Source: Polytrichum commune
Lineage: Eukaryota; Streptophyta; Polytrichopsida; Polytrichales; Polytrichaceae
Length of the DNA stretch: 64,000 nucleotides
Assembly: GCA_950295325.1 (NCBI GenBank)
Contig: OX485805.1
Location: forward strand, 44,664,758 to 44,728,757
Direction: 5' to 3'
The notes beneath the pieces were generated by a model. The model saw nothing but the letters and a program-made list of their open reading frames with translations. It ran no database searches and had not been told where the DNA came from. The position numbers and the translations under genes are program-made. The first letter of the stretch is position 1, and each line of letters begins with the position of its first letter. This document shows positions 1-64,000 of the stretch, piece by piece.

Positions 1-1264
1 AATATAAACTAATCAGTCTCAGCCGCAGCTAACCAGCTACCCAAAATACAGTCCCGGCCACAGCCATCCAGCTGCCTCCAATGCAATCACAACCACAGCT
101 AACCAGCTGCCTCCAATGCAATCACAACCACAGCTAACCAGCTGCCTCCTGATACAGTCCCGGCCACAGCTAACCAGCTGCCTCCAATGCAATCACAACC
201 ACAGCTAACCAGCTGCCTCCAATGCAGTCGCAACCACAGCTAACCAGCTGCCTCCGATGCAGTCGCAGCCGCAGTTAACCAGTTGCCTCTTGATACAGTC
301 CCGGCCACAGCTAACCAGCTGCCTCCAATGCAATCACAACCACAGCTAACCAGCTGCCTCCAATGCAGTTGCAACCACAGCTAACCAGCTGCCTCCAATG
401 CAGTCGCAGCCGCAGTTAACCAGTTGCCTCTTGATACAGTCCCGGCCATAGCTAACCAGCTGCCTCCAATGCAATCACAACCACAGCTAACCAGCTGCCT
501 CCAATGCAGTCGCAACCACAGCTAACCAGCTGCCTCCGATGCAGTCGCAGCCGCAGTTAACCAGTTGCCTCTTGATACAGTCTCCCCTAGCCGCTAATCG
601 AGCATTTCCCTAAGTCTTTGTTTTCGATCCTTTACTAATGAATTAATCTAACCCACTAATTCCACTAAATAACTACCTAATCCCCACATGTTGTCTCAAG
701 CTCTAAGAGCTCACTCCACTTGAGAGGAATTGAGAGAGAGAACTTAACTAATTAAATTCACTAAAAACTAATGTCCTACACGCGTAGCTCAAGCTTTTAA
801 GAGCTTGCTCCCTTGAGAGCGCTTGATGAAGAGAGAGAGAAATGAGAGAAAAAACACCTTAAGTAGCAAAGAGGGGGAGAGGGAGAGAGGGGGAAAGAGG
901 TGAGGATAGGGTGAGAGGATTGGCACCTCCAATCACAATCCTTTAACCCTCTCCTCCAAAGTAGGGACTAATCCCCATCCACCAAGCTTCCTTCTTCCCA
1001 AACTACCAAGGTGGATCCAAAAGTGGGCATTTAACTCGCGGAGCTCACCTTGCTTCACCTTACCCCCCACTCACCTAATCAAGGCATCCTCTTATTGAAG
1101 TTAAACCTTGAAATTACTACACAACACATTCTAATGCCTAAACTTAAATCCATACCACACTTCACTCTTTTTATGTTTTGTGAATAATCATAGCACATCA
1201 AAGTCACACTAAAATTGGTTTCGAAGACTTAATCACCACATGTGGGCACCATTTTGGGCTCACA
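1..1264. mobile_element. Partial LTR of a Ty3/gypsy-like element, 5' edge outside window
   Basis: The last ~130 bases match the end of the complete LTR at 27313-29096: a CACTCTTTTTAT stretch, then a 'gtgggcacc..ttttgggctcaca' ending, closing on CTCACA as TG...CA LTRs do. The first ~600 bases are a tandem repeat and the rest is AT-rich non-coding DNA. This is a related but distinct LTR, not the same copy. Its right end abuts the coding sequence of a DUF7869-like gene, so the insertion removed that gene's 3' end. The five bases after it are CCCAT. The other flank is outside the window, so no target-site duplication can be tested. Confidence 0.75.
20..590. repeat. Tandem repeat, ~30-bp sub-units grouped in ~60-120 bp blocks
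   Basis: Units of the form 'cacagctaaccagctgcctcc' followed by 'aatgcaatcacaac', 'gatgcagtcgcagc' or 'tgatacagtcccggc' are repeated at least 18 times. The linkers alternate in a higher-order pattern. The array is part of the LTR and contains no convincing reading frame. Confidence 0.9.
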
Positions 1265-3808
1265 CCCATGCCTTAAAGTAAGGGGTGTATCTTGATGAAG
1301 GTTTGCCAAAGCGCCACGAACACGTGTCCAATATTGTATCCAACTTCCGTAACGAAGCCAACACGATCCACCAATATCCGCTACCCTCAAACTCTCCCAA
1401 TATTGTATGAAGCCTAATATGCCTTTACAAATGTCCTCCAAATTCTTCATTAGTATTGGTTTGCAAGGCTTAGGCTCTCCGTCAGGCAACATCGTCCTTC
1501 CTTCCCCATCAACACGCCATACAAGGAGACCCTCCGGCGGGCTCCAGTCTTGTGATGTGCACAACAACTTGTATTGCATGGCGGGGACACCATCGTCACG
1601 CACGTAGAACCGAAATTGTTGTGCCTTCGTATGCCCGATCAATCGGTGAGCTCCGCTTCGAATATACGGTTCTATAAATGCCTTGAAGTCTGGAACCTCC
1701 TCAATCATATGTGGGATGACGGGAATGTTCTCCAAATCCATGTACGACTTCATCAACAATGGGATTGTTGGAAAATCCTCCTCGCGCAACTTCATGCTCC
1801 ACCGCCCAAAGGACGCATCAATATCATCGTGCATGTGGCCTACCAATAGAAAGGACACAAAAACCTCCTTGAAAATGCCTTTCGCAACCAACAACGACCA
1901 ATATGCAAAAACATATCTACTTTTATTGTCCTTCGCACAATTGTCCAATTGGACACGCAGAGTTGGGGGCAAATTCTTGGCAATCACATCTTCACTTGGT
2001 GGCTCCGGCAATGAGTGCACGCATACATCTCTTCCATCCAAGACCGCTTCATATAGAGGTGTTGATCCCGAGTTTTCAAATAGCAATCTTGATGAATAGG
2101 ACGGCGGTTTCTCCAAATCACGTAAAAGCTTTGCAAATGACCCTATCGTGTGGTTTGAATCCCCCGGATACAAATCAAGAGCATAATGAGCATACTTGAC
2201 ATCTCCATGCCCATGTGCAATCATTCCTGCAAAGGCAACCCAATGGTTTAATATTCAACTATAACACCAAAAAATTCACATGGTGTACATGTATGGCCCC
2301 AAGTACAAACCTAAACGCACAAATTTGTGTTTAGGTAATGCAATGCAATTGTTATCAAAATCACCTGTAACCGAAACAAGAAGCTTAAAAAGGCCGTCCG
2401 TGGCTTTTATTCGATTTGCAAAACATGGTGAGGCTGTTTTGGCATGGTCCATTTTGTCATGGATGATTGTAAGGACTTCCAAAGGCCTGGAGATGGACAA
2501 AGCTCTATTTGTGTAGTAATCATTACGGTGTGCCTCTTGCATGTTCACATGCTTGAAATAGTTCATTTGATGTGCGGCATAGGACTCTGTCCCCATCGTG
2601 TGTGCATCTCGAAGGCGTTTCAACTTCTCGCATTTGGAACAACGGGCAAATTTGTCGCCTCGTCTTTTTGTGATGTATTCGCTAAAGTGAGATTTTTTGA
2701 TAGCACTCAGTTTCGACAACGAAATAGGGTCCAACCCGGCCTTCTCGCCAACTGCGTTTACGTCCAACAATATGTCTTTCCATTTCGTGCCTGTAGGAAG
2801 AACCTTCTCCACAACCTTTTCACCGGTTGCGAGTGTCCGTGTTTTGTGCGGCATTGCATCGGCAAGGGGGACAATGATGGTTGCCAGAGTGGCTGTTGCT
2901 TGTCTCGTTGCTTCTCTTGGTTTCTTTAAGCCCGTGTTCCCATGGTGACGGGCACGGCAGCCTTCATTGGCATACGCGGCTTGTCTATAAAATTCCGCTT
3001 TCGACACACCGTGAATGATGTACCATGCCGTACAACACACGTCTATGCTCTCAAGGGTGATGACCTTGCGACCCGCTCCGTTCACATGTATCGCCCTATG
3101 GACATCAAGCTTTTTGGTAGATCTTAGACGGAAATCTCCAAGCCACATTTCCTCGCGGATGGCCTTCAATTTATCCCTTGGGAACAATTGGCAACAACGA
3201 TGTACACAACAATCCTTTGTGGCAACTTCTCTAATGGACTCCTCACAAAGCAACCTTTGACGTTTACACTCATTTGCAGACGGAGTAGGACGTGCCAATG
3301 TATCGTACTTCCGTAGGCCTTTGCGTGGCCGAATGTTTGCTTGGAGCTCCTGTTGGATTTGGACGTGTCGTCGCTCGTGCTCATGCAAATTAACCCCATC
3401 AATTGTCACATTCCTCAACGGCCACCTTCGCAACGAGAACCTATGAGTTGGATTGACTTCCGAATGTACAAGTGATTCTAATATAACAACTCCAACGTCC
3501 TCGGTGCCAAGGGAGTGTTCATCAATGCAATCTTGTGGATGTGTGTTACGACAAATACCCTCCACCACAGCAACTCCACTGTCATTAACAAGTACCACAT
3601 CCAAATTCACCCATGAAGCTCGTGAAAGCCCCGCACATTCCACAATGGGGCAAAAAGGGTCAGATGGCGAAGGACTCCCCAAATGACCTTCATCTGCACT
3701 GTCATCAAAACTATCCTCCCCGACAATGTCTAGCTCATCCCCAGACAGAGATTGGGTGCTGCCCATGTCTTCAGAGAAGGAATCCCCTCTTCCACCAACT
3801 CCCTCCAT
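1265..3808 (-). CDS. DUF7869-like protein, gene 2 of copy 1, 3' end cut by an LTR
   Basis: Two exons are predicted: 3808-2365, ending CACAG|GTGATT, and 2226-1265, after a TTTGCAG acceptor. They join in phase 1. The ATG at 3808 follows directly on a TGTGTAG acceptor, as in the copy-2 homologue, so an upstream untranslated exon is likely. The acidic N-terminus is followed by a conserved block around DCIDEHSLGTEDVGV, a Cys cluster (DCCVHRCCQLFP), an AMPHKTRTL..GEKV block and a CSKC zinc-finger-like segment. Exon 2 holds HGHGDVKYAHY, QLDNC.KDN and VGHMHDDIDASFGRWS. Spaced acidic and His residues of this kind suggest an RNase H-fold transposase or integrase core; that is inference. The family match to DUF7869 is from memory. 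The reading frame is intact to the LTR junction at 1264/1265, where roughly 190 C-terminal residues seen in copy 2 are missing. Confidence 0.72.
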
Positions 3809-3999
3809 TGCGCCTACACAAATGCACATGAAACCTCAACAAACATGGACACAACGTAAGGGTCCAAAAAAATCAAATATTGGAAAATGCAAAACATCAC
3901 GATAAATGGGGACACTGAGGATCAAGACATTTGCAACACAAATGCAATGTGAGCTCCCAATACTATGCGCCAGTCCACAAAATGTTCCACAAAATATTT

Positions 4000-5205
4000 T
4001 GGGTGGGAGTTTGGGTCGGCCGACCTAAACCCTGTGGCACCAGGGATTGAGGGCCATCCACACCTTGCCCGTGGGATAGGGTCGGGTTCCGGTCGACCGA
4101 CTCAAACCTTGTACAATGATGGGTTGAGGGCCATTTAGAATTCCATCACGCTGTGGGGAAAATTTTGGGTCGACCGACCCAATCCTTGTCATGGTCAACT
4201 ACAACGTCCGAAACTGGGGAAGGGGTTGGGTCGACCGACCCAATCTTTGACGGGGTTAATCCACCCACACTGGATAGGGGTTTGGGTCGGTCGACCCAAA
4301 CTTTCACAGGCTAAATCCATCCACACTGGAAAGGGGTTTGGGTCGACCGACCCAAACTTTCACAGGGTAAACCCACCACACTCGGAAGGGGTTTGGGTCG
4401 GTCGACCCAAACTTTCACAGGGTAAGTCCACCCACACTGGGAAAGGGTTTGGGTCGGTCGACCCAAACTTTCACAGGGTAAGTCCACCCACACTGGGAAA
4501 GGGTTTGGGTCGGTCGACCCAAACTTTCACAGTGTAAATCCACCCACATTGGGATGAGGTTTGGGTCGCTCGACCCAAACATTACATATGATGGGATAAG
4601 GTTCTTACTCTGTCCGTCCAAACCTTCTGAGTACCTTGGGTAAGGGCCATTAACAATTCGTTCACGATGTGCGAAAAAGTTTGGGTCGACCGACCCAAAC
4701 CTTCTGAAAGGTTTTACGATAAACGCCCATAGTGGGGTAGGGGTTTGGGTCGACCGACCCAAATCTCAGAAGGGTCAGACTAGACCCCCCCCCCAACACT
4801 AGTGAAGGGGTTTGGGTCGACCGACCCAAACCTCACAAGGGTCAGACTAGACCCCCCCCCAAACACTAGTGAAGGGGTTTGGGTCGACCGACCCAAACCT
4901 CACAAGGGTCAGACTAGACCCCCCCCCAACACCAGTGAAGGGGTTTGGGTCGATCGACCCAAACCTCACAAGGGTCAGGCTAGACCCCCCCCCCAACACT
5001 AGTGAAGGGGTTTGGGTCGACCGACCCAAACCTCACAAGGGTGAGACTAGAACCCGCCCACACTAGTGGAGGGGTTTGGGTCGATCGACCCAAACCTCAG
5101 AATGGTCAGACTAGAACCCGCCCACACTAGTGGAGGGGTTTGGGTCGACCGACCCAAACCTCACAAGGGTCAGACTGAAACCCGCCAACACTAGTGTCGA
5201 CCGAC
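4000..5205. repeat. Palindrome array type 1 (arm GTTTGGGTCG) upstream of gene 2 copy 1
   Basis: About 19 palindromes occur here. The arm GTTTGGGTCG is followed by two free bases (AC, GT, AT or GC) and the reverse-complement arm. They sit in two tandem sub-arrays. At 4220-4580 the unit is ~58 bp with 'acagggtaa.tccacccacactggga.aggg' linkers. At 4740-5180 it is ~62-68 bp with 'aagggtcagactagaccccccc' linkers. Outer copies (4010-4200) are degenerate while inner copies are near-perfect, as if the array grows from the middle. The linkers change between sub-arrays but the palindrome does not. Confidence 0.95.
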
Positions 5206-8100
5206 GTATAATACAGCGTATAATGCGGCGTATAATGCAGCGGATATTGAGAGGTGTGTGGAATTTCATCTCATTGCAAAGTTCACTGCGGACTTGCATG
5301 CTGTGAATAGGTCCTCATGAACAACAGCGTGAACGAACCTCGAAGTACAGCTCCGACTAAGAGTTCTCTCTACGAATTCAGGAGTGGGAGAAGAGCAAAA
5401 AAGAACCAACTTTTGGGGGGTGCGCCCCTTTATACTATCCACCTCCACTTGCCCGACTTCCTCATTGGATGCCTTTCCCGCCTTGTTATTTCAAACCTCC
5501 TGACAGAATTCCCCGTTTTCTGTTTATTGTAGAAAATGCGCATCTTTCAATGCCCCTCTCATACCCCAGCCGTCATATGTCTTAGTCTATGATATTTAAT
5601 CTTTTTTTGGTTTTGTGTGTATATGACATACGACATTGGGAGGAAGGGTGGCGGCCACATTAATTTTTTCAAGTGTCACAACGGTATATTTTAACCAATA
5701 TGTATACCCAACCACAACTCCATTCAATGCTTTCAAGTGCAAACCTATTTAGGTGGGGTTGGGGCCATTTGGAGGTTGCAATTATGAGAGAGTTTCCAAG
5801 GCTTGAGGCCATTGTCATGATGAATAAAATTATTTATTTGTCTCCCCTAAACCCTAAACCCTAGAACATTGCGGCTCTGTTATCTCGCATGGAAGTGTGG
5901 CAATGATAAACGTATGTGGACGTTGTTAAGGGGATACTAACTAGCAATGTCGCTTTTTGGTTCAATCTTTTAATGTTATTTCAATCCATCCTCAAGTTCA
6001 CTTCAAGTTTACTAATGTGTGTGACCAAAACATCCAAAGTTGGACCCTAAACCCTTATAACATCCACAACATGAAATACGTATTGACAAAATACAAAACC
6101 AATTAGTATATCATGTTTAAACGTCCCAAATAACATATTAACATGATCAAGATTGTATTTACTATAACCTTCCTATTAGACTCTTCTTCATATTATGCAA
6201 ACAATATCTGTTATATCTTTCTCCATTATCCAATACATGTGGAGGGAACAATGAATAAGAACATGATTGCGTGAATGGCTTCATTTGATGTTGTGCTTCT
6301 CTTATTTACTTTTGCATCACATTCCATATATTAAATACATCATGAACCATGGTTTATTGGCGACTATGTGATTCCCTAAAGTGAGCAAAACATCCAAAGT
6401 TGAACCCCTTACCCCTAATAACATCCACAACATTTCATGTTATTTGAAGAAACACAAGACCATTCACTATATCACGTTTAAACGTCCGTAATAACAAATA
6501 AACATAATCAAGATCGTCTTTTCTATTACCTTCCAGTAAAAACCTATTCTCACCAGTAAGTCAATGTTATATGTTAATATTGGATAGATTAATATGTTAT
6601 AAACCTAACTCCTAAACCCTAAACCCTAAACCCTAAATACAAAATTCGTAGTTGTTCACTGCTACCTCCACATACAAACAACATGAACTTTATCTTGCGC
6701 CATTATGTAATATACGTGGAGGGAACATTCAATAACAACATGATTGCGTCAAAGGGCTTCATTTGATGTTGTGGTTCTCCGATTTACTTTTATATCACAT
6801 TCGAAGTACATATATCACGATCCATGGTTTATTGGCGACTATGTGATTCATTCAAGTGAGTATGTAAGGGATTTACTAAAAACTTGAGCATGTTAGCATT
6901 TCGACATAAGGATCATGCAATTCCAAACCCTGAGAAAATGCTCTTGGGGAAGGTATACATTTAGCAAACACATTCAAATATCCTAAATTTCCGAATTTCA
7001 TGTTGGGGGACGGGGGTTATATTTTTTATTCATTGCATATTGTGTGAGTTCTTGGCATCATTGGTAAAGTCTAAATGTCAACGATTACATCGTTAAATGT
7101 CACGCAATTGTATTATTTTTCTAACTTGCTCAAACAAAAGAGAAACCAATGATTTCAACTTGTTTGGGAAATTTAGGTTATGGTGTCATGTGAGTAGGGG
7201 TTAAGTCTTAGTTTTAGCATAACGTTGCGTTGTAAAAATGCATTAGTTGTATAAATGGTTTCATTTTGTAGAATACCGCATTTGATGTGCACCTTATGGG
7301 GCATTCCCACTTGACATTAGTTAGAAGTAGTATTAGTCTAAATGCGGTTTTAGTTATCTAGGTTTCACACATATGGCTCTTTTTAGTGCCGTGCCTAGGT
7401 GGCAAATGATGTGGCATGGCTTAAAAGTGGAGGTTTTAAGCCTCAACCACCGACGCTCCCATCGGTACCTAAACATTAGGCAAGAATATAGGAATTTTAA
7501 AAGTGTCGCCTCCCACCCTTGTGATTGGTTGCTTTTTAGTCTTAGCTATGAGGGCACGAGGAGCTTCATTAACAAAAACCGATGGTAAGATAGGTGAGTA
7601 GTAAGGCATTTGGGGATGGGACAAAAACTACCCAACATTCATTGCTTGGTAGATAAAACCATGAACATGTGTGAAAGCTACTTAACTAAAACCTACTTGA
7701 AAATCTCCGGAGCAAGTTCTTGTAGGTGCATTGGGATAGTTGGATGCCTCCGCTATAACCGAGGGAGCTTTACCCGGTCTTTATAAAATAATGAGGGTCT
7801 TAACTAAAGTCAAGTGGGAATGCCCCATTAGGGTACTCCAAAGTGTCTTGAAAATACTAATGCCCGCTAAGGGTTTACAGTTTGGCTTTAGGATTTAGGG
7901 TTCCCCGTAATCCTAATTCCGTTGGTGCCCTAATCCCGTTGGCACCCTATTCGTGCGGTTGGGGGCCAATTCCCGAGGCATACAAAACCCCAGCCGTCAC
8001 AACTTTTCGCTCTTTCTCTCTCTCTCCGCGCCAAGCATTCGCTCCGCGCTTCTTGTGGAAGCGCCGCTTTCGCGAAGCGCCGTGGCGATTCAAGGTGGCG
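5206..8100. other. AT-rich intergenic region between divergent genes 1 and 2 of copy 1
   Basis: No convincing gene is seen. The region contains short CCCTAAA repeats at about 5847-5863 and 6604-6637 and a diverged tandem duplication at about 6015-6860. The sequence from ~7260 to 8100 is less AT-rich. It probably includes the promoter of gene 1, and the stretch around 7990-8200 is pyrimidine-rich ('ctctttctctctctctccgcg'), as in many plant transcript starts. Confidence 0.6.
6015..6860. repeat. Diverged tandem duplication, ~360-480 bp units
   Basis: Blocks such as 'aaaacatccaaagttg' (6026 and 6383), 'ggagggaaca' (6240 and 6717) and 'ccatggtttattggcgactatgtgatt' (6347 and 6823) recur in the same order. 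The second unit carries an extra ~120 bases that include the CCCTAAA repeat at about 6604-6637. Confidence 0.8.
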
Positions 8101-8380
8101 ATTTTCTTCTCTTCCCTCCCTTCTTGTTGCTTTGGCGCCTACTGATTCTTCTCCTTCCCTCCCTTCTCTTGCTGTAGAAGTTAGGAAGTGTTTGCAATAG
8201 AACAGAAACCTAAGGAGAGAGTTTTAGAGTGCGTGAGAGTTAGTAGAGTGATTGTTGTAGAGTGAAGTAAGTAGAAGATTGTTGAAGGGTTTTCCAACAT
8301 TCTAAGCTTGCGGGTTTTGGAGGCTGTATTGTAGTTGGAGAGTTTGTGAGATTTAGGAGTTCTATAAGATAATCAGGAGG

Positions 8381-8700
8381 TGTTTGAGAGATACAAAAGT
8401 CATTTGAGAGAGTCAGTCATTGTTTTGAGAGATTCACTTGTTCTTAGGGATTCAGAGGTTGTTTGAAACACTCAATTGTTGTTTGAGAGATACAAAAGTC
8501 ATTTGAGAGAGTCAGTCATTATTTTGAGAGATTCACTTGTTCTTAGGGATTCAGAGGTTGTTTGAAACACTCAATTGTTGTTTGAGAGATATCTAAGTCA
8601 TTTGAGAGAGTCAGTTATTGTTTTGAGAGATTCACTTGTTCTTAGAGATTCAGAGGTTGTTTGAAGTATTGAATTGTTGTTTGAGAGATTCAAAAGAGAT
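8381..8700 (+). repeat. 99-bp tandem repeat in the predicted leader of gene 1 copy 1
   Basis: Three units and the start of a fourth begin at 8381, 8480, 8579 and 8678. Each starts 'tgtttgagagat' and contains 'cacttgttctta' and 'cagaggttgtttgaa'. They lie just upstream of the predicted 5' intron donor, so they would be part of the 5' untranslated exon. Confidence 0.9.
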
Positions 8701-8823
8701 CTAGGAGTTGTATGAGAGATTGTGGATTTGTGTGAGAGGTTACATTCAACTGTTTCTGTGTTATTGGAAGAAGAACACCTGTTCTAAAGCAACTGTTTAC
8801 AACAACTGCTACATACAACAAAG

Positions 8824-9495
8824 GTATTTTCTTTTATTATATGCAATAAGTGTTTGTCAATTGAAGGTATTGTAGCATACACAACGCATAAGCATTGTAT
8901 ATGCTACGTGCCAACTTTTAAAAATTACATTAAAATAGGAAAGTTTGGGGAGACGACCCAAACACGGCCACAGGTTTGGGTCGGTCGACCCAAACACAGC
9001 CTCTTGTTTGGGTCGACCGACCCAAACACAGTCTCTTGTTTGGGTCGACCGACCCAAACACAAAACAAAGCATCATGTTTGGGTCGACCGACCCAAACAC
9101 AAAACAAAACATCATGTTTGGGCCGAACGACCCAAACATAGCCTCTTGTTTGGGTCGGCCGACCCAAACACAAAACAAAGCATCATGTTTGGGCCGAACG
9201 ACCCAAACAACGTCTTCTAATTATAAACTCATAAAGAAATCCATGATTTTTGCATCAATATAAAATTCACATCCACTAAAAAATAATAATCAAGGAATGT
9301 ATCAAGGAAAAGTATCAAGTAATCCTGCATGTCACAAACAATATAAAATGCAAATCCACCCAATAATCAAAACATTCTTATTATCAATACAAATGATGCT
9401 GAAATATATAAATATACAATCCACCTAAACCTATTCATGTCGTAGATGTTTGGGTCGAACGACCGAAACTAACATTGCACATTATTTTCTTACAG
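8824..9495 (+). other. Predicted 5'-UTR intron of gene 1 copy 1, carrying type-1 palindromes
   Basis: The donor is AAAG|GTATTTTC at 8824. The acceptor TTTTCTTACAG sits immediately before the ATG at 9496. Copy 2 also has its ATG directly after an acceptor. About nine type-1 palindromes lie at 8944-9210 and at 9449. Two of them (about 9117 and 9189) carry a matching variant of the inner arm bases (GGGCCGAACGACCC). Confidence 0.75.
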
Positions 9496-12400
9496 ATGGC
9501 TCCAAAGAAAAGACCCGGCGAAAGGTGGTTCATGCCTGCGCCGGACATGTTGTGGCAGGAGCACGAAACCCCGCAGGATGACTCCTATTCCCCTAAGGAC
9601 GGGCTTGTCCTCGCGTGGTCTATACAAGTGGTTAAGGGTTCGCAATACAAAATGATTTTTGTTGTGAAGGTTGGGACCGTGGAGAAGCACACATGGGCTA
9701 CTCTTACGGGGTGGGAGGTGGCATCGGTTCAGTCTCTTGGAGACTACGTGGATGTCATCCTCGAGAACAACGCTGTCCAGAACGCGCATATGTTTATGCA
9801 CCAGTTCTCCGAACCCTTTGACGCTATCTATGCAAAAGAAACATGTGTAGAACCAGACGTCATCAAACCGGAGTCCATATTCATCGATAACAGTACATCG
9901 AACACAAAGGTGTCGAGCAGATTCACGAAACTAAAGCATGCAATCAGCGTGCTCAACAAAGCCCTGCAGAGCAAAACCAAGTCTCAGCAACCCGTGAGGC
10001 GGAAAGCAACCACAGAGGAAGGAGCAGGGTCGTCAAGACCTCAATCGGTGAGGATGCCGCTACCAGTACCGGCTGACTCGCGTAGGACCACTCCCTCCCA
10101 AACACCTACGAATAGTGAGACCCCTACACCTTCTGGGAGCCGTCAAACAACTCCATCCAAGAGGGCGAGAGAGTCATCTGTGATGACTGACGAGCCAGTC
10201 TCACCGGAGTTGCGCATGCCGAAGCCCGGCGAAGAGGTGGATGCAGGGGAGCTGCAGAAAATCGTGAACAATTTCACGACGAAATGCTCCCACTGTTTTT
10301 TCATGGGCAGGGATTTTAAGTTCGACGTGAACATCAGCCAGTGCCATCTAGCGCCACCGGAGAAGTGTGTCCGGGCAAAGGAGGACGCCTACGTTGACTG
10401 GATAATCGCGCAGATCGTTTGCGAGCAGTTTAAAGACGACAGGCAAACGATAGTAGTGATGCCACAGGGTCTCAAGAAAATGCCTACACCAGAAATGTGG
10501 CCCACAATTCAGAAGGGCGATTTTTGGCTCATAGACGGCCAACACAGCGTGGAGGCATCCAAGAAAATCCAACTCATGAATGAGTGGGATGATCCGAACA
10601 ATCAGAAGGAAAAGCTGAAGGTTTGGAAGGCACTGGTGGTGTGGTCTGACGACGAGACCAAGCTCAGCGACATCTCCCGGTACTTCAATATGGGAAATAA
10701 GAAGAGGGCCTACCAAGCTTCCTGGATAAGGAATATCATGGCCTCGCGGGAGGTGTGGGAGTTCTATGGTAGGCCTCCCAAGGAGAGGGAGAATGCGAAG
10801 GACAAGAATCCCAAATGGGAGGTGAGTATTGTTTAGGTCGACCGACCCAAACTCCTGATGCAGCCTTGTTTATTTAGTTTGGGTCGACCGACCCAAACTC
10901 CTGATGCAGCTAGTTTATTTAGTTTGGGTCGATCGACCCAAACTGTTGTTGCAGATGTTGGTCATGATATGGGTTGGAAATCACATGCACTTAACTAACA
11001 CGCATTCAAATGTTTTGTTTTGTGGACGTGCAGGATTTCAAATACCAAATGATCAACAAATTTTCCTCCATTGATAATTCGAGCCACAAGCAGAAGAAAT
11101 ACAGCGACCTCAAGGGGGAGATTTACTTGATTACAACATCTGACTCAGTTTGGAGGAAGTGGAAAACCGTGTTTGAAAAGCACGAGACGGGGGATTTGAT
11201 CGACCCCGACACTGGCATTTTCTTCAGCCAAACCTCGCGCTTCAAGCAGATGAAGCCTCTCGTGAGAGAGTTCTTTAGAACTCTTCAAGGGCTGTCAGAG
11301 ACGGAGGTGGAGAAGGCGGCATCTCACATCCTGCACGTGGCACCCACGGCGAAGAGGTGTTGGGTGCACCCGAAGATTGTCTTCCAAAAGCCCAAATCCT
11401 TCGTTCCTTCATGCTACACCATGAAGGAATGGACGGATAACAGGAAAAAGAAGACGACTATCGTGCAGGAGCTGCATAAACTAGTGCCAGAGAGGAATAT
11501 TGTCGTGGACGGCGAGGTCCATGAGGCTAACTGGAGAGCATTCAAAGCTGAATATAAGTTCACCAGTGCCTCCATGGTGGCTCTAATAAGGGAAGCGGGG
11601 GACGACTTCTTGCGGGCCAAGATGGTGAAGGGTGGGAAGAACCGGGCGCTTCCGGATCACACAGCGCGTGCGTTCTCGAACTTCATCAAGGAGAAGAAGA
11701 TTGTCCAGTTTGAAGGGGAAGCGTACTTCAACCTTGTCACCGCCGACCCGTTGAAAATTCAGGGCTGGCCAGGTCAAGACGCCAGAATGGCGATAAGGAC
11801 GAAAGCAAGGGACCGCTTTCCTTTTGGGATGATTGATTTCAGGAATATTCCTGGAAGCTCATTTGAGGGCACGATGAGCACCCTCTTCTATGACCCCTTC
11901 CTATCTAAGTTCGTCGATTATGCAAGCCCTAAGTTCAGGGAGGTAGATATCTGGCTTTGGATAGTCGAGGATAGGAGGGCGGAGCAGGTGTACGAGCTTG
12001 TCCGGAAACTGCAGCCGGAGTATGCAGTCTCCAAGTCTCACTACATCGCCGCACCGGCGGAGGGAGCTTACACGACGTTGAGGGACAAGAAGACCAAGTT
12101 CGTCAACGTCTTGTGTTTGTACTTCGTGTACAAAGCGGAGTTGCTGAAGGTGCCGAACCACCCTATATCCCGGATGGACAAACTCTTCCAAGTTCCAGAA
12201 GGGTTGGGTGTCAACAAGTGCCTCTACGACGAGGCTAAATACGCGAACTATCCTTTAGATGAGCTGCGGATGGAATTTTACGTGAGAATGATGAGGACGC
12301 TGACGAGGAGAGGGGATTGCATCTTCAACGTCTTCGGAGGCTCTAAACCTATCTATGCTGCCATGGTAAGCGACTTTCTATAACTCGTGCGCAGTTTGGG

Positions 12401-14113
12401 TCGATCGACCCAAACTAGGCTCTGTGTTGGTTTGGGTCGATCGACCCAAACTAGGCTCTTTGTTGGTTTGGGTCGATCGACCCAAACTAGTCTCTTTGTT
12501 GGTTTGGGTCGATCGACCCAAACTAGGCTCTTTGTTGGTTTGGGTCGATCGACCCAAACTACACATTGTACTTGGTCTTGTTTATGTCCCTCGCCTAATT
12601 CTAATGTCTATATAACTTGGATTGTGTAGATGTCGGGGCTGAGTATATACTCCTACATAGAGGATGGCGATCTGCCATTTTACAGGACGCAGAGATCGTT
12701 GGCGAAGAAGATGGACATCCTCGATTGGATCCCGGGTAGCTACGTCGACGAGGTTGTTCAGGGGGGCGAAAACCCTCTTGATAGGGTGAGGCGCATCAAC
12801 CCGGAGGAAATGGCCATGAGGGCACAACCCAAGAACCCGAACCTCTTGTCGGGTTGCATCCGGGCAATCCGTCCCGCACAGAAGGTGGCGATGTCGAGGA
12901 GGAGGAGGAAGAAGAGGAGCACGAGGAGGCGGAGAAGGAAGGCGACGTGGAGGAAGGGGCAACGGGCTTCACGCAAGAATCCGAAGCCCCTCAACGGAAG
13001 AAGGCGATGCGGGCGGCAACCCCGCAGAGTAAGCTCGTGCCCGTCCTGACGGTGGACGATGCACGGGACATGTACTCCAGGGACGCGACCGCCACGTTCA
13101 GGGAGAGGAGGAAGATGAAGGGGAAGAAGCTGTATGGCGACTACTCCGTGGAGGAGACCATTGCCATAAGTAGTGAGGACGACGATGACATTGAGCTCGC
13201 CAAACGGCTAAGATCAGATCCCCCGTCCCCGACAGCGTTCGCTGGCATGGTTAGGGTGAAGCCCGAGGTCCTGACTGTGGAGGAGGCGAATGAGAAGATG
13301 AGGAGGGACGAGGAGCAGCGAGTCCGCCTGCAGAAGGCTGCCGCGGAAGAACCCTCAATGCGGAACGAGGTAGCAGAGCTAAGGGCTCTCCTGTTGGAGC
13401 AGGAACGACAGAGGGCGATGGCCCAACCTCCGTCCCACGCCGAATTGATATCACAAGTGATACAAGGAATGTGGGCGCAAGGTTTGGTGGTGGCTCCTTC
13501 CAGCTCCTTCCCGCACTTGCCCCCCGGCTTCCATCCGCAGAGCATCCCTCAGCAGCCTGTGCCGCAATCGTCTTTCAGCTTCCAGCATTTGATGCGGCCC
13601 CACCAAGTTCCGTACGCGCCGGTCCAGCAAGTGGATGACCCCAACATCTGGCGCGTCTCTGGAGCCTCCTCCCCTTTGGGCCCTCCACCACTTCGGCCCC
13701 CGATAGTCATGGCGCCCCCTCACCAATCGGACGACCCCAGGATGTTTGGGTCGACCGACCCAAACCCACCATCCACTGGAGTGTCCGAAGGGCCCTCTCC
13801 AGATGCAGGACAGTTTGGGTCGCCCGACCCAAACCCCGTTGCAGCGCAGTCCTCCCTTGACCAACATGGGTGTCAACTAGACACGGCCATGCTAGATGTT
13901 GAAGGCTTGCAAGGGCCTGGTGATACCTCTACTCCTAACCAAATCGATGAACCCATGCATGATGCAAATGCGGAGATTGGTTTAGGACAAGGGCCTGATG
14001 CCGATCGTTTGCAGGAGAAGGTTCCTGACGTCGTCGGAGAAGGCGGTGGCGAGAGAGGCGGGGCAGCGGGGACGGTGGAGGCTTCCACATCGTCGAGACA
14101 TGACCAGGGCGAT
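9496..14113 (+). CDS. ParB/Srx-like GQH protein with acidic and coiled-coil region, gene 1 of copy 1 (5' part)
   Basis: Coding exons are 9496-10821, 11034-12365 and 12630-14113, all phase 0, with donors GAG|GTGAGT, ATG|GTAAGC and GAT|GTAATA. Exon 1 ends with a ParB/sulfiredoxin-like segment whose signature IDGQHSVEAS has its Gly-Gln-His at residues 348-350. This resembles the G-x-(H/R)R motif of ParB CTPase/nuclease folds; fold and function are inferred. Exon 2 (444 codons) is a domain I do not recognise. It is shared by all three copies and ends in FGGSKPIYAAM. Exon 3 has a Glu-rich run, an RVKPE..TVEEAN coiled coil and a Pro-rich tail with two palindromes inside the coding sequence. The frame changes once between 12785 and 12900 (loss of one base relative to a continuous frame), so the copy may be damaged, or a small splice is missed. 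Type-1 palindromes fill introns 1, 2 and 3. Confidence 0.72.
10831..10943. repeat. Three type-1 palindromes in intron 1 of gene 1 copy 1
   Basis: Sites lie at 10831-10852 (one arm imperfect), 10877-10898 and 10922-10943, separated by 'tcctgatgcagc..gtttatttag' linkers. They sit inside the 212-bp intron at 10822-11033. Copies 2 and 3 have their own palindrome type in the same intron. Confidence 0.95.
12394..12559. repeat. Five type-1 palindromes in intron 2 of gene 1 copy 1
   Basis: Five perfect palindromes, all with AT at the centre, are spaced 36 bp apart with 'taggctctttgttg' linkers. They lie in the intron at 12366-12629. The regular period and identical linkers indicate recent tandem amplification. 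Confidence 0.96.
13744..13834 (+). repeat. Two type-1 palindromes inside coding exon 3 of gene 1 copy 1
   Basis: Sites are at 13744-13765 and 13813-13834. In the coding frame they translate to FGSTDPNP and FGSPDPNP, inside a Pro-rich linker. Copies 2 and 3 carry their own palindrome in the corresponding exon, at 18648-18669 and 46064-46085. Confidence 0.9.
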
Positions 14114-14610
14114 GTAATACACTGAGCCCTCCCCAGTTTGGGTCGACCGACCCAAACTTCCTGGGTCATTGTCTTGTTGGCGTGGTCGTGTCCCCCTTGC
14201 TAGGAGGAAATGCACACCCCCTGCCCCCCATGCTCTACACTTGCTCCCCCTCCCCCCAACGTGCCCCCCCGCGATCCCCTTCGTTTCACCTGCACTCGAC
14301 TATGCTCGACCTTGGCGGCGCGCAACCAATTTTGTAGATGTAGAATTAGGATAGTGTGAATGCCCTCGTTCACCGCGGTCCCCCCCCCCCCCCCCCAATC
14401 AAATTGTACATAGAGATTTGTAAAAATAAAATTATTATTTTTGGCGCCCATATGTTTGCATCCGTGTCCCAATGTATGTTGTTTGCCTTGTATGTTTTTG
14501 TTGCCACCAATGGTCCAATTCTTCTTGTGTTTGCACAAAATTTCCGTTCTGCTTGAGATGGACATAGCATAACATAGTCCTCGTCCGCCTTCTCTCGCTC
14601 GTCGCCGCAG
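14114..14610 (+). other. Predicted intron 3 of gene 1 copy 1, one type-1 palindrome, poly-C tract
   Basis: Donor GAT|GTAATACAC resembles the copy-3 donor ATG|GTAATACAT. The acceptor is TCGTCGCCGCAG at 14610. A type-1 palindrome lies at 14136-14157 and a run of C at about 14382-14397. The join is phase 0 on both sides, which supports fusion of the ParB-like and FCP1-like parts in one mRNA. Confidence 0.7.
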
Positions 14611-16329
14611 GGTTCGGAGCATAGCGTCGCGGCTCCCCACCGATCCTCTCCGAGGAGTGTGGAGGACAGCGCGGTGGTCCCCCCGATTTTGCCCTCGCCA
14701 CCTTCGCCTCCCAAGACCCGGTTCCTGGTGCTAGACCTCAACGGGGTCCTTGTCCAGTGCGTGCATTGTCCGAGGGTCCCAACGGTGCCTTTCTGCAAGC
14801 CTGAGGACGCCAACTACGATGGTCCCCCCGCGTACATCAAAAGCAAGCTAGTGTACCTCCGCCCGTGGCTTCGGCGCTTCCTACAGGTCGCCCTATCCAA
14901 ATGGTGGGTGATCGTGTGGAGCTCCATGAAGTCCGAGAACACCCAGGCCGTCGTGGAGTTCATCTTCAAGGGACTCCAACCCCCGTGCTTGGTCCTAGGA
15001 CAGGACTCTTGTAGAACGTTATACACCCCCGAGGGCAGGGTTGTGAAAAAGCCCAACAACCCCGCCGTAAACCAATTTCTTAAGGTCTTGAAGCCAGTCG
15101 TATGGGACCAGCGTCCGACCATGGTCGGCTGTCCCTACGACGTTCGCCCCACCCGTGACAACACGTTGATGGTGGACGACATCGCTTCCAAAAACATTTT
15201 GAACCCGACCTCCAACTTCATAGTTTGCCCCACGTGGACGGTCGAGAAGGTCCGAGACCGCTTTTTGTTAGACCTACTTAAGTACATTCAAACGCTCGTG
15301 GGGAGCGGACTACCCGTGCCCCGGTTCCTTAGTTGTAATCCGATAGGCGAAAGATACATGGATCCGAAGGACTATATGTACAGAGAGTTGTACGCTCACG
15401 CGAAATATAATAAACTCATTTGAGATACTACATGGTGTGCCATTGTGTGTGATATATTATGCCTCAATTGTATATCGATTTTCACATGCTCCCCCCTCCC
15501 CCCCTCCCCTTGGGTTTTGTTTTGTTTCCTTTTTTGCGCCAGCGTTTGGAGCCCTCGATTGAGATCGTCAACGAATCAAACTTGGGGAGCTTCTTCTACG
15601 AGACCGTCTACGATGCCGCGTCCACCATCGACTACTCCAAGGAGCCTATCGACGCCGGCGTCGTCGATAGCCCCCCACCCAAGCAAATCTTCCGGCCATC
15701 TCCGTCCCCGTCGCCGCTCAAGGGCATAAATCGCAAATGCGTCCGGACGTCCCCCTCTCGGCCCGGCGGCTGCGGATGGACGCTCGGCCCACGAAGAGTG
15801 GCACCCTTCCTATCCCTTTGCGGGATGCCTTGCCCCTCCTCGCCAACTCCGACGGGAACGCCCCCGGTGACAAGGTGAACCCCCCCCCCCCTCAAAAAAA
15901 ACATGGTTAACCACGCATTACAATCATCCCGCACTTAAAAAATGAACGTGTGACACGTTTGGGTCTTCCTCCCTTAACTAACACGTGTGTTCTTGCATTC
16001 ACGCGTTGCAGGTTGCTCCCGCCCGTAAACCTATGCGGGATGATCCGTCCGTCGAGTTGGAGCGTTTCTACTCCATGACCAGAAATGCAAGACAGTCCAC
16101 TTCATCGTATTCAAATTCTTCGTCGTATAATTCGGGCGGCCGACGGAATCCAAAATGTGTTATTGTTGGCTGTCACCCCAAGAATGGCTATAGTCGCGGG
16201 GCGGAGATTTTCAGGAATGTTGAAGCAATGCGAGCAAAAGAAGCCGCAGCAAAAGAAAAAGAGGCAAAAGAAAAAAAAGCAAAAGAAAATGAAGCAAAAG
16301 AAAAAGAGGTAGTCTCCGAGGCTAGATAG
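14611..16329 (+). CDS. FCP1/NIF-like HAD domain and charged tail, gene 1 of copy 1 (3' part)
   Basis: Exons are about 14611-15420, 15543-15874 and 16012-16329. The first carries an FCP1/NIF-like fold: motif I VLDLNGVLV (Asp at 14734), IVWSSM, a CLVLGQDSC segment and LMVDD near 15172. The canonical FCP1 motif is D-x-D-x-[TV]. Here the second Asp is Asn, as in copies 2 and 3, so ordinary phosphatase activity is doubtful. The second exon (RLEPSIEIVNES...) needs a one-base frame change near 15720 before it runs into LANSDGNAPGDK and joins the last exon. The last exon ends in a Lys/Glu/Ala repeat (AKEKEAKEKK) typical of a charged helix, with the stop at 16329. The donor after the first exon is not resolved. 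The fusion with the upstream exons is predicted from matching phases and was not observed. Confidence 0.65.
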
Positions 16330-16865
16330 GCCATAGTAGGCGTAGGGTTGTGGGCCATAGGCAAGAACATTTTGGGTCGCACTATCCAATGGATGTGTGG
16401 TGTTAGCATGCTATGCATTTTACATGCCACACTTTGTATGTTTTTTTTGCAATAATATAAGTGTCACATGATTTCCCCTTCCATATGGTCTAAGGTTTGG
16501 ATTGCCCTACCTAAACCATCACAAATATGAGTTTGGAATATTTTGTATGTTATATTATATTGGTTCACATATTTCCCCTTCAATATGATCTATGGTTTGG
16601 ATTGCCCTACCTAAACCATATTCATACAAGTTTTTGTGCGATAATATGAATGTTTTAAGATTTCCCCTTCAACTTGGCCTAAGGTTTGGATTGCCCACCC
16701 TAAACAATCCCAAATATGAGTTATTAATGGGGTTCTTGTTCTAAACACCCGCTTCAAAGTGTTCGCATCTTACAACTTTCTCCAATATGTGTTCCATTTA
16801 TCCTTGTTCTTATTTTTGTGAATGTCTCAAAATGCCCAAAAAGTCTCAATTTAACGAATATAGTG
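16330..16865. other. Tail-to-tail junction between copies 1 and 2, with ~93-bp tandem repeat
   Basis: Gene 1 of copy 1 (+) and gene 1 of copy 2 (-) converge here. At 16465-16730 a unit is present three times, diverged: 'atttccccttc.a.atggtcta.ggtttggattgccctacctaaacca'. No clear terminal inverted repeat or target duplication is visible, so the exact element ends remain unknown. Confidence 0.7.
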
Positions 16866-17591
16866 TTATACATTATCGCGGGGGCTAAGTGCCGCATTGC
16901 CGATGGGATTGGACCTAACAAAAAATGGGATGCTACCGGCGTGGAGCACGAGCCTTCTAAGGTAGGGGGCTAGCCTATCGACCAAAAATGTGTCTTGCCT
17001 ATCGCTAGTCCAAGTGTCCGGGAAGATGACGTTTCTTGGGGAGTTCAAGACGCTCTTGGTGGGGCTGTCGTCGATGAGGACGGTGTTCTCTGGAGTCGGC
17101 CACCACCCGTGCGGCGTCCCTTGCAGACGGGGGACGCCTCGCCAGAGTCTGGAGCGGAGGACCTTGAGGAACTGTTGTCCTCCGCCCCGACTGCCAAACT
17201 TGGGCACCGGTTGACTTTTCTCGTCGAGCAGCTCGTCGCAGTCCTCTTGGCCGAGGACGAGGCAAGGGCTCAGAAGATCACGGAACAAGAAGTGGATGAT
17301 GGGCTCCGTGTTCTCCATGACCATGGAGCTCCACACAATGACGTGAGCGAACTCGACCACCTCGCGAAGGAAGTCACGCAAGCCGGGACGGGCACGGACA
17401 GCCTTGCGGTTAATGAGGGTGTCGAGCTCGCCGTCGTAGTCCCTTTCGTCGGGGTGACGGAAGGGACGCGTGGGGACCCTTGGGATGTGTTGGGTGTAAC
17501 ACAACACCCCGTTGAGGTCAAAAACGAGGAACGGTTTGTTCCGGGTTCGAGGTCCACTGGTCGAGGGGTTGCGACCAATCTCCGGGGGGTC
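16866..17591 (-). CDS. FCP1/NIF-like HAD domain, gene 1 of copy 2 (3' part)
   Basis: The exon begins after the acceptor TTCATCACAG at 17591. It reads through FLVFDLNGVL (motif I with D-x-N-G), VIVWSSM, CLVLGQEDC and VLIDDSPTKSVLN, and reaches a stop at 16866. A GTATAAC donor lies just before that stop. It aligns along its length with the copy-1 and copy-3 domains, so this is the same gene part. No internal stop is seen in this exon, unlike the upstream exons of the same copy. No further 3' exon is recognisable before the junction with copy 1. Catalysis is uncertain because of the Asn replacement. Confidence 0.65.
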   Translation of the reverse strand, partial: DPPEIGRNPSTSGPRTRNKPFLVFDLNGVLCYTQHIPRVPTRPFRHPDERDYDGELDTLINRKAVRARPGLRDFLREVVEFAHVIVWSSMVMENTEPIIHFLFRDLLSPCLVLGQEDCDELLDEKSQPVPKFGSRGGGQQFLKVLRSRLWRGVPRLQGTPHGWWPTPENTVLIDDSPTKSVLNSPRNVIFPDTWTSDRQDTFLVDRLAPYLRRLVLHAGSIPFFVRSNPIGNAALSPRDNV

Positions 17592-17719
17592 CTGTGATGA
17601 ACAACTCGACTAGTTTAATTCTATGATCCAATAATGAAATTTTGCGTAGAAAATGAAGACGCTGCATTATGGGAAAAGAGGAGGAAGTAAGGAGGGTGCA
17701 AGGCAAATGTGCACAAGGG

Positions 17720-18290
17720 CACAATTGCGAACGACCGTTTGTGAATGAAGGCTTTAGGGCGGTGCGCATCATTTACGAACGCTCGTTCGTGAGCGCGGCT
17801 ACACGTACATTTACGAGCGGTCGTTCATGAATGAGGTGGACAGTGGGTCGTACCCTTTCACGAACGACCGCTCGCGAATGAGGTGGGTATGCAAGAATGA
17901 ACATAATCTCATCAACATATACAATATACGAGAAGGGGTCGAGGGCAGAGAATTTGAAGCAACGCGATGCAGATAACATAGGCTCATATATTAATCCGTT
18001 GAATATTTACATTTCTCACGTGATAGTCTATCACATTTTCCTAAGGCAAAATGATGCCGTGTCCTACAAAACTGTTCGGCCCTAAGGGGGACCGCTGAAG
18101 AGGGCTCTCGCAAGGCCACTGGATGTCGATGAAGAGAAAAACATCGCGATGTTAGAGAGGTTACGAACGCGCGTTCATAAAAAAATGGTATTCTCAGAGG
18201 AGAGTTACCTCGTCATCGGGGGGAGGGGCAGCGGCGCTGGACCGAGCAGCAGGTCCCTCCTCAACGATTAACGAACGCGCGTTCGTAACC
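17720..18290. repeat. Type-2 palindromes (arm TTTACGAACG) in the intron before the FCP1-like exon of copy 2
   Basis: Complete and degenerate copies occur near 17727, 17772, 17811, 17857, 18163 and 18268-18289. Several have mismatched arms, such as 'cgaacgctcgttcgtga', so this is an older set than the perfect ones at 22.5-23.2 kb. The 3' half of this segment is homologous to the remnant at 26960-27312 plus 38095-38200. Confidence 0.85.
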
Positions 18291-18647
18291 TCCGGCCACA
18301 GCTGTAGCCGCCTCTGTCTCCATGGCCTCTGCCTCACGCTCCGGTTGAGACGCCTGTGTCGCCTGGATGCGCAGCGCGTCTTCTTCCTCGGCGCCTAGGT
18401 CGAGCGCGTCCATCCTGACATCCTCCATCCACGCCGCATGGGTTTCTTCCACGTCCATCCCATGCACCCCTGGTGCATCATTGGGGCTCCCCTGCGTGTC
18501 CTCCACAATGACCATGTCAGTGTGTCGCGCAGAATCATCGCCATGTCTGTCTACTACCCTGGGGATGACGGTGAAAGACGACGCATCGGTGTATGAGGGC
18601 AATCCTACCCTTGAAGGGGGAGGGGTGAGGACTGGAGGACCTGAAGA

Positions 18648-18669
18648 TTTACGAACACGCGTTCGTAAA
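18648..18669 (-). repeat. Type-2 palindrome inside coding exon 3 of gene 1 copy 2
   Basis: A near-perfect site with one arm base changed (ACGAACACGCGTTCGT) reads as LRTRVRKS in the reverse frame. It falls in the variable linker of exon 3, where copy 1 carries its own two sites. Confidence 0.85.
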
Positions 18670-19671
18670 TCCTCGTCCTCCTGGATGGCCGCCGCCACAG
18701 CATCGTGGGAGGTGGTCGAGGGAACCTCTGGGGGCGGAGGAGTGCCAACAGGCGTAGGGTGGGGCGCCTGCTGGCGGGAAGGCCCTCCGGTGAACATGCC
18801 CAGTGGAGGGGATTGGGAGGGGTATCCTCCAAGGAAGGGGTAGGCCGCCTTGGGGGGCGTCGCGAAGCTCTGCATACGCTGGAGCATGGCGAGGATGGCG
18901 TCCGTCTTCTCGTTGGACTGCCTCAGCTCCTCCTGAATTTCGAACATTTTCTTGGCATTCTCCTCTGCCGCCTTCGCCATGTCCTCCTTCATCTTTTGCT
19001 CGAGCTTGGCGTTAAGCTCGGCGACGGACAACGCCTCCTCTTTGACCCTCTTGTTTTGTCAAAGTCTACTTCCAGCTCGACCACGATCTCCATGTCGCCC
19101 TCGTCATCATTGGAGACCTCGATGATTGCCCCCGGAGGCAGCTCCACGTAGGGGGTCTTCTTCATCCTCCGCCTCGTGTTGCGGTAGTGGTCCAACGTCG
19201 GTCGGGACCGTTGGTCCAGAAGGTCAAGGTTCTCCATCTTGGGAACCACGACCGGCCTGGGCGACACGGATGTCGAGCATCCCCCGGGAGTGCCGAATAC
19301 CTCCGCTCCAGACGTTCTCGCGGGGAGGACATCTTGGGTTGTCCCCGCCGACGACCCCGTGTATCCACCCGGAGTCCCCTGCACGTCGGATGGATTTCCC
19401 GACGGCGCCAAAATGCGTAGAGGAGTGACGTCCAAGGATCGGAGGATCGCCTCGACGTTGTAGGAGGGCGCGGGCTCGTCATCGTCCGTCTCCATGGCGG
19501 GCATGCCTTCGTCGACGGGCATGTTGATGTCCGTCCTTGGGAGGGACATGTCCTCCAGGTCCATCGTGGAGGCCTTCGCCCTGTGCACCTGGAAGTACTC
19601 CTCGTCGATGGCGTCAATGAAGATGTTGATGACCAGCCCCAACATCTGAGATCCAGGCAAATACGTTAGAA

Positions 19672-19772
19672 TATACGAACGTGCGTTCGTAAACATCAAC
19701 AACGAGAAACAATGCAAGTTTTAATGAAACCTAAACAAGTTGAGGTGAACTTTACGAACGAGCGTTCGTAAA
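19672..19772. repeat. Two type-2 palindromes in intron 2 of gene 1 copy 2
   Basis: Sites lie at 19672-19693 and 19751-19772 in the intron 19646-19791. Intron 2 of copy 1 holds five type-1 palindromes and that of copy 3 holds one type-3 palindrome. Confidence 0.93.
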
Positions 19773-21150
19773 TATTAGTTGGAGAGCTTACCATTGCAGC
19801 GTACATGAATTTGCTGCCTCCACAGACGTTGTATACAGTCTCTCCGCTTATTGCCATGCTTTGCAACACGGAGACGTAGAACTCCAACCTGAGTTCCAGC
19901 GTCGGGAAGATAGTGTACAAGGTCTCCTGCAGCAGATCCTTGGGAGGGGGATGGGGGATGCTGTAGATATTCTTGAACGTAGTATTCGCCCTGACAGGGG
20001 CTCGCCCATTCCGAAGCGCGTTGTACGTCAAGAAGACGAGGCTGACCGCCCCCACCTGTTTGTTTCCCCTGGCCTCGTTGATGGCCACGATCCCTTCCGT
20101 CTTGGCGGGCACGTAAATGTTGTAGAAGATGCTGTACTCGAATTTGATCGTCTTCTCGTACAGGTCAACTACAGCAGAGAGCTTCTCCTGCTCGACTATC
20201 CACAGCCAAACGTGAGGCTCCCTCATGTCCAGGGACTTGTGCTCCTTGAACTTGGTCATGAAGGGGTTGTAGAATGGCATGTCCTTCCCCCCCTGCCTCG
20301 ATGCACCCGGGATCCCCCTGAAATCGATCAAGGCAAATGGGCACCCCCGTCGGTCCTCCCTAACCTCGGACCTGCTGATGGTGCCATCCCACTTAGAGAA
20401 AGTTGTTCTCTCTACGGCGGTTGTCACCACACAAAATTTGGCCACTCCCTCGAATGTGGCCAACCTCTTCCGCGCCAAAAACCTTTTGTATTGCTCCACC
20501 TCCTGGGGATCCATCTCGGTTTTCTTTGTCCTCTTGTTCCCCTTCTACTTCAAAATGGAGGCGTGCTCCTTGACAAGGCAACGCATTGAGGCTTCGGAGA
20601 TGTTGTAGTCGACCTTGAACATCTTCCAACTGGCCCAATTAACGTCACTGTCGGCTAAAATGAGTGCGTACTCCGGTATTAGGCCGCTCAACTCCCTCAT
20701 TGCAGCAGTCTTCAGCTTGCGGTGTTCGCACCATTCCTTGATGGAATACGTGCCGGCCTTGTGTCTTGGCCTCTTCAAAAATATCTTCGGTTATGGGATG
20801 GTTCTTCCCACTGTGTTCCCAAGAAGATGCACCGCGCACCTCTGCAACTCGGACTCCGTCAACCCTTGAAGGGACCTAAAGAACTCCCTCAGCAGTGGAG
20901 GGGCCTCCCCGGTCTTTTCTGCGCTATACTTCTCCTCGGTGTCGGGGTTGACAAGATCTCCCGAGCTGTGTGCATCAAAAAACTGGGTCCACAAGTCCCA
21001 AGTGTCCCTGTTGCAGCAAATGAGGCGGAGCTCGCCCTTGAGCTCCAGGACAGACTTGGTTGTTGTGGACTTCATATCGATGGAGGAGAACTTGTCCACC
21101 ATTGCATCGCAAAAAGCCTGAAGAGAAAAACAAAAGTCAGTGATGCACAC

Positions 21151-21227
21151 AATACGAACGCACGTTCGTAAATTTGAATGTAAAAGAACTAGAAATGCGC
21201 CCAACTTTACGAACAAATGTTCGTAAA
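21151..21227. repeat. Two type-2 palindromes in intron 1 of gene 1 copy 2
   Basis: Sites lie at 21151-21172 and 21206-21227 (inner bases changed, 'acgaacaaatgttcgt') within the intron 21118-21232. The changed inner pair is symmetric, so palindromy is kept. Confidence 0.93.
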
Positions 21228-22555
21228 CTCACCTTCCATTGGGGAGATGGGATCTTGGCATTCTCCCTTTCCTTGGGGGGGCACCCGTGGACGACCCAGA
21301 CGTCTCTTACAGCCACTATGTTGGCAGCCCACGACGCCTCGAATGCCTTGATCTTGTTGCCGGAGTTGAGGAAGGTGGAAATCTTCCGCAGCTTGTCCCA
21401 GTCGTCCGACCACACCAGGAACGCCTTCCAGTAGCGCAAATATGCCTTCAGCTCGTGCTGGAAGTTGTTGTCCTTGAGGATAATCTGGGACGCCTCCAAG
21501 CTGTGTTGGCCGTCTATGATCCAGAACTCTCCATTCTGGATCCGTGGCTAGTCCTTCTCCGTCGGACGGGATGTCAGCCCCTTCGGCATGACGCAGACGG
21601 TCTGCCTATCCCACTTTACATTGTTCATGAGATTGTTAATATGCCACCTCACACCACCGCTCTCGCGAGACCGAACCACCCATTTGTTGGGGGACTTCTC
21701 GCACTTGAAGCAGTCCACGTTGAATGTGAAGTGGCGTTCCATGGGCCAGCAATCCTTCGAGTAGTTGTTGAAGTCTCGAAGGATTCTGGTGGCCTTCACA
21801 GCGTATGGGTTCTTGCCCTTTTTCAAGGGGGTAGGCATCAATGGAGGCGAGCTCACCTCCGCGGTATCTGTGACTACCGATTTCTCCATCTCTTCCCTTG
21901 TCCTCTTCGATGGCGTGGAGTGCCTGCTGGGGCCCTCCGTCGCCCTACTCGCGGAAGGGACAGGCCTTGGTGCACTTATTGATCCTCCTGCCCCTGATGT
22001 GGATGGTTTCCTGGGGCTCTTCTTTTTCTTGTTGGCCTTGGTGACCACACTGTTGTACTTCGAGATGTTCAGGGCGAGGGCTGTCAATTTCCTTGCCGTC
22101 CAGTATGGGCTCAAGGCATACTTCGAGAAGAGTGCGTCCAGGTCGAAATGTTTGGCATCTTCCACTACGTTATTGGTGGCGTATTGGTAGGAGAAGGTAT
22201 GTTTTTGGAAATGCAACAAGAGGTTGATATGATCCTTCTTGTTCTTCATGTCAAGAACGACATACTCCCCCTGGGCCTCTATGGACTCTATCTCCCACGT
22301 CTTCATTTGAACCCACTGTTCAGGCTGGTCCACTCTGGTCTCCATCTCATAGGTGAAGCGCATGCAGAAGAGGCCGTCCCCGATCTTCTCTGGCAGTGCC
22401 GTCCACTCCCCCATGAAGTCCTCCTTGGGAACATAGTTGTCGTTGCCGTTATCGTCCAACACCGACTCTGGGAGGCGATCGACCTTCACCGCGAACATTT
22501 CAATGGCGCTTCTGCTTGATCTTGCCATCTACAATAGAATATAAACAATTAGTGA

Positions 22556-23190
22556 TTTTACGAACGAACGTTCGTAAATGACATGCATATCCCACAAACT
22601 GCGCATTGTTAATGCGTCTTTGCAATTGATGTAATTATATTTACGAACGTCCGTTCGTAAATAAGGGGTTGCAAAATAATATAAACTTTTAGTATTGAGT
22701 TTACGAACGAGCGTTCGTAAACGATATGAAGCTCAAAGAGACTACTCGTCATGAATTTATTTGCAATATATTTGGTTATTTTTACGAACGATCGTTCGTA
22801 AAAGATATAGGTTTTCTAGATTTGGTTTTGTTTACAAACGTGCGTTCGTAAGTATGTCCATTTGGTCTATCTTTTCAGACATTTGGTTGATTTAGTTTTC
22901 GTAAGTACATGTGAGTTGTTTTATTGGTGTTTGTAAATTTATATTTGTTCTTTAGTTTTTCGGATAGGTTCATATTAAAGTAAAGGTTCCATCTTAGTGA
23001 TATTTAGAGTATATTTACGAACGTGCGTTCGTAAATATAGAGCATTCCAGAGAACGTGGAGTGCGTATTTACGAACGCACGTTCGTAAATGGAGGTTGGG
23101 TATGCAGTGTATGTCCATTTACGAACGAGCGTTCGTAAATGAAGGTTGGGTATGCAGTGTATGTCCATTTACGAACGAGCGTTCATAAAT
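22556..23190. repeat. Type-2 palindrome array upstream of gene 1 copy 2
   Basis: Nine sites occur between 22557 and 23190. They are mostly perfect, with centre pairs AA, TC, AG, AT, TG, CA and AG. The last two share a 51-bp unit ('ggttgggtatgcagtgtatgtcca'). The array sits upstream of and partly within the predicted 5' leader, matching array 1 in the leader intron of copy 1 and array 3 at 49.87-50.26 kb in copy 3. Confidence 0.95.
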
Positions 23191-23218
23191 GTGATGGTTT
23201 TGGGATCCCCTGTCCGTA

Positions 23219-23254
23219 CATATACGTATTCATATATATATGAATACGTATATG
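23219..23254. repeat. Perfect 36-bp palindrome
   Basis: The half CATATACGTATTCATATA is followed directly by its exact reverse complement with no spacer. It differs from the 22-bp families in sequence and architecture. It lies just after the last type-2 site of the array. Confidence 0.97.
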
Positions 23255-24700
23255 ACTCATTTATTAGCAACCTGCTTGCAGCCATGTCTGCAAATCTTGG
23301 TTAGAATGATGCAAATCTTGAATCAGAACGCAATTGAGATACAGAATGAGATTGAGAATGAAACATGAAGAAGAAAGTGATAATTCACATTGCATGTAAC
23401 AAAACAAATGGAATTCAAGAAGCAACATTTTCAGAATATGAGAGGAGTTGGAAAGGATAACAAATTACATTGAAATGCTACACACTTCAAACCCTGCTTC
23501 TTCTCTTTCTGAAAATCCCAGAAATCCTCACAACTGCACACTCAATTGCCTTTCAAATGCACACTCAGGTTAACTCTCTAATGCAGACCTCAAGCCTTCA
23601 CAGCTTATATACAAACCCTAGCATACTCCCATGTACACAAAACTCAGAAGCTTGTAGCTCTCAAGCTTCTGAACTCTTAAGCAAACCCTTAACTCTGAAG
23701 CTTCCTTAAACTCTGAAGCTTCTAAAGATCACCCTTAAGCTCTCAATCCGAAACTCTGAAGCTTTCCTACTCAAGCTCTCAAGCTTTTGAAACACACAAA
23801 CTCTCACACTGAAAGCTTTCACAAACTCACAAGCTTTCACACTCTCAAGCTTGTAAAACTCTCAAGCTTTCACACTCAAACTTCTGAATCTGAAATCTTT
23901 CTAAACTTGCAACAAAACTAATTTAAAACTTCAAGACTAAAAAAAGCAAGAACTTCGCTCTCTAAGCGCTCCGCTCCTCCTCTCCTCGAAATGACAAATG
24001 AGGAGAAGAGGAAGGGGCGCGGGGAGGTAGGTGCTCCGCTAGGGTTTCCCAGCACCTGCCACGTGGCACAACTCCACTGGCTAGGGTTGGGAGGGAGATA
24101 GGATGGGATGATATGGGAGGTGATGGGAAGGGATGGGATGGGATGGGATGCGATGGGAGATGGTTGTATATTGGAACCCTTCATGTTATACTCATGCTTT
24201 GACATATTTATATGTAATGAACGCGTTTAGGGCATTAACTTGAAAAGCTTAGTTCAAATACATGAATTTTACTCGTTCCATTTCCTTAGTATCTCTACAT
24301 TTGGATTCCTTGTAAACATATTTTAGAAAAGTATGCTCAGTTAATTCGTAATAAACAATGCATGTCATTTCCTAGGCTATCAATGTAGAATCCACCCCCA
24401 AAGATATGTATATGGTGTTTTAAAATATAGTTTATGTAAGAGCTAGATATCTTTCAATTAATTCGATGGTTCCTCAAATAAATATTACATGCAAAAAAGA
24501 ATTCATAATATGAGATTGCGGAGAGTTGCTATACGTTAGGATGTCAATTCAAGTTCCAATAGGTGTTAGCTTGAACTAATGCATTTCTAGAGTGGTCGAC
24601 TATTTTGCTAGCATCAACTACGAGCTTGCAATGAATGAAGTTAGTGCAATTACAAGCGTTTTTGTGGAGTCAATATTGTTTGTGTGTGTAATGTATCCTA
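23255..24700. other. AT-rich region with AAGCTT-rich and GGATG short repeats
   Basis: No gene is seen. From 23690 to 23900, variants of 'ctctcaagctt' and 'ctgaagctt' recur many times. From 24110 to 24170, 'gggatg' units are repeated. The stretch may contain the 5' leader of gene 1 copy 2 or an old retroelement LTR. I cannot decide. Confidence 0.5.
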
Positions 24701-24715
24701 GTAACAATCTAAAAC

Positions 24716-24830
24716 CTAAACCCAAATACCACATACACAACGTTCACAAACCCTAAACCCCTAAACCCTACCCCCAAACCCTAACCGTAAACCCTAACCG
24801 CAAACCCTAAACCCTACATCCCTACATCTT
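24716..24830. repeat. Interstitial plant telomere-like repeats (CCCTAAA variants)
   Basis: About ten CCCTAAA, CCCTAACCG and CCCTAACCC units are interspersed over ~110 bp. Similar short tracts occur between the divergent genes of copies 1 and 3. They are internal and degenerate, not a chromosome end. Confidence 0.9.
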
Positions 24831-26400
24831 TTTATCTTACCAACCTTTCTTATATGTGGCCATGTTGTTGTCTGAGGGCATGTCAAATTGGTATACCAAT
24901 GTTGGTTGGATGGAGAATGCTTAATTCCGTTCATAACAACTATAATAATTGATAATGATGCCAATTGTCATTTTCACATTCAAAATTAATAGATTTGAGA
25001 TAAAACTTTGGTTTAGGTGATAAGTGAAATTTCAAATATTATTCCCTCTTTCACCTTAATAGTTCTGAGTGAAATTTCATCACACAGTCCACGATCTTAT
25101 TATAATAACATGCATGTCTTAAGGCTTCAATTTATATCAACACTTTAAGCTATGATGATGCACATCCTTCTCATAGGATGCAAAACATATATTAATTGTA
25201 AGTACATACTATTGTATGCACCATTCCAAATTAATAGTGCATTTCCCCAAACCCTAAAAGTATATTTCCAATAGGACCTCAACTCATTTAATCAAGTGTC
25301 AACTTAAACTAACAATCGAACAATGCATTCAACTATAAATATCACCAATGATCTAATAAACATTTAACCAATGTGTATCCATACCCTTACAACAAGTGGA
25401 GGAAAATTCATTTTCCAATAGGACGTCAAACACATAATAATTGTAACTATGATTCAACGTTACGGTAACTAGTATGGTTTCAAGTCTCAATGATCATTAC
25501 GCTATCATACTATGCAGCATTACAAATTGATTAATCCTTCCTACTCATGCCATTTTAATTCCTTATTTTCACACCTAGATACCATTTGAAAGAAGACCTA
25601 ACTTACATATATTATTAGGTATAATTAGTTCATAATGTCCTCAATCTACCCTAGTGCAAGCCATTATGGATTAAACTGATTTTTTAGTTGTATTCATGCA
25701 CTTGGTGACCATATTACGGTCATTTTTTGATGTGAAACATATGCTACCTATAATTTTAGGGGCGTCCGCAACATGTTCTTAGCCACTCTGACCTCATTGT
25801 GTGTGTGTGTGTATATGTGTATATATGTATATGTATAGATATAGATATATATATGTATATGTATATGTATAGATATATATATATCTATGACTTCGACATT
25901 CATAACTTTATTAGGCATCAATTGTGAATTAACTTGGACTTCATACCTTAGTCGCAAATCATTAAATTTTCAATGTTATCCATCTTCATATTTAGACATT
26001 ATGTGTATATATATATATATGTATATACATATATTTCGATGAGACGTTGGTCACAACTAAGGTGTGCAACCGATTTATATATTTTCAATATGTTGGCGTG
26101 CATGCAAGGCATGTTCCATACATGATAGTGCTATTTATATAATTCCGCATGGATGGAATGGAAGATTGTTAGGTCAAAGAAGGCGGCGGGAATCCGTTTT
26201 TTAAAGAGCATCCAAGGGATTTTGAACCAGCGGGGTGAAGTACTTAAAGCTCTTCCCCCCACAACAAAGCTCTTTTCAGCGGCACATGCAAGTGTGCGCT
26301 CTACAGACCTCACTGAACGCGCTCAAGCCATTTCGTGTGCGCCAACCCTACACCACCCACGTACAGTACAGGCTGTATCTACCGCATATACCGCCGTAAA
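24831..26400. other. AT-rich non-coding stretch with TA/TG microsatellites
   Basis: No gene is supported. Microsatellites lie at 25797-25885 and 26003-26032 ('tgtgtgtgtgtgtatatg', 'tatatagatatag'). Around 26150-26450 there is an open frame with many Lys/Arg codons, but it has no recognisable motif and no counterpart in the other copies. Confidence 0.5.
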
Positions 26401-26408
26401 TACCGGAA

Positions 26409-27025
26409 CTTTACGAACGCACGTTCGTAAAGATGAGGAGCTTCAGGTTTAGACAAATGATTCGGACCTGTACATGGCAAGGATTTACGAACGTGCGTTC
26501 GTAAATCCCACATGAGAGCATGTTTTGGATTGAGCTACTTATAGATAGTCACATGCACATAATCCATGGCAATTATTTACGAACGTGCGTTCGTAAATAT
26601 GCCTTCGAGGATCATACATACATATTTGACCCGTATCTATTGGTACCTGATGGTCGGTAATTTACGAACGTGCGTTCGTAAATCCCACATGAGAGCATGT
26701 TCTGTATTGAGCTACTCATATGGTTAGTCACATGCACATAATCCATGACAGTCATTTACGAACGTACGTTCGTGAATATGCCTTCGAGGATCATACATAC
26801 TTATTTGACCCGTATCTATTGGTACCTGATGGTCGGGAATTTACGAACGTGCGTTCGTAAATACATGACATTATTGTCTACGCATCCAACAACACATCTT
26901 CATTCATACACATTAGTATGGCAGTGATATACGAACACATAATAGCAAGAAAAATAAGCTCATGGCTCGTCCGTGAAGGATGTGAACACGGGGTCGCACC
27001 CATTTACGAACGTCCGTTCGTGAAT
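26409..27025. repeat. Type-2 palindrome array, second block, ~180-bp unit
   Basis: Sites lie near 26411, 26483, 26576, 26661, 26754, 26839 and 27003. A ~180-bp unit carrying two palindromes starts at about 26482 and 26661, and a third begins at 26839. The linkers are 'cccacatgagagcatgtt' and 'atgccttcgaggatcatacat'. Another site is at 27285-27306, only 6 bases before the retrotransposon. Confidence 0.93.
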
Positions 27026-27312
27026 GGGTATGTACGTAAAAGTCAACATAATCAAATTCACAATATGAAGGGGCTCAGTGTTCAAAATATTGTTAGAGCT
27101 GATTCAGGCATCATCTGCAGATTTACTACTTTTGTGCGTATGGACAAATGTTCTCTTGTGATAGTATATCGCGCAGGTTCCTAAGTCAATATGGTACTTT
27201 GACCTACAAAACTGATATTCCTGAGGGTGCTCTCAGATGAGGGATCTCGAAGGCCGCCGGATGCACATGGAGAAGTTAGTGAGGTCACGAACGCGCGTTC
27301 GTAAATGCATGT
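26960..27312 (-). pseudogene. Remnant of a second type-2 gene-1 copy (intron region), left part
   Basis: The segment aligns base by base with 17830-18185: 'gtgatagtatatcgc' against 'gtgatagtctatcac', 'cctacaaaactg' in both, 'gagggtgctctcag' against 'gagggctctcgcaag', then the same palindrome. The homology resumes beyond the retrotransposon at 38095-38200 ('aacagcaggg.ccctcctggacgattaacga' against 'agcagcaggtccctcctcaacgattaacga'). The gypsy element therefore landed inside a relic of another copy of gene 1. Only intron-level sequence is recognisable. Confidence 0.75.
27308..27312. other. Target-site duplication, left copy (CATGT)
   Basis: CATGT at 27308-27312 directly precedes the LTR and is repeated at 38090-38094 directly after the other LTR. 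A 5-bp duplication is normal for Ty3/gypsy integrases. Confidence 0.93.
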
Positions 27313-29096
27313 TGTGAGGCCAAACCCCCCACCCTTAAGCGTCCGTAGTCCGAGTAGTGGGTTTGGGCTCACATTCCTCCGCGGTATTGGATTTGGACTT
27401 GGATGAGTCCATAGTGCAAGGTTCACCCTTCAAGTGGTCTTGGATTTAACTTTGGTCTTTGCTTCCTTTGTCTTGCCATCGCGAGAGTGCTCCACATTCT
27501 CCATTAAGTTGTGCACGTGGTTTATTTTTAAAGAGAGGATGCAAGTGTTAAAAAAAACACTATTCTCTATAGTCAATCTCAAATACATTTACTTGTGAAA
27601 GCCACACATAACACTAACTAGCATAATGTAACTAACTACTTGTCTATGAGCTAATTAGGTAGGCTATCTACTAAGCTCCTTCATGAACCCATCTCTTTAC
27701 TTTCTAATTACATAAACCTAGCTCCTTCATAAACCCAGCTCCTTCATAAACCCAGCTCCTTCATGAACCCAGCTCCTTAGCTTCTAACTAAACAAACCCA
27801 GGTCCTTCATAAACCCAGCTCTTTACTTTCTAACTAAACAAACCCAGCTCCTTCATAAACCCAGCTCCTTCATGAACCCACAACTTTGTAGTTGTAATCC
27901 CCAACTACCTCACTAATTATTCAAGCCCTTAACTAATCTTCCTACCTAATTTCCCTAATTCTACTAACAACCCCTTTCTAATCACACAATTCTTCTCTAA
28001 TCCTAAAATCCTAAAATCCTAGAGAGGAGAGGGGGAGAGAGAATTTCCTAACTTCACTAAGACTAACTAATCCACACAAGTATATTTTTGCACTCATCAC
28101 AACATCAAGTGCTCAACTCTTAAACATGGAACTTGCAACCACGTGTATTCAAAACATGAACTTAAAGTACCACAAATTGGAATCATGAATTAACTTTAAA
28201 ATCCTTCACGTCAACACTAATTCTACCAAGAGGTCAAGCCCTCTTCAAGGCTAACAAGCCTTGGCTCTCAAACTAAAAACTAAGCACACACATGTGCTCC
28301 AATATGGCTTCCCACACCCACACTTATAACTCGTGGGGTGCCTTGGAGCACAAAGGAAAGAGAGGATGAGTGAGGGAAGAATGAGGGATTATATAGTAAG
28401 CTTGAGGGGGTGAGCACCCTCAAGGCTCACGATAAGCCCTTGAGATTTCCTCCTACTTAGTAGGCGCCAATCCTATCTTCTAAGCCTTCCTCCCTCAAAT
28501 GATCAACAAGGATCCTAATTCGAACATTTAACTAGCCTTGGCTTTCTACCTACCACACTTTACCAAACTTGGGATGCTTCAACCCAAACTTAGCCTCCTT
28601 CGCTTTCCGCCGCCATAACTTTCTCCCCTTACTTTCCCAAATCGTCGCTCACCACTTAATTCAAACCACGATGCTTAACTCGTGATTTGATTGGTGCTTT
28701 GAGAATTTGCTTATCCTCCACCTTGCATTCTTCCTTGGGCCTTCCCCATTAAGTGGCCATGATGAGGTGGTCCACTTGTGCGCTCCATGTGATCCTCCAT
28801 TCATCCCAATTCGAATGCACTTGCCTCTTGAGTCACTTTGGTTGTCTCCATCCATTTGTACTAGCCTACTCACTAACTACTCAATCCAAGTTCTCCTTAC
28901 CTATCCTCATTCACTCAAATCCTTCCGAAGGTAAAAACACAATAACAACTCACATCCTAGCCTCTTACAACATGGTACTTCTAAGACTAACATTTCACTC
29001 TTTTTATATTTTTGTGAAGTAACATGCTACTTCAAAGTGCATCAACTAACGTTTCAAGGGTCTAAGACTAAATGTGGGCACCCTTTTGGGCTCACA
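27313..29096 (-). repeat. 3' LTR of the gypsy element (left copy)
   Basis: TGTGAG...CTCACA, 1784 bp. It includes an internal ~20-bp repeat ('aacccagctccttcataa', about 27660-27870). The sequence before it on the coding strand (29097-29130) is not purine-rich, so a canonical polypurine tract is not obvious. Confidence 0.95.
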
Positions 29097-29157
29097 TAAT
29101 TGGCGACCATCGGGGGATGAATCCAAACATCTCTTGCTCCAAGGGTAAGTTGCCTAG

Positions 29158-32100
29158 TCAAGCTCGGTACTCCTTACATCTACTTCCCGATGTACGGGTA
29201 GGAAAGAGCTCACCATTCAACGTTTCCAATTGAATTGAATTATTAGGAAAGACCTCATAGACAAGGTAAGGTCCTAACCATACCGCATTGAATTTCGCCG
29301 GAAATTCAAGCTTTCGTGCGTCTTGAATCATGACCATCATTCCCGGTGTTAGGGCCCTTCTCTTATGTCGTTTGTCGAAAGTAATCTTTCTCCTTCTTTG
29401 GATTGCCTCAATATGTTGAGCCGCCATTCTCCTCCCTTCGTCAAGTGCTTCCAAATCGGTTAGTCGATTTCGTAAGGATTGACTTTCGGTAAGTCTCGTA
29501 CTCACGGCCACCCTAAGTGACTCGACTTCATATTCGATTGGTAGTGTCGCTTCAAGACCATAGACTAAGGAAAATGGTGTAGCACGTGTAGTTACCTTAT
29601 AGGTTGTACGGTATGCCCAAAGTGCCGCCGTTAGTTTCGTATCCCAATCCCGCTTCGAGTCTATAACCGTCTTGCGTAGTATACTCACCAAAATTCCGTT
29701 AACCCTTTCCGTTTGTCCATTGGTTTGTGGGTGGTAGGGAGTAGTCTTCCGGTGATCAATTTTAAATTTCTCTGTCATCTCTCGAATCAAGTCATTCAAA
29801 AAGTGAGTACCCCTATCGCTTACTAGGATCTTCGGCACCCCGAACCGCGAAATTATGTTTTCGTACATAAATGTTGCCGCGTGTTCCGCCGTGTCGGTCT
29901 TCACCGCTTTGGCTTCCGCCCACTTGGTGAGGTACTCGGTTGCCACCACAATATATTTCATTCCTTTTGAAGATTGGGGATGGACCTCACCCACATAGTC
30001 GATGCCCCATTTTTCGAAAGGAATTAAGGGTAATGATACATGTAAAGGCATCTCCATTCTAAGGTCGTCTCGGGCATACCGTTGGCAAGCGTCGCATTTC
30101 CTTACATAGTCATGGGCGTCCTTAAATAGTGTAGGCCAAAAGTAGCCCGCTCTAAGTATTTTTTGCCCGGTGAGTTGACCCGAGAAGTGACCGCCGCAAG
30201 CGCTATCGTGGCAAGCGATTAAAATCGCTTCAACCTCCGTTTTTGACACGCATCGTCGTAAAATACCATCGGACCCCCTTCTAAACAACCTATGGCCCAC
30301 TACAACAAATTGCCTACTATTTACCCTCACCTTCCTTCTCTCTTCTTTTGTCCACTCTTTGGGCAACTTGTGGGTTGTTAGAAATTCCACTATGCCCGCA
30401 TACCACTCCGGTGTAGAAGTGACCACAAAGAGGCTATCATCTACTAACATATCATTTACCGGATTTTTTCCTATCTCCTCCGACAACCTAGACAAGTGGT
30501 CCGCTTGTAAATGCATACGACCCGGTTTATATTCCACCGTGTAGTCGAATTCTTCTAATAACAAAACCCACCTAGCTAACCTACCACTTAACTCCGCCTT
30601 GTTAATTAGATACTTGATAGCCATGTGGTCAACAAAAAATACAACCGGGTTGCACATGAGGTAATGCCTAAACTTTTTAACGGAAAACACCATGGCTAGG
30701 CACTCCCTCTCCGTTGTAGAGTAGTTTCTTTCGGCGGGGGTCAATTGCTTACTCGCATAAGCTATGGGTTGATCCTTCTCTTTTTCTCCCGTTGCTTGAC
30801 AAAGCGCACTCCCTATTGCCACATTACTAGCATCACAATAGACGTGAAAAGGTTTACCCCAATTGGGTGGTATCAACACCGGATAGGTGCTCAACCTATC
30901 CCGCAATTCCTCAAAGGCTTTTTGACAAGCATCCGTCCACTCGAATTTGACATCCTTTTTGAGCAAATGGGTAATGGGCACCGCTATCTTTGAAAAATTA
31001 GGAATAAGTTCCCGGTACCATCCCACATGTCCTAACAACTTAGAGATCCCCTTGGAATTGGTTGGAGTTGCCAAGTCGCTTATGGCCGCAATCTTATCCG
31101 GATCGGGTTCTCTACCTTTCTCACTAACAACATAACCCAACAACACTCCCTTATTCACTCCCAAAAATGTCTTATCCGGGTTCAATGCTAACCTCATCTT
31201 CCTACACCTAACCAATGCCTCCCTAACACAATGTAGGTGATCATCCACATTACTTTGTGTGCTAAAATCGTCCACAGAGACGGTCATGGATTTGAACAAC
31301 AAGTCGGTGAAGATATACATTACTAATCGTTGGAAAGTAGCCGGGGCATTACATAACCCAAATGGCATCACTACCCACACAAAAGTACCCCAAGGTGTAG
31401 TAAAAGCCGTTTTATGGATATCTTGGAGGGCTATGGAAATTTGATTATAACCCGCATACCCATCCATAAAGGTATATCGCGAATGACCTCCAACCTCCTC
31501 AAGCAACAAGGTGATAAAAGGTAAGGGGAAGTGATCCTTTTGTGTGCACGAATTCAATTTCCTATAGTCGACACAAACCCTTAATTTCCCATTTTTTTTC
31601 TTTACTAAGACCATAGGAGAAACCCAATCCGTGATTTCCACCGGCTTGATAAACCCGGCCTTCAATAACCTTTCCAATTCCGCTTTCACCAACAATTGCA
31701 ATTGAGGATTCATCCTCCTCTCCTTTTGTCTAATTGGCCTCGCCCCCGGAATTAAAGGAATCCGGTGCTCTACCATTTCCCTAGGAATTCCCTTAAGCTC
31801 ATCGTAGGACCATGCAAAAGTATCACTAAACTCATCCACCAAATTGCTATACTCCCTAACCTCTTTCTCCCCCAATTTGGAGCCCATCTTCATTTGTCGG
31901 GTTTTTCCATTCTTTAATTTCACATCCACGTACCGCCAATCCGCTTCCGACACATGTGCTTGTTCCTCTTTGTTCCGATACCAATCGGAAGGCACATTGG
32001 GGTAATCTTTCACATCTTGACCTACAACTATCCCCGTAGACGTGGTCTTGAAATGTAAAGGCTCCTCCAATTTCGATGACTCAATAATCACATCCTCCTC

Positions 32101-34521
32101 TTGAGTCCCATCTACATGAATTAAACTAACCTCACCCTCTTCCACGTCATCTACCCAAGGTGTTAACCCACCGCTAACCCACTCTTCCTCGGTGAGCACC
32201 TCACATGGCTCCAACAATGAGCCCTCTCCTAAACTAACACTAGGAAATTCACTCCCTAAGCCTACTTGGTGAAATGTAACCATTACATCAACCTCGGACT
32301 CGGGGTACTCCCTTAGCCATTGGGCATAATCCCCATTATCCCCATAATTGTAAAAATTAGGACCTAGACTTCCCGAGCCCGAATCTATAACAACCCTTTG
32401 ACCTTCGGGATGGACGACTCCCACCAATGCCTTGCCAATCTCATTCTCGTTTAAGTCATCAATTTCCTTCTCCAATGGCAAATACATCTCCTTCTCCATC
32501 CATCCTTCTAATGAACCAATGGACACTATGACCCTATTACCCTCCGGACCATAAGTGATGGATGGTTTAGGTCCACCCCAATTGACCATAGCATTCGCCA
32601 TCCGCAACCAAGGCCTACCTAGCAAAATGGGGAAGGTGTCCTTGTTGGAGTGCATTTTAATGACATGGAAGGTGACCAAGTACTCCTCACCTCCCGTAGT
32701 CATTCTACAATCCTTGATCATCCCCAAAGGCGTAGTCGAACTTTGATTTGCCATATTTATGACCAAAGGTGAAGGCCCCGTGAGTCCAAGTCCCAATTTT
32801 TTCATAGTATCCTCCGGTAGTATATTTAGACTACTCCCTCCGTCGACTAGCACATTAGGAACCACCTTATCTACTATAACAACTTCTATTTCTATAGCTT
32901 TCACGTCTCTTCCACCTTGTGATTGGATCCTAGCGGCTATTTTAGCTTTCACATTCCTCATCCTCTTGTGTACCGGCATTCCCTCCTTTAATGTTTTCCT
33001 TGCCGTGGGTGAAATTTCCAATAGTTGGCCGAAAGTAATATCCGCCTTGAGTGTACTAAGGTCCGCCCACAAGTCGTACCCGGTAGATCTTTCCACCTTA
33101 GAATTACCCACTACGTCGAATTCGTCTACGGGAACCCCCGGTCCTTCCCATTCACCCACATCGCTATTATCCAAGTCATGTACCGCATTAGTCCTCTCCC
33201 TATCTTGTAAAATTATATTTTCCCTCTCCACATCCTTAGTAGCTCTTCTAGCTACCCTATCCAACTCGGAGAGATTAATCTCTTCATCCGAAGAGTAATT
33301 TCCTTGCTCTCCTATTCCTACCTCCAACGGGGCATCCCCTCTCCTAGCCCTAGTAGTTACCGCTAGTGCAGGTGCTTCTTCAACCACACCCTTACCCTTC
33401 ACTAACTCATATATAATAGCATTGGTGTGAGGAGGCCATTGACTTTGCTCCTCTCCAATTCTCGTTGGGAGAGGAAGCATGTCATCACATGTGGCCTCCA
33501 ACACTCCATCCATGAACCTAACATCTTGGGAGTGAGATGGTCCCGGATCCGTTGGAGGCGCTTGTCTCCCGTTACTACCATTAGGTGGAACTCCTTGTCT
33601 ATTTTGTATTGGAATGTAACCGGTTGTAGTTTGCAAGCCCGCCGGTGGATGAAAAGTTTGCCTAGCATTACTATGGTCATAGTATAAGTTAGGTGGCCTA
33701 AGTTCATTGGCCGGTACTCCTTGTGGCCTAGCACCTCGCATATTATCCCTTGCTTGTTGTTGTGGATTAGCCACCGGGTAAGGCACATTAATTATTTTGT
33801 CCGGTTGGCGACACGTATCCGAGGGATGACTTCCTCCACAATTGCTACAATTAAACTCTTGACCTTCGGACCAACATTGTCCTTGAGCGTGCCACCTTCC
33901 ACAAAAGGGATGAAATTCCTTCTTCTCTAAATTTTGGCCACCTTGCCCTCTAGGTTGTGGTCCTCTATTGCTTCCATTTCCATAGTGAGGTGGCGCTTGA
34001 CCTCGTTGATTTTGTTGAGGTGGGTTACCGTTTCCTCTTTGGTCACGGTTTTGTCCACTTCTACAAAATTGACGCGTGTGGCCCGGTTGGCCACATTGGA
34101 CACACCATAATCCGGAAGAATGCCTACCCGACTCAACCGGGGGTGGAGGCCCCGGTTGTTGACTCCGGATCATTAATGACATTTGATCCGTGAGGCTTTG
34201 CATTTGTTTTATCATAGCCTCTTGGAATCCTAGTTGGCTAGCACCTAGTCTTCTCTCAACCTCCTCCAAGTGTGGATCCGTTCTAGGGGCCGGTAGTGCC
34301 AAAAGAGGTGCCGGTTCCCTAACCGCTAAAGGTCGGGGACCGGTGTCCACAATGGCATATGGAATTTGGTTCTCATACTTAGCGGGTTCTACCGCTACCA
34401 CCCTAGGGCGTATGGGGATGAATTGTGGGATCAATTCATCCTCCCTTCTCCATAGCCTTTCGTGATCTTTATCCAAGTTTTCAATATCTCTAGCCGCACG
34501 CTTGGCATCCGCCAAGGTCAA
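29158..34521 (-). CDS. pol: Gypsy pol polyprotein (protease, RT, RNase H, integrase), preceded by gag zinc knuckles
   Basis: One open frame of 1787 codons. Two CCHC knuckles (CVQCGQPGHTRQFC and CSNCGGSHPSDTC) lie in the first ~240 residues. Protease VDGGSS has Asp at residue 560. Reverse transcriptase has the usual LPFI, FMDGYAGYNQI and PFGLCNAPATF blocks, but the active-site motif is SVDD (residues 1082-1085) where Y/F-x-D-D is expected. RNase H has HVYCDAS. The integrase has an HHCC-type finger (HDSACGGHF..CDACQRY) and a full D-D-E: GIDYVG (Asp 1508), VSDRGTHF and NGQTERVN. The C-terminus lacks a chromodomain. The frame starts out of register with gag, which ends 11 bases upstream. Confidence 0.95.
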   Translation of the reverse strand: MTLADAKRAARDIENLDKDHERLWRREDELIPQFIPIRPRVVAVEPAKYENQIPYAIVDTGPRPLAVREPAPLLALPAPRTDPHLEEVERRLGASQLGFQEAMIKQMQSLTDQMSLMIRSQQPGPPPPVESGRHSSGLWCVQCGQPGHTRQFCRSGQNRDQRGNGNPPQQNQRGQAPPHYGNGSNRGPQPRGQGGQNLEKKEFHPFCGRWHAQGQCWSEGQEFNCSNCGGSHPSDTCRQPDKIINVPYPVANPQQQARDNMRGARPQGVPANELRPPNLYYDHSNARQTFHPPAGLQTTTGYIPIQNRQGVPPNGSNGRQAPPTDPGPSHSQDVRFMDGVLEATCDDMLPLPTRIGEEQSQWPPHTNAIIYELVKGKGVVEEAPALAVTTRARRGDAPLEVGIGEQGNYSSDEEINLSELDRVARRATKDVERENIILQDRERTNAVHDLDNSDVGEWEGPGVPVDEFDVVGNSKVERSTGYDLWADLSTLKADITFGQLLEISPTARKTLKEGMPVHKRMRNVKAKIAARIQSQGGRDVKAIEIEVVIVDKVVPNVLVDGGSSLNILPEDTMKKLGLGLTGPSPLVINMANQSSTTPLGMIKDCRMTTGGEEYLVTFHVIKMHSNKDTFPILLGRPWLRMANAMVNWGGPKPSITYGPEGNRVIVSIGSLEGWMEKEMYLPLEKEIDDLNENEIGKALVGVVHPEGQRVVIDSGSGSLGPNFYNYGDNGDYAQWLREYPESEVDVMVTFHQVGLGSEFPSVSLGEGSLLEPCEVLTEEEWVSGGLTPWVDDVEEGEVSLIHVDGTQEEDVIIESSKLEEPLHFKTTSTGIVVGQDVKDYPNVPSDWYRNKEEQAHVSEADWRYVDVKLKNGKTRQMKMGSKLGEKEVREYSNLVDEFSDTFAWSYDELKGIPREMVEHRIPLIPGARPIRQKERRMNPQLQLLVKAELERLLKAGFIKPVEITDWVSPMVLVKKKNGKLRVCVDYRKLNSCTQKDHFPLPFITLLLEEVGGHSRYTFMDGYAGYNQISIALQDIHKTAFTTPWGTFVWVVMPFGLCNAPATFQRLVMYIFTDLLFKSMTVSVDDFSTQSNVDDHLHCVREALVRCRKMRLALNPDKTFLGVNKGVLLGYVVSEKGREPDPDKIAAISDLATPTNSKGISKLLGHVGWYRELIPNFSKIAVPITHLLKKDVKFEWTDACQKAFEELRDRLSTYPVLIPPNWGKPFHVYCDASNVAIGSALCQATGEKEKDQPIAYASKQLTPAERNYSTTERECLAMVFSVKKFRHYLMCNPVVFFVDHMAIKYLINKAELSGRLARWVLLLEEFDYTVEYKPGRMHLQADHLSRLSEEIGKNPVNDMLVDDSLFVVTSTPEWYAGIVEFLTTHKLPKEWTKEERRKVRVNSRQFVVVGHRLFRRGSDGILRRCVSKTEVEAILIACHDSACGGHFSGQLTGQKILRAGYFWPTLFKDAHDYVRKCDACQRYARDDLRMEMPLHVSLPLIPFEKWGIDYVGEVHPQSSKGMKYIVVATEYLTKWAEAKAVKTDTAEHAATFMYENIISRFGVPKILVSDRGTHFLNDLIREMTEKFKIDHRKTTPYHPQTNGQTERVNGILVSILRKTVIDSKRDWDTKLTAALWAYRTTYKVTTRATPFSLVYGLEATLPIEYEVESLRVAVSTRLTESQSLRNRLTDLEALDEGRRMAAQHIEAIQRRRKITFDKRHKRRALTPGMMVMIQDARKLEFPAKFNAVWLGPYLVYEVFPNNSIQLETLNGELFPTRTSGSRCKEYRA

Positions 34522-34532
34522 GGGATTCCTTT

Positions 34533-35396
34533 CTAGAACACCCTAATAGTTCCGGACTTAAAAAACCCTTGAATGAAAAATTGCTTTAGCGTATCGTCGT
34601 TGAGCATGGTACCCACAAATCTAGTGCACACTAAATCAAACCTCCTAATGTAAGCCGAAATTTCTTCCTCCCTTCCTTGCTTCAATGACGACAATGCCCT
34701 TAATGCGGTACTTTGACCCACTTCCGGCCTAAATTCGTTAACAAACTCCCTTTGTAATTGTTCCCATCCCCTAAAATGTCCCTCGGCATGATCCCGATAC
34801 CATTCATAGGCTTCCCCCTCTAGAGTGGTAGGAAACCACACTAACCAATAACCCGGGTCGGTTATGAGGAAGCTAGCCAACCGTTCGATATACCGTTCCA
34901 TGTGCCGAGAGGGGTCCTCATCCTTGGTCCCATAAAATTTAGGGAGATGAGATGGCATATCCATCGCCGCTAAATTTTGTGGAACCACAATTGGTAGGCC
35001 TCTTGGCCTAACCAATGGGTCTATTGGAGGTATAGGAGGTATGGGCGGAATTGGGGGTATGGGTGGTGGATCCATCCCCCGTTCCTCGGCCATGGTGACC
35101 GGTGAACTATTCAACAATCCCCTATCAACTTCTACCGGGAATTCTTCTCTAAGTGTGTAATTTTCCGAAGAAGTTTCACCACTCAATTTGGAGGGAGTGA
35201 TCTCCTCTTCAAGTTGAGCTCCAAGTTCTAAGGTGTCTAGAATTGACCTAGTCCTAGGTTCGACGTTCAAACAACTCTCTATTCTAACATTATCTTGTTC
35301 TAATCTATCACTGATTTTAGAGGACCGCCTCTTTCGAGTAGATTTCTCTAGTCCTACTATCAAACTTGGTTTTTGTGAGCGAGTCCTACCTTGCAT
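34533..35396 (-). CDS. gag: Gypsy gag, 287 codons, ends early by a frame change
   Basis: The retrotransposon gag domain is recognisable from YGTKDEDPSRHMERYIE, WLVWFPTTLEGEAYEWY and FVNEFRPEVGQS. A run of Pro-Pro-Ile repeats lies upstream of it. The frame stops at 34533 within a conserved gag segment and the continuation lies in the pol frame, one base off. No classic slippery heptamer is visible at the junction, so a one-base deletion is more likely than programmed frameshifting. The zinc knuckles are consequently encoded in the other frame. Confidence 0.9.
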   Translation of the reverse strand: MQGRTRSQKPSLIVGLEKSTRKRRSSKISDRLEQDNVRIESCLNVEPRTRSILDTLELGAQLEEEITPSKLSGETSSENYTLREEFPVEVDRGLLNSSPVTMAEERGMDPPPIPPIPPIPPIPPIDPLVRPRGLPIVVPQNLAAMDMPSHLPKFYGTKDEDPSRHMERYIERLASFLITDPGYWLVWFPTTLEGEAYEWYRDHAEGHFRGWEQLQREFVNEFRPEVGQSTALRALSSLKQGREEEISAYIRRFDLVCTRFVGTMLNDDTLKQFFIQGFFKSGTIRVF

Positions 35397-36279
35397 TCCA
35401 TAAGAATCGATCGACCCTCACTTGACCACACATAATCCTAGCAATTCCCCTCTTAATATTTTCACTTGTCTTGGTGTGGTTATAATTTTTTTAGGAGGTG
35501 AGGAAAAGAACCTGCAAGCCCACTTAGGTGAAAGAATCCCAATAGGGGATAGGCATGTTCATGTTAATTTTTTGGTTAAGTCGGAGCATCACCTCCGCAC
35601 CTTCCCGCAAATTAACACTCACCACAATACCGATTGTGAGGGGGTGACCTTCCGAGTAGATTATGTTAAAAGTCGAGGCTTCACCCTTCAACTTCTCACA
35701 CCATCCACAATTCGGGAATTACCCTCTACAACGGATAACAACAATCACGAGTACAAAAGACATTCCTTAATTAGTTAATGAGTTCACTTTGAAGAAATAA
35801 ACATACCTTGAGCAATCGCATCCCCCTGTGACTTAGCACTCCCCTCAATCGTGACTCAATGTAACAACACCATAAACTTTGTGAAATATTAATTTAATCT
35901 AGAGCATGAAATGACAACTCCTAAAACTTTGAGACTCACCCCGAGGTGAGTGTCAAAGTTCAATGTCCTAAGGTGAATTTACCCTCTAATGTTTTAATGA
36001 GCTACTCGGTTATAGGTTCCTTTTAAGTTCTTAGCAAATCCCCAAAAAGGTTGAGGACGTACCTTCGCCGCGCTCCTTCCTCAAAAATGAATTTGCGTAA
36101 TTGACAATGCAATTCATTCCAAGGAATAGTTGAAATACAATTAATTCAAATGTAACCCAAAGAGAGAATACTTACCGAGTTTCGGGTGCTCCTTCCCTTC
36201 TCTCAAGTTTGTGTCTCCAATTTTTCCTAGTTGCCTCCAAGTCTCCTAGTCGCCTCCAAGTCTTGTAACTACCTTCCGC

Positions 36280-36301
36280 TTCGCTCCCGGCGGACGCACC
36301 A
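36280..36301 (-). promoter_or_regulatory. Primer-binding site of the gypsy element
   Basis: Four bases inside the 5' LTR, on the coding strand, the sequence begins TGGTGCGTCCGCCGGGAG. It starts with TGG, complementary to a tRNA CCA end, and continues as the complement of an acceptor and T-stem. I did not assign the tRNA. Confidence 0.75.
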
Positions 36302-36305
36302 ATTA

Positions 36306-38089
36306 TGTGAGGCCAAACCCCCCACCCTTAAGCGTCCGTAGTCCGAGTAGTGGGTTTGGGCTCACATTCCTCCGCGGTATTGGATTTGGACTTGGATGAG
36401 TCCATAGTGCAAGGTTCACCCTTCAAGTGGTCTTGGATTTAACTTTGGTCTTTGCTTCCTTTGTCTTGCCATCGCGAGAGTGCTCCACATTCTCCATTAA
36501 GTTGTGCACGTGGTTTATTTTTAAAGAGAGGATGCAAGTGTTAAAAAAAACACTATTCTCTATAGTCAATCTCAAATACATTTACTTGTGAAAGCCACAC
36601 ATAACACTAACTAGCATAATGTAACTAACTACTTGTCTATGAGCTAATTAGGTAGGCTATCTACTAAGCTCCTTCATGAACCCATCTCTTTACTTTCTAA
36701 TTACATAAACCTAGCTCCTTCATAAACCCAGCTCCTTCATAAACCCAGCTCCTTCATGAACCCAGCTCCTTAGCTTCTAACTAAACAAACCCAGGTCCTT
36801 CATAAACCCAGCTCTTTACTTTCTAACTAAACAAACCCAGCTCCTTCATAAACCCAGCTCCTTCATGAACCCACAACTTTGTAGTTGTAATCCCCAACTA
36901 CCTCACTAATTATTCAAGCCCTTAACTAATCTTCCTACCTAATTTCCCTAATTCTACTAACAACCCCTTTCTAATCACACAATTCTTCTCTAATCCTAAA
37001 ATCCTAAAATCCTAGAGAGGAGAGGGGGAGAGAGAATTTCCTAACTTCACTAAGACTAACTAATCCACACAAGTATATTTTTGCACTCATCACAACATCA
37101 AGTGCTCAACTCTTAAACATGGAACTTGCAACCACGTGTATTCAAAACATGAACTTAAAGTACCACAAATTGGAATCATGAATTAACTTTAAAATCCTTC
37201 ACGTCAACACTAATTCTACCAAGAGGTCAAGCCCTCTTCAAGGCTAACAAGCCTTGGCTCTCAAACTAAAAACTAAGCACACACATGTGCTCCAATATGG
37301 CTTCCCACACCCACACTTATAACTCGTGGGGTGCCTTGGAGCACAAAGGAAAGAGAGGATGAGTGAGGGAAGAATGAGGGATTATATAGTAAGCTTGAGG
37401 GGGTGAGCACCCTCAAGGCTCACGATAAGCCCTTGAGATTTCCTCCTACTTAGTAGGCGCCAATCCTATCTTCTAAGCCTTCCTCCCTCAAATGATCAAC
37501 AAGGATCCTAATTCGAACATTTAACTAGCCTTGGCTTTCTACCTACCACACTTTACCAAACTTGGGATGCTTCAACCCAAACTTAGCCTCCTTCGCTTTC
37601 CGCCGCCATAACTTTCTCCCCTTACTTTCCCAAATCGTCGCTCACCACTTAATTCAAACCACGATGCTTAACTCGTGATTTGATTGGTGCTTTGAGAATT
37701 TGCTTATCCTCCACCTTGCATTCTTCCTTGGGCCTTCCCCATTAAGTGGCCATGATGAGGTGGTCCACTTGTGCGCTCCATGTGATCCTCCATTCATCCC
37801 AATTCGAATGCACTTGCCTCTTGAGTCACTTTGGTTGTCTCCATCCATTTGTACTAGCCTACTCACTAACTACTCAATCCAAGTTCTCCTTACCTATCCT
37901 CATTCACTCAAATCCTTCCGAAGGTAAAAACACAATAACAACTCACATCCTAGCCTCTTACAACATGGTACTTCTAAGACTAACATTTCACTCTTTTTAT
38001 ATTTTTGTGAAGTAACATGCTACTTCAAAGTGCATCAACTAACGTTTCAAGGGTCTAAGACTAAATGTGGGCACCCTTTTGGGCTCACA
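36306..38089 (-). repeat. 5' LTR of the gypsy element (right copy)
   Basis: Same length and, wherever compared, same sequence as the left LTR, including the poly-A run 'gttaaaaaaaacac'. It presumably carries the promoter. On the coding strand it begins TGTGAGCCC. Confidence 0.95.
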
Positions 38090-38094
38090 CATGT
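38090..38094. other. Target-site duplication, right copy (CATGT)
   Basis: Matches 27308-27312. The sequence after it continues the interrupted gene-1 remnant up to about 38200. Confidence 0.93.
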
Positions 38095-38543
38095 GGTGTT
38101 CTCGGATTTGTGATTTCGTCGTCGGTTGTATGGGCACAGGTGCTGGTCTGAACAGCAGGGCCCTCCTGGACGATTAACGATTGTTCTCCTCTTTGTCCAT
38201 GTATTGTTTACATACGGTCCTCAATCATACGTGGGGGTGTACGCACAACCCTCAATTGTTGACCTTCTTCTGCCCTCTTTATCGTTTCCTTTATCAATAA
38301 GATTTTTGGTTTGTGCATTCGATTATGTTTTCTTCCATCTATAGCATTAGTGAGGCTCCTAGACGTATGCTTAAAACGTTTTTTTGGAATGCGCGTTCGT
38401 CTTTGTGCGTGAGGTTCTCCAATGGTGCACCAAAATTTGTTTGTCAATTTTGGGCCATGTATCTCCACATATATTCTATCCTCTCTTGTATGCATTGCGG
38501 TGGTGGTTGGGTTGATCATTTCCTGGTGGTTGGTCTAGGTGGT

Positions 38544-41500
38544 ATGGCGTTGCATGTGGGTGATAGTTCATTGGAGTTGTCGACGTATGCATCGTCATCC
38601 GATGCTGAATGTGAACTGTCTTCCCCGTCGGCAGATAGTAATGGTGTGCCAAACGTGAGGGGGTTGTTTGTGGATACATCCTCCCATGAATCTTTGGAAG
38701 TCCACGAACAATCTCTACATTCCGGAGATGACCACGATGACATTCCGTTGTGTGCCGGTTTCGGGAGGGAGCAATGGGTTGGCCTTGATGTCGTTCTACT
38801 CAACGAGGTTGGTGTCCCGGTGGCAGATGGCATATGTAGAAACTCCAATCCCCGTGATTGTGTCGATGCCAACGCCCTAGGTCTCGATGATGTTGGCGTG
38901 TGCATCTTGAACTTTTTGCTTCCGCTAGAGGTCCCGGTGACATGGAGATTTTCCTTGCGTCGATGGCCACTTCATCAAATTCTACATGAGGAAGTGAGTT
39001 TGTGGGATCATGAGCGGCGGCATAAGCAAACACAATTAGCTTGTTGGCCAAAACATGTCCTCGCAAAGGCCTCCGTAGATATAATTCAAACCGTGTGCCT
39101 CGCGGAGATAAGGAGCGTCGATGGGATCGGCTTTTGGGGGACGAATCTATCCGTCTAGTGTCTGGCAATGATTGTTGCGTGAGGAAATGTTGCCAATTTT
39201 TCCCGTGGGAGAAAATTAGGTCTCTGCGTCAAGAGATGTGGCTTGCGGATTTTCGTATGAGGTCGGCTAAGAAACTCGAGGTCCACAGAAATTTGCACCT
39301 TGATACCCATGGGCATAAGGTGGTGACACTTGAGAATGTTGATGTGTGTTGTACAGTGTGGTATACCATCCACGCCGTCTCCAAGGCTGACTTTTATAGG
39401 TTTCGAAAGTATTCATCGTTGGGTCGCCTCTCTCGATTTCATGGCAACTCGGGCACAAAGAAACCTAGGGAGGCTACACTGCAAGCGTCCGCGACACTAT
39501 CCACCATCATAGTGCCATTGGCCGATGCAATGCCCCACAAGACGAGGACATTGTCGTCAGGGGAGAAGGTTGTTCAAATGGTGTTGCCCACGGGCACAAA
39601 ATGGAAGAACATCTTAACGGACATCAATGAAGTGGGTCGCATAGCGGAATGTGGGCCCATTTCTTTGTCCAAGTTGAGTGTGATTAAAACCAGCAGTTTG
39701 CGGAATACATTTTGAAAAAACCCGGGGACAAGTTCGCAAGGTGTACGACGTGTGAAAAATACAAAGGTCTTCGAGACGCCCACCCCATAGGCACTGAATC
39801 TCATTCCAGACACCAGAAAAAATATATTGAGCATGTCAACAATCAAGAGGCACACCGTCAAGATTACTATAAGAATCGTGCTCTATCCATAATGAGGCCC
39901 ATAGAGGTTCTAACAGTCATCCATGATAAAATGAACCACGCCAAAACCGCATGCCCTTGTTATGCACGCAAAATAAAGGCCACGGATGGTCTCTTCAAGT
40001 TGCCCGTAGCTGTCACAGGTTTGTATGAAATCACAACTACGTGTTTAAAGTCTATCCAATTTTCTTGGGTGTGTTTGACAAATGTCCAACTCCATACATC
40101 CGTTTAGTGGTTATTTGATTATTTTGTTCACGCATCGTTTGTTTTTTCCAGGTATTATTGCCCACGGCCATGGGGACGTAAAGTATGCCCATTATGGTTT
40201 GGATTTTTACCCTGGGGATGCTAACCACACGGTGGGTTCATTTGCAAGATTCTTGCGCGATCTTGAGAAGCCACCGGTACATTCTTTCCGTGCATTTTTT
40301 GATGGTTGTGGAACCACATCCCTTTATGAGGCAGTGCTTGCGGGGAAGGAGGTTTGTATGTCGTCATTGCCAGAACCACCCGCAGAATCCATTTGTGCAA
40401 AACCATTGCCTCCAACTCTCCACGTTCAACTTGATAATTGTGCGAAGGACAATAAATGTCGATACGTATTTTATTTTTGGTCATTGCTCGTAGCGAAAGG
40501 AATCTTCAAGGAGGTGTTTGTGTCTTTTTTAATGGTGGGACATACACACGACAACATTGATGCATCATTCGGACGGTGGAGCATGAAGTTGCATGAAGAA
40601 GATTTTCCAACCATACCTCTTCTTATGAAATCGTATATGGATTTGGACCATATGCCAGTAATTCCGCACATGATTGAGGAAATACCAGATTTCAAGGCCT
40701 TCATCAACTCATACATGTTGAAGGGAGGGGACCGTTTGGTGGGGCACACCAAAGCACAACAATTCCGATTTTATATGAGAAATGATGGTCTCCCAGCGAT
40801 GCAATTCAAGCTTTTGTGCACATCTCCTAATTGGGGCCCGGATGATGGTATACTCATATGACGTCAAGACAATGATGGCAAATGTTTGCTTCTGGATGGG
40901 GATCCAAAGCCTTGCAAACCCGACCCCATGAGGAATGGGCCGGAAATCATCAAAGGCATATCCGGATTCATTGAATATTGGAAAGAGTTGTGTGAGGAGG
41001 ACATCACTAGACGTGTTAGAGATACTTATGAACCTTTGATTGCGTATTGGGATCGCATTCGCTCGGCCCTAATGACACTTGGTGGCGACACCCGTACAAC
41101 TTTAACACAAGGGTTTTGGCCACAAAGCCGTTTAACGGTCCGACACCATGTTTTTTAGCAATGGAGACGTTCGTGAAGAGTTCGCAATGGACGAGCATTA
41201 CGTTGGCCCTGCCCGCAATCGACCGGCACCGTCGTTTCGTGTAGGTGCTGATTGCCATGAAGGTTATTTGGTCCTTGTACGAGCAGGGGATGAGGAACAT
41301 CCCAAGCCAATTTGGTTGGTGAAAGCATTGTTTTCACCCAATTTTGTTCGAATTAGCCCCAATTTTCGTGAAATTGAGGTGGAATATTGTCGTCCAAGCA
41401 CTAAAGACCAAAACGTGCTACGCACTTATTTAGGTTGGGACACCAAAAAGAATTTGAAGTGGACAATGGACTTAGCGTACATACCGGTTTGGATAAACAC

Positions 41501-41663
41501 GGATACTATACTCTGTGCTTGGAAGCCGCGTAAAGGTTCCAAAACAGAAACAATGACCATCCCCCAAAAACATATAGATTTTGCCAAAGACAACTTGGCA
41601 CGTATTGCAGCGGCAGAAAATGACGTCGAGAATGGATATGAAGTGGAAGATGGAGATCCCTAA
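38544..41663 (+). pseudogene. DUF7869-like protein, gene 2 of copy 2, decayed but full length
   Basis: Exons are 38544-40018 and 40152-41663, with the intron at the same place and phase as copy 1. The ATG at 38544 follows a GGTCTAG acceptor. Conserved blocks are DCVDANALGLDDVGV, DCCVRKCCQFFP, AMPHKTRTLSSGEKV, HGHGDVKYAHY, QLDNCAKDNK and VGHTHDNIDASFGRWS. The frame is broken near 39045 and 39690 (one base lost each) and near 41155 (one extra T in a T run). It also has an in-frame TGA at 40859-40861 where copy 1 has Trp. The C-terminal ~170 residues (to the stop at 41663), absent from truncated copy 1, are basic and aromatic (LGWDTKKNLKWTMDLAYIPVW) and end in an acidic tail. I do not recognise that part. 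Confidence 0.8.
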
Positions 41664-42290
41664 ACATAACATAGGTGGGAATGGGGATATTAACTAAAAT
41701 GAGCCAATTGGGCCATTATGAGACAATTCGTACCAATGGGAACGTGCATTGGGAACGTGGTTCACGAGTAAATATCCGTGAATTGCCATCATTGACAAGG
41801 TTTAGAACAAGAGGAAGGTCATCAACATAGACTAGGGCACTATTTCATGCACATTGGTGTATATATATAAGCTAAAATAATGCTTATTCTAGCCCACATA
41901 AAAACTTAGCCCAGTTGTCACCATGGGTGTTCACTCGTGACCAACCAACACCCCGCAACAGATGAGCCTAGTATATCCATAATACAACATAAGTCGATAC
42001 CACTAAGGAACAACCATGCGCATGTCAACAACTGGATGCAAATATAATGGGCCTAATCATAAAAGCTATCATGGGCACTTAATACTACTCAGAGAATACA
42101 AATACATCTAACCACGAGTGAACGCCCGTGACCAATCAACGCCATGCAACACACGATGCAAGATCCATAACACATGAAGGAAGGTCTACATGTCATATCC
42201 GACTACACAAATGAGGGTCAAAAAATCATTTGATTGAATCATAGATGCCACAGTGGGCACAAAAAATGTGAACAAAGTATATGAATTGTT
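41664..42290. other. Junction between copy 2 and copy 3
   Basis: No gene is seen. Degenerate type-3 half-sites occur near 41920 ('caccatgggtgttcactcgtgacc') and 42110 ('ccacgagtgaacgcccgtgacc'), so copy 3 begins before ~41920. No terminal repeat was recognised. Confidence 0.5.
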
Positions 42291-42293
42291 GTA

Positions 42294-44576
42294 TCCACGG
42301 GTGAACACCCGTGGAAAATCTATCACCATAAAGGTCCGGCTATCTACAAGAGGAGTATGAATCCTTAATCATTTTCAACATCTTGTCATGAGGTTGTCTT
42401 TGAGCTATAGTACATTGCTTGCGCTTGACTTCTTCAAGCCGTTTTTTCTCCTCCATCAAAACTGTAGCTTCTCGAAGTTGTTTCACCCTTGCAGCCACGT
42501 AATCAGACATGGATGAGGTGGTATTGGGTGAACTACACCTCCAACATCCAGAACTATTTCCCGAGCCCGTGGGCTCATTGGGGTGAGTGGTTTGGAGAGA
42601 AAGGTGTCTCTTCACCCGAGCGCGTGTGACCGGACCCGCAACATCGACCGGAACAGCCTCCTCAACCGCGACCGGAACAGCCACCGCAACCGCGAGCGCA
42701 ACATCGTGTGTTTGGAGCATATGTGTCTACCACAACAAACGACAAATTGATATTAGAATCCCTGGGATGAAACACAACTAAAAAAATTGGGATTCATGTG
42801 GAAAATGAATTACCTTAGGGCATGGAGATGTCACTTCGGCGAAGTCGGCGTTAGCATCCGGAGGACGTTGTCGACATGGTGGACTGGCAATATAGTTCTT
42901 AGGTCGCGTTTGGAATGGGGAATGCTGTTAGGATACAATAACATAAGAGTCCATGGAAGAAGGACATTATGTGCAAGAGGAGCCCGTCCGTTGCCCTTTA
43001 GTAAAGATGAACATGTTCAAAACATATGAATTATAGCCGACTAAGTCCTACATATTAAAATTCGCTATGACAACCATAATTCCCAAAAACACAACTAACA
43101 TTGTCCAAGTGGCCTGATACATTCATTGAATCAACTACCACATTGCCACGGGTGAACACCCGTGGGACAATGCCAGACATTCACTGTGGTCGGAAATAGT
43201 CGGGTATTCTCTAACACCGCAGTGTTGCAAAGTAGTAGACTCTCAGTGAGATACATTCATGACCATGACATGTTTGCATGAAGAAAATCCACAAAACCAA
43301 AACAAGTTTCAAATGAAGTTGAAAGGCAACAAAGTTTCAGATCCACTCATTTCAAATACAATGTACCGATAGTGCAAATGTGCACTATAGGCGGCCCCAA
43401 TAGGGAATCTACATTAACATCTGAGCCTCTGGAACCATACGGGCAGAAGTCAGTATTTTATGTCTAACTAATGATTGCTTATAAATCAGAGAACTTGGCA
43501 GCTCTAGATTGAAGGGTCCCTGTCCCGATGGATAAGGGTTGCTCCCCACAAAATCTGGCACATACTGTTGAGAACTCAAGAGCCTTTGCAGGTAACTATG
43601 CAGAGTATCCAAGCTTTGGTTTGACATAAATGGTACAGGGTTAATGTAGCTCCCAGGAGGGTTTGGGATGCATTTGTAAGGGGAGTCATCAACAAGTAAT
43701 GTAGTCCTATGACTGGGTTGCTTCGTATGCGGCACTGGATGCGTCCGGCTCCACTCAAAAAATGCGCACAGGTCTTTCATGAAGAAGCTTGAATCAGCAT
43801 TCATAGGACTAGGAAGAACTTGTCCTCTCTCATCCTTCAGAGTGTGACACAATTCTTGCCCAAACACATACTCTGGATGTCTACAACCATTGAAGAAGTG
43901 CCGGACAATTGGCTGAAGATTCTTCATAAGCTTCGACGACCAGATGACAACATGGAAGTTTGAGAGAACAAAACGCAGAAAGCGTCCCAGTCCTCTCCTA
44001 GGTATGAGGGCACTATATGGGAGAAAGAGTGGAACCAACTCCCCAGTTATCTGAGGGCTATGTTGTGATTCAAGAGTCTTCCTGGTGTTGACATTGTCGC
44101 ACTTTGTTGACCTCACCAGGATCCCGTTCACATCCAGCACTAACCATATCTTCTCTCTCCGATGGACAACAGTGGTTGGAGAGGTGAGGATCTGGCGATG
44201 ACAAAATTGAAAGTCATTGTAAAGAATTTCTATCTAAGGAAAAAGTATATTCTACATGATTTTTATCGAATGAAACAACACGTTGGGTACACATGAGTAT
44301 GCAAGATAAAAGAATGCCTCCACATTTATGGATTAGTTTTGCGAGATCGAGGAAAATATCGTACCGAAGGTGGTATTCCGGCAGTGGCTGTATGACCTAT
44401 GACCACATGCACACATGACTTATGAGATCCACACGCTCAAACCCATAATCTCCCACGGGTGAACACCCGTGGGCACAATATCAAAAGTCCCTTATATAAA
44501 TATTACTCGAGAGATAACAATTTGTATGGAAATTGAAAAGTATAAACAGGTGGTCCCACGGGTGTTCACCCGTGGG
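42294..44576. repeat. Type-3 palindromes (arm CCCACGGGTG) in the 3' half of gene 1 copy 3
   Basis: Sites lie at about 42294-42315, 43145-43167, 44452-44473 and 44555-44576. The centre is always TT or AA. They fall downstream of the stop codon, between the last exons, and in the introns flanking the small exon 44701-44611. Confidence 0.93.
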
Positions 44577-44701
44577 ACCAATTGCATTCAAATAACACTA
44601 TATATGATACCTTGAGCTTGGCTTAGGGGGGGATCCCCACCATGTGCAGGGTCGTCATGAGAACTCGGTGGAATGACATCCCGTTCTGCCGCAACCAACA
44701 C
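42340..44701 (-). CDS. FCP1/NIF-like HAD domain and tail exons, gene 1 of copy 3 (3' part)
   Basis: A small exon 44701-44611 follows a TTGCAACAG acceptor and reads VLVAAERDVIPPSS. The HAD exon (about 44180-43409) follows GTCATCGCCAG and reads WLVLDVNGILV (D-x-N-G again), VVIWSSK, YVFGQELC and LLVDDSPYKC. An exon ending CCTAAG|GTAATT at 42814 (PDANADFAEVTSPCPK) and the last exon 42726-42340 follow. The latter has an Ala/Val repeat and a charged helix ending ...KDSYSSCR. These match the last two exons of copy 1 in order and composition. The phase between the small exon and the HAD exon does not fit the obvious sites, so one splice site is misplaced or a base has been lost. Confidence 0.6.
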
Positions 44702-44787
44702 CTGTTGCAAAGACACTTTTAGAAATCTTGACGAGTTTGCTTCCACCGCCAAACACAATATAGCATTGGAAAGGGAGTATGTATTAC

Positions 44788-47700
44788 CATTTCGGACGAT
44801 GCCGGTTGACCCTCAGCAACACGTTCGACATGAGGGCTTGAGGACTCCGCAACTGCAACATCGACTTCCCTCCTTGGAGACTCTGGCACTCCAGTAATGT
44901 CAATGATCTCCAACGTAGAGTCCACAACACTGCCGGCTTGAGCGGCCGAGGACCCCGCGAATTGACCTCGTTCATCACGATGTTTGGGAGCTTCGAACGC
45001 TGTCCATCTCTTTCTCATTTTCTTTAATGCAGCGGCATGAAGAATATGTTTCACCTTCACTGCTTCACAAAACGCTGGTGTGGAGAGATAAGCGAACATC
45101 TTGTGATAGTCGTACGACGTGTCCAAATGCGCAAGATTCAATCGCACGTTCTCGGGCACATCTACCAAGTATTTGTCCACAAATGGGGCAAAATGCACCT
45201 TGTCCTTCCCATCCGATTCCTTGCCCATGTCAGGTCTCCCAGCAAACACCGGGTGAGGGTCATCAACAAAGTTGAGTTTCACTCTGTTGTACCCAGGCTT
45301 CCCATAATCCTCATCCTCGGAATCATCCGTCATGTAGTCCGCAAACGTCCCCCGAACCCGATGTGGAACTCGATCTCTCACCTTCACCCTCACGTCTAGT
45401 TCTACGCATCTTTCGGGCACATCGTCATCACTATCCAAGCATATGACTTCGGTTCGAATAACCTCCTCTGCTTCATTGGATGGTGCCGCTACAGTAGGCT
45501 CTTCTGCAACCACAACACCAGGTGAATCACGATTTGATCGCCCATGTCCTAGCACCTCGAGAACGGCAGCGGCAACGTCCTCAACAGGTGAGCTGACGTT
45601 CAAATCTGTGTTTGTCCCTTCAACATGCACAGCTTCAGACATGATTGCATCCCGCGGAACATCCGCTTGGCCAGATTCAACCTCGCGATAAAGACCAGAA
45701 TGCTCCGTTGCCTCCGAAGACCGCGAGTGATCTCCAACTCTAGCAGGACGTAGAGATGACCTTCCCCTTCGAGGAGCTTTCATTTTCTTTCTTGCAGTCG
45801 GTTTCGATGCAGACCTTGCAGCAGGATTAGCTGACTGCGGACGCTCATCCTCCTCATATTCTTCCATAGGTTGAACATCTAGTTGTTCTTGACTTCGTCT
45901 AGATGTGTCAAACTGTGCAAACCCGCGGCCGGGTGTAGATGGGATCCCAGACGAGAAAGATCCCACAGGGTGATGGACACTGTGCTCGGCTTGTGGACGA
46001 CCAACTTCCTCTAAGTTGGAAGCATCCTCTTGCCGCTCCTCCTCACCCTCCCCCTCCCCCTCCCCCACGGGTGAACACCCGTGGGGAACCTGCTCCGGGG
46101 ACATGGCCTCCAAAGAGGCCTCCGCCATGGCTGACGCCTTGTAATTGAAGGCCTCCTCCTCCACCTCTGCCATGACCTCCGCCAGTGCGTCGTCCATGAC
46201 CACCTCTTCTTCCTCTTCCTCTTCCTCTTCCTCTTCCTCTTCGTCGGCCACTTCCTCTTCCTCCGCAGACTCCCCTAGGACAACAACTGGGTCATCTTCC
46301 TCCTCCTCCTCCTCCTCCTCTACGTCCTCTTCATTTATGTCATTCGCACGCTTTCTTCCAATCTCGCGCTCAATGATGGAATCCACATCGATACGCCCTT
46401 CTTCCTCTTCCAAATCCTGGGCAGCGAATTTTCCTTCCTCATTCCACCTTTGTATGCTCCAGTCAACTGCGGCAATCATCTTCGTCTTCGCCACCTCTAG
46501 CATCTCTGCAGGCACAATATTCAACACCTTCATACCCAATGCCTGCAAAAACCAAGGCATGAGATAAATAACTTCTCAATCAAATTAGTCTACATCCAAA
46601 AGCGAATAGAATTAAACCAATAGTCCCAACTATTTGTCTACCAACTAATTGTCAGGAAAGCTATCGAGAAGGTGGCTATCAACCAGGTGGATATAAAGCA
46701 GGTGGATGTCTAGGCCCACGGGTGTTCACCCGTGGGCCTCCCAACCTGGTTTATGGTTAGGTTATCCAAAACACCATCCAAACCAACGATAATATTCAGA
46801 AATTCAAAAACCACTTAGGGGAAAAGATGCTCATTACTTACATGTGCCACTATGTGCGCCTTATTGCCTCCACAAATATTGAGAAAAGAAGACCCCTCAA
46901 GACATGAAGGCTTGATGATATCTATGTAGGTCTGCATCCTCAACTCCCCCTTGAATAAACACTTGGCCTCCTCATTGGAATACGCCCTTTTCACTGAATA
47001 ACGTTTATATCGCCCCGGGTCATGGACGTCCAACATCTTCCGGCCTCCACAGAGCCGCACAGCCACCTCCGAACTTGATTCGCCCCTATTGGGAAAAATG
47101 TAGTTTGTAACCCGAAGAGCATTTGATTCGAAGAAGCAATCGCGAGATGCAATTTTCTCCTCTTTAGTGCCATGGTATAAGGCGTCACAAAATCTGGCGT
47201 TGCTCGGAAGGTGCGCCTTCAGCACATTGTGAATGAAATGCCGATCCGGATATTCTGAAATCACAGTCCACAATTGGGGGGAGTTTAAAATGCCTGGGAA
47301 ATCACGACGAAGACCTTGCAGAGTGGAATCCATACACTCCTTCACACGCCCCCCAGTGTCTTTTCCCGCCTGGACTCCGGGGAGAAACCTTGTGTCCATG
47401 TACGCGTGCAGGACTGGTGCAAGCACTGTCCCACCACTGATCTTGTAGTTGTTGTCAATAGACAACACGACATGCTCGGGTGTAACCTCGGTGTTATGTG
47501 TACCTAAAATGTTCCTCACTCCTTCTTTAAACCGGTCCGGAATAGGTACTCTCTTCCTTGTGGGGTTCATAGCGCCAAGAAGGTACTCCGCTCCAAGCAA
47601 GTCTACAAGTCGTTCTCGCTGGAGTTTACCAAACTTATTCGCATACTTCCATACTCTCCAACAATCACGATCAATGGTCTCTTTCTGATCGACGTGGACA

Positions 47701-49688
47701 ATGTACAATGGAGTCGGGTCTAGACACTGTGCCATCGCGATATAAGTTTCATTCTTCTTTTTCCTGTTCATCGCCCAATCGCGCACAGTCTTCAAGGTAT
47801 GTCGAGGGTGCTCCTCTCCATCTCTGGTGGTGAGGATTTGATTCGCTGCCATGTCGAGCTCCATCTCTGTCAAGCCCCGAAATTGTTTCAGGTCGTTCTT
47901 GACCACCTTCTTCGACTTAAACCCCTTTGTCTCTTTCATAAGAGCTCCGGTCTTCGGGTCTACATAGTCACCACTCTCGTAATCCTTGAATATCCGCTCT
48001 CACTTCCTCCATATGTCATCGCCCAATACAGGCAAGACGTGCTCCATGATCAGGTTGGTCTCCTTCTCCACGCGGAACGTCCACATGACGCACGTAATAA
48101 ATGCCTGTATCAAACACCGGCAATGTATCAATCTCTATGAAAAAACCTCCATGTATTTCCAGCAATCACCAACAACATGATAGTCGCCCACGGGTGAACA
48201 CCCGTGGGAGTCACAGAAATGAGAAATTCAAAAGTCACAGGTTTGAAAAATACCTTCCACTTCTTAAAAGCTTCCGTGTTGCTGGCCTTCTCGCGTACAG
48301 TTCGGTCAGGTCTTCCTCGCCTAATCCAGGTCTTCCTAGCGTGCTGAATGCACTCCGTAAATGACGGAAAGTGCTTCCTGTACTCACTATCCAGGTTCAG
48401 AACACCAGAGAGGTGGAACAGAGGGTCGTCATCACCTTCAGGGGCCCAGACCACATTACAAGGCCATTTCGAGAAAAACCTCTTCACCTCATCTGTGCTG
48501 CTAGGGTCATTCACATACTCGAGACAGGCTGCTAACGTGTGCTGTCCATTTACCACGTGGAACGATTTGTCCTTCACCTCCTCAAAATTGAATGGTTTAG
48601 TTCGCCTATCCGAAGGAACGATTGTCAAGAAGTTGGGATGAATATTCGGAATGAAGGCATAGTTGAATAACCATGTCTTGATCTCCTTCAAATGCGCCTC
48701 GGATATGGGTCGGCAATTATACCCTGCATCTCCCCGCTCTATATTGTCAATATTGACATAGCCATTCACGCCTTCACCGAATATCCACACCCTTTGGTAC
48801 TTGTTCTTGAACAACTCCATATCCATCAACCTGTCTCCAACCGATTTGTCTGGAGGCCCATGCATTGATCGCTTGGGAATCTTCTCGAGTTCAAGAAATG
48901 GACTATCCTCAGGTGTTTTCTTCTTGCCTCTCTTGGAGACAACATCCTGGCCGTCAGTGTCTTCGACAATCAGTGGTTGTCCTTCATCGGGTCTCGTCTT
49001 CTTCCTAGACGAGGTGGCACGTACATCAGCAAGATCCTTCCTCTTGCCATCGCGGATTTCCTTCTTCTTCAAAGATGCTTCCAACCTTGCCGCCTTTGCC
49101 TCCTCAACTATAACCTTCACTCGTGCTAGAGCAGACTTGTAGTCCTGCTCGATCATTACTGACCTCTCCTCCACGGACTTCGTGTGCACATTGGTCTCGC
49201 AATATAGTATACAATAGGTGAGGAAATCACCGTTCAATAAGCGGATGTTCTCTCCCTCATTGTTGAGCTCTTCATTCACATCCGCATATGAGAAAGTCTC
49301 CACGAGTGCTGCAACCTTGAAGTCCTTCTTCCGTTCAGGCGACTTGCACATTATCAATACCCGGCTCCCATCCGCTTGAATGTCCAGTACATGTTTTGCC
49401 TTCATGTACTTTCTCCATGTGGAATTGGGCCCAGTCCTCGTGTAAAGCGAGAGCACCGTTGTCTCTCCGAAACCACTATACTGCATGAACCATTGCAAAT
49501 CTGGGTCCAAAACTTCAACATCGTAATTCACCCGTCTGCCCACACCTCCCGATACTGCAGAAGACAATGCACATGTAAGTACTCAGCATAGCCCAATATT
49601 ATCACGGATTCTATAACTCATATAACATTGACGTGCACATAGGTATTGTGGTTATACCTTTACGGGCTGTTTGCTTAGTTCTTGCCAT
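44788..49688 (-). CDS. ParB/Srx-like GQH protein with histone H3-like N-terminus, gene 1 of copy 3 (5' part)
   Basis: Predicted exons are 49688-49658, 49554-48254, 48104-46842 and 46542-44788. The first encodes MARTKQTARK plus one base, ends G|GTATAA, and joins a TTCTGCAG acceptor in phase 1, giving ...TARKVSGGVGRR. Without it, exon 2 has no usable ATG near its start. Exon 2 has a Lys/Arg-rich helix, then RPISEAHLKEIKTWLF and VVNGQHTLAACLEY, the clearest ParB-like arrangement in the window. Exon 3 matches the unknown domain of the other copies but carries an in-frame TGA at 48002-48000 where copy 1 has Trp. Exon 4 (585 codons, uninterrupted) has long Glu runs encoded by 'cttcctcttcc' repeats, a basic patch (KPTARKKMKAPRRGRSS) and FADYMTDDSEDEDYG. 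The copy is nearly intact. One nonsense change stands between it and a full frame. Confidence 0.72.
46064..46085 (-). repeat. Type-3 palindrome inside coding exon 4 of gene 1 copy 3
   Basis: A perfect site with centre AA reads PHGCSPVG in the reverse frame. Copies 1 and 2 carry their own palindrome types in the equivalent variable exon. Confidence 0.9.
46200..46325. repeat. CTT/CCT microsatellite encoding poly-Glu
   Basis: Repeated 'cctctt' and 'cctcct' units on the plus strand read as Glu-rich runs on the coding strand of gene 1 copy 3. Similar acidic runs in the other copies suggest a maintained acidic region with slippage. Confidence 0.9.
46715..46736. repeat. Type-3 palindrome in intron between exons 3 and 4 of gene 1 copy 3
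   Basis: A perfect site with centre TT lies in the intron 46543-46841. This is the intron that carries type-1 sites in copy 1 and type-2 sites in copy 2. Confidence 0.95.
48187..48208. repeat. Type-3 palindrome in intron between exons 2 and 3 of gene 1 copy 3
   Basis: A perfect site with centre AA lies in the intron 48105-48253, which matches intron 1 of copies 1 and 2. Confidence 0.95.
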
Positions 49689-49867
49689 CTCAATTCAAAT
49701 GAGAGAACACTTCGACACCTCTATGTACCTGAATGAAACACCAACTGTCTATCACATGTTTATGTCTAAAACCTTCAAATGCTTACAGAGACACACCAAA
49801 TTTGTCTACATAGAAAATCAAAAAGACATTTATCAAACAAAATCTCCCACCCAGGTGAGTGCAAAGG

Positions 49868-50255
49868 CTCACGGGTGAACACCCGTGGGCACTCCTAACC
49901 AGGTGAGGGCAAAGGCCCACGGGTGAACACCCGTGGGCACTCCTAACCAGGTGAGTGCAAAGGCCCACGGGTGAACACCCGTGGGCACTTTCAACCAGAT
50001 GAGGGGAGAGGCCCACGGGAGGGCTGATTTTTCACAAAGTTTTAGCTCGTCCACGTCCAAAAACCTTGAATTGAAAGGCAAAAAAAATCTCAACCCATCC
50101 CGAAACCGGTAATATCTATACAAGTTAAGTCTCCCTCAAGTTGGTACAAAATTAGGAAAAAAGAACAGAAAAAAACGAAGATGTCGACATGTGACCACGG
50201 ACATGTTAGGGACCTTGTGAAGAATCACCACTACCCACGGGTGTTCACCCGTGGG
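49868..50255. repeat. Type-3 palindrome array upstream of gene 1 copy 3
   Basis: Sites lie at 49868-49889, 49917-49938 and 49966-49987, a half-site is at 50012, and another site is at 50234-50255. The first three are spaced 49 bp with the linker 'cactcctaaccaggtgagtgcaaagg'. They lie upstream of the predicted start at 49688, matching the leader arrays of the other copies. Confidence 0.95.
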
Positions 50256-51350
50256 CACTTCAAATATCCACTTTCAGATAACCGCGTTCACACTAACAGA
50301 AAAACTGGGATTTATGTAATGGACACTCACCAGGGTTCTTTGGGGGGACCATGTCAAAATTCTTTCAATACGAATGTGGTTTCCTGCACAAAACAAAACA
50401 CAAGAGCTATTGTTTCAAACTATGCCTACATGTGCAATACATTCATACTCTCAAACATCTCAATAGGTAAATTCTTCCCTCACATTCTTCTTGCAATCTG
50501 GTCTCACATTTTTATGAACATAACCTCTTGTCATTCATCTTGCATTCTGATTTGAGCATTTTTCTCACATTTCAATCAACTCTTCACACCCAAACATCAC
50601 ACAACTCACATGCAAATCTCTAGTATTTCTGGGTTTGAAATTCTTCAAGCAATTCAAACCCTAGTGCACCAGAAATTTGAAATGCAAGCAAGAGGAAGAA
50701 TGCAAGCAAGAGGAGGAATGCATGCAAGAGGAAGAATGCATGCAAGAGGAAGAATGAAATTGAAAGAGAAAGCAAAAGAGTGAAAGAGAGTGCAAAACAT
50801 TGAAAGAGTTCAGAAACTTACAAGCTTGTGGGTTCTCAATTCTTCATGATTGGAACTTCCCTCCACTTGCTTCAAGGTCGCCTTCCTCTTCTCCACATCT
50901 CACCTCTACCACATGCTGGATTGAGCAAGAAACAACTATGTTCACCAAGAAACTATCACATATTCCAAGAAAATGCACACTGAATCTATTCCAGGGTTTT
51001 CTTGAGAAGAGAATCAAGACAAGGAGTACAATAATTGAATGAAGAGAAGAGAATGAAGAGAATGAAGAGAAGCAAAGCAAGTTCAGAATTGTGGGAGAAG
51101 AGTTTTGCAAGAGCATTCCAGAAAAGTGGAGAGTGGTGAAGGAAAGAGAGAAAGAATTGGGAGAGGAGAATGAGAGAGAGGGAGAGAGAGGGAGAGAGAG
51201 GGTGCGAAATGTTGCCATAATGACGAGCGGGTGGAAGTCGCATGTCACATAATGCCTCATTAGTACGAAGGGACATGATGGAGGAAATCTCGGGACGCGA
51301 AGAGATATGCGATTTGGCGGCTAAAGTACGTTTTGAGGAGGGATGGGCGG
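50256..51350 (-). promoter_or_regulatory. Probable promoter and leader region of gene 1 copy 3
   Basis: No coding frame is supported. At 50690-50757 an 18-bp unit ('caagaggaagaatgcatg') is repeated four times, recalling the leader repeat of copy 1. Purine-rich GAGA tracts lie at 51170-51200. The transcription start cannot be fixed from sequence alone. Confidence 0.4.
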
Positions 51351-51359
51351 TATGATGGT

Positions 51360-51850
51360 ATTAGGACGTAGCGATAAAAAATTATTGGTACTTTGTAAGG
51401 TTCGCCCTATTGGTATGATAATTATTAGTACTTAGTAAGATATCTAAGTATTAGTGAGATAATTATTAGTACTTAGTAAGATATCTAAGTATTAGTAAGA
51501 CAATTATTAGTAATTAGTAAGATAACTGCGTATTAGTAAGATAATTATCAGTACTTAGTAGGATAACTCATATTAGTAAGTTCATTATTAGTACTTATTA
51601 AGATAACTCATATTAGTATGATTGATATTATTTTTATTGTTAGTAAATTGTCATATTCACTCTATTGTTAATATTAGTAATATTAGTAAAAATGATTTAT
51701 AGTGATTAATAGTAATTACCAGTAATAGTAACTAATAGTAACTAATAGTGACTAGTAGTGAATAATAGTGAATGCTAGTGCTTCATAGGTCATTATAGTC
51801 ATTAATAATGTTTAATAGTGATTAATAATTATGAATTACTAATGGCTGAC
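51360..51850. repeat. AT-rich tandem repeat ('attagtacttagtaagata')
   Basis: Units of about 40-45 bp made of 'aattattagtacttagtaagatatctaagtattagt' are repeated with decay. They grade into shorter 'gtgattaatagtaa' units to ~51850. No genes are present. Confidence 0.85.
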
Positions 51851-54800
51851 TAGTAGTGATTTATAGTAATAATAATAATCACTTTCAATCGATAAATGGT
51901 AATAGTATTGATAATGCTTAAAATAGGTTCATATTATAACATAGATTCCATACTTTAACATTCTACTCTGTAACATAGATTCCTATTATAACATACCAAA
52001 GTCAATTGCACATTCTCATAATATGCGTGTAAGATGCTCAATCGCGCTTGACATCAAGCATAGCTATGATTTCCAATTCCTTATTGATGAAGTCGTGAGC
52101 ATCCATAATAGGCCCACTTTCACCTTAGCCCATGAACTCAAGTTCGATTGTTCTCTTGTTTTCTCTTGGACTATGAACCATTAGAGTTCCAAGAATTCAA
52201 AATTTTAAATATAACATATATTATGGCAACGAAAATAATGGCATGACATAAGAAGCGGCCATGGATACTTATAAAGCATCAAAGTTGCTGGCCATTAGAA
52301 ATCATCACACATAATACTTGCCGCGCATAATGGGTACATGCCCACCTCCCATACCCAATAAACCCTACTGGATAGGTAAATACTACTAGGAATGAACATA
52401 AATCGTTTAACATAAAAAAAAAAATTAGGCAATTTTAGCATAAATCTCTTTGTGGCTTTGCCCTCACCCCCATGCATTGAGAATCACTTCATAACTTGGT
52501 TTTAAAGTCATTCTCCTAGCGTTTATTCTTGTAATTGTATCTTAAGTTATATTATTACTAGATTCATTATGTGCTCTTCATTGGCTAAGATTTTTGACGT
52601 TCATAGTCGACATCTAATATGAACACACATGCTTGCGATAACACAAATTCAAGAATGACCTTCTCAAAGGCACTAGAGTTATCATTTATCCCACTCAAAT
52701 TTTTGGGTGGGGGTTGGTTGTTTTGCATGCAACACATATGGACTTAGCCAAAATTAGCGGTCAACTAAAGAGAAAGGACTTTGGAAACTAACATATTGAA
52801 GTACAAGGTGATATGCAAGGCCGCGGGAGACATCGGAATCGAAATCATATTGAGAGGATGACAAAGGAGGTGGCCAACGAGTGGGCCACATCAAGCACCA
52901 CATGAATCTCGAGCAATATTAAGATTGCATCTCCATAACCATACCTCATCGATTAAAGGGAATTCTAAATGATGGCATAAGATTTACGGAAATGAGAACT
53001 TGAATAGGAAATGGGTCAAACACTTCAATGAATGAATTCATGTAAATCATGTGTACTCTATGAATTGAATGGTTTGTGGAATCTCGTAAAGATACTTTAG
53101 CGAGGAGTAGGTTAGGAATACATAAAGTCTTGAGACTCTTTCAAATTGAAATATTGAAATATAATTGAATAGAGGAAGAATAATACGTAGGTCATTCAAT
53201 CCATGAAAGAGATAAAAATAACTCCATAAGTTATTAGAGATGAGAATGATTTACATGCATGAACACTTAGCTTTGACATTAATGTCTTAGGGACTCGGGG
53301 GGGGGGGGGGCACTGGCGAAAAATGTAGGAACTACGTGCGATAAAATATAGGGTCTTGTATAAAATTTGGCGTAAAATTTGTAAAATTATTAGATGTAGT
53401 ATAGGGTGCTTTGGGATTGTGAAACATGATTATATGTAATATAGCATTTGACAAAACATGATTAAATTACCTAAGTGGTACATATAAAATAGCATGGACA
53501 AAAAGCGATAGTTTCAAAAATTAAATACTTTGCCACCAAAATATGGCATGTTCTATATAGGAAGGGTTCAAAAGATAAGGGTGAAGGTTGGTACTAAGTG
53601 GGGCAATTGTTGGCAACCCATTGACTTGATGAAACGTGCAGTCCAGAACGGAAATAGAGAGACGCTCTTCCCAACTACTATGGCTTACCTCCATTGGTTA
53701 AAAAAACAGCTGGGTCTCAACAAATATAAGTATGTTGAGAGTGATTGTGTGTGGGTTGATGTGGATGCTATTCTCTCAACAGTGTCTCTAGTAACAATGA
53801 ATCAACTAGCAAAATCTACACCTTAGATGAGGTAGATGCAAACTCATTGAATGAGTTCATTTCAAATAAAAAATAAAACCTGTTAAATTTGTACTATCTC
53901 ACACATGTGGAGATATAATTTGGAGAAAGGGTTGAATGATCATTAGTATACCTTGAAATCTGTAGTAGCCATTTCAGTTCGATTACCCTCATATCTCCCA
54001 CATGTGTAAATGGTAGCCTAGCTAGTTTAGGTGGATTTTGCTTGCATGGCGTGGGATTTTCTACCAATGTGTAGGATTGGAAGATCAAGGCATCAATTGT
54101 AGGGCTTCTGCAAACCTTGTAAATGTGACTTTGAGACACATGTGGCTGGCCTGTTCCCTAAGACCTCAAGGTTTCTAACTGTGTTATCCAACACAACTTT
54201 CATTCGTTGGCTCGTGTTGCTTAATGACATGTAATTGCAATCTTTTGTTGTTATTGTTTAGTGTTTTGCTTTGCCCGGACTTCAGTGTGACCCTGAACCC
54301 TAAACCCTAGTAAATGTTTGTTTCTCTTACTTTGTACACGTGCTTCTAACGAGAATTCTACTGTATCATACACTTTAAGGAATGGGGGCAATCAGGGGGG
54401 AAAAATTGCATATAAGTAATATAGGGTACCATAAAATCAACCATCCAAGAATTTATAATTACCAATAGGGTGCAAATAATCACAACAATTTACCATTATT
54501 TCAAAAATTAGCATCCCTTATAATCCTTTCTCATAGGTAAATAGCCCCCATTTTAATAGATCATTATCGCAGGTGTATGCAAAATATACAAGGGAATGCC
54601 CCCCCCCCCCCCGAGCTTAGGGAACATCAACTTGAATTCTAAAGGCACTGACTCACTTAAGAATTATTGGACAAGGATATCATATTGAGATTGGAAATTA
54701 GTAAACATATGATCACAGATCCTCAACATAGTTCACATGCCAACCCATACCCCATTGTATGCCAGACTATCTCTTCATATGTGAACGCTACATGAGGTAT

Positions 54801-55250
54801 AACTTAGAGCCATGTCATGATGATGGATGAGTTCATCCATTGACCTTCTCATGTTAGCAACTTGTGATGCAACATTGTCATGGATGATTGCTATATTGTC
54901 TACTGTGATATAGTGATAACGTACATGTTCATATTAAACGGTTTTGTTAATTCCCACTACATTCCCAAGGGTAAGATGCTTAAGCTCACTATTGGCAAGT
55001 GTCATGTGTTTCATTTTAATATTTAAGAGGAATACATCCTTAAGCATACTAATGGCATGTCATGTCAAGATTTTAATAAGTGCACTCAAACACCCAGTGT
55101 CATGTGACGACACTTACGGTGTTGTTGTTAATCTGCAATATAACATAGCATACCCTTCAAAATAGGGGTTTCCATTACTGTGGGTTTTTCATCTGTATAT
55201 TTGGATGAAAATCCAATGTAAGGCAACGAAAGTACAATAATATTACAGTG
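51850..55250. other. AT-rich region without a recognised gene
   Basis: Scattered short frames only. Poly-G and poly-C tracts lie at about 53298-53311 and 54599-54612, and a short CCCTAAA tract at about 54293-54309. A 98-codon frame at 53530-53826 is described separately. Confidence 0.5.
53530..53826 (+). CDS. Unrecognised 98-codon open frame, possibly a gene fragment
   Basis: The frame starts at ATG 53545 or an earlier near-start and contains a run with protein-like composition (VKVGTKWGNCWQPIDLM, then YVESDCVWVDVDAI). No family is recognised. The surrounding DNA is AT-rich and non-coding, and no splice partner was found. It may be an exon remnant or chance. Confidence 0.2.
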   Translation: MPPKYGMFYIGRVQKIRVKVGTKWGNCWQPIDLMKRAVQNGNRETLFPTTMAYLHWLKKQLGLNKYKYVESDCVWVDVDAILSTVSLVTMNQLAKSTP

Positions 55251-55254
55251 GGCC

Positions 55255-55450
55255 ACACTAAAAATGAACAACAGGACTTAGAATAATATAAGGTTTCAAA
55301 AATGGCAATGGACATCTTTAAAGTACTATAGGGTATGGAAGAATATGTAATTTGGAATTATATGAAATGCAAGGCTTTTTCTATTAACCCAAGGTTGAAA
55401 ATGCTAATGAAATAAATAACCCTAAACCCTAAACCCTAAACCCTAAACCC
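55255..55450. repeat. Dispersed repeat R (forward copy 1) ending in CCCTAAA repeats
   Basis: The block contains 'catctttaaagtactatagggtatgg', 'taatttggaattat' and 'atgcaaggc', and ends in four CCCTAAA units. It recurs in the same orientation at 59170-59362 and inverted at about 55590-55745 and 61190-61350. Confidence 0.85.
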
Positions 55451-55589
55451 ATTAGTGTGGTAGTCCACTTAGTGTTGGACCTTACTAGTTGCTCGCCATC
55501 TATTTGTGTCCTACTCATATGCAATTAGGAGTCTAGCAACAACTAATTCTCTTTTATCGCGCATCCATGTGCAAACAACCACTATTTTA

Positions 55590-55745
55590 TATGGGGTTAT
55601 TACTTTCAATTTTTTTCTTCACATGCTATGATTATGTAGTTTTCTTAGTCGGGTTAGTAGAAAAGGGCCTTGCATTAATTACAAATCCAAATAATCGATT
55701 TGTTCCATACCCTATAGTACTTTAATGATGCCCAGTGTCATTTTT
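55590..55745. repeat. Dispersed repeat R (inverted copy 1)
   Basis: Reverse-complement match to 55255-55400: 'gggttagtagaaaagggccttgcattaattacaaatcc' and 'ccataccctatagtactttaa'. With the forward copy it makes a large inverted repeat around a CCCTAAA tract and ~150 bp of unique DNA. Confidence 0.8.
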
Positions 55746-55749
55746 GACA

Positions 55750-58700
55750 CCCCATATTATATTTGCTTTAACATGGGCGGACGTTAAATACCCCCTCACG
55801 AACTTTTGGAGGTATCTAATCTGGGTTGGGGCAATCTTGTAGAGAAAATTTCTAAACCCGACCAAAAATTGCATTCTTGAAGGCCGCTTGACTACAAATC
55901 CCATATTGAGTGCACTAAAATCCGCTTGACTTACCATAAATAACTTATATTTGTCATTCTAATGATAGATTAGTGCAAGTGTTTATAAGAGAATAAGGTA
56001 TAAATAAATGATATGTTATTTGGAATTAGACTCGTGGGACAATGTTATAGATGGGGTATATATTACTGAGAAAATCATAAGTTTCTGACTATAGCCTATC
56101 TGAATTATTTAATAATTTATCCTCATCACATATTGTATTATCTTTCAAATCACATAGTGTATAACCGTTACTTTTAAATAAATATAATTATATGATACTA
56201 ATACTAATACTAATACTATTATGCAAATACTAATAATAACAATACTAATACTAATATTGAATTGAGTTTTTTAGTTCACCAATTTATCATAAGGTGATAT
56301 ATATTATTGTGCCATATTACAAATGTTTGAACAATCACACATGTGCAAAATAAATGAATTATGAACAAAAAGATGTCTATGACAACACTTCATAATTATA
56401 TATTGCACACATTGATATCTTACAATATTTATCAAAATAACCATGTGAAATTCAAAGCCACATCATGGCCTTGGAAACATCTCATGGGAGGTTGGAAAAT
56501 AGGCTTAGAGCATCCAAGGCCACATCATTGCCCCTTGCCAACAAATTAATATTTATAAAATAACTATGAGGGAGAAAGTAGGTCTTACATGCCAACTCGG
56601 AGGTATTTCACTAAAGTAAGCTCCATCCGAGCTTCTTGATGGACTCATCCGATTTTTGTTACCGGATGACTTTACTTGAGTGCCACGAATCCCCGGCCAT
56701 TTCAAGTGGGCTTGTACGGTTAAGGTATTTGTTGACTTTCATATTTACGGCCTCGAATGTCCTTCCCAAAGTGCACATCTAAGGGTACTCATGTAAGTAT
56801 AACCATGCTATCACATAGAGCCTTATTATAACCTAACATAGTCAATCGCACACTCTCAAAATATTTTCGGTCATTGTAGGGTCGATAGTGCACATGGATT
56901 GACAACCTAAGTACCAAAGTACTAAATTTGAGCAACAACAAATCCCACATGGATGCAACATCTATGGCTACACGGTCCAAAATTGAGCTTTTATATTCTC
57001 CTTAAAGGTGATTTCAAAAATACTTTATGGCAAGTCCACAAGTCATACCCATGGATTGGAGCATGACATTATGGAAAGGTTACTTAAAGGTTACTCAAAG
57101 GTATTTGACCCCGATTTTAAAGAGTAGTTTAATAATCTCTAAATAGAAATCTCTAGTCCTATTGTTACCAATGCTTTCGACTTCCCCTCCCTTGGTCTCC
57201 CTCCCCTTAGTAGATGTTGTATTGAATCATCCCATGATACCTACCTATGGTGCAACAATTAGAGTTTATTGCATTGAGTACTGACTGTTGTTTTGAGAGC
57301 TCACATGCTACATAACTAAATAAATTCATTTTTTATTTTAGCAATTAGTTAAAAAAGACAATTAGTTAACAAAGATAATAAATTCATTTTTTTATTTTTT
57401 TTCCCAAAGCGGGTCACGGGTGCTTATGAGTGGGGCTATGTGCGTACATGCACATGAAGGTTTTACAGGGGCATGGGCATATGGTTTGCAAGGGTTAATG
57501 TATGTGGTTGGGTTCATGCAAGATATGAACCCAAAATGATTCATACGGACTGGTGTAATGGGTCAGGATGGCACATGCCCAAACTAATAAGGTATGTGGG
57601 GCTCATTGATAGTTGTAGTTTGAGGAGGGAAACTTGACTAGGTTGGTATTCTAGCACATGGAAATTGATTTTCATTTGAGCGGAGAAACCTTGGTTTTTA
57701 TATACATTGTTAGTGTGAACCATAATTTGTTGTATTTACATTGAGAGTTCATGATGCCATGTTCTTACTATTCAAACCTTGCCCAAAGTTTTCTTAATTT
57801 ATGGAGATTTTGTTTTTCATTTTTCTAGCATCCCATGATTAAAAATCAATCAGTCTAGTCAATCAACAACTAAAGTGCGTCAGTACAAGGATGGCCACGT
57901 TTCAACTTGTGTTTTGGGCAACGAGCCGAATCTGCTACCCCCCCCCCCCCAACCACCATTGCCACTCCACATGGGAGTGCTCAGTCCAAAAGATGCTTGA
58001 AGATACCGGCAAAACCTTCACCAACGTCAGAGAACTCTATTTTGTTTCACCAAAACGATTGGTACATGAAAGTGTGCCCTAACTTGGGCTAGACTAATTT
58101 GGGGTCAATTCAACTAAATAGGGTTTCCAATAAACTTTGAAAAATAACCTCCTTACTACATACTAGTTTAAAGTTTCATTGTTGGATGAATGAGAGTAAT
58201 ATGCTCGTATGCGATAATCCCATTTCGTTGGCCAAAAAAACATTGATATGTATATAGGGCCTCACATTAGAAGCCCAAGCCCTTGAGGATGTAAATGCTA
58301 TCACAAATTCCCCATGCGTAGGCAAAGCCTATCAATCCGAGGGCAAAGACAAGAAAACATGCTCACATACAAGCACACCCAACATTCATCCAAAAACATT
58401 TTATTTAAAAATTCAATTGGTTTGACACCGTAATTAGCTTCAAAGTTACGGAATTAGTCTAAACCAAGGGGGTTTAGTTTTATATTTTCTGTCGGATCGA
58501 TGAGAGGTACTCTTGAATGTGAGGTTTTTCTCCACATATGGAAGAGCACATCCTGAAAAGGGGAAGAAATTTTTATTAGGAAAAATTGAGTATGTTTGCT
58601 CTATAATGTACATGAGTTTGGGGGTGGTGGGGGGGGGGGGGGCTCATTATAGGGCTTATTGCCTTCCTTTTGGAAGCCGGGCTATGTTGGGTGCAACTAT

Positions 58701-59165
58701 CTATTTGGGGCATCCAAGTTTGGGAAGAGGGGGTTGACATTGCAACCATTGTATCTCATTGCATCTATTAAGGGGTTGTATGTGTTTGTTTTGTATTGTT
58801 GTTTCAATGTATGTGTTGTGGCATAAGGTTTAGGTTAAGGAGTATATGTCCTCTAGCTGCATTGGGAGTTCCAATCACACACGTGGTGTCCAAACTAAGT
58901 CTACCCAAACATGTGCATTATCCAAGGACATGTCAAATGATTGGAGTCGCGTTTTTCTACAGCCTTGTCGATCGGTCAGCCTTAACCATCATTTCGACAT
59001 GGGATCTCAAAACGGTCATCCAAAGGGCATAAGTGGTGGGCCCATAAGTATATAGCGTAAAACCTAGGAAGTGCAGCTAGAAATGTAGTGGACACATACC
59101 GGGGGGGGGGGGTTGTGATGTATTGGAGTAGAAATATACGTGCGAAAAATTGAGAGGGTATATGG
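55750..59165. other. AT-rich region without a recognised gene
   Basis: No feature is supported beyond poly-C and poly-G tracts at about 57938-57950, 58629-58642 and 59099-59111, and a short ATACTA microsatellite at 56196-56255. Confidence 0.5.
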
Positions 59166-59169
59166 GGAC

Positions 59170-59362
59170 GTAAAATGAACAAAATGATTTAGAATAATAT
59201 AGGGTGTCAAAAATGGCGTTGGACATCTTTAAAGTACTATAGGGTTTGAAATAATAGGTAACTTGGAAATATAAGTAATGCAAGGCCCTATCCTACTAAC
59301 CCAGAGCTGAAAATGCTAAGGAAATAAATAACCTTAAACCCTAAACCCTAAACCCTAAACCG
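59170..59362. repeat. Dispersed repeat R (forward copy 2) ending in CCCTAAA repeats
   Basis: Same order of blocks as 55255-55450: 'agaatgatttagaataatataggg'-like, 'catctttaaagtactatagggttt', 'aatgctaaggaaataaataacc', then CCCTAAA units. Confidence 0.85.
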
Positions 59363-59454
59363 GTTTATAAATGGATCAACATCTCTAGCGTAGTGCTATA
59401 AATTTGATGATTTCCCCAGTGTAAATAGGGCATTGACGCCCGAGTTGGCCACAT

Positions 59455-59515
59455 ATATATATATATGTATATATATATACATACATACATACATATAGAC
59501 ACACACACACATATT
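59455..59515. repeat. TA/CATA/CA microsatellite
   Basis: A run of 'atatatat', then 'catacataca', then 'acacacac'. Confidence 0.95.
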
Positions 59516-59944
59516 TGTGGCAAAGGAACTCTATGGTATGTTGCTACATGTCCAACATCATGATTGATAAGAATGACAAGTGATGCTAAAAGTTGAAAAA
59601 TGGGTTGTGCAAATCAAAGAGGTGCCATGAAAATGGACTCTCTCTCCCTCTCTCTCTCTCTTTGGTGGCATTTTGCATGTTTCAGTCAATACATGCAAAT
59701 TCATTTTGTAACATGTGGCGCTTTCAAGTCAAAGATGGATTAACCCTAGGCTTGAGCTATTGGGAGAAGGGTCGAATTGTCAAATTGTGTATAATGCCAT
59801 AGTAGGAGTCTAGGTAGGTATTGAGTCATCACATCCTATATCATACTATTAATGGGGGTGGGCGAGGCAAGGTTGTGGCAAGTTGACAAGGCTGGGCATG
59901 GTCACAAATCATTGGTGCTAAATTTGAGGTCACATGAGAAAGTT

Positions 59945-60165
59945 ATTAAATGGGCATCTTGGATAACTTAACTTGATAAAACCACCACAAGCCATTGTGA
60001 ACCGTTGATGATGAGGTTGAGGTTGTTTGGGAAGAGTGTTCAACAATCATCTTGGATAACTTAACTTGAAAAAACTGCCGTGAACCATCGGGGTTTAGGT
60101 TGAGTTTGAGGTTAAGGTTGAGATTGTTTGGGAAAGGTGGTCCACTTAACTTCATAATTATAAAT
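59945..60165. repeat. Tandem duplication, ~100-bp unit
   Basis: Two units begin 'catcttggataacttaacttga' (59952 and 60049) and end in 'gattgtttgggaa', with a partial third near 60200 ('catcttcgataacttaa'). Confidence 0.8.
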
Positions 60166-61189
60166 TCAAGGTTTTATGTTTTGATGTAATAATTCTCAAT
60201 GGTCATCTTCGATAACTTAAGTACATGATTGTGACCTTAGGGTTTTGATGTTTAATGTTTCAAAGTTGTGAACAAAACCAAGAGGTTTATAAAGGAAAGT
60301 GACACATACTCCTTTGGTAAGATGAATCCACAAAAGTGCAAACTCAAATTCATGATTTAACAAAGCAATTTAGCGATAGGTTCTTCCAATTTCATTGGAA
60401 ATATGAACCAAGTTCATTATTTAAACAACCAATTTCAGTACATGTTGTGAACAATTTCATGATTTGGTACCCATATTCAAAACTTCACAAAATCAATTTT
60501 AGGAAATGCATAACTCTATTTCACAAAGAACATTACATCATGTATAGGATTATCCTAGTAAACAAATTGCTCCCTATTCCGCACAACTATACACTACACT
60601 CCAAAAACGTTATGCGCTTTGCTCACGCTACCAACACTCTTCCTATAATCAAACCCCCAACTACACTACGTACACTCTCAAACCCATGAGATTACGCACT
60701 CCAACTATGTTGGGTATGAGTTGTTTGCTTTGATGTACAATAATCAAAGACCAAAGGAAAAATGACATTGCTTGCTTCTAACTTCAAGGTAGTGTAATGA
60801 AGACCAAAGAAAATTTGACATCAAGGCTAGAGGCTTCCAAGTAAATACAAAACAATGAGAAGGCAAAGAATGCGAAATGAGGCGGCGAGAATTTGAGAAA
60901 TAAAAAAACCATAAAGTGTGAACTTGATATGGAAGATTCACAAAGTTGATAAAGATAAATGTCCACTATCATGAAATTGAGGTGTGCCACATGTCAAGTC
61001 GGTTAAGAAGAATGATCATGGGGATACAACAAAACATTTGCTCATGAAATACAACATTGGACAATGGGGTGGAGCGAGGCAAGTTGACAAGGCTAGGAAA
61101 GTATAAGTATCTTGGGGGGGGGGGGCAGTGTGTTAAAAAGTTAAGGATATAGGTGCGAACAACCATTATTTTATAGGGGGGGTGTTACT

Positions 61190-61390
61190 TTCAATTCTCT
61201 TATTTTTCTCACAATGATGCTATCATTATGTAAATTTCTACTTTGGGTTAATAGAAAAATGGCTTGCATTACTTATAATTCCAAATTACCTATTATTCCA
61301 TACCCTATAGGACTTTAAAGCTGTCGAGCATACTGGTTGATACCCTATATTACTCTTAACTCCATTTATAATTTTTAGCCCCCATGTTTT
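61190..61390. repeat. Dispersed repeat R (inverted copy 2)
   Basis: Reverse-complement match to the R block: 'ccataccctataggactttaaag', 'cattacttataattccaaatta' and 'gggttaatagaaaaatgg'. It parallels 55590-55745 and forms a second inverted pair with 59170-59362. Confidence 0.8.
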
Positions 61391-62170
61391 TAAAATACCC
61401 TATCATTTGTTCGCACGTATATTGCTACTCCAACCAATGACTACCCCCCCTCGAGAGAAGTATATGAAACTATTCCGAAGTTGCAACACAATGGGCCACA
61501 ATGCTAGTTGCTCTAAAAGGAGCAGGCTAGTGTTGAGCTTCAAACCTTGAATTTGGGTGCAATCATATTCCCAAATTAGACTGCAATCATGAAAGATAAT
61601 AGTAGCTTTGACCGGGTTATCCTTGCACCTTGCCCACAAAATAGGCATCCTATTCACAATTATAAAATATAAAGGAACTATAACTCTGGTGAGAGAATCC
61701 CATGTCGTTGTTAACTCTTGCGGATGAAACAATACCTAACCTTCATACTATTCATTTTGCAAGGGTGCCCATCATAAGTGGTGGACCTGTTATGTGTGCA
61801 CATGTCCTTATGTAATTTTGGCATGAGTATGCTTGGTAGTGGTATGAGGTGTATGCAAAGGTTATCCAATGATCATTGGTACCGCAAAGACTCTCCTTCG
61901 CCTTGTAACAAATTTTCACTCCATGTACATACGATGTAGAACCCCACTACCGAAGGTCATCATTATTCAATATGAGGAAGGTTAGAACGTGATTAGCTAA
62001 TAGCGATAGGAATTGGAGGGAATGACGTCTATGTACTTACGAATTTGGAGGGAATGCCTTGTACTTCCTCATGAGAAGTTGATGGCCATGCTCACGACCT
62101 ATATAAAGGCCACCATTTGGAGGGTCATTTCTTTCTCCTCATTTGAGTCCACCCCCCTTCACCCTTGAGG
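61391..62170. other. Non-coding stretch before gene 2 of copy 3
   Basis: No recognisable gene. It probably includes the promoter of gene 2 of copy 3, since the next ATG with an open frame is at 62178 and palindromes follow at once. Confidence 0.35.
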
Positions 62171-62239
62171 AGCAACCATGGAGAGCGTGCCTCACATGAG
62201 TGAAGAGGTTGGTTTTATAACCCCAATGTGCATCCACTT

Positions 62240-63008
62240 TCCCACGGGTGCACCCGTGACAACACTCTGGCCGTACCCCTCCTGTACGGCCAGTCTGCCA
62301 CGGGTGTTCACCCGTGGGAGACTCTGGTACCGGGTTTGGGGCCCCCACGGGTGTTCACCCGTGGGAGCTTATGGTTTTTATTTCGGTTATCCTAGCATAT
62401 GTCAGAATAGAAGTTATCCATATGCTCATGTGTGTGACAAACTTCTAGTAGTAGATGTCAGCATGGTAGCCTCCCACGGGTGTTCACCCGTGGCAGTTCA
62501 TGATTTGTATTTTAGTTCTCCCTACATATGTGTGGTTATAAGATAGGCATGTATCATGTGTGTGACATACTCAATAGTTGTATATGCAATTATGCTTATT
62601 TGTAAATTTCCTGCTGAGTATGTGAAATATGTTGTCAATGGGTAATTGGTACATATTATTACGAGTTGGGAGTTTCGTGATGCATTATGATAAATGATGA
62701 CGATGATATTCGTTAAACTGGAATGTTGACACTATCCTGAATGGCAACTATTTCGCTAGCACTTGGGCCAGCAGATGTGACACCTACATGCATAGTAATA
62801 ATTGTACACAAGTAAGTGTTAGGGGTGATAGTTTTGGTGTTTGGGCTTTGTGGAAACTGGTAATAAGGGTCATTCTCCCAATGGGGATATGATAAGTAAC
62901 ACATACTTCACTTGAGTTGTGTGAAGTGAGGTGTAAAGCTCACCCCTATATGAATGTAAATATTCTGTTGAGATGTCAATGTTGTCCCCCACGGGTGAAC
63001 ACCCGTGA
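62240..63008. repeat. Type-3 palindromes upstream of gene 2 copy 3
   Basis: Sites lie at 62297-62318, 62344-62365, 62473-62494 and 62987-63008. A shortened site at about 62240 keeps both arms but overlaps their inner ends. The last site lies directly upstream of the gene 2 reading frame. Confidence 0.93.
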
Positions 63009-64000
63009 GCTTCTGGTCAATGTGTGTTGACATACTTTGATATCGATGTTCAGATTCCACATTACATTGGACTGTCGAGGACGGACTTGAAGGGGAAGGC
63101 CGTTGTGCTCTTTGATGATGAGGGCCATGCTTTGTGTGATGGATTGATTTGCAACACAAATCCGTTGGATTGTGTTGACAATAGCATCCTAGGGGCTGAG
63201 GATGTTGGAGTTATTATCTTGAACCCAACTGACAATGTTATTTCGCAAGATTGGGAGAATACGCTGCACCGATGGCCACTTTCACTCACCAAATTTGAAG
63301 GACATACATTAGCGGAAATATTGTTGGTCCATCATAATGCGACCCGCGAAGTTCAAAGTCATCGGCGCTTGCTTGGAAAACGCCAATACAACACTGTGAG
63401 GATGTGTGCACCTCGGCCACCTGGGAAGAAAATTTGGGGAGCCACTGAGGAGCATGCGCGGATGTTATCAGCGGTGGATTGTTGTTCCGAGCATTGTTGC
63501 CAGGTATTCCCAAGGCCTTTGTTGATGAGTATTCGGGAACACTACTTCGCATTGCCATTCAATGCTCGGAAGCTCATAGCCCTGTCGGTGTTCCAATCGA
63601 TCCAGAAACATGAGCACAACGGACGTGAAATGGTGCAGTTGGAAGGGAGAACAATATGCACTCGAGCATGGATGAACATCTATATGATATCAAGGGCACA
63701 ATATAATAGGAACAAGGCTGAAAGCTTGATGGGGGTTAGATCTCGAGATCATGGAAATACAGGAACTAGAAAACCACGGGCGAATACAGTGCAAACACGA
63801 GCCACCCTTGGAGTATTGGTTGAGGGTAGGGCGGACGCCATGCCCCATATGACTCGGACTCTTCCAACTGGTGAGAAGATAGGGACGGAGATGCTCCCTG
63901 TGGGAACAACGTGGTGCAACCTATTGCAGGAAGTGAACAACTTGGACGGAGACCTAGGGTACACGCCTATCTCCACGTCCACCTTCAGCCGCCTACATCG
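63009..64000 (+). CDS. DUF7869-like protein, gene 2 of copy 3, runs off the window
   Basis: The frame is open without a stop from 63009 to the window end, about 330 codons. A GATGTTCAG acceptor at 63053 is a plausible exon start, and the initiator would be in an upstream exon. Conserved blocks match gene 2 of the other copies in order: NPLDCVDNSILGAEDVGV, RWPLS, DCCSEHCCQVFPRP, RDHGNTGTRKPR, ADAMPHMTRTLPTGEK and PVGTTW. It is more divergent than copies 1 and 2 are from each other. The catalytic-looking core of exon 2 would lie beyond 64000. No damage is visible in the part seen, so this may be the best-preserved copy of the gene. Confidence 0.75.

Follow-up and report, generated by a model that had tools for sequence, protein, structure and literature searches.

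Large inverted-repeat transposons of Polytrichum commune pair a DUF7869 gene with a second gene marked by lineage-private palindromes

In a 64,000-nucleotide stretch of the genome of the moss Polytrichum commune (hereafter the window), the same pair of genes occurs three times: gene 1, with a phosphatase-like domain, and gene 2, with a DUF7869 domain. Are these units mobile, and what might gene 1 do with the palindromes that surround it? The single plan that a sequence-only reading had proposed for the three units held up on closer analysis. Signatures of both genes are found in all three units and the genes diverge in 3 of 3, gene 1 has matching exon 2/3 and 3/4 boundaries among units, and telomere-like CCCTAAA runs lie in every central region (6600-6637, 24747-24824, 55418-55450 and 59330-59361). 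The arrangement of the units had to be redrawn. The copies had been placed side by side; they are nested instead, with units 1 and 3 inside unit 2, as comparison with genome copies puts the right end of unit 1 (16867) and the left end of unit 3 (41681) both within unit 2. Position 1265, previously taken as the element start, is the boundary of an LTR retroelement lodged in unit 1 gene 2, judging by its similarity to an LTR end and by the cut reading frame. An inverted match (16823-16861 with 41687-41725) was considered as the inverted repeat of unit 2 and rejected, since a genome search shows that it joins the termini of units 1 and 3, which are related to each other. The features of the window, with p1, p2 and p3 denoting the palindromes of units 1, 2 and 3, are:

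1265-3808, minus strand: unit 1 gene 2 (DUF7869, probable transposase), open frame across exons 2365-3808 and 1265-2226
4010-5158, no strand: 18 p1 sites (at most 3 mismatches) arrayed upstream of unit 1 gene 2
8975-9468, no strand: 8 p1 sites (at most 1 mismatch) arrayed upstream of the start codon of unit 1 gene 1
9496-15423, plus strand: unit 1 gene 1, frame break near 12.8 kb
9496-10821, 11034-12365 and 12630 to about 14112, plus strand: unit 1 gene 1 coding exons, the boundary at about 14112 placed by eye
10832-12558, no strand: p1 sites in unit 1 gene 1 introns, 3 in 10832-10942 and 5 in 12395-12558
13745-13833, plus strand: two exact p1 sites within unit 1 gene 1 coding sequence, translated as FGSTDPN and FGSPDPN
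about 14611-15423, plus strand: unit 1 gene 1 phosphatase-domain exon, start boundary placed by eye
16851-16867, minus strand: unit 1 right terminus, AACACTATATTCGTTAA from outer to inner, defined from genome copies
16868-22528, minus strand: unit 2 gene 1, an old copy truncated at its 3' end by unit 1 and carrying three in-frame stops within exons 2-3
17724-27305, no strand: unit 2 palindromes p2, ATTTACGAACG-NN-CGTTCGTAAAT, 28 sites with at most 4 mismatches, 13 of them exact
27313-38089, minus strand: Ty3-type LTR retrotransposon in unit 2, upstream of gene 2
38500-41663, plus strand: unit 2 gene 2 (DUF7869), frame broken, start approximate
41677-41680, no strand: unit 3 left target duplication GGGA, 4 bp, partner at 66498-66501 just outside the window
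41681-64000, no strand: unit 3, 24,817 bp, right end at 66497 beyond the window
41681-41703, no strand: unit 3 left inverted repeat ATGGGGATATTAACTAAAATGAG, identical to the right repeat
41921-63008, no strand: unit 3 palindromes p3, CCCACGGGTG-WW-CACCCGTGGG, 17 sites with at most 4 mismatches, 13 of them exact
43412-49688, minus strand: unit 3 gene 1, phosphatase exon at about 43412-44195, one in-frame TGA near 48000
49658-49688, minus strand: first coding exon of unit 3 gene 1, MARTKQTARK, spliced to VSGGVGRR
63030-64000, plus strand: unit 3 gene 2, start approximate; its stop lies beyond the window, at about 66001

The two LTRs of the Ty3-type retrotransposon (27313-29096 and 36306-38089) are identical, and a CATGT duplication was read by eye on either side of it.

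The units are mobile elements, namely large cut-and-paste DNA transposons with terminal inverted repeats (TIRs). Each of the three checks that the sequence-only reading had named (co-occurrence of the two genes, common termini with target duplications, empty sites) gave a positive result. Searching the host assembly (408 Mb), we found near-identical copies scattered over seven contigs, with the right end of unit 1 coinciding in 38 of 39 other scored copies and the left end of unit 3 in 36 of 39. The 17-bp terminus of unit 1, AACACTATATTCGTTAA, has 1183 exact occurrences in the genome versus 0 for a reversed control, and this terminus of the unit 1/2 type stands inverted at both ends in ten paired elements; the TIRs of unit 3 are 23 identical bp. 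Target duplications are exactly 4 bp at 21/21 sites read by script, and the unit 3 insertion site is unbroken in 40/40 scored related copies. The elements measure 16.5-18.1 kb between unit 1/2 termini and about 25 kb for the unit 3 type, in agreement with the 15-20 kb or more that had been estimated. The two genes also travel together: among the matches listed, which include the window's own gene 1 and use 65 of the 125 gene 2 matches, 66 of 95 scored gene 1 matches have a gene 2 match within 25 kb upstream (versus 0.9 expected at random, and 3 downstream), and 65 of these 66 pairs are divergent. Local duplications exist too, three copies lying about 83.8 kb apart on contig 3. The presence of three copies inside one window and the local duplications on contig 3 could be read as host genes within a local segmental duplication, with no transposon involved, but the probability of this is negligible given that the copies are dispersed with sharp common termini and that the 21 4-bp duplications and the empty site, unbroken in all 40 scored copies, refute it.

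We next consider gene 2. Its DUF7869-like character is confirmed by PF25273 (E = 9.5e-41 in unit 1 and 3.3e-40 in unit 2), and it is very probably the transposase. Compared by described features, the family probably belongs to the Sola superfamily, because the 4-bp target duplications and conserved aspartates fit. In the excerpted text of PMC10741241, Sola elements have inverted repeats, 4-bp target duplications and a DDD-type transposase, are mostly 2-9 kb with some above 15 kb, and are recorded in Physcomitrella patens. The present elements share the 4-bp duplications and have inverted repeats longer than the Sola minimum of 11 bp (23 bp in unit 3, 17 bp in the unit 1/2 type). Aspartates 419/422, 544 and 584/586 of protein P0001, candidates for a DDD triad, are nearly invariant across 48 aligned proteins. 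They differ from Sola in their size of 16.5-25 kb and in carrying a second gene and palindrome arrays. The suggestion that no described superfamily has this gene pair gives way for the gene 2 half, which is probably Sola; the new part is gene 1 with its lineage-specific palindromes. Among the named moss entries of the 120 gene 2 proteins listed, DUF7869 proteins of Physcomitrium patens and Ceratodon purpureus are 47-53% identical to gene 2. Protein database searches returned no gene 1 relative from a named organism, suggesting that the pair may be of younger age or limited to relatives of the host. A profile of gene 2 found nothing significant in the PDB, and the open-licence literature searched does not mention DUF7869. 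In gene 2 of units 1 and 2, synonymous sites are saturated (0.79-0.87 differences per site) and non-synonymous differences reach 0.15-0.24 over three segments. Ka/Ks is about 0.18 for gene 1 and 0.28 for its phosphatase part. This pattern indicates long purifying selection and an old divergence.

Gene 1 is harder to place. The predicted FCP1-like domain is present in all three units (NIF/FCP1-type, E = 1.4e-12, 1.5e-15 and 4.6e-11 in units 1, 2 and 3), scoring 48.1, 57.7 and 43.1 bits against the curated Pfam NIF cut-off of 21.8. FCP1 enzymes have a catalytic DxDx motif. Units 1, 2 and 3 have DLNG, DLNG and DVNG in its place, suggesting that the phosphatase domain may be inactive. We rejected the ParB label that an [ND]GQH[ST] motif, its sole ground, had earned for gene 1: no family profile in Pfam, NCBIfam or PHROGs matches, and sequence searches of the PDB, including one with a profile of gene 1 exon 2, gave nothing significant. 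A single-sequence search with the unit 1 phosphatase ORF likewise found no relative among solved structures at E up to 0.1. A viral origin or bacterial relatives were also rejected, as neither gene and none of the three palindromes has a match in IMG/VR and gene 1 has none in bacterial or archaeal genomes. Every copy of gene 1 within the window is damaged, by in-frame stops in the case of units 2 and 3 and by a broken frame in unit 1. Elsewhere in the genome, many copies are free of stops in the exon searched.

In the unit 3 lineage, the gene 1 product begins by copying the tail of histone H3. This H3-like start is present at 29 of 30 unit 3-type loci (19 exact, 8 with the variant MARTKQTTRK), with conserved splice sites, and one locus lacks the exon; homologue P0150 has such a start as well. 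The N-termini of the other units differ (MAPKKRPGERW in unit 1, MARSSRSAIEM in unit 2), and the unit 3 lineage is the only one known to have the H3-like start. Viral and host-factor histone-tail mimics copy the N-terminal H3 peptide to which readers and methyltransferases bind. Unit 3 gene 1 resembles them in copying this peptide and differs in that its ten residues equal H3 from the first methionine, within a transposon-encoded protein. Among the open-licence papers listed, none describes a transposon-encoded H3-tail copy or ARTKQTARK mimic in its title or the start of its abstract.

The palindromes are private to lineages. As had been noticed, they are copy-specific: the window holds 62 perfect 9-2-9 palindromes versus 0.25 per simulated window, of which 55 are unit-specific (three kinds), 1 is a variant of unit 2's and 6 are AT-rich repeats. 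Their common plan is arms of at least 10 bp around a 2-bp centre, and they are found in promoters, in the majority of gene 1 introns and, in a few cases, in exons. For instance, p3 occurs in the promoters of both unit 3 genes, in introns and at one coding-sequence site (46065). In unit 1 a further p1 site, at 14137, falls in the presumed intron preceding the phosphatase exon, and homologue P0126 also has one p1-encoded peptide of the FGSTDPN/FGSPDPN type. No palindrome lies in the short 103-bp intron of gene 1 in unit 3, nor in the introns of gene 2 in units 1 and 2. Across the genome, 60 of 60 loci (two being the window's own copies) carry only the palindrome of their own lineage: 30/30 unit 3-type loci have p3 and neither p1 nor p2, and 30/30 unit 1-type loci have p1 and neither p2 nor p3. 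Database proteins repeat this picture, with exact traces of p1 in 15 of the 22 best matching unit 1, of p2 in the one unit 2-type protein and of p3 in 5 of 39 unit 3-type proteins, no exact crossing between gene 1 types, and no exact trace in the 120 gene 2 proteins listed. With one substitution allowed, the unit 2-type protein contains one p3-like peptide and each palindrome is matched by 1 of those 120.

As predicted from this pattern, introns of 5/5 distant gene 1 copies yielded new perfect palindromes, of three kinds, one with 34 perfect bp per arm; this makes six palindromes in apparently six gene 1 lineages, all with a 2-bp centre. Among 328 p1 and 218 p3 sites, picked at no more than 3 mismatches, which biases in favour of the arms, arm bases are 92-100% conserved around a variable centre, and conservation drops past the extended arms (0.29-0.67 for p1, 0.44-0.74 for p3). 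Of the distinct p3 sites listed, 9 of 50 fall outside the clusters assignable to elements, as do 19 of the 100 p1 sites listed. Units 1 and 2 have a common 17-bp terminus and gene 2 proteins 62-73% identical over the main segments, but their gene 1 proteins are just 35% identical and their palindromes differ; the palindrome thus follows gene 1, not the transposase or the ends.

Based on these data, we propose a model that we hold, with some reserve, to be the probable one: TIR transposons with a DUF7869 transposase and a chromatin-facing gene 1 regulator that binds the element's own palindrome. The gene 2 transposase would cut and produce the 4-bp target duplications. Gene 1 would encode a DNA-binding regulator that, as a dimer, recognises the palindrome exclusive to its lineage; from the co-variation of the two, such binding is likely, and we predict it with considerable confidence. 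With palindromes in the promoters of both genes, in most introns of gene 1 and in a few exons, the protein would coat the control regions of its own element. There it would most likely counteract host silencing and support transcription via its chromatin-facing parts, an outcome of anti-silencing or activation that we favour modestly over repression. One such part, in all three window lineages, would be the domain resembling the FCP1-type RNA polymerase II tail phosphatase; in the unit 3 lineage, the N-terminal H3-tail copy could bind, or titrate away, proteins that read or modify H3.

A repressor would give the identical palindrome pattern. Gene 1 could thus be a self-repressor with copy-number control, its palindromes being operators and its lineages resembling phage immunity groups, in which a new palindrome would spread by evading the repressors that resident copies make. 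Dimeric repressors typically act at palindromic operators, so the form of the sites fits, as do the dense arrays seen in introns and ahead of both genes and the several private-palindrome lineages within one genome. We judge this unlikely, if worth serious attention, given that many recent near-identical copies speak against strong self-repression, that an H3-tail copy and a phosphatase domain suit an activator or anti-silencer more easily, and that palindromes are found in exons and 3' parts too. More doubtful is that gene 1 encodes an accessory transposition protein, pairing or marking the ends via palindromes like plant subterminal-repeat binders. Two-gene elements with accessory DNA-binding proteins are known, and degenerate sites lie about 0.1-0.3 kb from some ends (one by eye); however, the clean sites cluster at promoters and introns, kilobases from the ends, and the shared terminus of units 1 and 2 goes with different palindromes. 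That the palindromes are RNA hairpins (splicing or small-RNA signals) and no protein sites, as their presence in most gene 1 introns and the 34-bp arms might suggest, is very improbable, since the largest arrays lie upstream of start codons in partly likely non-transcribed DNA, some introns have none, near-exact arms with a variable 2-bp centre resemble a dimer site, and a 2-nt loop is unfavourable.

The regulator model has a precedent in the VANDAL elements of Arabidopsis (Mutator superfamily). According to the excerpts of PMC5735166 and PMC10398659, VANC binds in introns and in intergenic and terminal non-coding regions, often at tandem repeats, and the motif differs between related VANDAL families and changes with the protein. 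The moss elements are alike in having an element-encoded protein and a repeated short motif in non-coding parts, in lineage-specific arrays that change with the element's regulator. They are not VANDALs: gene 2 is a DUF7869 transposase with no Mutator match in Pfam, duplications are 4 bp versus 7-12 bp for Mutator (excerpt of PMC10741241), the regulator is unrelated to VANC and has a phosphatase domain and an H3-like start, and its sites are long palindromes with a 2-bp centre in place of a 9-base motif. With ParB/parS they share a GQH-motif protein and clustered palindromic sites; they differ in having no sequence support for a ParB fold, in being eukaryotic transposons and in showing no evident partition function. 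Among open-licence papers, by title and abstract, nothing relevant links ParB to plant transposable elements and palindromes, and those listed hold nothing relevant on Sola or moss transposons with palindromic repeats or an accessory protein, or on an FCP1 homology domain with a transposase.

Transposons face the problem of keeping their own copies active while neither damaging the host nor aiding rivals, for which there is one well-studied sequence-specific example, VANDAL/VANC. The present elements are a candidate second system, with a protein and motif unrelated to VANC and several parallel lineages in one genome. Given that protein and palindrome changed together repeatedly within a fixed geometry, they amount to a natural experiment from which DNA recognition could be decoded, and they may supply orthogonal DNA-binding regulators. 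A DUF7869 transposase making 4-bp duplications would assign a function to a domain of unknown function, and the N-terminal H3-tail copy gives a direct hypothesis for how an element acts on host chromatin. The family-specific palindromes make self-recognition by transposons testable. Chances seem slightly better than even that this is a superfamily in which each lineage has a private protein-palindrome code for telling self from non-self among the many elements resident together, and in which one lineage has acquired a copy of the H3 tail that may subvert chromatin readers or H3K4/H3K9 modifiers.

The three units share a single plan. In each, gene 1 and gene 2 diverge from an AT-rich centre, and gene 2 carries DUF7869 (Pfam). 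In gene 1, an N-terminal part is followed by a region bearing an [ND]GQH[ST] motif and then by a further conserved region; an acidic, coiled-coil stretch leads from there to a phosphatase domain of the NIF/FCP1 type. Its exon 2/3 and 3/4 boundaries match across all three units, and from acceptor sites recognized by eye in all three we infer that splicing joins the phosphatase exon to the remainder of the gene. The common plan and divergent gene pair claimed in the sequence-only reading are thereby upheld, as are the CCCTAAA repeats it placed in the central regions: telomere-like runs lie at 6600-6637, 24747-24824, 55418-55450 and 59330-59361, with all three centres represented. By eye, exon-like stretches rich in charged residues also lie 3' of the phosphatase exon at 15541-16330 (unit 1) and 42370-42900 (unit 3).

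Gene 1 of unit 1 is 35% identical to that of unit 2 (878 columns) and about 26% identical to that of unit 3 (355 columns). For gene 2, units 1 and 2 share 47-73% identity by segment (62-73% in the main segments); synonymous sites are saturated while non-synonymous change is low, which argues that the lineages diverged long ago and remained functional. All three gene 1 copies of the window are damaged: unit 2 has three in-frame stops, unit 3 has one, and the frame of unit 1 is broken. Among 120 listed proteins, the named relatives of gene 2 come from the mosses Ceratodon purpureus and Physcomitrium patens (47-53% identity), which makes the host moss-like. The C-terminal part of gene 2 at 41136-41663 is, by eye, also present in these moss proteins and has no Pfam match.

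Both genes are dispersed through the host assembly (407.8 Mb, 64 contigs, seven of them large; window at C3:44664758-44728757). Here and below, genome counts from similarity searches are lower bounds, and those of sequence patterns are not. Exon 3 of unit 1 gene 1 gave at least 95 scored matches (1237 candidates) at 92-100% identity on seven contigs, and unit 1 gene 2 at least 125 (1567 candidates) at 97-100%. Exon 2 of unit 3 gene 1 gave at least 100 matches, from 97 scored of 802 candidates; among the matches listed, 36 are full-length at 82-100% identity, other groups fall mostly at 60-75%, and 25 at 23-28%. Among the matches listed, 66 of 95 gene 1 matches have a gene 2 match within 25 kb upstream, against 0.9 expected from random placement, and three gene 2 matches lie downstream. 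The median distance is 8.8 kb and 65 of the 66 pairs lie on opposite strands, so the divergent pairing looked for genome-wide does occur. At 10.60, 10.69 and 10.77 Mb of C3, three unit 1-type copies with gene 2 matches at near-equal offset lie about 83.8 kb apart and are probably a triplicated segment. A unit 3 copy with a 100% identical exon 2 (C3:44477719-44502537) lies about 229 kb from the window copy and also adjoins unit 2-related sequence.

The ends of the units are sharp. With the unit 1/unit 2 junction as query, matches stop at 663-673 in all 39 other scored copies (38 of them at 668-673); because they stop together, we place the end of unit 1 at 16867. When the query spans the unit 2/unit 3 junction, the other long matches number 39: 36 start at 374-382 and three at 389, 389 and 421. 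This common start puts the beginning of unit 3 at 41681. Shared termini, one of the suggested checks, are thus found at both junctions. The right end of unit 3, at 66497, was read in the 4.5 kb right of the window and is confirmed by 28 unit 3-type copies that stop at query 396-408. Where these stop, 12 unit 2-related copies begin and run to query 786-790 (window 66885), so unit 2 continues on the far side of unit 3.

Unit 3 measures 24,817 bp and carries a perfect 23-bp inverted repeat; ten other unit 3-type elements come to 24.96-25.16 kb by paired ends. Across the genome there are 594 forward and 589 reverse occurrences of the unit 1 terminus AACACTATATTCGTTAA (reversed control, 0). From the first 100 places listed for it we picked ten terminus pairs by hand, all of them on contig 1; they are 16.5-18.1 kb long, and six contain a listed gene 1 or gene 2 match. 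Since unit 2 ends with the identical 17 bp, these pairs may be of either type. Both size classes agree with the earlier estimate of about 15-20 kb or more.

Target duplications, a further suggested check, are exactly 4 identical bases at all 21 flank sets (unit 3, ten more pairs of its type, and ten pairs bearing the unit 1/2 terminus). Empty sites were found for unit 3: its joined flanks are unbroken across the site in 40 of 40 scored copies (472 candidates; 93-98% identity). These copies are unit 2 relatives, and at least one weaker one adjoins a unit 1-type gene 2. Based on the ends, duplications and empty site, the window is a nest in which unit 1, a Ty3-type LTR retrotransposon and unit 3 lie inside an old unit 2. 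Of the earlier picture of three copies side by side, the three copies stand and the adjacency does not.

Other elements and limits in the window
Outside window: left end of unit 1
1-1265: stretch inserted in unit 1 gene 2, probably the end of a further LTR-type element; its part 1157-1265 resembles the LTR ends at 29096 and 38090 (74% similarity)
14-582: 141-bp minisatellite within the 1-1265 stretch
17821-18181 and 26967-27305: direct repeat, 66% identity; one copy in the 3' part of unit 2 gene 1, the other upstream of unit 2 gene 2
27313-38089: Ty3-type LTR retrotransposon in unit 2, identical 1784-bp LTRs, one long open frame, duplication CATGT by eye

A 1-kb piece of the retrotransposon scored at least 40 matches in the genome, its own copy included, all with a printed identity of 100%, so the element has been active very recently. 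By eye, the direct repeat seems to continue beyond it at 38090-38190.

Each unit carries its own palindrome: p1, GTTTGGGTCG-NN-CGACCCAAAC, in unit 1; p2, ATTTACGAACG-NN-CGTTCGTAAAT, in unit 2; and p3, CCCACGGGTG-WW-CACCCGTGGG, in unit 3.

Palindrome sites in the window (up to 4 mismatches)
p1: 40 sites (29 exact), only at 4010-16615
p2: 28 sites (13 exact), only at 17724-27305
p3: 18 sites (13 exact), 17 at 41921-63008 and one 3-mismatch match at 21271

Forty simulated windows gave no palindrome site at up to 2 mismatches. The palindromes lie upstream of both genes. Within gene 1, the introns separating exons 2 and 3 and exons 3 and 4 carry them in every unit, and units 1 and 3 also have them ahead of the phosphatase exon; a few exons contain them as well. 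For gene 2, an intron site is seen by eye in unit 3 (about 65150 in window numbering); the introns of this gene in units 1 and 2 lack palindromes, as does the 103-bp intron that follows the H3-like exon in unit 3. Counted across the genome, sites number 9731 for p1, 2909 for p2 and 805 for p3 (reversed control, 0 for each). Three clusters account for 81 of the first 100 p1 sites listed; two of these clusters lie between paired termini and the third next to a single terminus, and the other 19 sites lie elsewhere. For p3, 41 of the 50 distinct sites listed group into three clusters where unit 3-type matches are found too. In 328 p1 and 218 p3 sites, selected by allowing at most 3 mismatches in the arms, conservation is 92-100% at the arm bases and drops beyond them.

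We find that the palindrome tracks the gene 1 lineage. Of the three palindromes, p3 is the sole one in each of 30 unit 3-type loci, and p1 in each of 30 unit 1-type loci; the 60 include the window's own copies (L010, L039). Database proteins read through introns, from sequencing sources other than the host assembly, contain exact p1 peptides in 15 of 22 cases with unit 1 as best match (one, P0143, a distant match only), p2 in the single unit 2-type protein, and p3 in 5 of 39 unit 3-type proteins, a set in which P0144 is nearly the window's own and many ORFs stop soon past the splice site. No palindrome crosses exactly between gene 1 types in these proteins, and none of 120 gene 2 proteins contains one exactly; allowing one substitution gives a single crossing (p3 in the unit 2-type protein), and each palindrome then appears in 1 of the 120. 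The palindrome does not follow the transposase, because units 1 and 2 have the same terminus and different palindromes.

We predicted beforehand that distant gene 1 copies would have new palindromes in the same intron. Perfect ones with arms of 12-34 bp are present in all five distant loci read (L110-L114, five of the 25 distant matches to exon 2 of unit 3 gene 1); shuffles gave arms of at least 7 with a 2-bp centre in 2-6 of 300 per locus. Three loci share GGGAGGTTCCTCTCG-GC-CGAGAGGAACCTCCC, one has AAATTCCACTCG-AC-CGAGTGGAATTT, and one has CACCACTTTCACTCG-AT-CGAGTGAAAGTGGTG twice; their differing sequences suggest three lineages. All six palindromes are compatible with a single plan in which G and C flank the 2-bp centre.

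Histone H3 starts with MARTKQTARKSTGGKAPR. The first coding exon of unit 3 gene 1 is 31 bp long and encodes MARTKQTARK, spliced to VSGGVGRR; this start is absent from gene 1 of units 1 and 2. The exon, with AG before the ATG, donor and acceptor, is kept in 29 of 30 unit 3-type loci (19 exact, 8 MARTKQTTRK, 1 MARTKQIARK, 1 MAKTKQTTRK), L026 being the sole one without it. All ten residues of MARTKQTARK recur in P0150, a homologue from another source, whose reading frame runs on through the intron into an exon that matches its unit 3 counterpart at 80% identity. Such a start may have been captured from an H3 gene or may have arisen by convergence.

Gene 2 most likely moves the element by cut and paste, inserting it with a 4-bp stagger. 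It has near-invariant aspartates at three places. These, the 4-bp duplication and the occurrence in mosses fit the Sola superfamily of DNA transposons as described in PMC10741241, making gene 2 a candidate member. Gene 1, for its part, most likely binds its own palindrome as a putative regulator. Its effect may be anti-silencing, activation or repression, and the main rival to the reading preferred here is that gene 1 acts as a repressor. We favour anti-silencing for three reasons: the palindrome layout repeats that of VANC, the anti-silencing proteins of Arabidopsis VANDAL transposons, as described in PMC5735166 and PMC10398659; gene 1 has parts that face chromatin and the polymerase; and the element is present in many recent copies.
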